27,725 nucleotides of DNA, taken from IMG/VR virus record IMGVR_UViG_3300020190_000287, positions 1 to 27,725 of that record. One strand, 5' to 3'. The notes under the pieces were generated by a model that had not been told where the DNA came from, ran no database searches, and saw nothing but the letters and a program-made list of their open reading frames with translations. Both the position numbers and the translations under genes were made by a program. The stretch comes from a virus. Of this stretch, positions 1 through 27,725 are shown piece by piece (the first letter of the stretch is position 1; each line of letters opens with the position of its first letter).

Positions 1-1170
1 GAAAAGATTTTGGCGACTACCAACACCTAGTCCTTTGGTTCCTGGATACGGGGTTATAAGCAGGTCTTGATTGCCTAAAACAAAATTGGTTGGAGTATTG
101 TTTGTTATAGAAGTAAAGGGTGTTCTTATGTACGGAGTGGCAACAGTTCCTTCTTGTATTTGTGCCCCCCAAACGTAAAACTCTATACTGCCGTTTCCAC
201 TCCAATTTATCTCGTTTTGACTGCCGATAGAAGGGTTTGAATACAAACCAAAATACAGGTTTCGGGTTCCTGCGGCAGCTGTGGAAGCACCAATTGATGA
301 AGATACTCTCCACCACCCGTTTCCCGCATTTTCTACTTTAGATCCTAATACAGGTGGTGATGATCCAGTAGTAGCTCCTGTGTCTGTGTTTAGTATTACG
401 TGTCCGCCGCCACTAATTGAGTTGTCATACAAAGCCACATTTGCCGAAGCACCTTTAAGAACTCTGGACGGATTGTTTCCAGATTTCACGTAAATGCTGC
501 CGTTCCACACCTTTCCATTCACATTTCCTGATATAATTCCACCTACCTCTGCTTGTATGTATTTACGCAAACCCAAACCGTTTTGTTGTAGCAGAACACC
601 AACAGCAGTGTTTGTTCCGTCTGGAGCAATCCCTGCATTTTGAACCAACACTGTTCCACCAGAGGCACCGGAGGGCCCTTGGACGCTCATATTTTGAGTG
701 TTAACACAGTAATTAGCCACTCTCATTTTATGCTTATTACTATCACTACGTAAGCAGAAAAACGCAGCGTGTATTCTTGCTTTAACCGAGTTGGGTGAGT
801 CACCTAGAACCGATGGAGTACCTATGTTCCCTGCATTAAAACTAATACCCGCAATATCACAAAACGCACTAGCACCACTAGCAGTTACACCTGAGCCTAA
901 TGTTGTGCCGTGAACTATTCCTATACCGTAACCCGATGATGCAAGGCCTAATTCACTCTGCACCAGTCCAACATACGCACCACTAGCAAATTTTTCAGGG
1001 TTTGTAAACACAACGCGACTCACACCTGGCTGAACTCGGGAAACAGAACTAATGCCGTAAGAGTCTAAAAGAATTGGAGCGTTGCCGCTGTCTAGTTCAA
1101 ACACACACCACGCATCAGCAGCAGGTCTAGACGAAGCAGCGTTTCCAAAAAACCCACGAACACTTGTCAT
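1..1170 (-). CDS. tail fibre / adhesin-like structural protein, 3' end outside the window
   Basis: This frame is open for 390 codons from an ATG at 1170 to the window edge, so the C-terminus is missing. The product is rich in Gly, Ser, Thr and Asn and has no charged clusters, as in phage receptor-binding fibres. The region around residues 270-350 has the pattern 'NGWWRVS...LYFGLYSN...FYVWGAQIQEG...PYIRT', typical of the concanavalin/carbohydrate-binding-like modules that recur in tail fibres of marine phages. An earlier stretch (VSRVVFTNPEKFASGAYVGLVQ) resembles the short beta-rich repeats of such fibres. The ATG overlaps the stop of the upstream gene as ATGA, so the two are probably translationally coupled. 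A role in host attachment is inferred from composition and module type; an exact tail position cannot be given. Confidence 0.85.
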   Translation of the reverse strand, partial: MTSVRGFFGNAASSRPAADAWCVFELDSGNAPILLDSYGISSVSRVQPGVSRVVFTNPEKFASGAYVGLVQSELGLASSGYGIGIVHGTTLGSGVTASGASAFCDIAGISFNAGNIGTPSVLGDSPNSVKARIHAAFFCLRSDSNKHKMRVANYCVNTQNMSVQGPSGASGGTVLVQNAGIAPDGTNTAVGVLLQQNGLGLRKYIQAEVGGIISGNVNGKVWNGSIYVKSGNNPSRVLKGASANVALYDNSISGGGHVILNTDTGATTGSSPPVLGSKVENAGNGWWRVSSSIGASTAAAGTRNLYFGLYSNPSIGSQNEINWSGNGSIEFYVWGAQIQEGTVATPYIRTPFTSITNNTPTNFVLGNQDLLITPYPGTKGLGVGSRQNLF

Positions 1171-1655
1171 AGCACCACCACCTGTAGTTGATAGTTGGCA
1201 GAAGCATTGGTGCGATTTAGTATCTCACCGTAATCTGGTCTGTACACTACACTATTTAAGAAGGTATCGCCTGTTCTTAACAGCATTCCAAATCTAACCC
1301 AAAAGCCGTTCACGGTTTTAGGGTACTGGCTTGTGTTTAAGGCGTGGGCAAAAAATGCTCTGCCTTCATCAGAGTAGTTTTCTCCAACAGTTCGTGGTTG
1401 CACAAATATTTTATACTTGTTGTGGGACACAGGGGTAACAAATTTAAAGGGAATGGCTCCTGTGCATTTTCCCTGTTGTGAAGTGGTTGTGCTTTGTCTC
1501 TGTGCCTTGTAAGCAGCGTCATCAAAAGTCAGGTTGTATCCGTTTATAAAATTACTAACTGATGGGCCTGTAAGTCCTGAATTAAATCCAGTCAGACACC
1601 ACCCCAAAACAGACTGACCCCCACCAAACATTGCTGTACTTGCACTGTTGGGCAT
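1167..1655 (-). CDS. small virion protein, probably tail-fibre associated
   Basis: The product has 162 residues and no recognised family. It is Gly/Ser/Asn-rich at the N-terminus (MFGGGQSVLG..., GFNSGLTGPS) and then more mixed, with no membrane segment, in keeping with a small structural or fibre-linked protein. The ATG at 1655 is preceded by AAGGA at a spacing of 7 nt, which supports this start. A TATAAATT box (1669-1676 on the plus strand) lies only 13 nt upstream and is close to the T4 late consensus, but the spacing is shorter than for the other late boxes here. The stop overlaps the start of the fibre gene by 4 nt, so the two gene products may act together, for example as fibre and connector or chaperone. 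That is inference from position only. Confidence 0.75.
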   Translation of the reverse strand: MPNSASTAMFGGGQSVLGWCLTGFNSGLTGPSVSNFINGYNLTFDDAAYKAQRQSTTTSQQGKCTGAIPFKFVTPVSHNKYKIFVQPRTVGENYSDEGRAFFAHALNTSQYPKTVNGFWVRFGMLLRTGDTFLNSVVYRPDYGEILNRTNASANYQLQVVVL

Positions 1656-1725
1656 TACAGTGTCCTTGAATTTATAGGCACAGGGGTGTGTGCCAACACA
1701 GAAATTGTGTGTACTGACGAAAGGC

Positions 1726-2112
1726 TCATGTTAGTTCTTTAAGTACTGCTGCAAGTTTATTGTCTATGGGTACGTCCGCTGTGATTAAACCGTCAAAAAC
1801 AGTCTGCTCATCTATGTAGTCCAAATACAGCAAGACTGTTTTCAGTAGTGGGTGTATACTGCTTTCTAACTTGTAAAACAACATACGGGACGCAGGAGTG
1901 CGTCCAAAAACGTTACCAAGCACCACGAGGTGATTAAGCAGCAGAATTATTCGTACGTTTCCTGTGCGTTTGTACCGTTTCAGCAAACGCTTAATATATT
2001 TAATTCTGGCAAGATCTTCAGTAAACTCTGCCATGCCCATACAGTCTGAATTGGTGTAGTTTCCAATACAGTACAGCATGAAGTTGTCGCGGTTGAGTGT
2101 TTTAAATTCCAT
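1726..2112 (-). CDS. conserved T4-like marine phage protein of unknown function
   Basis: The product has 128 residues. The pattern 'YCIGNYTNSDCMGMAEFTEDLARIKYIKRLLKRY' followed by 'ILLNHLVVLGNVFG' and 'LKTVLLYLDYI' matches, from memory, a small mostly helical protein found widely in T4-like marine phages near late genes. Its function is not known to me. The N-terminus is charged and the middle is hydrophobic-helical without a clear membrane span. It sits 29 nt downstream of the 2142-3164 gene on the same strand, so it is probably co-transcribed. No strong Shine-Dalgarno precedes the ATG. The assignment to a conserved family is fairly sure; any role is unknown. Confidence 0.85.
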   Translation of the reverse strand: MEFKTLNRDNFMLYCIGNYTNSDCMGMAEFTEDLARIKYIKRLLKRYKRTGNVRIILLLNHLVVLGNVFGRTPASRMLFYKLESSIHPLLKTVLLYLDYIDEQTVFDGLITADVPIDNKLAAVLKELT

Positions 2113-2141
2113 GATAAACTAGTTACAACCACCTGTGTTTG

Positions 2142-3164
2142 CTACATTTTTTTTCTTTCCAGACGATTCTTGTTTTTGATTCGTGAACCACCAATAACTT
2201 CACCAGTAATTGCCAGTTGAGAGTGTAGTTCTGCATTACTCATTCCGCTTGATCGTGAGTTTTCTGATTGGCGTAGTTGACGGCGAGCCCACCGCTGTCC
2301 CCGAACTGCTTCTCGTGGACTAATGGGTGCACTGCCTTCTTTCACCATCCGTGAGCGTGTTTGTGAATCCCATTCACCGTAAGAAGGGGTTTCCAAAGGA
2401 CGAAGTTTTTTATTTGATGAATTTACAGAAGACGGTTTAGTTGATCCACGCAATCGTTTTCCTAAACTATGCAGAGATTTTGTTAACACTCCCTCTTTCA
2501 CTGATCCTCGTGCCGCTTTCTTTACCTTCGTCTTCGCTTCCTCCACAGTCTCTTCCTGCATGGGCTTCTTCTTTTTGGCGCGAAGCAGTTTAAAGTCCTG
2601 CGCGTCTAGTCGCTTGTTCTTGTTTACATCAAGTCGCTTCTGACCGCCGACTAATTCTTCTTTTACGGTGTTTTTGTCTTCTGATATCTCTGGCACAAAC
2701 TGCGAAGGCTCTAATTTAGCGGTTACACGATACAATCCGTCTTCATCAGAAATACTCACCAACAGAGTAAACTCCTGTAATCCAGCGTCAGGAGTAGCCT
2801 TACCGTCAAAACGAATACCGCCTGCACCAGACACACCACTATATCCGTCTACACGACCAAACAAGGTAACTGGCACAACAAATGTACCGATTGTGCTTCC
2901 CTGCCACATCCACGGAGTCCACGGAAAGTCAAGCATGAACAGGTTCAGGCGCGTGCGGATTTTAACCATTGCGTCATTAATATGCTGATGGGTAAAACTG
3001 TTGAGTGAATTAAGAACCGCGTTCACCTTCATCAGGAGGTTTGCATTCGTAGGGCCAACATCGTTGTCAATGCCACGATTAGGGTAACCTGTAAGGGTTT
3101 CCTTGTACTCGCTTTCGTGTAGTGTGTTGCGAAAATCCTTGAATTGTTTGGTGTTCTCGTTCAT
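2142..3164 (-). CDS. virion-associated protein with EF-hand-like loop and basic C-terminus
   Basis: The product has 340 residues in three parts. Residues 1-60 are helical and contain L-H-E at 15-17, a possible prohead-protease site. Residues 70-160 are beta-rich (WTPWMWQGSTIGTFVVPVTLFG). Residues 179-190 read D-V-N-K-N-K-R-L-D-A-Q-D and fit a calcium-binding EF-hand/dockerin loop, with Asp or Asn at positions 1, 3, 5, 9 and 12 and a hydrophobic residue at 8. The remaining 150 residues are very basic and low in complexity and may bind nucleic acid. The ATG is preceded by AAGGGG at 9 nt. I do not recognise a named family. The mix of a structural core, a Ca-binding loop and a basic tail suggests a head-internal or structural protein, but this is inference. 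Confidence 0.85.
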   Translation of the reverse strand: MNENTKQFKDFRNTLHESEYKETLTGYPNRGIDNDVGPTNANLLMKVNAVLNSLNSFTHQHINDAMVKIRTRLNLFMLDFPWTPWMWQGSTIGTFVVPVTLFGRVDGYSGVSGAGGIRFDGKATPDAGLQEFTLLVSISDEDGLYRVTAKLEPSQFVPEISEDKNTVKEELVGGQKRLDVNKNKRLDAQDFKLLRAKKKKPMQEETVEEAKTKVKKAARGSVKEGVLTKSLHSLGKRLRGSTKPSSVNSSNKKLRPLETPSYGEWDSQTRSRMVKEGSAPISPREAVRGQRWARRQLRQSENSRSSGMSNAELHSQLAITGEVIGGSRIKNKNRLERKKM

Positions 3165-3242
3165 GTGTCGATACCCCTTTTTGTTTAATTAGTAGACAAA
3201 CTCGCCCATTTTTTTCTTGTTTTTTGTGAAAGATATCATAAA

Positions 3243-4232
3243 TTATTCCGATGTGGTATCTGAACGGTAATCAGCATCAGAACCACGCCTGTTCCCACTA
3301 CCTGCTTTTTTTCTACGATCTTTTGCCCAGTACATCTTGCCACTCTTGATGTCCTGCCGAGCCAACGGGTGAGTTGAACCAAGTGTAGGGGGAACAGATT
3401 TATTCATCTTTACAGAGTGTTTTTTGTAATCTTCTTTTGCTTTATTTAGTATGGATTGGGCATCAGAGCCTTCCCACTTTGTTTCATCAAGTTCAGCTCG
3501 AAGACTAAAAAATGTTTTTCCTTCGCTTACGCTTTTCCATCCACCACCGTGTTCGTTGTACCACTTTACAGCCCACCCATTAGCGTAAGCTGAAGGGTAC
3601 ACATCAAATTTAGAACGAGCCTTTGCTTTTGCGCGTGACCACAGTTCAGGTTTCGTGGGTTTGTTCTTCTCCATAAGGGCTTGCGCGTCTTCACACAACC
3701 ACAGCATATCCATTCCTTCTTGCGTGGGAACCTCGAACGACTCTTCAAAAGTTTCCTTGCCAAGCGTATTCTTGAACGCATTAAACAGCACAGGCGAGCC
3801 AGTAATCTTTGACACCATTGAGTCCAACATGGTAATCATCATGTCTCGGTACACTTTGGACATTGCCATGGTTTTTGCTTTTGCTGGTGACTCAAGAGCA
3901 CGGCGTGCTGCCAGCACATCTTTTTTCTTTACCAACCCACTACGGAGCAGAGTTTTTTGACGTTCGGATTGAATACTTTCAGTTACCGTGGTGGATTCTT
4001 TTGCGAGTGACGAACGGAGAGCAGTGTACAGTGTTTTATTGTTTAGTACACGGTCAACCACATCCACCAAAATTTCCTGCATAAGCATTCGATACGCAGG
4101 GTTCTTCATTGCCTTTTCAGGGTCTGAAAACAGGTTAACAGCACGGCGAACATTGTTTTTTGACACCAGTCCCATACGGAGCAAAGTATTTAATTTAGAT
4201 GTTATGGCTGGGGATTTTCCCGATAGTTGCAT
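3243..4232 (-). CDS. phage protein with internal helical duplication and 'FDVYPSAYANGWAVKWY' motif
   Basis: The product has 329 residues. Residues about 13-80 and 92-162 are two copies of one helical module: each starts 'TLLRMGLVSK' or 'TLLRSGLVKK', continues into a V..A...L block, then Y-R-M/D-M...ML, and ends with LAKES or LGKET. Residues about 198-230 hold the motif KARSKFDVYPSAYANGWAVK followed by WYNEHGGGW, which recurs in uncharacterised marine phage proteins, often next to DUF5872-like domains. The C-terminus is basic. The ATG is preceded by AGGAG at 6 nt, and a CTAAATA late box lies 22 nt upstream, so this gene probably starts a late transcript. The function is unknown; a virion or scaffold role is a guess from the late promoter. 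Confidence 0.85.
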   Translation of the reverse strand: MQLSGKSPAITSKLNTLLRMGLVSKNNVRRAVNLFSDPEKAMKNPAYRMLMQEILVDVVDRVLNNKTLYTALRSSLAKESTTVTESIQSERQKTLLRSGLVKKKDVLAARRALESPAKAKTMAMSKVYRDMMITMLDSMVSKITGSPVLFNAFKNTLGKETFEESFEVPTQEGMDMLWLCEDAQALMEKNKPTKPELWSRAKAKARSKFDVYPSAYANGWAVKWYNEHGGGWKSVSEGKTFFSLRAELDETKWEGSDAQSILNKAKEDYKKHSVKMNKSVPPTLGSTHPLARQDIKSGKMYWAKDRRKKAGSGNRRGSDADYRSDTTSE

Positions 4233-4252
4233 ATATGTCTCCTGTTGTTTCT

Positions 4253-5335
4253 TTATTTAGATTTCTTTAAGTGGCTGGTCATGCGGGGAGAGTTGCCTTT
4301 TCCACTCCGTTGAGTCTCGGGTTCAACCCTTCTTTTTTGAATTACAGCCCGCTTTTTCTCTTTGTCACTCATCTCACTGGCGGTTTCAGGGGTATTACTG
4401 TTTACTCGTGTGCTTGGGCGGCATTTTGGATACTTGCCCTTGGAGGTGTCTGAACGACCACACGGAGGATACTGTCCCGTCTTGGGGTCTTTCTTGCCCC
4501 CAATATTTACCCACTTTTCCTTGAACCAGTCTGAAAGGTCTTCGTCAATCGCGCACGGGGGAGTTTTGAATTGGGTGTTGTGCTTGGAAAAACCGCCAGT
4601 TTGACCTGGCGTGGTGGCTCTTCGTTTACTCTTGTCGCTCTCTAGCAGTCGTGTAGCAGCAGCAGAGTATATTTCAATGTAATTAATGCCTTCTTTCAAT
4701 GATGACCTCCCCCTTACCCGTTTAGGTTTTGATGTTGCCATACCAATTTTTAGATCACCAAACAGTGCTTTAATATCTTTTTTGTTTGCACGACGAGGCA
4801 TACCGCTGATAAAAGTAGCAGTGTCGTTTGCCGCAACAGCAGCACGCAGTTTAGACGCACTCATGCCCTGTACTCCACCTGCAATAGAGTCTCGTTTTCC
4901 TGCTTCAACAGTTCGAAAACTTTTTAATTTTAATCGGGTGCTGCCCTTGCCTGGTTTCATAAAGTCTTTGAACATTTCGTAGTTGCCTTGGCGGTCTTCA
5001 CCACTCACTAACACCACATGATCGTAACCCTTGTCTGCAAGCCAGTACAACATATCCACAGGATTACGAATCTTTTGATTGTTCACAAAGTTACCTTCAG
5101 GAAAAAAAGTCTTTAAATAATGAAACTTTTTACGAGGAGACAAGGGATTTTTATAGGGATCGCTTGTACGACTACTAAACATGGCGTGATCAGCACCCAT
5201 GTTACGCGCAACCTGAATTACTTTATCAACAAGCAGTTGGTGACCAGAAGTTGGTGGTTGAAATCGTCCAAACCCAACCACAACGGTTTTTTCTGAACGC
5301 GCAGACCGAGTTTTATCTCTAAACTGTTTTGCCAC
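4253..5335 (-). CDS. cytidylyltransferase-like nucleotidyltransferase with DUF5872-like C-terminus
   Basis: The N-terminal domain (about residues 16-195) is a nucleotidyltransferase of the HxGH superfamily, which includes NMN and pantetheine-phosphate adenylyltransferases. It has G-F-G-R-F-Q-P-P-T-S-G-H at 21-32, an SPRKKFHYL helix, and the late motif M-S-A-S-K-L-R at 158-164, the counterpart of the family's ISSTxxR. The first His of HxGH is replaced by Thr, as is common in phage members. Residues about 268-337 form a second domain, 'LSDWFKEKWVNIG...KYPKC...EKKRAVIQKRR', which resembles DUF5872. The start is GTG with AGAGGTGA 6 nt upstream. It lies 22 nt after the DUF6267-like gene, so the two form an operon. 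The substrate cannot be told; NAD or another nucleotide cofactor is plausible. Confidence 0.9.
   Translation of the reverse strand: MAKQFRDKTRSARSEKTVVVGFGRFQPPTSGHQLLVDKVIQVARNMGADHAMFSSRTSDPYKNPLSPRKKFHYLKTFFPEGNFVNNQKIRNPVDMLYWLADKGYDHVVLVSGEDRQGNYEMFKDFMKPGKGSTRLKLKSFRTVEAGKRDSIAGGVQGMSASKLRAAVAANDTATFISGMPRRANKKDIKALFGDLKIGMATSKPKRVRGRSSLKEGINYIEIYSAAATRLLESDKSKRRATTPGQTGGFSKHNTQFKTPPCAIDEDLSDWFKEKWVNIGGKKDPKTGQYPPCGRSDTSKGKYPKCRPSTRVNSNTPETASEMSDKEKKRAVIQKRRVEPETQRSGKGNSPRMTSHLKKSK
4254..4260 (-). promoter_or_regulatory. late promoter box CTAAATA
   Basis: The minus strand reads CTAAATA 21 nt before the ATG of the 3243-4232 gene, in the 20-nt gap after the nucleotidyltransferase stop. 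It ends next to the last codons of that gene. Confidence 0.5.
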
Positions 5336-5357
5336 TACGGATCACCTCTAATACTAG

Positions 5358-6566
5358 TTATTTTTTATTCCAAATACTACCAATATTAAAATTGCTACGC
5401 GAAAAGTCGAGACGATCTACTAATTTTAATGCCTGATTACTCATGCGATCAATTGCCACATAGCCTTCAGGAGTAGTAACACGGTATCCCTTGCTGTCTT
5501 TTATGAATGTTCCTACTTCGCCTTTTAGTAACGACAGTTTGTTGACAACACTTAATTTAAGAGTAGACAACCCATTATGTAGTGAAAAAATCTGATTAAT
5601 CTGGTTGCGATTTGCCTTGATCCAATCCATGGACGGTGTAGTTTTTGTGCTTGGTTTTTTTCTGATTATTTTTGTTTTTTGTGCCATTAGAGCAAGCAAT
5701 TGGTTGACATCAGCGTGACCGCTGCCCTTGTTGGAACGCACCAACCCATTAATATAAGTTTTGATAGAGGTTTTTACCCCCTCATTACGGGACAGTGCGT
5801 TCATTACGGTTTTAAGTGATGCTGCTTTTTGTGTAAGTGTAGAGATTGAACGCTCAATGTTTTCGCGTTCAACATGAGAAAACAGAGCGGTACCGTTTGC
5901 AACACGAAGGGTGGCATTATCAAACCACACATTGCGTGATTTTTTTAAATACGATATGTCGGGATTAAACCGCGCAACCATGGTAGAAATAGAGTTGCCT
6001 TCATACGCTGTGTGAAACACAATACCCACCTTTGCAGCAGCAATTCGTTTACCTAATTGACTTTTAGGATCCACAGCGTAGGTAATGGTGTTTGCACGAA
6101 ATGTAAGATAGGTATTGCCGTCAATCTTTTCCCGCACAAGTGTGTCCTGATCAAACAGGAGATCGCCTTGCAGCACTCCACTAATTCCTAATTTAGAAAA
6201 ATATTTAAGTGCAAGTTTAAGTTTAGCGTTCAATCCGTCATTAGGATGGTTTGTGTCAATGTCATCAGGTGTAAAGTTTAGTTTGGGTGTAACATTAAAC
6301 ACACTTTTTGTGCCCACAAAAAACCGACCGCTTGACGGGTCGATTCCACACACAATTGCAGGTGCGCCATCCCACTTTACAGTAACATCGTATGCACTTG
6401 GATTGTTTGCACTAAACGCTTGAATCACTCCACGAATAGACTGTATAGACCTCTTAAACCCACTGTATCCACTGTTTAGAATTTCGTCTTCAAGGTGTTC
6501 CAAGTGGACATTTTTTCCACCCGTTGCCTTTAACGCCTCTGTAAGATGTTCAGTGAATCCAATCAA
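5358..6566 (-). CDS. DUF6267-like protein, possible covalent nucleotidyltransferase (ligase-like), TTG start
   Basis: The product has 402 residues and matches, from memory, the DUF6267 family of T4-like marine phages ('HLEHLEDEIL', 'VTVKWDGAPAIVCGIDP', 'GRFFVGTKSVFN', 'GVLQGDLLFD'). The K64-W-D66-G motif, with a later G-D-L-L at 134-137 and a hydrophobic-lysine strand at 179-186, is like motif I (KxDG) and motif III of DNA/RNA ligases. That similarity is my inference. The start is TTG, preceded by GGAGG at 7 nt; the nearby upstream ATG is out of frame. With this start the N-terminus is MIGFTEHLTEA, which matches a T4-type capsid-targeting sequence with the cleavage site L-T-E at 8-10. A TATAAATA late box lies 20 nt upstream. 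Confidence 0.9.
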   Translation of the reverse strand: MIGFTEHLTEALKATGGKNVHLEHLEDEILNSGYSGFKRSIQSIRGVIQAFSANNPSAYDVTVKWDGAPAIVCGIDPSSGRFFVGTKSVFNVTPKLNFTPDDIDTNHPNDGLNAKLKLALKYFSKLGISGVLQGDLLFDQDTLVREKIDGNTYLTFRANTITYAVDPKSQLGKRIAAAKVGIVFHTAYEGNSISTMVARFNPDISYLKKSRNVWFDNATLRVANGTALFSHVERENIERSISTLTQKAASLKTVMNALSRNEGVKTSIKTYINGLVRSNKGSGHADVNQLLALMAQKTKIIRKKPSTKTTPSMDWIKANRNQINQIFSLHNGLSTLKLSVVNKLSLLKGEVGTFIKDSKGYRVTTPEGYVAIDRMSNQALKLVDRLDFSRSNFNIGSIWNKK

Positions 6567-6585
6567 ACCAGTCCTCCGTTTCCAT

Positions 6586-6593
6586 TATTTATA
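6586..6593 (-). promoter_or_regulatory. T4-type late promoter box TATAAATA
   Basis: The minus strand reads TATAAATA, the exact T4 late -10 consensus, 20 nt before the TTG of the DUF6267-like gene and just after a terminator hairpin. The position between terminator and gene start makes it a good promoter candidate. Confidence 0.75.
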
Positions 6594-6600
6594 CTAAAGA

Positions 6601-6626
6601 AAAACGGCAGGAAAACCTGCCGTTTT
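6601..6626 (-). terminator. Rho-independent terminator of the 6656-7114 gene
   Basis: A perfect 11-bp inverted repeat (AAAACGGCAGG / CCTGCCGTTTT) with a 4-nt loop. On the minus strand the stem is followed by T residues. It lies 30 nt after the stop of the upstream minus-strand gene and 8 nt before the late promoter of the next, so it isolates the two transcripts. The A-rich 5' arm means it could act in both directions. Confidence 0.9.
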
Positions 6627-6655
6627 AGAGTTTACGGGTAACATACCACTTTATT

Positions 6656-7114
6656 TCAGGGATTCAATTTCTTGCGTTCCCTTCTTGCACGAGCCGCTGC
6701 TGCTAACACACTAGTGTGCTTACCAAGACTTGAGTAATTTCCTGATTTGATACGGTCTTCACGCTTTTTAAGCCATTTGTCACGCATACTGAAGTACGCG
6801 TCACCAAGACGCTTCTTGTTTTCAGGATTCGAAAGCCCACGGGAACCTATTCGTGCCCTGTCGTATGCTTTACCAAGACGGGTTAATTTCATTAACCCTG
6901 CTTCATCAATCTTCTCTGATTCTTCGCTCACCGTGGTTTTAAACTTTTTACCCTCTATCGCTGATTCTATTAGTTTATCAGGATTCAGATTCAGTTTTTC
7001 ACAGAGATGCAGGACGATTTCTTCCAAAACAGAAACGTAAGTCCTCTGTGAGTTTTGTACTCTATCAATGCTCTTATTGACAGAACAGTGGGTATTATTA
7101 TTAAATCTTGACAT
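6656..7114 (-). CDS. small basic phage protein, N-terminal paralogue of the 14408-14848 product
   Basis: The product has 152 residues. Residues 1-52 share a pattern with the gene at 14408-14848: M-S-R-[F/L]-N, then S-[V/L]-N-[K/E]-S-I-x-x-V-Q-N, then LE-x-x-x-L-x-LCE-x-LNL-x-P-x-x-L-[I/V]-E. The C-terminal half is basic and Arg/Lys-rich (LGDAYFSMRDKWLKKREDR, ARARRERKKLNP) and could bind nucleic acid. The function is unknown. A TATAAATA late box lies 49 nt upstream inside the end of the preceding nuclease gene, and a strong terminator follows, so this is a single-gene late transcript. That suggests a protein needed in quantity late in infection, such as a virion-internal protein. Confidence 0.8.
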   Translation of the reverse strand: MSRFNNNTHCSVNKSIDRVQNSQRTYVSVLEEIVLHLCEKLNLNPDKLIESAIEGKKFKTTVSEESEKIDEAGLMKLTRLGKAYDRARIGSRGLSNPENKKRLGDAYFSMRDKWLKKREDRIKSGNYSSLGKHTSVLAAAARARRERKKLNP

Positions 7115-7138
7115 GAATAGAATATCCTCTGTTTTTTA

Positions 7139-7807
7139 TTAATTAGAAACTATTGGCTGCTGGTATTTATACATTCTAATTGCTTCCACCAAATCTTCAA
7201 TGTACTCACGAGGATCAGCGGTAAACACCTGACACCCGCCTTCTTCCACACCAATCACAATAGCAATATTTTTAAGTTGCTGACCTGTTCGGTCTTGCCA
7301 CATGAGCGAGTACGCAGTTGCTTGCATAAAGTAGTCGAAAATAGAGTCTTCTGACTTTGAGTAATTTGATGACTTAAAGTCAATAACAGAAGGAACACCA
7401 TCGTATTCCCCAATGCAATCCGCTCTGCCTGCAAGACCAACCTTTGCTGACCACAACGGAACTTCAATGGCAAACACTTTGTTAATACGATCAATATCTT
7501 TTTGCATTGATACAAAAAGATCTCCCTCTGCTGTTCCTGCTGTTTGTTTAATGGCAGCAGGCGTAAGAGTATTGCGGAGATACGTTTCAATAAGTGAGTG
7601 GAGTTTTGTGCCACGAGACAGCACTCGCGCAGACTCTTCAGGGTTGTCGCGTCTCCACTTTGCAAAAAAATCACGCTTTTTCCACCCTGTAACAGTGGTT
7701 ACGGACGGAAAAACTCCGTCAGGAGTCAAGTACTTTCTACTGCCACCACTCTCAATGTTTTGAATGGTTTCATTTAAAACCACAAACTCATGACAAAAAG
7801 TTTTCAT
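7139..7807 (-). CDS. PD-(D/E)XK family nuclease (RecB-like exonuclease)
   Basis: The product has 222 residues with the PD-(D/E)XK layout: a helix with H70-S-L-I-E, then G-L-A-G-R-A-D130, V-I-D143-F-K145-S-S, and a QATAYSLMW helix about 20 residues later. D130, D143 and K145 are the expected metal-binding and catalytic residues, and the Q-x-x-x-Y motif is that of RecB/lambda-exonuclease-type enzymes. It probably degrades or processes DNA ends during replication, recombination or host DNA breakdown. The N-terminus MKTFCHEFVVLNET has an aromatic at residue 4 and L-N-E at 11-13, a weaker match to the capsid-targeting pattern. It starts 3 nt after the stop of the small upstream gene and is probably coupled to it. 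Its last codons contain the late box of the next gene. Confidence 0.9.
   Translation of the reverse strand: MKTFCHEFVVLNETIQNIESGGSRKYLTPDGVFPSVTTVTGWKKRDFFAKWRRDNPEESARVLSRGTKLHSLIETYLRNTLTPAAIKQTAGTAEGDLFVSMQKDIDRINKVFAIEVPLWSAKVGLAGRADCIGEYDGVPSVIDFKSSNYSKSEDSIFDYFMQATAYSLMWQDRTGQQLKNIAIVIGVEEGGCQVFTADPREYIEDLVEAIRMYKYQQPIVSN
7164..7171 (-). promoter_or_regulatory. T4-type late promoter box TATAAATA
   Basis: An exact TATAAATA on the minus strand, embedded in the last codons of the nuclease gene and 49 nt before the ATG of the 6656-7114 gene. Together with the terminator at 6601-6626 it defines a single-gene late unit. Confidence 0.65.
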
Positions 7808-7810
7808 TTT

Positions 7811-7993
7811 TTATTCTTCGGGGTGTTCGTCCACTATTTCGGTGTCTGGCTCTTCAGGCAGCGTGTTTTCAGAACTTGGTGTTTTTTGCACAGGTGTTTG
7901 ATTACGATTTTGCCACTTATTCGCAGCTTGCCACTCAGGATTATTTTTTTGATTTTGCTGTATCCAAGCAAGATAATTTTTCATGTTTGTCAT
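7811..7993 (-). CDS. small Asn/Gln-rich hydrophilic protein, unknown
   Basis: The product has 60 residues. Its N-terminal helix MTNMKNYLAWIQQNQ is followed by a Trp/Gln/Asn-rich stretch and an acidic, Pro-rich tail (LPEEPDTEIVDEHPEE). The ATG at 7993 is preceded by AAGGAG at a good spacing, which is strong support for a real gene despite its length. The stop lies 3 nt before the PD-(D/E)XK nuclease start, so they are probably coupled. It could be a small regulator or partner of the nuclease; no family is recognised. Confidence 0.7.
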   Translation of the reverse strand: MTNMKNYLAWIQQNQKNNPEWQAANKWQNRNQTPVQKTPSSENTLPEEPDTEIVDEHPEE

Positions 7994-8040
7994 GATATTC
8001 TCCTTTAGTATGTAGTTGTTGTGTTAAATTTTTCTGTATC

Positions 8041-8847
8041 CTAGTCAATTATTTTAGAGTAACTGCTTATTAACTCCTCTGATGAACGGGTGTATACAGA
8101 CGCTTGTTTTGAAAATTCGCTTAAAACCGCCTCGGTAAACGGGTGGGCCAGTCCGTATTTTACAATTGCAGGCAGCACAATACCCACTACTGCTTCTTGA
8201 ATGTACGAGTACTTGGTGTCAAAATTAAAGGACTCTTGCCCTTGTTCACGCAGCAGTTGTTTGCTGACTTCTTGAAATGCTAGTCGGTCTTTTTGTGGAA
8301 TAGTGTACAGATTTTTTTCTGCTGTTTCTATTAAATCACAAACACCTTTTACCGCAACGGTTTTCATATAGTAATCGCACTCTTCTTTTAATGTCAGGAA
8401 TTCAAGAGAAGTAGTGTTTTTTCGTAACCGTTTCAGAACATCACAGTAACCAAACAGTTTGATTTCGTTGTTTTCTACACGCACAAAATTGGAGTTCTGC
8501 ATGGCATACGAAATGCTACAGACTCGTTCAAAAATATTTCGTGAAGAAAAAGACTCTGCGTACACTGTTTGATCACCCTGTGTCCAACAGCGAAACATAT
8601 TACCAAATTTAGGAATAAAACGAACAGCAATGTCTTTGGATGAAATCAGTAAAACTTTTGGTGAGTACTTTTCGAGTAAAGAACACACAACAAAACCAAC
8701 AGTTTTTGGTGCAGAGTTTTTGTCTACACTGCACCGTATAGACAAAGGACTTGTTTTATTTGATAACTGATATGTAAGAGTACAAAAATTTGTGTCTTGT
8801 GCCACACAAACCGATCCACCGTTATCAGTTTGCTCATAATTTATCAT
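8041..8847 (-). CDS. hypothetical protein, unknown
   Basis: The product has 268 residues. It is Cys-containing, with beta-rich character in the first 110 residues (CTLTYQLSN, VGFVVCSLLEKY, VLLISSKDIAVRF) and helical character after that. I recognise no motif or family. It starts 7 nt after the stop of the 8855-9415 gene and so belongs to the same operon as the 803- and 186-residue proteins. No strong Shine-Dalgarno is seen. The frame is long, has no competing ORF and fits the strand of its neighbours, so the gene is likely real. Its function cannot be inferred. Confidence 0.8.
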   Translation of the reverse strand: MINYEQTDNGGSVCVAQDTNFCTLTYQLSNKTSPLSIRCSVDKNSAPKTVGFVVCSLLEKYSPKVLLISSKDIAVRFIPKFGNMFRCWTQGDQTVYAESFSSRNIFERVCSISYAMQNSNFVRVENNEIKLFGYCDVLKRLRKNTTSLEFLTLKEECDYYMKTVAVKGVCDLIETAEKNLYTIPQKDRLAFQEVSKQLLREQGQESFNFDTKYSYIQEAVVGIVLPAIVKYGLAHPFTEAVLSEFSKQASVYTRSSEELISSYSKIID

Positions 8848-8854
8848 TATCTAC

Positions 8855-9415
8855 TTACTTTCGTTTTCTTGTTCGTATTCCGAACGTGAGTCGTTTTCGT
8901 AAAGATATTCTGCGCTTACGCCTTGCCTGTGCCCGTTTGCCACGACTTTTACGGGCAGTTTTCCTTGCACTAAGTTTCAGTTTTCTGAGTTGTGAAGCAG
9001 GCTGCTTCATACAAGTTCTAGGAGTTTTCTTTTTAAAGCCGGGAGCGCACTTGAAAATAATTCTCTTTTTGCCTTTTCGCACCACAATTTTACGTTTTGC
9101 GGCAATTTCATTCAGCATTTCACTTTCCACAATAAACTCTTCGTCTATCTCGTCCTCTTCTTCCGTGTCAATAGTAATATCTGCTTCTTCCACAGGATCA
9201 ATAATGTGAATTATATCGTCTTTTTCTTCCCACTCTATACCTTCTTCATCCAAATAGTCCACCACGTCTTCCCGTGAAAAATTGGGCATATCAAGCACAA
9301 TTTTATGTTCAGTGAGTTCTGCATCAAATTCATCAAACAGTATGCGTTGCAGAGACTCAAACGCAAGATCACGTAACTCCTTAAACTGTTTCATGGTGTC
9401 TTTATTTTTTTCCAT
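8855..9415 (-). CDS. bipolar acidic/basic phage protein, possible head-internal DNA-binding protein
   Basis: The product has 186 residues with strong charge asymmetry. Residues 1-105 are acidic (DITIDTEEEDEIDEEFIVE). Residues 110-186 are extremely basic (RKIVVRKGKKRIIFKCAPGF, then a long Arg/Lys run), with a Cys-x-Pro-Gly-Phe then Arg-Thr-Cys pattern seen in uncharacterised marine phage proteins. The ATG at 9415 has AAGGA 8 nt upstream and overlaps the 803-residue gene by 25 nt; a second ATG at residue 8 (MKQFKELRDLAFESL) has no Shine-Dalgarno. Such bipolar proteins often act in prohead cores or condense DNA, but here that is inference only. Confidence 0.85.
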   Translation of the reverse strand: MEKNKDTMKQFKELRDLAFESLQRILFDEFDAELTEHKIVLDMPNFSREDVVDYLDEEGIEWEEKDDIIHIIDPVEEADITIDTEEEDEIDEEFIVESEMLNEIAAKRKIVVRKGKKRIIFKCAPGFKKKTPRTCMKQPASQLRKLKLSARKTARKSRGKRAQARRKRRISLRKRLTFGIRTRKRK

Positions 9416-11802
9416 GCCGCTCTTCCTTGGGCAACACGTTTATTAGCTGCTGCATTTTTCGCAGCTAAAAATCTTTTTCTGCGTTTTATCGAAATGGTTT
9501 CAAGTTCAGTATCAGAAAGTCTTGGCGGCCGCTTACTCCAAGGTAAAAGTTTTCGCATTTCACTGATGTACAGTCTGCCCACATCTATAAAGTCTTCACT
9601 CTCCCAAATCATATCGTTTCCACCGTCAAGCAGTGCTCTACGGGTGCTTTTGTTTAGTACTTGTAAACCATTACCTGAAGCGTGCAAGTCTACTTCAGTG
9701 TTTCCAACCACTAGAATCTTTTCACCTGTTTTCATTATTTTCTTTACTTTTACTTTGGTTTCTTTGCCGCCCTTTTTACCGTAGATTTCGAATGTTGTAC
9801 CCACAGGTTTCATCTCAATAGTGGTAATAAGGTCTTGGGCAGTGGTTTGGTTTTGAGCAATAGAATCGTCTGTTGATTTTCTTGTGGCAGAACGAACAGA
9901 AGCAGACTTAATAATATTACCGTACCTGTCAGTTTTACGGTTTTTTAATGGCTGCATTGCTCTAGAGAAACGAACAGAATCGCTTGGTTCATTTTTTTCG
10001 TGTACACACACAGAGTCTTCAGCACAGACAGACTCCTTAATAATCTTAAATGACTTGCCTGAGTTGCTCTTCACGCTGCCAAGGTAGTCCTTGATTGCTT
10101 TGTTGTGATCTGTTTTCTTACGCTCTACCCACAAATCTAACCAGTTTGTAACCTTGCCAGTTTTGTCTGCTTTGAAAATCATGGTTTCACCTGCAATTGT
10201 GGAGTACGACACAATGTAGTGATTAAATCCGTGACGGTACAAGGTTTGAAATGCGCTTTCGCCTGGTGTGGTTGAGATCTTCATGGTCTTCATTAGATAA
10301 ATTTTGTTTTCTGCCTCGGCACTCTTAGATTTACTGTTAGATTCGTGCAGGTTAAGCACAACACGATTCAAACGATTTGTTTTAAATTTGTTCATAAGGT
10401 ACTCTTCTTTTGTTGGTTTTTTTTCTTGAACAGTTTCTCCACCGCGAGTCTGACTCAGTAGTCCTATATCTTTCTGAAATTTATTGGAGAACTTAATAAT
10501 TTCTTCCACTGGCACAGGTTTACCGCCCTTGCTAATTGTACGGGTCTTCATGGTAGCGTTTGCGCCTGCACCGTTTGCTATATCTATTGCCACCTGTGCT
10601 GCCCAACGGTGGTGACCGTCAATAACGTAACCGTCACTCACGTAGATGGGTTCAAGAAGACGAGCAGCAAACTTGCCGTAGTTCTGCGGGTCTGCTTGTG
10701 CAGCAGCAAGTGTACCGTACATTCCCGCAATCTTCTCGCCCTTTAGTTGTCCTTGAATAGGTTTTAAAGTTGTCACGCTTACGTCTTCTTCCACCACATC
10801 GTAACCAGAGTCTTCAAGAGCTTTGCGGTACTCGCGCTCCATGTTTACTTCACTCTTCAGGTCTTCAGGAGTGACTTGATCAGGTGAAGTGTAACTCTTG
10901 CCGCGCATAAGAGCTTGGAATGCAGGGGTATCTGTGCGGTTGGGATCAACCTGTGACGAGAACTGGGGCATCTGATCACGGGGAATCCCCTTGCTGACTT
11001 TTTGCTTGGTTTTTGGTTCAAAGCATAACCCCAAGTGGGCAAACACTTCCGAACACAATTCAAAATCATACGCTTGCTGTCCGCGCATGGCAGACAGTGC
11101 AGCGTGATTCATTTCTTCTATAAACCGTTGCTCCGCAGCAGCGTCACCAAACACAGACTCTGCGTCACTCTGCGGTCCGTCCAAGTCACCAGACTTTATA
11201 GCCTTTGCCACCACATTTGCTTTACGGATATCAGGTTTGGCTTTTGCTTTCTCTGTAGCCTTTGGATCAGGTTTAATATGCGAGTCAAATTCTGTTTCAG
11301 GATTATTTGCACCTATATCAGGGTGTTCTTCAGTGTCGGATTGCGCCGTACTTGTTTCACTGTTTTGCGGTTGTGTTGCACTCTGAGTATTGTCTGCTGC
11401 TGTTTGCGCTTTTGCTTTGGGAGGAGGTGCTACGAGCTTAGAAACAGGTATGGGTTCTGTGGTTCCCTTGGGTTTTGCTTTTACAGGAGTTTCTTCTGCA
11501 CTTTTTTGTGCCTCGTAACCGTCACGATCCAATTCAACAGGAACTGATGTGTCGCCAGGTTTGTCTACACGACCAGCAGGTTTAAAATTTCCAGAAATCC
11601 ACGCTTTTGCACTGTCTTCGTCTTCAAAGTAATCAATCGCACCGTCTTTGTTTTTTGCTCCCCATTTTCCACCGGCAGTTTTCCAAGTTTGATTAATTTT
11701 TTTTTCTTTGGGAGCAGACGGGGGTTGTGTGGCAGGTTTACTGGCAGTTTGTACCTCGTATATCACAGTACGTAAACTCTTGTACGGTTCAAGATTTTCC
11801 AT
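9391..11802 (-). CDS. large multidomain protein with ParB/sulfiredoxin-like domain
   Basis: The product has 803 residues, the longest on this strand. The N-terminus MENLEPYKSLRTVIYEVQ has I-Y-E at 14-16, a possible prohead-protease site. Residues about 39-71 are a small Trp/Gly module (TWKTAGGKWGAKN, then DYFEDEDSAKAWISG). Residues 90-200 are a Pro/Lys/Ala/Thr-rich linker. Residues about 345-425 resemble a ParB/Srx-like domain: L-K-P-I-Q-G-Q-L, E-K-I-A-G-M, and V-I-D-G-H-H-R-W-A-A near 392-402, the core nucleotide/DNA motif of that superfamily. The C-terminal part has a basic helical end (RRKRFLAAKNAAANKRVAQG). GGAG lies 6 nt before the ATG. Its role is unknown; a ParB-like NTPase or nuclease carried in the virion is one possibility. 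Confidence 0.88.
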   Translation of the reverse strand: MENLEPYKSLRTVIYEVQTASKPATQPPSAPKEKKINQTWKTAGGKWGAKNKDGAIDYFEDEDSAKAWISGNFKPAGRVDKPGDTSVPVELDRDGYEAQKSAEETPVKAKPKGTTEPIPVSKLVAPPPKAKAQTAADNTQSATQPQNSETSTAQSDTEEHPDIGANNPETEFDSHIKPDPKATEKAKAKPDIRKANVVAKAIKSGDLDGPQSDAESVFGDAAAEQRFIEEMNHAALSAMRGQQAYDFELCSEVFAHLGLCFEPKTKQKVSKGIPRDQMPQFSSQVDPNRTDTPAFQALMRGKSYTSPDQVTPEDLKSEVNMEREYRKALEDSGYDVVEEDVSVTTLKPIQGQLKGEKIAGMYGTLAAAQADPQNYGKFAARLLEPIYVSDGYVIDGHHRWAAQVAIDIANGAGANATMKTRTISKGGKPVPVEEIIKFSNKFQKDIGLLSQTRGGETVQEKKPTKEEYLMNKFKTNRLNRVVLNLHESNSKSKSAEAENKIYLMKTMKISTTPGESAFQTLYRHGFNHYIVSYSTIAGETMIFKADKTGKVTNWLDLWVERKKTDHNKAIKDYLGSVKSNSGKSFKIIKESVCAEDSVCVHEKNEPSDSVRFSRAMQPLKNRKTDRYGNIIKSASVRSATRKSTDDSIAQNQTTAQDLITTIEMKPVGTTFEIYGKKGGKETKVKVKKIMKTGEKILVVGNTEVDLHASGNGLQVLNKSTRRALLDGGNDMIWESEDFIDVGRLYISEMRKLLPWSKRPPRLSDTELETISIKRRKRFLAAKNAAANKRVAQGRAAWKKIKTP

Positions 11803-11803
11803 T

Positions 11804-12292
11804 TTAAACTCCGAAAGAGCGTGTTATTGCTGTTATTTTATCTATTTGTGATGCAAGTCGCTCTGCACGGTTCTCCCACTTAATGTAAATTTTTTCGGGG
11901 TTTTTCATAAGGTTTGTAAGAAGAGGCAAAATTAATCGCTCTACTGATTGCAGTTTTTCTTTACACTCTTCCCGTGTGGAATTAGAGCGTTCTTCTACTT
12001 CGTCAAGCACTGATGAAATGCTTTGTCCTTGACTTTGCAGTGCTGCGTTCATCTCGTGTAGTTCCATGTTTAGCACACGATCAATCTTGTCTTCCACTCG
12101 CGTTAACTGCACAGTGGACACAGGTTTTATTGCTGCAATTGCTGTTCGCAGTTCACCAATTTGTACTGTTATGGCAGCAATAGCATCTGGAGACACAGAC
12201 GGCGGTGGAGGTGGAGGTGGAGGCGGCGAGTGGGTGGCTCCCAACTCACTTTCGTCTACTGCCGTAAAACCAAAATCAAATTCTTCAGCCAT
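11804..12292 (-). CDS. coiled-coil protein with polyproline tract
   Basis: The product has 162 residues from the ATG at 12292 (MAEEFDFGF). A longer frame to 12349 would overlap the previous gene by 47 nt, so the shorter start with a 10-nt gap and an AGGT-type site is preferred. After an acidic start there is a run of nine prolines near residues 22-31, then long helices with a regular hydrophobic spacing (IGELRTAIAAIKPVSTVQLT, VEDKIDRVLNM, LDEVEERSN) that predict a coiled coil. The gene ends 2 nt before the ATG of the 803-residue protein and is probably coupled to it. Oligomerising structural or scaffold-type protein is a reasonable guess. No family is recognised. Confidence 0.8.
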   Translation of the reverse strand: MAEEFDFGFTAVDESELGATHSPPPPPPPPPSVSPDAIAAITVQIGELRTAIAAIKPVSTVQLTRVEDKIDRVLNMELHEMNAALQSQGQSISSVLDEVEERSNSTREECKEKLQSVERLILPLLTNLMKNPEKIYIKWENRAERLASQIDKITAITRSFGV

Positions 12293-12302
12293 TTTTACCT
12301 GC

Positions 12303-12803
12303 TCAAGAAACCGTTCCTGTGCTTCCTGCTGCGCCACCAAAGAACACACAGGCAGTGAAACCGCCGTTTACCACGGTTCCGCCACTGAAAGACTCAAAAG
12401 TAGTGCCTGCAACCGCACCAGAGGACGAATTAGTAACCGTGGTGTCGCTGCCGTCACGCACAAACCCCTTCATGTAGATGCCAACAGTTGCACCGTTAGA
12501 AAAAGATCCAACAGTGATTCCGTTTGGACGGGTAAGACCGGCAGGATTCTGTAGCACTGCGGTGAGTGCGCCAACAGTGAAATCCTTGTTCAGGGTAGCA
12601 CCAGCAGAACCAAACGGCGGGAATCCTGATCCCGTGGTCAGGCCAGTAATACCGAATCCCAGTTCCCGTGCTGCGTTTTCAATGAATACGGCAGCAGTGA
12701 ATCCTGACCCCTTGTCTTCACCCACCGTTTGGAAGTGGGCAGACAACTGACTAGCTAATTTTTCTGCTTTTGCGAGTTCGACTGATCCTGCTGTGAATGC
12801 CAT
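12303..12803 (-). CDS. glycine/threonine-rich structural protein
   Basis: The product has 166 residues, rich in Gly, Thr, Val and Ser, with few charged residues beyond residue 35 (TVGALTAVLQN, NGITVGSFSNGATVGIYMKG, TTVTNSSSGAVAGTTFESFS). This composition is that of a beta-sheet-rich decoration, head-fibre or tail protein. Residues 1-35 are helical (ELAKAEKLASQLSAHF). The ATG at 12803 has AGGAG at a spacing of 8 nt and a CTAAATA late box 38 nt upstream, both signs of strong late expression. That would fit a virion protein made in many copies. No specific family is recognised. Confidence 0.85.
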   Translation of the reverse strand: MAFTAGSVELAKAEKLASQLSAHFQTVGEDKGSGFTAAVFIENAARELGFGITGLTTGSGFPPFGSAGATLNKDFTVGALTAVLQNPAGLTRPNGITVGSFSNGATVGIYMKGFVRDGSDTTVTNSSSGAVAGTTFESFSGGTVVNGGFTACVFFGGAAGSTGTVS

Positions 12804-12841
12804 AATAGTTCTCCTGTTGGGTGATTTTAAGTTTTCGTCTA

Positions 12842-12848
12842 TATTTAG
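12842..12848 (-). promoter_or_regulatory. late promoter box CTAAATA
   Basis: The minus strand reads CTAAATA, the variant of the T4 late box used in marine T4-like phages, 38 nt before the ATG of the glycine-rich protein gene and inside the gap after the HAD-HNH gene. Confidence 0.55.
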
Positions 12849-12889
12849 TATTTACAGCAGGTCGCCCCGACTGCTTACACATTTAAATA

Positions 12890-14305
12890 TCACTTTCGCC
12901 ACTTGTTGTTGTCTTTAGACCTGTTCGTGTGTCTAGACACCAAACGAAGATTGGAGGGCCGTGAGTCTAGTGCGTTGCCGTTTTTGTGGTCAATTTCTTT
13001 TCCGTCATTGGAGCGGCCTTCACGGCCCATACGCCTCAGTACCCGCTTTCGTGCAGTTTTCTTTTTCATTGCCACGCGCTGTTTGGGTGTAGGGTTGTCG
13101 CCACCGTACATTTTGGTGTACTCTGCCTTGTAGTCGCGCTCTTCGTGTACTCCCTGTTTTGACTTATATTTTACAAGACGGGTGCGGAGTCGAACATGGG
13201 GAAACTGAGACTTTAGTGTTTTTGCAAACTGTATGTTTTTTGCGTTGTCGTCCCAGAACTCAATATCGGTGTACCCTTGCTGAATTGCGGTTTCCAACCA
13301 GTCACGCTTGCGCTGTGCAATAGTGGTGTGGGTTGCGCCCGTGTGGCCCACGGTGAAAACAGGAACGTCAATGCCAATGCTTTGCAACCACTTGCGTACA
13401 GAGTTGCCGTCCGTTCTGCCTGTAAGAATCACAGTTTTTTTGCCTTGTGCAAGCACTTCACGCATTACTTTCAGAACCGCACCAATTGGACGGGGATCAA
13501 TTACTTTGTTTGCACCACTAAAATCGTATGTTTCACCAGGTTTAAGCAAGTACTCTTTAAACCGCAAAGAGGACAGCCTGTGCAGAGTTTTGCCGTTACT
13601 CAGAACTCCCACATACGCTTTTGTGTGTGCAAGGGTGTCATCAAAATCAAATACACGCAGAAACTTTTGTGGTTCACGTGCGCCTGTGGATTGGGAACCC
13701 GTATTCCTTCCACCCACTGTGGGTTTTGTTTTGTGGTTATACGATTCAGGAACAGTGCCGCGCAGGGAATTGTCTGTATTTTTCCACTTCATGCCTGCTG
13801 GTGGTTTTGCAGAGGCTTCCACTTTTTCCAACGGCAGCACGGTTAATTTTGCAGTAGTCACCGTGCGCCTGTTTTCAGGCGTACCCGTGGTGTAGCGGTC
13901 GGTAATGGTGTAACCAAACTCTTTGCCCAGTCTCCGCATCATTGCCGAGTACACCGCATCGCGCTTGCTTTCACTGCTTTTAGACACCATGATCAGTTCT
14001 TTTGGCAGTTCGTCCCACCAGTCCATGTGGTCTTTCAGAAACAAACGAACCGCTTGCCCAACCGTGGCAAGTATGCGGTGGGGTTTGCCGTGATTGGTAA
14101 GATTGTGCGAACCGTCAAGCGTAAAGTTTATTTCCCATCCACTAATTTTAACTTTGGTAATATCAATGTTCAGGTACTGTCCGCTTCGGGTCTGTGCCTG
14201 ATAGGTAACTTCAATGGTAGTGGGCCCGTAACCAATACGCTTTAATTCACGCACAGGTAAAGGCTGCTCAAACAGTTCGGTGAGATAGGATACGAAACTG
14301 TTCAT
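12890..14305 (-). CDS. HAD phosphatase / HNH endonuclease fusion with capsid-targeting-like N-terminus
   Basis: The product has 471 residues in three parts. Residues 1-11, MNSFVSYLTEL, match a T4-type capsid-targeting sequence with L-T-E at 8-10. Residues 20-160 are a phage domain I cannot name. Residues 214-355 are a HAD-superfamily phosphatase: D220-F-D222-D-T, V-I-L-T295-G-R, and F-W-D352-D353. Residues 385-471 are an HNH-type endonuclease: KEID439-H440-K-N-G-N, then D-S-R-P-S-N-L-R-L-V and a closing N-R-S motif, with a basic lead-in. The HAD part may remove 3'- or 5'-phosphates or act on nucleotides, and the HNH part may cut DNA. It lies in a stand-alone late region; no strong Shine-Dalgarno precedes the ATG. 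Confidence 0.9.
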   Translation of the reverse strand: MNSFVSYLTELFEQPLPVRELKRIGYGPTTIEVTYQAQTRSGQYLNIDITKVKISGWEINFTLDGSHNLTNHGKPHRILATVGQAVRLFLKDHMDWWDELPKELIMVSKSSESKRDAVYSAMMRRLGKEFGYTITDRYTTGTPENRRTVTTAKLTVLPLEKVEASAKPPAGMKWKNTDNSLRGTVPESYNHKTKPTVGGRNTGSQSTGAREPQKFLRVFDFDDTLAHTKAYVGVLSNGKTLHRLSSLRFKEYLLKPGETYDFSGANKVIDPRPIGAVLKVMREVLAQGKKTVILTGRTDGNSVRKWLQSIGIDVPVFTVGHTGATHTTIAQRKRDWLETAIQQGYTDIEFWDDNAKNIQFAKTLKSQFPHVRLRTRLVKYKSKQGVHEERDYKAEYTKMYGGDNPTPKQRVAMKKKTARKRVLRRMGREGRSNDGKEIDHKNGNALDSRPSNLRLVSRHTNRSKDNNKWRK

Positions 14306-14317
14306 GTGTTTGGTGTG

Positions 14318-14346
14318 TTTACTGCGGGGCAGCAGGCAGCAGTAAA
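14318..14346 (-). other. 8-bp hairpin in the leader of the HAD-HNH gene
   Basis: TTTACTGC (14318-14325) and GCAGTAAA (14339-14346) form a perfect 8-bp stem with a 13-nt GC-rich loop, 13 nt before the ATG on the minus strand. There is no T-run on either side that would make a good terminator, so it may be an RNA-processing or translation-control element, or an attenuator. Function is uncertain. Confidence 0.4.
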
Positions 14347-14407
14347 ACCACCCAGCCCCATCAGTAAATTACTTTTGGCCCAATCCCGTCCTTTTCCTGC
14401 GGCAGGA

Positions 14408-14848
14408 TTACCTCTGATCAGACCACCCACCGTAACGGCTGCCAGTAATATCTCGTGAGTCTTTGCGGGGTGATGTTTTTATTCCCTTTATTACTTTGCC
14501 GCCCTTGCCAAACACCTTGTGGCTGCTGCCTTCTTTTTCGTAACGCTTGCCAAGAGCCTGTGACCGTTTGTACGCTTTGTTAAACCCTGCGCTGTTTTGC
14601 TTTCGCTTTGCGTCTGTCTTTTTGTTTGCTTCCTTCATTTTTTTTGACAGCTCCCGTTCACGCTCTTGGGTCATTACGTCTTCCACCAGTTCCTGTGGAT
14701 CAAGGTTTAACTCCTCGCACAGGGACAGAATAACTGTTTCCAGTGCAGCAGTGTACTCTAGTGCTTCCTGTAGAGCAGCTTCTGGGTTCTGAACACTGGC
14801 AATGCTTTCGTTAAGCGAAGAGTACTTTTCGGTGTTTAATCGTGACAT
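14408..14848 (-). CDS. small basic phage protein, N-terminal paralogue of the 6656-7114 product
   Basis: The product has 146 residues. Its first 60 residues match those of the 6656-7114 protein: MSRLNTEKYSSLNESIASVQ, then 'LETVILSLCEELNLDPQELVE' in the same spacing. The rest is Lys/Arg-rich and helical, and different from its paralogue (ERERELSKKMKEANKKTD, then SQALGKRYEKEGSSHKVFGK). The ATG has AAGGAA 12 nt upstream. The pair may be a family of head-internal or regulatory proteins that share a targeting or dimerising N-terminus and differ in the nucleic-acid-binding tail; this is inference. Confidence 0.8.
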   Translation of the reverse strand: MSRLNTEKYSSLNESIASVQNPEAALQEALEYTAALETVILSLCEELNLDPQELVEDVMTQERERELSKKMKEANKKTDAKRKQNSAGFNKAYKRSQALGKRYEKEGSSHKVFGKGGKVIKGIKTSPRKDSRDITGSRYGGWSDQR

Positions 14849-14902
14849 GATTTGGGGTTCCTTGTGGTATTGAGAGTAAAGATTAACATGAGTATGTAGT
14901 AA

Positions 14903-15352
14903 TTACGACTGCTGTGTGTGGGTGGAGGCTTTGCCTTTACCCTGTTGGTTTTGGTGTGCCAACGATTCTGTACGCACACGATCCAACAGGGTAAAGTCTT
15001 TTACTTTGGTTTCTCCCGCGTATCCCCAAGCGTAGCCTTCATTTATCATTAAAGAATTCAAAGACACACTAGACGAGTCTGAGTATATCTCTACAAGCAT
15101 TCGACCGTACTTGTCGTCTTTGGTAGTGCGGGCCCACAGTTTTGGTTGACACTTTAACCAGTCTTCTACAAACTGTTTGGCAGCAATACCGTACTGCTTC
15201 TCTTTCAGATTGGTGGTTCTACTTTCGGGAGCATCAATGCCTGCAAGTCTGCACCGCTCCCATGTCTGAATTTTGAACCCTAAGTCTAACACAACATCCA
15301 GTGTGTCGCCGTCTATGACCTTTGGTGTGCCAACGATTCTGTACTCGTACAC
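14903..15352 (-). CDS. thermonuclease (staphylococcal nuclease-like)
   Basis: The product has 149 residues and the SNase fold motifs in order: V-I-D14-G-D16-T-L, the R35-L-A-G-I-D40-A-P-E43 block, and D-K-Y-G-R84. These match the catalytic Arg35, Asp40, Glu43 and Arg87 of the staphylococcal enzyme, so it should be a Ca-dependent nuclease that cuts DNA or RNA. The start is GTG with AGGGGG 9 nt upstream; the nearby ATG is out of frame. There is no signal peptide, so a cytoplasmic or virion location is expected. It lies 13 nt after the next gene upstream. The gene contains an exact 24-bp direct repeat, one copy at its 5' end and one near its 3' end, read in different frames. Confidence 0.92.
   Translation of the reverse strand: MYEYRIVGTPKVIDGDTLDVVLDLGFKIQTWERCRLAGIDAPESRTTNLKEKQYGIAAKQFVEDWLKCQPKLWARTTKDDKYGRMLVEIYSDSSSVSLNSLMINEGYAWGYAGETKVKDFTLLDRVRTESLAHQNQQGKGKASTHTQQS
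14950..14973. repeat. 24-bp direct repeat, copy A (3' part of thermonuclease gene)
   Basis: This stretch is identical over 24 nt to 15321-15344. Both begin TTTGGTGTGCC and end CTGTAC. Flanks beyond it keep partial similarity (ACACGATC / ACACGATT). The two copies are read in different frames. Confidence 0.9.
15321..15344. repeat. 24-bp direct repeat, copy B (5' part of thermonuclease gene)
   Basis: The copy at the 5' end of the gene encodes the residues YRIVGTPK just after the GTG start. It matches 14950-14973 exactly, which suggests a duplication or recombination of the gene start into the gene end. Confidence 0.9.
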
Positions 15353-15365
15353 GATTCATTGCCCC

Positions 15366-15680
15366 CTATTGCAGTCCTGAAAGTCTGTCTATTGCCATTC
15401 GCGTTTGTCTCTTTCTGGCCTCGCTCCACTCCAAGTGCTTTCCGTTTCTCCAGTACCCTAGTCGCCAGTCGTCCGAGGCGTAGGCACTGGTAGGCAACTT
15501 GTCCTTTGCAAACACTGTGGCAAAACCAAAATCAACGTACGCCAGAATGTACTTGTCCCGGTGTTTCTTGCTTGCAGCGGTAGCCAACTTGTTCAGGTCT
15601 GCAAACGACTGTACAGGGATTTGATCGTGTATTTTTTGTGAGTTTGCTGCTTCATACAAATACGATTTAAAACTGTTCAT
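15366..15680 (-). CDS. small protein with capsid-targeting-like N-terminus, unknown function
   Basis: The product has 104 residues. MNSFKSYLYEA matches the capsid-targeting pattern with a predicted cleavage after L-Y-E at 8-10, leaving a mature protein of about 94 residues that starts with Ala. The mature part has a helix (FADLNKLATAASKKH), a beta-hairpin-like region (YILAYVDFGFATVFAKD) and a basic helical C-terminus. No family is recognised. The ATG overlaps the stop of the upstream gene as ATGA, so the two are coupled. It lies 13 nt upstream of the thermonuclease gene. Confidence 0.85.
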   Translation of the reverse strand: MNSFKSYLYEAANSQKIHDQIPVQSFADLNKLATAASKKHRDKYILAYVDFGFATVFAKDKLPTSAYASDDWRLGYWRNGKHLEWSEARKRQTRMAIDRLSGLQ

Positions 15681-16138
15681 TTGCGTTTCCGTTTGTTGCG
15701 GCCGCGCAGTCTAGCAGCAGCGGCGGCCTCCGCCCTTTCCCATCCCCCCTGTGCCTGTACCCCCTGAGTAAACGCCTGTGTGCTGTCACGAGCTCCTGCG
15801 CCCACGCCTGGTGTAAAGTACTGTACCCGAAAGTCGTGCCACCCCGTACGAGCAGCCTCTTTTTTTGCTTTTTCCGTGTCTGCGGGAGTTCTGCTAGTGA
15901 CGGGCCCTGTAAGCAGTACCTGTGCGTGGAAAGGGTCGGTTTCGCCTTTTTTAGTGCCCCACAGTGCGTACTGTTTTGCAGCGTCATACGACACTGCTTG
16001 TTTGCCTAACAGTGCGTAATGTGTTCCGCGTGCCTCGTGTACAGAATTGGCTTTATTGGGGGTGTGGGAGTCACTGATCACGCCACGAATGGCTGCGGTG
16101 AGATCAGGGTAGGAGTCTTTACGGAAGGGGGGTGTCAT
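15677..16138 (-). CDS. hypothetical basic protein
   Basis: The product has 153 residues. The start MTPPFRKDSYPDLTAAIRGV is a loose match to the start pattern of the two MSR proteins here (aromatic or His, then two residues, then a [S/T/A]-I-x-x-V helix). The middle carries HYALLGKQAVSYDAAKQYAL and a Gly/Ala/Gln-rich stretch, and the end is a run of Arg/Lys (RLRGRNKRKRK). I see no enzyme motif. The ATG overlaps the previous gene by 20 nt and the stop overlaps the next ATG, so it is in an operon. The gene is likely real because it is conserved in strand and spacing with its neighbours. Confidence 0.75.
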   Translation of the reverse strand: MTPPFRKDSYPDLTAAIRGVISDSHTPNKANSVHEARGTHYALLGKQAVSYDAAKQYALWGTKKGETDPFHAQVLLTGPVTSRTPADTEKAKKEAARTGWHDFRVQYFTPGVGAGARDSTQAFTQGVQAQGGWERAEAAAAARLRGRNKRKRK

Positions 16139-16385
16139 GGGAGGGTGGAGAGGTGGGTGAAAGAGGAGTTTTTGAAATTATGTATGCTTCCACAGGGTCT
16201 GCTGTGGAGGAGATGCGGAGTAGTCTGTTAAAGAGTGCCCGGCGTTTGCCGCAGGCTGCACACTCAGGAATGCGTAGTGCGTGGGTAACCGCTGATATTG
16301 CGTCACCCAGACCAAAACCCCCACTGGTTGCACCAGAACAGGGAGTAGTGGTAATATTTGAAAATGTTGCCCCACTCTGCTCCAC
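16119..16385 (-). CDS. small Cys-pair protein of the 'GLGDAI...CGKRRALFN' phage type, GTG start
   Basis: The product has 88 residues. Residues 23-56 read F-G-L-G-D-A-I-S-A-V-T-H-A-L-R-I-P-E-C-A-A-C-G-K-R-R-A-L-F-N-R-L, a pattern I know from small uncharacterised phage proteins with a likely metal-binding Cys pair (C42, C45) and an amphipathic helix. The only possible start in frame is GTG at 16385, supported by AAAGGTGG just upstream. The last part (SPTSPPSHDTPLP) is low in complexity and overlaps the next ATG by 20 nt. Function unknown. Confidence 0.75.
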   Translation of the reverse strand: MEQSGATFSNITTTPCSGATSGGFGLGDAISAVTHALRIPECAACGKRRALFNRLLRISSTADPVEAYIISKTPLSPTSPPSHDTPLP

Positions 16386-16439
16386 TGTACCCCACCTTTC
16401 AGAATATAGAAAAAAATATGGTTGCGTGTGTGTGCGTGT

Positions 16440-16724
16440 TTACTGCGGACCGTAACGCCGACCGCGAAGTGACGCGGCGCGTTCCATGTTTTGTGCAGCA
16501 CTGCGAGGCAATCCTCGACTCATTTTGCGTGCCAATTCTTTAAAGTCACTGCCAGGCCCCACAGTTGCGTCTGCACCAGTAATCGGCGCAGTAACCGCAC
16601 GGAGTACCGTTCGCTGCCCACAGCCTGGACACGGTTTACGTGTGGGGGAGTCCCGTTCTGAAATAGAGAGCAGGTCGTCCCAGTGGGCCAGGCAGTGGGA
16701 GCAGTGATACGAATAGGTAGGCAT
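16440..16724 (-). CDS. FmdB-like zinc-ribbon protein
   Basis: The product has 94 residues. MPTYSYHC8SHC11 followed by PC32PGC35G is the CxxC...CxxC zinc ribbon of the FmdB family, and the spacing W-D-D-L-L-S-I between the pairs is typical. The rest is basic and helical. FmdB-type proteins are described as regulatory, and phage members are small and of unknown role, so binding of DNA or RNA polymerase is only a possibility. The ATG is preceded by AGGAGA at 9 nt. It lies 29 nt after the metallopeptidase-like gene. Confidence 0.9.
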   Translation of the reverse strand: MPTYSYHCSHCLAHWDDLLSISERDSPTRKPCPGCGQRTVLRAVTAPITGADATVGPGSDFKELARKMSRGLPRSAAQNMERAASLRGRRYGPQ

Positions 16725-16753
16725 GGTGTACAGTCTCCTGCCTGTATGTAGGT

Positions 16754-17194
16754 CTACTCTGAAAGCTCTGAGAGTTTAACGCGGGACAATTTTTTCATGT
16801 ACTTGCGGTGTTCTGAGAGCAAAACACGGCGGGGAATAGGCAGTTTAAACTGCCTGCATATTTTAAGAGCTTCTTTTTCTGTGTGGGTTTCCAGAGTGTA
16901 GTAGTCTGGTTCCTGCCACAGTGGAGAGTCGTCACGCCACTGTAAAAAATGTGCGTATTCGTGTGCCAGTGTAAAGAGCCAGTCTGCGGTGCGCCGACGG
17001 CCAGTGGCCACTGTTATTCTGCCTGGCAGTGCAAGCTCGTGTTCAGGTTCACAAAAGTAGCCCTGACACCGCTCTCCGTCAAACGCGTTTACTTCGTATC
17101 CCTTTGACAGGATTAGTCGCACATTACACTTGCGAGCTTGTGCGCGCACTGTGCGGATAAAGGTGCGGACTTTAGGATTTTTTAGGTACACCAT
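16754..17194 (-). CDS. HExxH zinc metallopeptidase-like protein
   Basis: The product has 146 residues from the ATG at 17194 (MVYLKNPKVR), chosen because AGGAG stands 7 nt upstream; a longer frame reaches 17263 but adds an unlikely leader. The motif L-F-T-L-A-H78-E-Y-A-H82-F-L-Q-W is a zinc-peptidase HExxH helix with hydrophobic flanks, and a downstream acidic helix (ETHTEKEALKICRQF) may give the third ligand. Such small HExxH proteins resemble the SprT/ImmA-type, but no further motif settles this. It is the first gene of the minus-strand block and faces the intergenic control region, so it may be expressed apart from the late genes. Confidence 0.85.
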   Translation of the reverse strand: MVYLKNPKVRTFIRTVRAQARKCNVRLILSKGYEVNAFDGERCQGYFCEPEHELALPGRITVATGRRRTADWLFTLAHEYAHFLQWRDDSPLWQEPDYYTLETHTEKEALKICRQFKLPIPRRVLLSEHRKYMKKLSRVKLSELSE

Positions 17195-17299
17195 TGGCGT
17201 GCTCCTGTGCTGTAAGTGTGTGTAAATAGATAGTTTAGTATACACCAATACCAAGGCAAACAAGGGGCAAACAGTCTATTTCATATGTTTTAAATATTG

Positions 17300-17332
17300 C
17301 CTGGCGTGGCGTCTGGGCCAGGTTTTATTTTT
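17300..17332 (+). terminator. terminator-like hairpin CCTGGC / GCCAGG plus T-run
   Basis: CCTGGC (17300-17305) and GCCAGG (17317-17322) pair perfectly over 6 bp with an 11-nt loop, then TTTTATTTTT follows. The layout is that of a plus-strand terminator, though no plus-strand gene ends here. It may end a short RNA or act as a barrier between divergent units. The T-run is the start of direct repeat 1. Confidence 0.4.
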
Positions 17333-17357
17333 ACACCACACTTAATGGATTAATTTG
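17319..17357. repeat. direct repeat, copy 1 (39 bp)
   Basis: The 39 nt starting CAGGTTTTATTTTTACACC and ending ATGGATTAATTTG recur at 17429-17468 with one extra T. Both copies are preceded by a GC-rich hairpin-forming stretch. Confidence 0.92.
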
Positions 17358-17388
17358 CCTGTGTAGAATTGCTCCAGTGGGGTGGTGG

Positions 17389-17402
17389 CCAACTTAAGTT
17401 GG
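17389..17402. repeat. perfect 14-bp palindrome CCAACTTAAGTTGG
   Basis: The site is a perfect inverted repeat centred between the two direct repeats, a likely target for a dimeric regulator or part of a folded RNA. A second inverted repeat, CCAGCG / CGCTGG around ACG, is 3 nt further on (17406-17420). Confidence 0.85.
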
Positions 17403-17405
17403 TGC

Positions 17406-17420
17406 CCAGCGACGCGCTGG
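17406..17420. repeat. inverted repeat CCAGCG-ACG-CGCTGG
   Basis: Six paired bases flank a 3-nt loop, so the RNA or single strand would fold to a tight hairpin. It is next to the 14-bp palindrome and just before direct repeat 2. Confidence 0.8.
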
Positions 17421-17428
17421 CGGAGCCA

Positions 17429-17468
17429 CAGGTTTTATTTTTTACACCACACTTAATGGATTAATTTG
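17429..17468. repeat. direct repeat, copy 2 (40 bp)
   Basis: This copy is the same as 17319-17357 apart from one added T in the T-run. The short block GAGCCACAGG that leads into it (17423-17432) also recurs just after it at 17472-17481. Confidence 0.92.
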
Positions 17469-17661
17469 AGTGAGCCACAGGTGTTCGAGATGATCGAGAT
17501 GCGCGTGTAAAAGGTCTGGTTTGTGCGTACGCAAAAACAATGGACTCCTGGAGCAGGTTATCGGACCTCGCTGTCCCCTGTTCGCTGTAACCCCTTGTGG
17601 CACAAAGAGTTATAGACCAATATTTTATTTGAAATAAAAGTGAAATTTTGGGGGGAACCAG

Positions 17662-17690
17662 TTGAAATTTCCCATATTTTGATGTAAATT
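17662..17690 (+). promoter_or_regulatory. sigma70-like promoter of the CobT-like gene, near-leaderless
   Basis: TTGAAA (17662-17667), a 17-nt spacer and TAAATT (17685-17690) lie such that transcription would start about at the ATG (17697). No Shine-Dalgarno precedes the ATG, in keeping with a leaderless or very short leader mRNA. Confidence 0.5.
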
Positions 17691-17696
17691 TACAGT

Positions 17697-20066
17697 ATGA
17701 AATCTAGTTGCATTCACTATTCAAATTCCTTTGAACGCTTCGTTGGCGCGCTTCGTGCTCGTGCCAACAAATCTGCTACTGCTACTGACGGTACCCGTAT
17801 CCCTCAAAACACTGAGGCAAGTGCTATCAAGTCCACACTTGCTCGACTGCTTGCCATTGAAAATATTTCAGTGCAGCACGAAAACATTCCCACCGCGTTT
17901 TTTGATTTGAAAACACGATCCCTCCACCTTCCCCTGTGGAGCAGTGCCACGGGTGCCCTGTACGATATGCTTGTGGGTCATGAAGTGGCACACGCCCTGT
18001 TTACCCCCATGGAAGGGTGGAAGTCAGGAATTGAAAGCCTTTCTGCGGACACTGGTGTGTCTCCTGAAACTGCAAAGCAGTACTTAAATATTGTGGAGGA
18101 CGCACGAATTGAGCGACTCATACAAGAAAAGTTCCGTGGACTCAAAGCAGACTTTGTGAGTGCGTACAAGACCCTTATGGAACGGCAGTTTTTTGGCGAC
18201 CTTTCAAAAGTTCAGACCATGATGTTTGCCGACCGATTCAACCTGTACTTTAAGTGCGGTGTTCACACTGGTCTGTGCATACAGTTCAATACTGCGGAAA
18301 ACGTACTGCTTAATCGTGGAGCAACAATCACAGAGTGGACGCAAGTGGTTGCTCTTGCACGGGACATGATTGTGTACGCACAAGAGTGCGCTCAAAACAA
18401 CAAGTCAATCGAAATAACCCCAAACACCACCGATGACGTTTCTGTGGGTGATGAGGGGTCTGATTCGGACGACTCGGAAAACTCTACCGAATCAGTGCCT
18501 AGTGGAGAGACGGGTGAACCCTCTGAGAATCGGAAAGCAAATGCAGAGTCCACAGACACTACCACTGGTGACGAGAATAAAGACCCTGAGACTTGCACAC
18601 AAAAGCAAAAAGTTACGCAACCCGCAGAGGACAACAGCACAGACATTAATCCTGTGACCAACAAGAGTCTTGAAAACCAACTCAAAACGCTTGCAGACAC
18701 AAACAAGAGTGCGCCTTCAAAGATTATCCGTTTTCCTGTTCCCACAACAGACCTCCAGAAGATTGTGGTTCCGTTCTCGAAAATTATAAGTGTTTTGGGT
18801 GCCACAGGATTTCGCTCTGTAATGGAAAAACCAATCCACATTGCAGACTACACCTCTGCTGCACACACAATGGCAACAGCGTTTAATCGCAAACAGGCAG
18901 CAGACGCTTTTCGTCGCACCACAGTTGCAAAAACAGGTGTTCTTGACCCTCTCCGCATGAATCAGTACCGTTGGTCTGAAGACATTTTCCGCAAGACTAC
19001 TCGCGTAGCAGACGGCAAAAACCACGGCATTGTGATTCTGCTTGACTGGTCGGGTTCAATGAGCCGCATCATGCGGTCTACCATTGGTCAACTGTTTATT
19101 CTTACAGACTTCTGCCGTAAGGTGGGAGTGCCGTTTGAAGTGTACGGATTCACAAATGTTCCGTGGAGTCCTGAATCAGTGGTAGAGAACAGTACCAATA
19201 CGATTAAACCTCCTCTGTACCTTGACGCAGAATTGACACTGTTTAACTTTTTCTCGTCAAAGATGAGTAAGAACGAATACGAAACCATGAAGTCTGCACT
19301 GTGGAATTGGGACTCCATGAGTCAATGGGACTGTAGGTTCCGTTTGAATTCCACCCCTACCAGTGGTGCACTGTACCACGTTAGTTCTGCTGTTGCAGAG
19401 TTTCAAGCAAATACCCGTGTTCAGATTACCCACACGGTGGTGCTTACAGACGGTGAACCCACTGACGGGTTTGAATTCTCTTTAAGTCGGTGGGCGGCCG
19501 TTCAAGGTTTAAATTCAGATGCAGTGTTTCGTGACACAGACATGGGCCGTAAACTTGCGGTGGTCATGACTGATCCGCAGACAGGTGCTTCCTACGATGT
19601 GAAGCGGGTGTACCATTCCCAAAACGGTACTTGGTACGAGTACGGAAACGTGCGTACCAGAGAGGGTAGTGCAACCCAGCGGTCACTCCAGTTTTCCATT
19701 GACATTCTGCGCCGCCGTACTGGCAGCAAAATTCATTGGATTGGTCTGACCCGTGGAAAGACCATCGTTCCTTCATCCTACCGTATGACTCCCGAAAAGA
19801 ATTACAATTGGAAGCGTGACGGGTTTGTGCGCGGTGACGTGCTTGGATGGAACTCCGCAGTTATTGTGAACGCCGACCGATTTCTCCGTGATGCAGATGG
19901 GGAGTTGGACTCCAATACATCCAAAGTGGTTAAGGACGCTCAACTCCGTATGGATGCTGCACGATCCAAGCGTGAAATACTTAGCGCATTTGTGGAGTCC
20001 CAAATTGCTACAGGATCGCTCCGAAATGTTGCAGCGTTTGTGGGAGAACACCTTGCCGAGGCGTGA
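17697..20066 (+). CDS. cobT: CobT-like protein: HExxH domain plus VWA domain
   Basis: The product has 789 residues. The N-terminal domain has G-H95-E96-V-A-H99-A-L-F-T-P, with a later I-V-E134-D-A-R-I-E that could be the third zinc ligand. Residues about 238-330 are an acidic Ser/Glu/Asp-rich linker. The C-terminal half is a VWA domain with the MIDAS motif D450-W-S452-G-S454 and T584-D585-G-E-P-T-D-G. In T4-like marine phages such a protein is annotated as the CobT subunit of a cobaltochelatase and pairs with the AAA+ ATPase CobS, encoded next. A true cobalamin role is not proven; VWA/AAA+ pairs can also remodel proteins. It starts the plus-strand operon behind a near-leaderless promoter. The assignment to CobT rests on layout and motifs. 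Confidence 0.88.
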   Translation: MKSSCIHYSNSFERFVGALRARANKSATATDGTRIPQNTEASAIKSTLARLLAIENISVQHENIPTAFFDLKTRSLHLPLWSSATGALYDMLVGHEVAHALFTPMEGWKSGIESLSADTGVSPETAKQYLNIVEDARIERLIQEKFRGLKADFVSAYKTLMERQFFGDLSKVQTMMFADRFNLYFKCGVHTGLCIQFNTAENVLLNRGATITEWTQVVALARDMIVYAQECAQNNKSIEITPNTTDDVSVGDEGSDSDDSENSTESVPSGETGEPSENRKANAESTDTTTGDENKDPETCTQKQKVTQPAEDNSTDINPVTNKSLENQLKTLADTNKSAPSKIIRFPVPTTDLQKIVVPFSKIISVLGATGFRSVMEKPIHIADYTSAAHTMATAFNRKQAADAFRRTTVAKTGVLDPLRMNQYRWSEDIFRKTTRVADGKNHGIVILLDWSGSMSRIMRSTIGQLFILTDFCRKVGVPFEVYGFTNVPWSPESVVENSTNTIKPPLYLDAELTLFNFFSSKMSKNEYETMKSALWNWDSMSQWDCRFRLNSTPTSGALYHVSSAVAEFQANTRVQITHTVVLTDGEPTDGFEFSLSRWAAVQGLNSDAVFRDTDMGRKLAVVMTDPQTGASYDVKRVYHSQNGTWYEYGNVRTREGSATQRSLQFSIDILRRRTGSKIHWIGLTRGKTIVPSSYRMTPEKNYNWKRDGFVRGDVLGWNSAVIVNADRFLRDADGELDSNTSKVVKDAQLRMDAARSKREILSAFVESQIATGSLRNVAAFVGEHLAEA

Positions 20067-20159
20067 ATCGTAATTTCCCAAAATTCATCAAATATTTGTA
20101 AAGTGCCTTCTGACAAGCGTTTATAACCGTTATTATCGGACCTTCCACCCCCCCTCCCA

Positions 20160-20188
20160 TTGAAATATTCCCCTGTTTTTGCTACTAT
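20160..20188 (+). promoter_or_regulatory. sigma70-like promoter of the CobS-like gene, near-leaderless
   Basis: TTGAAA (20160-20165), 17 nt, then TACTAT (20183-20188), 7 nt before the ATG at 20196. The same layout is seen at the CobT-like gene, and again there is no Shine-Dalgarno. Confidence 0.45.
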
Positions 20189-20195
20189 GAACACC

Positions 20196-21599
20196 ATGAC
20201 AACTACTAATACTTTCACCGTTTCTTCCTCTCAGCACTCTTTTATTGTTGCTGTTCGTCCGCATCTCGCGTCTTGCGGAGTCTCCGCAAAGACCACCGAC
20301 AGCGGACAGTCCGTACTGTTCTCGCCCCTTCTGCAAGCGGCCCGTAAGGCAGGGTACTCTGCTGTTCCGTCTTGGTGCATGACGAGTACTCGCAAGCACG
20401 GCCGTGGAGTGTACGCCATTCCCGAACTGTTTGCGAACGATTCAGCATTCACCATTGTGGAAGTGAAGCGTGGTCGGAAACCTGGTTCGACAAAAGTGAA
20501 TGCAAAGTCTGGTCCCGTAAACGGACCACGATCCACTAGAGCAGTAGTTGCTGCGCGTGGCGTAGAGTCTCTTGCTTCATTTCCTACCGTGTCGGTGTCT
20601 ACCAATGCCATTCAATCGTGTAGTGCAAGTTCGCAGACGGACACCATGAACACGGTGAATCTTGCGCGTACAGTGACAAAAGGCGAATCAGATTCGTTTA
20701 TTCCCACTGCTGACCCCAACTACGTGCCGTGGGGATATCACAATGAAATCAAGGACATTATCAAGAAGGGCATTTTCGCACCTGTGTTCATTACAGGTCT
20801 GTCGGGTAACGGCAAGACCACCATGGTGGAGCAGATTTGCGCCCAATTGAAACGGGAGTGTATCCGCGTAAACTTTACTGCCCAGACCGATGAGGACGAA
20901 CTTATTGGTGGATTCCGTCTTATCAGCGGAGAAACCAAATTTGTGCCTGGTCCTGTTCTTGTCGCAATGGAACGGGGTGCAGTGCTTCTGCTTGACGAGA
21001 TTGACCTTGGTTGCCATCTCATCATGTGCTTGCAGTCTGTGCTTGAAGGCAAGGGCAAGTACATTCCAAAGATTGGCAAGTACGTGCGTCCTGCCGCAGG
21101 TTTCACGGTGTTTGCCACTGCCAATACAAAGGGTAAGGGTGATGCCGAGGGTCGTTTCATCGGCACAAACATGATGAACGAAGCGTTCCTTGAACGGTTT
21201 GATTTCACCTACGAACAGGACTACGCTTCCTCGTCAGTGGAAAAGAAGATTCTGTCCAAGTACGCGAGTAGTGTGGGAGTTGATGACGATTCGTTTCTTG
21301 ACAACCTGATTGCTTGGGGAGACATTATTCGTAAGTCTTTCAAGGCACAGGTGGTTAATGAAATCATTACCACGCGCCGACTCCTCCACATTGTGAAGGC
21401 GTTCTCTATTTTCGGTGACAAGATGAAGAGCATTGAGCGGTGCGTGGCACGGTTTGATGAAACCACAAAGGAAGCGTTCATGCAGATGTACACAAAGGTG
21501 GACGCAGACGCGCTTCAAAACTCTGCTGCCAAGACAGAATACAAAAATACCGTAGAGACGGAAACCTCTGGTAATACTGTTACCCGCGCTCCTTTCTAA
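20196..21599 (+). CDS. cobS: CobS-like AAA+ ATPase with N-terminal extension
   Basis: The product has 467 residues from the ATG at 20196; an ATG at 20187 is 3 codons upstream, and no Shine-Dalgarno decides between them. Walker A is G201-L-S-G-N-G-K207-T-T and Walker B is V-L-L-L-D267-E268-I-D. The lead-in 'YVPWGYHNEIKDIIKKGIF', then 'FITGLSGNGKT', is typical of the CobS/MoxR-type ATPases of T4-like marine phages. Residues 1-120 are an extra domain that resembles the stand-alone protein at 23410-23862 (AVPSW...GRGVYAIPEL...RGRKPGS), with an AT-hook-like end. The ATPase probably works with the CobT-like VWA protein as a two-part machine. Its substrate is unknown, as cobalamin synthesis is not otherwise visible. 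Confidence 0.9.
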   Translation: MTTTNTFTVSSSQHSFIVAVRPHLASCGVSAKTTDSGQSVLFSPLLQAARKAGYSAVPSWCMTSTRKHGRGVYAIPELFANDSAFTIVEVKRGRKPGSTKVNAKSGPVNGPRSTRAVVAARGVESLASFPTVSVSTNAIQSCSASSQTDTMNTVNLARTVTKGESDSFIPTADPNYVPWGYHNEIKDIIKKGIFAPVFITGLSGNGKTTMVEQICAQLKRECIRVNFTAQTDEDELIGGFRLISGETKFVPGPVLVAMERGAVLLLDEIDLGCHLIMCLQSVLEGKGKYIPKIGKYVRPAAGFTVFATANTKGKGDAEGRFIGTNMMNEAFLERFDFTYEQDYASSSVEKKILSKYASSVGVDDDSFLDNLIAWGDIIRKSFKAQVVNEIITTRRLLHIVKAFSIFGDKMKSIERCVARFDETTKEAFMQMYTKVDADALQNSAAKTEYKNTVETETSGNTVTRAPF

Positions 21600-21632
21600 T
21601 CCAACACAACACACACACAGACTGTACGCAAA

Positions 21633-21692
21633 ATGAAAACAAAAAACACAAAACAAAAAGAATCTTTGCCGCCGTGGTTTGTCGCCCCTTGA
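21633..21692 (+). other. possible true 5' end of the next gene, out of frame (frameshift candidate)
   Basis: ATG at 21633 opens a 19-codon frame MKTKNTKQKESLPPWFVAP that stops at TGA (21690-21692) right where the next reading frame (21679-22152) takes over. A +1 shift at CCT-TGA, or loss of one C in the CCCC run at 21685-21688, would join them into one protein. It may be a programmed +1 shift, a sequencing or assembly indel, or a chance start. Confidence 0.4.
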
Positions 21693-22152
21693 GCGTAAGA
21701 ATACCTCTGTGCGTAATGACGCACCATACGGATCACGCGGGTGGGGGCATTTCTCAACTCAGGTTGAGGCATCGTCTGCACTTCTCTGCACTCATCCACA
21801 CGGATGGATCAAAACAAACACAGATAGAGATGATGTCGGAGAGAAGGGATGGGCTCACAGGATAGTGATCAGGTTTCCTAATGAGTACTCTTTAAGCGTT
21901 GTGTACGGGACAGGTATGTACTCAACAAATTCAAAGGGTAATCGTTTTGAGAAACTTGAATTGCATTCCGAAGAGCACGCAACCACTGTGGAGATTGCAA
22001 TTATTGATCCTAGAGGAGAATTCTTGCCCTTCAAGAACGGCGAAACTGTAAAGGGTTTCGTGACTGTTCCAGAACTTCTCGAAATTGTTAATTGGATTTC
22101 CACTCAACCCGCAAAACACACACAAGAAAGCGTTACAACTTCTAATGTCTAA
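21679..22152 (+). CDS. conserved phage protein, unknown; start uncertain
   Basis: The frame gives 157 residues from a TTG at 21679, and its first 10 residues are uncertain because a frameshifted ATG start is likely upstream at 21633. 'VRNDAPYGSRGWGHFSTQVE' and 'RFPNEYSLSVVYGTGMYST', later 'VEIAIIDPRGEFLP' and 'VKGFVTVPELLEIVNWI', have the look of a small conserved phage family. I do not know a function. It overlaps the next gene by 8 nt (ATGTCTAA), so the two are translationally coupled and co-transcribed with the CobS-like gene. Confidence 0.7.
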   Translation: MSPLERKNTSVRNDAPYGSRGWGHFSTQVEASSALLCTHPHGWIKTNTDRDDVGEKGWAHRIVIRFPNEYSLSVVYGTGMYSTNSKGNRFEKLELHSEEHATTVEIAIIDPRGEFLPFKNGETVKGFVTVPELLEIVNWISTQPAKHTQESVTTSNV

Positions 22153-22987
22153 TACTTCTACAGAGCGCATCATGAGTCCTGCCAATCTTGCATGGAACAC
22201 CCTTTTACGGTGCTGTACAAAGACTGTTTGTCCGCTTGCAGTGGAAGAAATTTTTGCCCTCTCCTGCGATACGATAGAAGACAAACAAACCGAGGAAATC
22301 GCGGATAAACCGTGGATTCCACTGTGGAAAAGTATGTACTGGTTGCATCTAGAAGATTCAGTGCCTTCTCAAACGGAAAACTACCCGTCATGGCGGGGTG
22401 CGCGCTCTTCTGTTCTTGTTGGATTTTCTCCCCTGTGGGCAATTACTCAAAAAGAAACTGCAAAACGAATGTTAACAGAGAGCAATGAATTTGGTCGCCC
22501 TTTCCCTATTTGGGGTCAAGCAAAGGTGCACACGCTGAATTGCGTGGATATGTTTGGATTTGTTATTCCTATCACGTCCCGCTGCGAGAATCTGTTTTCT
22601 CCCTCCATTGGAGAGTTTCGGGGGTACTCAAAACAATTGTGGTACGAGATGCACTCAAACTTTTCTCCGTCCACTGGTGGTCACCGAAAACCAAATAGTT
22701 CCTTTAAGGCGCACCCTCCGTACGGAAGTCATGCTCTAATCACAGACAGTCCTGTTCAGTCTGCACAAACACCGTCTAGCACTGAGAACAGTACGATCTG
22801 GGAGTTGAGTCGGGACAGTCCCAGTAATTATGCTGCGTTTGAAAAGATTAACGCCGTTAGACTGTTTGGTTTCTCTAGAGAAGGCGCAAAAGAAGCGTAC
22901 GAAGCTCTTGCAAACGTCTACAAGGCACGGCCGTGCAAACCAGAAGAGTTTACCTGGCCAGACCACCCGTACGCAGTTAGTAAATAA
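22145..22987 (+). CDS. hypothetical protein
   Basis: The product has 280 residues from the ATG at 22145; an upstream in-frame start at 22085 would run deep into the previous gene. It is Trp/Cys-rich at the N-terminus (CTKTVCPLAVEEIFALSC, WIPLWKSMYWLHL) and has a middle with GFSPLWAITQKETAKRMLTE and a C-terminal helix (FEKINAVRLFGFSREGAKEA). No family or catalytic motif is clear. It starts within the stop of the previous gene and is followed by an A/G-rich leader, (GAAAAA)n, before the next gene. The ORF is long and fits the operon, so it is probably real. Confidence 0.75.
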   Translation: MSNTSTERIMSPANLAWNTLLRCCTKTVCPLAVEEIFALSCDTIEDKQTEEIADKPWIPLWKSMYWLHLEDSVPSQTENYPSWRGARSSVLVGFSPLWAITQKETAKRMLTESNEFGRPFPIWGQAKVHTLNCVDMFGFVIPITSRCENLFSPSIGEFRGYSKQLWYEMHSNFSPSTGGHRKPNSSFKAHPPYGSHALITDSPVQSAQTPSSTENSTIWELSRDSPSNYAAFEKINAVRLFGFSREGAKEAYEALANVYKARPCKPEEFTWPDHPYAVSK

Positions 22988-23011
22988 AAAAGAAAAAGAA
23001 AAAGAACACCA

Positions 23012-23356
23012 ATGCACCACTCACCTATTCGTCATTCACCCACTTCGATCAGCGATTTTCTCGCACAATTTCAGGAGCAGTTTCTAATGTTTATTGAAAA
23101 GACCCAACAACTAGACCAAAAAGACCCCCAAGGGTTTGAGTCTTTGCTTATTGGTCTGCTTTCACTGTCACGCTCTAGGGTTCCACCCGAACTACTGTCC
23201 GCTGAAGAACACGAACTTATCCGTTCGTGGATTGCAGCAATGAACGAATACGACCAGTCAAAAATGATACAGTTAAGCACTGTTATTCTCCGCGATCACG
23301 AACAGGAACAGGAGCGACTCGCGGACGCTGCACGACGAACTCGGAGTTCGCAGTGA
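23012..23356 (+). CDS. small helical acidic protein, unknown
   Basis: The product has 114 residues, mostly helical with many Glu, Gln and Leu (FLAQFQEQFLMFIEKTQQLD, ELLSAEEHELIRSWIAAMNE, ILRDHEQEQERLADAARR). No family is recognised. The ATG is preceded by an A/G-rich tract AAGAAAAAGAAAAAGAACACC that may help ribosome binding in place of a Shine-Dalgarno. It is 25 nt after the previous gene and followed by the AT-hook-like protein gene, so it is within the operon. A small interaction or inhibitor protein is possible. Confidence 0.7.
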   Translation: MHHSPIRHSPTSISDFLAQFQEQFLMFIEKTQQLDQKDPQGFESLLIGLLSLSRSRVPPELLSAEEHELIRSWIAAMNEYDQSKMIQLSTVILRDHEQEQERLADAARRTRSSQ

Positions 23357-23409
23357 CCTTTTTACCTGTACCGTACCCTTCTCACCTTACCTCTCACCTT
23401 TTACCCACT

Positions 23410-23862
23410 ATGACCATGACCATTTCATCCACCATCTCACCCACTCCATCCACTCCATCCACCACCACTCCATCCACCATGACTACTGTACCAAACACAC
23501 CAGCCTCGCCCATGCTTGCTTCATACACCCCAGGTCAAATTGAATTTATTAAGTTTCTCCACGCCAATCGCGCTGCACTCACTGTTTACGACACCTGCAC
23601 AGTGTCCCGAAAGGAGCTTGTTGACCTGCTCTCCAAGTCTGTGTACGTGGCAGTACCCGCGTGGATTTCAACCACGCCAGTGCGCCGTGCCGGCCGTGGC
23701 AACTACCAGATTCCTGAACTGAATGTGGATCCTGCAACCCTCACGGTAAACACAAACACCCGTGGTCGCCGACCCGGCTCCCCTAACCGCAAGGGCCGTG
23801 GCCCCGCACCCGCACCCGCACCTGCATCTGGTGCAGTTGCTCCCACCACCCCAAACTCGTAA
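23410..23862 (+). CDS. small protein, paralogue of the CobS-like N-terminal domain, AT-hook-like tail
   Basis: The product has 150 residues from ATG 23410; downstream ATGs at 23416 and 23479 are also possible. The N-terminus is a Thr/Ser/Pro-rich stretch with short tandem DNA repeats. Then 'YTPGQIEFIKFLHANRAAL' leads into 'VAVPAWISTTPVRRAGRGNY' and 'QIPEL', which match residues 30-100 of the CobS-like protein. The end, T-R-G-R-R-P-G-S-P-N-R-K-G-R-G-P followed by a Pro/Ala repeat, resembles an AT-hook DNA-binding motif. A DNA-binding or adaptor role linked to the ATPase is inferred. Confidence 0.75.
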   Translation: MTMTISSTISPTPSTPSTTTPSTMTTVPNTPASPMLASYTPGQIEFIKFLHANRAALTVYDTCTVSRKELVDLLSKSVYVAVPAWISTTPVRRAGRGNYQIPELNVDPATLTVNTNTRGRRPGSPNRKGRGPAPAPAPASGAVAPTTPNS

Positions 23863-23867
23863 ACCAC

Positions 23868-24149
23868 ATGAGAAAAACAATTTTTAAACTTACCTGTATT
23901 GTGCTTGCGTACTGTGCCCCTGGCTGTCACACCCGTACAAACGTTGTGCGTACAGTGCAGCACAAGGACGGCACAGTGGAAACGTACACAAACTACTCTG
24001 ACGGGTACAACTACAACCCTAATTGGACAGGTCACAGTGACATGAACTCCTCCAACAGGGTAAACACACACAACACACAGGACATTTCCACCCAACTTTC
24101 AGGGTTTGGATCTGCTCCATCAGCGTCTGGTCAGTACACTATTCGATAA
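23868..24149 (+). CDS. small secreted or lipoprotein-like protein
   Basis: The product has 93 residues. Residues 1-20, MRKTIFKLTCIVLAYCAPGC, look like a signal peptide with a weak lipobox around A-P-G-C20. The mature part is Asn/Tyr/Ser/Thr-rich (YTNYSDGYNYNPNWTGHS), as in surface-exposed phage or bacterial small proteins. It could be an envelope protein involved in superinfection exclusion or lysis, but no such motif is clear. It begins 5 nt after the stop of the previous gene and the next gene starts 22 nt after it, so it is in the operon. Confidence 0.7.
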   Translation: MRKTIFKLTCIVLAYCAPGCHTRTNVVRTVQHKDGTVETYTNYSDGYNYNPNWTGHSDMNSSNRVNTHNTQDISTQLSGFGSAPSASGQYTIR

Positions 24150-24171
24150 CTCTTACAGCAAGGCTCTTTCC

Positions 24172-24495
24172 ATGCAAGGCAAAATCACAATTAAAATTTT
24201 AACTAGCAGAATTGCGTATCTGCTTAGTGAAAACACCCGTTTACGCACAGAACTCGCCTGTGCACTAGACTCCGCGGCCGCAGCGGCCGCCGAAAACGCC
24301 CGGTTACTGAAGATTTGTGAGGTTTTCGACTACCGCCCGGCAAAAACAAACACGGTGACCCCCCCTGCGGACCGCGCAAGCCTCCGCAGCTGCGGAACCA
24401 CCACCACAAACGCTTCACTCCACGAGCTGTATCCCCACGGTGGGGACGGTGGGGACGAATTTTTACCTGATACCGTGGAAGACACCGCGTCATGA
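24172..24495 (+). CDS. small coiled-coil protein
   Basis: The product has 107 residues from ATG 24172; a longer frame would begin inside the previous gene. Residues 10-50 (LTSRIAYLLSENTRLRTELA, then an Ala run and ENARLLKICEVF) form a predicted coiled coil. The tail is acidic (DGGDEFLPDTVEDTAS). The gene holds the doublet GCGGCCGC-A-GCGGCCGC that encodes part of the Ala run. The ATG of the next gene overlaps the stop as ATGA. Function unknown. Confidence 0.7.
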   Translation: MQGKITIKILTSRIAYLLSENTRLRTELACALDSAAAAAAENARLLKICEVFDYRPAKTNTVTPPADRASLRSCGTTTTNASLHELYPHGGDGGDEFLPDTVEDTAS

Positions 24496-24701
24496 CCACT
24501 ACATACCCTGTACTGTCCAATGGCTGCGTACAGTTGTGGACAAAAGGCTGGAATTCTCCCCGATGCACTGTGACCCGTGGCGCAACATCTGCTGTACTGT
24601 ACGGGGACGAACTAGTTGTGACCCGACTAGACGGCTCCACCACTGTGTACAGACTTACCCGTAACGGCACCAGTGCGTATCCTGTTCGCAACATTAAATG
24701 A
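24492..24701 (+). CDS. small beta-rich protein, unknown
   Basis: The product has 69 residues. 'GCVQLWTKGWNSPRCTVTRG', then 'AVLYGDELVVTRLDGSTTVY', gives a short beta-sheet layout with repeated Val/Thr/Arg strands. No family is sure. It overlaps both neighbours by 4 nt (ATGA at 24492-24495 and ATGA at 24698-24701), which strongly supports a translated gene and shows a tight operon. Confidence 0.75.
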   Translation: MTTTYPVLSNGCVQLWTKGWNSPRCTVTRGATSAVLYGDELVVTRLDGSTTVYRLTRNGTSAYPVRNIK

Positions 24702-24877
24702 AACCTCCCATGCACACATCATTTTTTAAACATTTAAACACTGCCTCTGATTCTGTGGACTTTGATTTTGACTCTTCTATTCGCTCAGACTCTGATTCGT
24801 GGGACGAAACCCCACCGGTAGACCCTGATGACCCTGATCTGGACGAGTGGCTAGAGGACGACGAAGACAACTTTTAA
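24698..24877 (+). CDS. 59-residue very acidic protein
   Basis: ATG at 24698 overlaps the previous stop (ATGA) and the frame runs to TAA at 24875-24877. After a short start (MKPPMHTSFFKHLN) nearly every third residue is Asp or Glu: SVDFDFDSSIRSDSDSWDE, then DPDDPDLDEWLEDDEDNF. A tail this acidic suggests a DNA mimic or a binder of basic proteins, but no family is known. The overlap and the lack of other coding explain its being real despite its short length. It ends 6 nt before the tRNA. Confidence 0.7.
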   Translation: MKPPMHTSFFKHLNTASDSVDFDFDSSIRSDSDSWDETPPVDPDDPDLDEWLEDDEDNF

Positions 24878-24883
24878 ATAACT

Positions 24884-24959
24884 GGCACTGTAGCCCAATG
24901 GCAGAGGCACCAGACTTAAAATCTGGACAGTGCGGGTTCAAGTCCCGCCAGTGCTACCA
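24884..24959 (+). tRNA. tRNA with anticodon UAA (Leu), class I shape, CCA encoded
   Basis: A full cloverleaf of 76 nt: 7-bp acceptor stem with a G-U first pair, D-arm with GCC/GGC, anticodon stem CCAGA/TCTGG with loop CTTAAAA (anticodon TAA at 24917-24919), variable loop of only 5 nt (ACAGT), T-stem GCGGG/CCCGC with TTCAAGT and the encoded CCA. The anticodon predicts Leu (UUA), yet bacterial tRNA-Leu normally has a long variable arm. Charge identity is thus uncertain. Confidence 0.92.
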
Positions 24960-24979
24960 AAAAACAAACCGCAGAGACT

Positions 24980-25014
24980 AGCAATTCGTTTGCTGTCGTG
25001 ATTCGCACCACGAC
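24980..25014 (+). other. two back-to-back hairpins between tRNA and terminator
   Basis: AGCAA-TTCGT-TTGCT (24980-24994) and GTCGTG-ATTCGCAC-CACGAC (24995-25014) stack end to end just before the terminator hairpin. They could fold as a small stable RNA, act in 3' processing of the tRNA transcript or protect it from decay. No function is known. Confidence 0.4.
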
Positions 25015-25025
25015 TAACCTGCACG

Positions 25026-25061
25026 ACCCCGTGGTTCACGGAATGACCACGGGGTTTTTTT
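25026..25061 (+). terminator. strong Rho-independent terminator after the tRNA
   Basis: ACCCCGTGGT (25026-25035) and ACCACGGGGT (25046-25055) form a 10-bp GC-rich stem with a 10-nt loop, then seven T's. It ends the plus-strand operon that begins at the CobT-like gene. Confidence 0.95.
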
Positions 25062-25185
25062 ATTTCTACTGCGCGGCATGGGTTCGGATACCAGTGTTTG
25101 GGGGCTGGTAGTGGGCCTTTAGATAGTCGATTAGCAGCTCCGACCAAATCCCTGTATTGTTTTTAAATATTGCGGCACCCACCGC

Positions 25186-25209
25186 ACCCCCCAAAGTTTT
25201 AAAATATTC
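25186..25209. repeat. direct repeat ACCCCCCAAAGTTTTAAAATA... copy 1
   Basis: The 24-nt block with six C's, AAAGTTTTAAAATATTC, recurs at 25222-25246 with one C more. A third partial copy (TTTTTAAATATTGCGG) lies just upstream at 25160-25175. It sits in a gene-free spacer next to the promoter at 25256. Confidence 0.85.
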
Positions 25210-25221
25210 GCCCCCCGTACC

Positions 25222-25246
25222 ACCCCCCCAAAGTTTTAAAATATTC
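25222..25246. repeat. direct repeat copy 2
   Basis: The same block as at 25186-25209 with seven C's. It ends 9 nt before the -35 box, so it could be an operator. Confidence 0.85.
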
Positions 25247-25255
25247 AGTGCAGTC

Positions 25256-25283
25256 TTGACAAACACCACACAGCTTGTATCTT
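25256..25283 (+). promoter_or_regulatory. sigma70-like promoter TTGACA-N16-TATCTT
   Basis: An exact TTGACA -35 box is followed after 16 nt by TATCTT. The ATG of the next gene is 30 nt downstream. This promoter would restart transcription after the terminator and is next to the direct repeats. Confidence 0.6.
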
Positions 25284-25313
25284 TACAGTGCAATTACCCA
25301 CACACCACTGCCC

Positions 25314-25565
25314 ATGCGCGATTTTCACAATATTGAATTGGTATTAAAGTTTAAATGCAGTTCTGTTTCCGAGGCAAACCACATGGCAAAACAAGCCATG
25401 GAAGACCTTGGAAACACAGACGAAACCCCCCTGTTCAAAGAAGCACAGATTTGGATTGACGGGGTAAAAGCACAGACTGCGGCACTTAACACAGAAAACA
25501 CAAACACTTTACCACACCAGAACGATTCAGACACACCACACCCCACCAATGAAACGACACATTGA
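25314..25565 (+). CDS. small protein, unknown
   Basis: The product has 83 residues from ATG 25314. The first 60 residues form a compact alpha/beta pattern (FHNIELVLKFKCSSVSEANH, MAKQAMEDLGN, LFKEAQIWIDGVKA), followed by an Asn/Thr/His-rich tail. A longer frame from a TTG at 25275 would begin before the expected transcript start. The frame follows a good sigma70-like promoter and overlaps the next gene by 17 nt, so it opens the three-gene unit 25314-25955. No family is recognised. Confidence 0.7.
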   Translation: MRDFHNIELVLKFKCSSVSEANHMAKQAMEDLGNTDETPLFKEAQIWIDGVKAQTAALNTENTNTLPHQNDSDTPHPTNETTH

Positions 25566-25740
25566 CCGTATTGACATTGAAGCAGAGCGCGAAGCACATT
25601 TTATTAATTTACACTCCCGCACCATTACCAAACCGTGGGGGTACAACAAAAAGACCCACGCTGCTCGCGCAGCACGACGCGCTGCCGATGCCTGGATTGA
25701 GTGCCGTACCATTCCGCACCACTACTCTAGGGGGTTTTAA
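25549..25740 (+). CDS. small basic protein, unknown
   Basis: The product has 63 residues, Arg/His/Ala-rich (MKRHIDRIDIEAEREAHFIN, HAARAARRAADAWIE), probably helical. It overlaps the previous gene by 17 nt and its TAA shares a base with the next ATG (TAATG), which supports coupled translation. No family is recognised. Confidence 0.65.
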   Translation: MKRHIDRIDIEAEREAHFINLHSRTITKPWGYNKKTHAARAARRAADAWIECRTIPHHYSRGF

Positions 25741-25955
25741 TGACTCGCCTGTGTGAAGACTGTGAAACCGTTATTCCTCCTGCTCGTCTAGAAGCAGTTC
25801 CGCACACCAAAACTTGCGTACGGTGTTCGCGTGAAAAGGCCTACGTTGGATTCATGGACTGGCACCACAAAACTGCACCTGAAATCGTGCTGATTAATCC
25901 TGACAACAAAGAAGCTGTTCGTAGAGCTCGTGCAGTGTACGAAAGACGGCGATAA
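25740..25955 (+). CDS. DksA/TraR-like zinc-finger protein
   Basis: The product has 71 residues. C5-E-D-C8 and C26-V-R-C29 flank 'ETVIPPARLEAVPHTKT', which is the C-x2-C...C-x2-C zinc finger with the I-P-x-x-R-L-x-A-x-P motif of the DksA/TraR C-terminal family. It lacks the long coiled coil of full DksA, so it is like TraR and phage members that bind RNA polymerase. It could modulate host transcription. The C-terminus has a basic helix (EAVRRARAVYERRR). It ends the small plus-strand unit and converges on the next gene. Confidence 0.88.
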   Translation: MTRLCEDCETVIPPARLEAVPHTKTCVRCSREKAYVGFMDWHHKTAPEIVLINPDNKEAVRRARAVYERRR

Positions 25956-25970
25956 GCCGTGCGGGGTGGT

Positions 25971-26534
25971 TTAGCAGTTCCACTTTCGCAGACTCTTGTT
26001 GATTCGGGAGTCTGGGTCTCGTGCAGTGGCTGCAGAGGTAAGTTTTGCCTTCATCCCCTTCATGCGCGAACAGAAAGACTTGCGGCGGTTTGCGCTTTTG
26101 GAGCCAGGCTTTAATTTGCTTGGTTTGGTGGTTACTGCGGTTTGCAGTTTAGAGCCAGGATTCTGACGGCGATACGAAGCCACACCTGCCGCGTTCAGTC
26201 CCCCTTCAGGGTTTTTGCCTTCTTTGCGTTGCCACGCAGGAGACGTGTCTTCACTTATTTTTTTAGACCAGTTTTCTCTTTTCGCAACAGTACTCTTGCC
26301 GCCAGGGCCCACGTTTCTAATCTCGTACCCAATCTTTTTATTGGGGTTTGTCTCCACCCGAATCATCTGCTTTTTTTTATTCAAAACCTTCAAGCCTTTC
26401 TTTAAGTTTTTTAAGCCAGGCGTGTCGGTGCCTGTAAGAAAGCTTTGGATTACTCGCGCTCGGCGTTCACGGGTAAGGCCTATTTTTCTCTGTTCTGAAA
26501 CAGGGTCTGAAATGTACTGTGAAAATTTTTTCAT
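25971..26534 (-). CDS. DUF6321-like basic protein, capsid-targeting-like N-terminus
   Basis: The product has 187 residues. Residues 99-187 (SPAWQRKEGKNPEGGLNAAG, VASYRRQNPGSKLQ, PSKLKPGSKSANRRKSFC, RMKGMKAKLTSAATARDPDS) match, from memory, the DUF6321 family of marine phages. The N-terminus MKKFSQYISDPVSE has F4, Y7, I8 and D10, close to the capsid-targeting pattern but with Asp in place of Glu. The protein is very basic. A TATAAATA late box lies 49 nt upstream, and the gene is convergent with the DksA-like gene. A virion-internal protein is the most likely role; it is inferred. Confidence 0.88.
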   Translation of the reverse strand: MKKFSQYISDPVSEQRKIGLTRERRARVIQSFLTGTDTPGLKNLKKGLKVLNKKKQMIRVETNPNKKIGYEIRNVGPGGKSTVAKRENWSKKISEDTSPAWQRKEGKNPEGGLNAAGVASYRRQNPGSKLQTAVTTKPSKLKPGSKSANRRKSFCSRMKGMKAKLTSAATARDPDSRINKSLRKWNC

Positions 26535-26583
26535 GGGGAGTTTCTGTAAAAAGATGGTACGAGCAAAACTGTACAGTTTCCAC

Positions 26584-26591
26584 TATTTATA
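26584..26591 (-). promoter_or_regulatory. T4-type late promoter box TATAAATA
   Basis: An exact TATAAATA on the minus strand in the 62-nt gap before the DUF6321-like gene, 49 nt from its ATG, as seen for the 6656-7114 gene. Confidence 0.7.
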
Positions 26592-26596
26592 GTTTG

Positions 26597-27424
26597 CTAT
26601 TGGTCTGTGGTTTCTTTGCCTTTTGGCAAGTGTGCAAAAGGGCACACACCAAACTTGGACTGGTGCTCTCCGAATCGGGTTCCGTCTTTGTGAACCCCAC
26701 GAAAGTAGTCTTTTTGCCAGGCACTGCTTGTGTCGGTGCGGGGCTCTGTATTTTTTAACTGTTCGTTAAAGTTTCCTCGTGACTCTCCCCACTCCAAATA
26801 CTCCTTGTAAACAGACGGGTTGTTTGACAGCTCCTCTGTAAGAGCAGTAAATTTTTCGGGATACCCTCGGGGATACGGAAAAAATTGGCAGACTACATCA
26901 CCTGGAGCAAACACCACAGGGGTGTGTGGAGTGGTAAGTTTCCAGTTCATGGTGAATGTGAACGGAAGCCAGTCAGTTTCCACCACACCAACAAGTGGCG
27001 TAATGTGGGGTTTGGGTTCGTTTGTTGGGCCCATTACAAACAGGTTGTGGCCTCTGCTTGTTCTGAAAAGAAACGGCAGAGACAGTGTAACAATTCCAGA
27101 TCCGAAATGCGACAGCACAGACCCTTTCCGAGCTTCTGCTTGTGCAGGGTCTGTTTCAGGAAAGGTAACAGTCACGTCTTCTGTGCCTGCTCCACCAGTC
27201 CAGCACACTGTAAACGGAAACTTTATTTTAATTTGCCAGCCTATAGAGTTTCCCATGAGGAGTGGCAAACACCGGTACGCGTACCGATTGGGAGTTTTGT
27301 CCATCCACTCACGGTTTGCCTCTGAAGCAACAAGCTCGTAACAGTCTGGCAGGGAGTTGAATCTGTACGCCACAACAAACGGTTTGTTGTCGTTTTCGTA
27401 GTTCACGGTATACACTCCCTTCAC
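26597..27424 (-). CDS. DUF6065-like protein
   Basis: The product has 275 residues and resembles DUF6065, from memory: 'CYELVASEANREWMDKTPNR', 'YAYRCLPLLMGNSIGWQI', 'WTGGAG', 'FGSGIVTLSLPFLFRTSRGH', 'NLFVMGPTNEPKPHITPLVG', 'VVETDWLPFTFTMNWKLTTP', 'YLEWGESRGNFNEQL'. The function of this family is not known to me. The frame opens at GTG 27424, but AAGGGAG stands 8 nt before a GTG at 27406, so the true start may be residue 7. A CTAAATA late box lies 47 nt upstream. The DUF6321-like gene follows it, 62 nt downstream. Confidence 0.88.
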   Translation of the reverse strand: MKGVYTVNYENDNKPFVVAYRFNSLPDCYELVASEANREWMDKTPNRYAYRCLPLLMGNSIGWQIKIKFPFTVCWTGGAGTEDVTVTFPETDPAQAEARKGSVLSHFGSGIVTLSLPFLFRTSRGHNLFVMGPTNEPKPHITPLVGVVETDWLPFTFTMNWKLTTPHTPVVFAPGDVVCQFFPYPRGYPEKFTALTEELSNNPSVYKEYLEWGESRGNFNEQLKNTEPRTDTSSAWQKDYFRGVHKDGTRFGEHQSKFGVCPFAHLPKGKETTDQ

Positions 27425-27471
27425 GGCATTCTACTGGTGTGGGGTTTCCACACACTCTTCATATTTAGACA

Positions 27472-27478
27472 CTCTACT
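27472..27478 (-). promoter_or_regulatory. late promoter box CTAAATA
   Basis: The minus strand reads CTAAATA 47 nt before the GTG of the DUF6065-like gene, in the divergent gap with the next plus-strand structural gene. Confidence 0.5.
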
Positions 27479-27617
27479 TGTGCAGGGGGTGGGGGATAGC
27501 GGCTCTGCTTTGTGTGTACACACCAGCACCGTAATAAACCTCTTGCAGTGAAAACAGTAAAAAAAATACATACAGTAGCACATTTACTCGCAGTAATTCT
27601 TAAAAGGAAAACCACAC

Positions 27618-27725
27618 ATGGCAGACTATCACTGGATTGGCTCAACAGCAGGAAACATAAACTCGTTTCATTGGGGAAACGTTAGCAACTGGAGAGTTAC
27701 CCAACTCGGCACACCAGGCAGCACT
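27618..27725 (+). CDS. structural (tail or fibre-type) protein, 5' end only
   Basis: An ATG at 27618, preceded by AAGGA at 9-10 nt, opens 36 codons that run off the window. The start MADYHWIGSTAGNINSFHWG, then NVSNWRVTQLGTPGST, has the Trp/Gly/Asn-rich 'xHWxGxx...xxNWRVxxxGxxP' look of phage tail and head-fibre proteins. A structural role is inferred from this pattern. It is divergent from the DUF6065-like gene; no T4-like late box is seen in front of it. Confidence 0.7.
   Translation, partial: MADYHWIGSTAGNINSFHWGNVSNWRVTQLGTPGST

Follow-up and report, generated by a model that had tools for sequence, protein, structure and literature searches.

The sequence analyzed here (the window) is a 27.7-kb fragment from an aquatic phage of the T4 superfamily (Kyanoviridae-like). 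The IMG/VR record is limited to this fragment, and relatives of at least 96 kb were compared with it. All the open reading frames named in the initial annotation are present and lie on the minus strand. Three of them, at 5358-6566, 12890-14305 and 15366-15680, encode a DUF6267 protein, a HAD-HNH protein and a 104-residue protein, with the N-termini MIGFTEHLTEA, MNSFVSYLTEL and MNSFKSYLYEA, respectively. The annotation had pointed to a common layout of these N-termini, and both their positions and their fit to the T4 capsid-targeting sequence (CTS) are confirmed: an aromatic residue at position 4 (F in all three), an aromatic residue or His at position 7 (H, Y and Y, respectively) and [LI]xE at positions 8-10. 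The H7 of the DUF6267 protein is aromatic-like and falls outside the T4 residue set. The N-terminus of T4 IPIII, given there as MKTYQEFIAEA, is also correct. Mutagenesis in T4 links residues 4 and 7 to targeting and residues 8 and 10 to processing (PMC9026906).

Under a strict definition of the CTS (F, Y or W at residue 4; an aromatic residue, H or L at 7; L, I, V or M at 8; E at 10), these three are the matches among the 24 genes of the window. None of the 2,864 internal methionines of the window and its relatives begins such a string (P about 1e-7, with the rate set at 1/2864), and a column-wise shuffle of residues between genes gives P = 0.0002. Matches are found at 20 of 601 N-termini in four relatives, with 0.36 expected. 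The definition recovers IPII, IPIII and gp61.1 in the T4 positive control and yields zero matches in T7.

The DUF6267 protein (402 residues; 5358..6566, minus strand) matches PF19782 (E=2.7e-100). Its CTS, MIGFTEHLTE|A, is encoded at 6537..6566 on the minus strand (TTG ATT GGA TTC ACT GAA CAT CTT ACA GAG, residues 1-10) and has an [LI]xE site at residues 8-10 plus a small residue after it (LTE|A), with the cut predicted after E10. Translation starts at TTG, downstream of a GGAGG ribosome site, and every close relative has TTG, or GTG/ATG, at this position. F4, E10 and A11 are kept in 25 of 26 DUF6267 proteins, the linker at residues 12-17 is variable, and residues 1-20 have pLDDT<50 in the AF2 model. 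The body of the protein contains ligase/nucleotidyltransferase-like motifs (KWDG, EGYVAID and KLVDR), of which K64-W-D-G67, E367-G368 and K381 are invariant across the 26 sequences. PDB gives no sequence match, and in the fold search DNA ligases are found among weak matches (best E=0.014). The T4-late-promoter-like octamer TATAAATA (6586..6593, minus strand) is flanked on one side by an intrinsic terminator and on the other by the start of DUF6267. Three copies of TATAAATA are present on the minus strand, against 0.9 expected, all at most 60 nt from a start; none of these well-placed copies is conserved in relatives, and the octamer was rejected as a conserved late promoter of the tagged genes.

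The HAD-HNH protein (471 residues; 12890..14305, minus strand) consists of the CTS MNSFVSYLTE|L (encoded at 14276..14305, minus strand), an N-domain, a HAD phosphatase (216-380) and an HNH domain (430-461). It matches HNH_3 (E=1.4e-8) and the polynucleotide kinase family phrog_415 (2.9e-12), and the HAD residues DxDxT, TxR, K and DD are invariant. The cleavage site LTE|L is present, with a large L rather than a small residue at position 11. Relatives with or without the HAD domain retain the CTS, and the HAD enzyme keeps it with or without the 200-residue N-domain. One homologue matches HAD_SAK_1, slightly under the family cut-off. The best PDB match of the HAD model is 4xru Pnkp1 (E=1.1e-3, probability 1.0), but with an rmsd of 9.6. 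Pnkp1 in 4xru belongs to the Pnkp1/Rnl/Hen1 RNA-repair complex.

The 104-residue protein (15366..15680, minus strand) is an orphan candidate cargo, for which the IMG/VR search found no relative. Its CTS, MNSFKSYLYE|A, has the cleavage site and a small residue after it (LYE|A), and its start overlaps the previous stop (ATGA). A 187-residue protein (25971..26534, minus strand) joins the CTS-like leader MKKFSQYISDP to a phrog_727 C-terminal domain, which is 50% identical to the virion protein SSCSM1_29. This leader had been described as close to the tag, which holds for F4, Y7 and I8 and fails at residue 10; because this residue is D, the protein is possibly targeted and left uncut at that position. 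Relatives have MKKF[ST]QYL plus a later LxE, like T4 IPI, and this leader is found on their SAM-lyase-family proteins.

Two other proteins have longer leaders. The leader of the 340-residue protein (2142..3164, minus strand), a candidate cargo or core protein, is FKDFRNTLHE|S, at residues 8-17; MNENTKQFKDFRNTLHES is conserved as FKxFRxxLxE|S, a pattern seen in 11 relatives, and a Melnitz-3 protein in the same position beside a phrog_407-type gene begins MKNFKNHIAEE. The 803-residue ParB-like protein (9391..11802, minus strand) is a weak candidate with the leader YKSLRTVIYE|V, kept in relatives as YKSLRxxIxE, and the element W.T..G.WGAK..G...YF is common to this protein and CTS-tagged proteins. 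By their sequences, the two leaders may form a second, longer variant of the tag, a plausible but unproven reading. The set of head cargo originally proposed also included a Cas4/exonuclease-like nuclease (7139..7807, minus strand; phrog_298). The CTS reading stands for the DUF6267, HAD-HNH and 104-residue proteins; the nuclease was dropped because its homologues lack the motif, and the stretch MKTFCHEFVVLNET runs into the Cas4/exonuclease domain, so that the N-terminus is part of the domain. The S-SCSM1 homologue of the nuclease is missing from the published virion protein list. A defence-library search gave no match.

Conservation of the N-terminus apart from the domains behind it, which the annotation had proposed to check, is found in the DUF6267 homologues and in the HAD phosphatase, which bears the CTS in three architectures. 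Homologues lacking the motif had been named as evidence against the proposal; they occur for the nuclease, and for DUF6267 in cyanophages only, where the neighboring NMNAT-like gene is tagged. Relatives also tag a Nudix hydrolase, a SAM lyase and sigma-region-4 proteins, and their tagged genes form rows of as many as six, with the Nudix hydrolase among the products (G001 and G005 contain tandem CTS genes). In three loci (L011, L012 and L014) tagged HAD and DUF6267 genes are adjacent and overlapping. A gp21-like protease, the presence of which had also been named as a check, is absent from the 27.7-kb fragment, as are capsid genes, and is found in relatives: S77 (gp21-type) protease and gp23 are present in G001, G002, G004 and G005 as well as in G010, which is more distant, and the protease also in Melnitz-3, HTVC008M, S-CREM2, S-SCSM1 and S-SZBM1. 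The gp23 cleavage site of relatives is likewise [FM]LxE, and in the close relatives it is MLVE|A or MLTE|G, aligned with FLTE|A of T4.

Published virion proteomes of related cyanophages agree with the tag. The S-CREM2 virion proteins detected by mass spectrometry include a SAM lyase, a kinase and a cytidylyltransferase (NMNAT-like) (PMC10665884), which begin MKDFDSFLEE, MKRFDAFLTE and MKNFSSFLTE, respectively. In a Fisher test over the whole genome that admitted every in-frame start, 3/3 strict CTS proteins of S-CREM2 are in the virion, against 49/232 other ORFs (P=0.010; without structural virion proteins, P=0.0017). The NMNAT in the S-SCSM1 virion proteome (PMC9602691) begins MKSFLQFLKE. In S-SZBM1 virions the cytidylyltransferase, which begins MRFRQFIIE, was detected, and the adjoining, untagged DUF6267 protein was not (PMC9146016). 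With the three phages pooled, 4/8 strictly tagged proteins are detected, against 17% (P=0.036), and inclusion of all loose matches gives P=0.046, moderate support for the tag as a predictor of virion detection. The small tagged proteins SSCSM1_30, S-SZBM1_191 and S-SZBM1_192 are undetected in these proteomes, possibly for reasons of sensitivity. The proteome authors suggest that some enzymes are perhaps contaminants of CsCl preparations.

In the window, the NMNAT/cytidyltransferase-like protein (4253..5335, minus strand; phrog_3041, 3.2e-45) is untagged. It is 30-36% identical to SSCSM1_91, S-SZBM1_140 and S-CREM2_154, and in three cyanophages tagged NMNAT-like homologues belong to the virion. 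As a tentative refinement of the cargo reading, the DUF6267 and NMNAT-like proteins might form one complex, in which a tag is needed on one partner only. Their genes are adjacent, fusions of the two occur in phrog_455 and in one S-PM2 protein, and the tag alternates between them (on DUF6267 in the clade of the window, on the NMNAT-like protein in cyanophages and on both in Melnitz-3). The detection of only the NMNAT-like partner in S-SZBM1 virions argues against co-packaging there, in a proteome that is shallow (30 proteins).

The first phage proteins that a host meets are those packaged in the head, and to our knowledge few of these have a known function (T4 Ip1-3 and Alt). The DUF6267, HAD-HNH and 104-residue proteins are probably CTS-tagged internal head proteins, which would be cleaved and injected with the DNA, a reading for which the virion data come from relatives. 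Because the tags found here are of the T4 type and published surveys place tagged enzymes in related virions, it is probable that a small enzyme kit is injected together with the DNA. For this phage, we infer the following sequence of events. The first ten residues would act as the CTS, with residues 4 and 7 guiding the protein to the scaffold core, which would lead to its enclosure in the prohead. At residue 10, a gp21-type protease would then cleave behind [LI]xE and release the enzyme; the genome would be packed around the cargo, which would enter the host with the DNA, ahead of any phage gene expression. Across relatives the tag behaves as a mobile module: it fronts enzymes as different as a HAD phosphatase, a Nudix hydrolase, a SAM lyase, DUF6267 and NMNAT-like proteins, often in rows of overlapping genes, a pattern that would fit quickly changing anti-defence or host-takeover cargo.

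The system is most likely a larger, shuffled version of the injected internal proteins of T4. The IPI, IPII and IPIII proteins (Tequatrovirus) share with it an N-terminal tag of 10-19 residues with aromatic residues at 4 and 7 and [LI]xE, the S77 protease gp21, and a constant tag with variable cargo. In T4, the injected Ip1-3 proteins inhibit type IV restriction enzymes (PMC12373910, PMC3012670) and are small, whereas the cargo of the present system is large and of an enzymatic kind (HAD-HNH and DUF6267); Nudix and SAM lyase join it in relatives, which also have the rows of tagged genes. The ADP-ribosyltransferase Alt of T4 is a head-packaged, gp21-processed and injected enzyme (PMC9026906), but an unrelated one, and the window proteins scanned include no Alt-like match. 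The cyanomyoviruses S-CREM2, S-SCSM1 and S-SZBM1 have homologues of the gene cluster and tagged NMNAT-like, SAM lyase and kinase proteins in the virion, but DUF6267 is untagged in those examined. The cyanomyovirus papers report virion enzymes without tying them to a targeting sequence, and the link to the tag is drawn here. SPN3US/phiKZ also have head-packaged, protease-processed ejected proteins, with another cleavage motif and another head lineage (compared by description; PMC5694885 and PMC9026906).

It is unlikely that the tagged proteins are instead prohead core or scaffold parts, kept or degraded, with enzyme-like domains that are structural only and nothing useful injected. In T4, gp21 likewise processes the core proteins gp22 and gp67 (PMC9026906), and in the window the neighbors resemble basic core-type proteins, including a product of 8855-9415 that matches the head scaffolding family phrog_3503. 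However, the invariant HAD catalytic residues and DUF6267 KWDG/EG motifs argue for enzymes, as do the tagged SAM lyase, kinase and NMNAT-like virion proteins, which are enzymes by family, and between close relatives the cargo changes while the tag stays. Even less probable, to the point of being very unlikely, is that the N-termini resemble one another through the common ancestry of one family or an effect of translation start, with no targeting signal. A domain with FDxPF behind the tag is common to the HAD-HNH protein and several array proteins, and tagged genes often overlap the preceding gene, as this explanation would have it; against it, the tagged proteins split into 19 unrelated groups once the first 14 residues are removed, no fold relationship links DUF6267, Nudix, SAM lyase and HAD, the column-shuffle and internal-methionine controls exclude composition, and neighbors with equally good ribosome sites have no tag.

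If the tagged proteins are injected cargo, a tag of ten residues that can be read from sequence would provide a list of candidate injected proteins from the genomes of uncultivated marine and freshwater phages, for which published virion proteomes are a ready test set. The tag would also account for the unexplained NMNAT-like, SAM lyase and kinase enzymes that recur in virions of cyanophages. It points to counter-defence by injected enzymes that remove SAM, act on nucleotides or NAD or, possibly, repair nucleic acids. A more speculative and rather doubtful proposal is that the head carries an end-repair kit, in which the tagged Pnkp1-like HAD phosphatase and the ligase-like DUF6267 protein would mend RNA or DNA cut by defence nucleases. 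Such a kit would act before phage gene expression, and in relatives SAM lyase and NAD-metabolism enzymes are found alongside.

The three N-termini from which the initial annotation proposed head-packaged enzymes, MIGFTEHLTEA (DUF6267 protein, 5358-6566), MNSFVSYLTEL (HAD-HNH protein, 12890-14305) and MNSFKSYLYEA (104-residue protein, 15366-15680; all minus strand), are encoded in the window as it gave them. A strict pattern for this T4-type capsid-targeting tag (F, Y or W at residue 4; F, Y, W, H or L at 7; L, I, V or M at 8; E at 10) is found in 3 of 24 window genes, and shuffling residues within columns yields at least three matches in 0.02% of trials. Four relatives show it at 20 of 601 N-termini versus 0.36 expected, and internal methionine sites of the window and four relatives at 0 of 2,864. 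The pattern retrieves IPII, IPIII and the uncharacterised gp61.1 from T4 and nothing from T7; since the T4 IPI tag is longer (MKTFKEF...ITE/A, the slash marking the cut), strict counts are conservative. T4 gp61.1 (NC_000866, 18966-19130; gene 61.1), with 54 residues and the N-terminus MKTFKEFIKED, may be a further head protein. The DUF6267 gene starts with TTG preceded by GGAGG (relatives use TTG, GTG or ATG at the identical position); upstream, window 6566-6640 contains in direct succession an intrinsic terminator, TATAAATA, GGAGG and the TTG start.

Judged by its sequence contexts, the tag is a module. Homologue comparison bears out that the motif is conserved apart from the domain: among 26 DUF6267 proteins, F4, E10 and A11 are retained in 25, the residues between A11 and the domain start (K18) differ in number and kind, and residues 1-20 of the structure model are without confidence. 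In relatives the HAD phosphatase (12890-14305) comes in the order tag, N-domain, HAD and HNH, others have tag, N-domain and HNH without HAD, and in distant phages the tag immediately precedes HAD (MINFKDYIAES, MLSFKTYLSEG). Tagged HAD and tagged DUF6267 genes overlap (TAATG) in three related contigs (L011, L012, L014). The related contig G001 has six tagged genes in succession, one of them a Nudix hydrolase (PF00293, E=1.2e-17), and G005 has six with one opposing ORF call among them. A SAM-lyase-family protein (PF23780) is tagged in L079; the leader MKKF[ST]QYL precedes proteins of this type in G001, G004 and G005, and one of its kind precedes a phrog_727 domain in the window. Trimmed of 14 N-terminal residues, the tagged proteins in these contigs separate into 19 unrelated groups, a few singletons possibly being false calls. 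Between the adjacent DUF6267 (5358-6566) and NMNAT-like (4253-5335) genes the tag alternates across phages (compared in the window, S-SZBM1, Syn9, S-WAM1 and Melnitz-3), and both are fused in some.

Published virion proteomes of cyanophages bear on packaging. Of the 235 S-CREM2 ORFs, the strict pattern picks out three: a SAM lyase (PF23780, E=2.3e-19), a kinase of APH/ChoK-like type, and a cytidylyltransferase. All three are among the 52 listed virion proteins of this phage (PMC10665884; P=0.010, or P=0.0017 without structural virion proteins), as is ORF13 (MKDLHSFLTE). Its Cas9-like ORF12 shows the tag in shifted form; the virion protein annotated Cas9/Csn1 (OR473000, 7704-10313) contains LRFASFMAEAA, its Pfam search gave zero matches, and the Cas9 label looks doubtful. 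The S-SCSM1 NMNAT, annotated as a virion protein (PMC9602691), begins MKSFLQFLKEA. The S-SZBM1 virion proteome (PMC9146016) includes the cytidylyltransferase (MRFRQFIIEA) and lacks the adjoining, untagged DUF6267. Three further small tagged proteins of S-SCSM1 and S-SZBM1 are absent from the detected sets, and the pooled strict test gives P=0.036. Among the open-access papers searched, none of those mentioning capsid targeting applies the idea to these virion enzymes, and none deals with DUF6267.

The gp21-like protease anticipated by the initial annotation is missing from the window, a linear IMG/VR fragment of 27,725 bases, but G001 (150 kb; proteins 68-73% identical), G002, G004, G005 and, at a greater distance, G010 each encode a single S77 peptidase together with a single gp23-type capsid protein. 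S-CREM2, S-SCSM1, S-SZBM1, Melnitz-3 and HTVC008M also have the peptidase. T4 gp23 is cleaved at FLTE/A. The N-terminal region of close relatives' capsid proteins ends MLVE/A, MLTE/G or MLVE/V in alignment with this site, and the specificity thus implied is that of the tags. Which genes it has and how they are arranged (DUF6267, NMNAT-like, phrog_407, CobS, VWA-peptidase) put the window close to members of the Kyanoviridae, among them Melnitz-3 and Pelagibacter phage HTVC008M; a tRNA-Leu (taa) gene is at 24884-24959, plus strand.

For this phage, that the proteins are packaged, cleaved and injected is a prediction. With T4 as precedent, where IPI, Ip2 and Ip3 act as inhibitors of type IV restriction enzymes (PMC3012670, PMC12373910), counter-defence at entry is the most likely general role of the cargo. 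In its KWDG, EG and K motifs, DUF6267 resembles the ligase/nucleotidyltransferase superfamily. A DNA ligase heads its PDB fold matches and several more ligases follow (E-values weak, 0.014 and up); in a viral library its own family comes first, and next come RNA and DNA ligases and capping enzymes. For the HAD domain the top PDB match is Pnkp1, part of an RNA-repair complex of bacteria (E=1.1e-3, probability 1.0), so that the two proteins are a possible repair kit.

Other leaders depart from the strict form. According to a T4 mutagenesis study (PMC9026906), residues 4 and 7 serve targeting, 8 and 10 processing, and D10 blocks processing only; the MKKFSQYISDP protein, called close to the tag in the initial annotation, is by this analogy predicted to be targeted and to escape cutting at residue 10; judging from relatives, the cut may come later. 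Three unrelated window proteins (2142-3164, 9391-11802, 8855-9415) have in their N-terminal region the pattern [FY]-K-x-[FL]-R-x-x-[LIA]-x-E; it is kept in relatives for the first two, and the third has lost E. The 340-residue (2142-3164) and 803-residue (9391-11802) proteins, whose common longer, conserved leader is [FY]Kx[FL]Rxx[LI]xE, are candidate members of the tagged set. The nuclease was excluded as tagged cargo.

The 803-residue protein (residues about 40-80) and relatives' tagged proteins (G001 82546-83388; G004 140775-141629; G005 105328-106164 and 79433-80281) have a second module in common, about 35 residues long: W[KRQ]T..G.(W/F)G(A/G)(K/M)...G...YF....A. A further N-terminal layout is common to window proteins 6656-7114, 14408-14848 and 15677-16138 (MSRFNNNTHCSVNKSIDRVQ, MSRLNTEKYSSLNESIASVQ and MTPPFRKDSYPDLTAAIRGVI), and a similar start precedes a phrog_727-type domain in G001 and G004.
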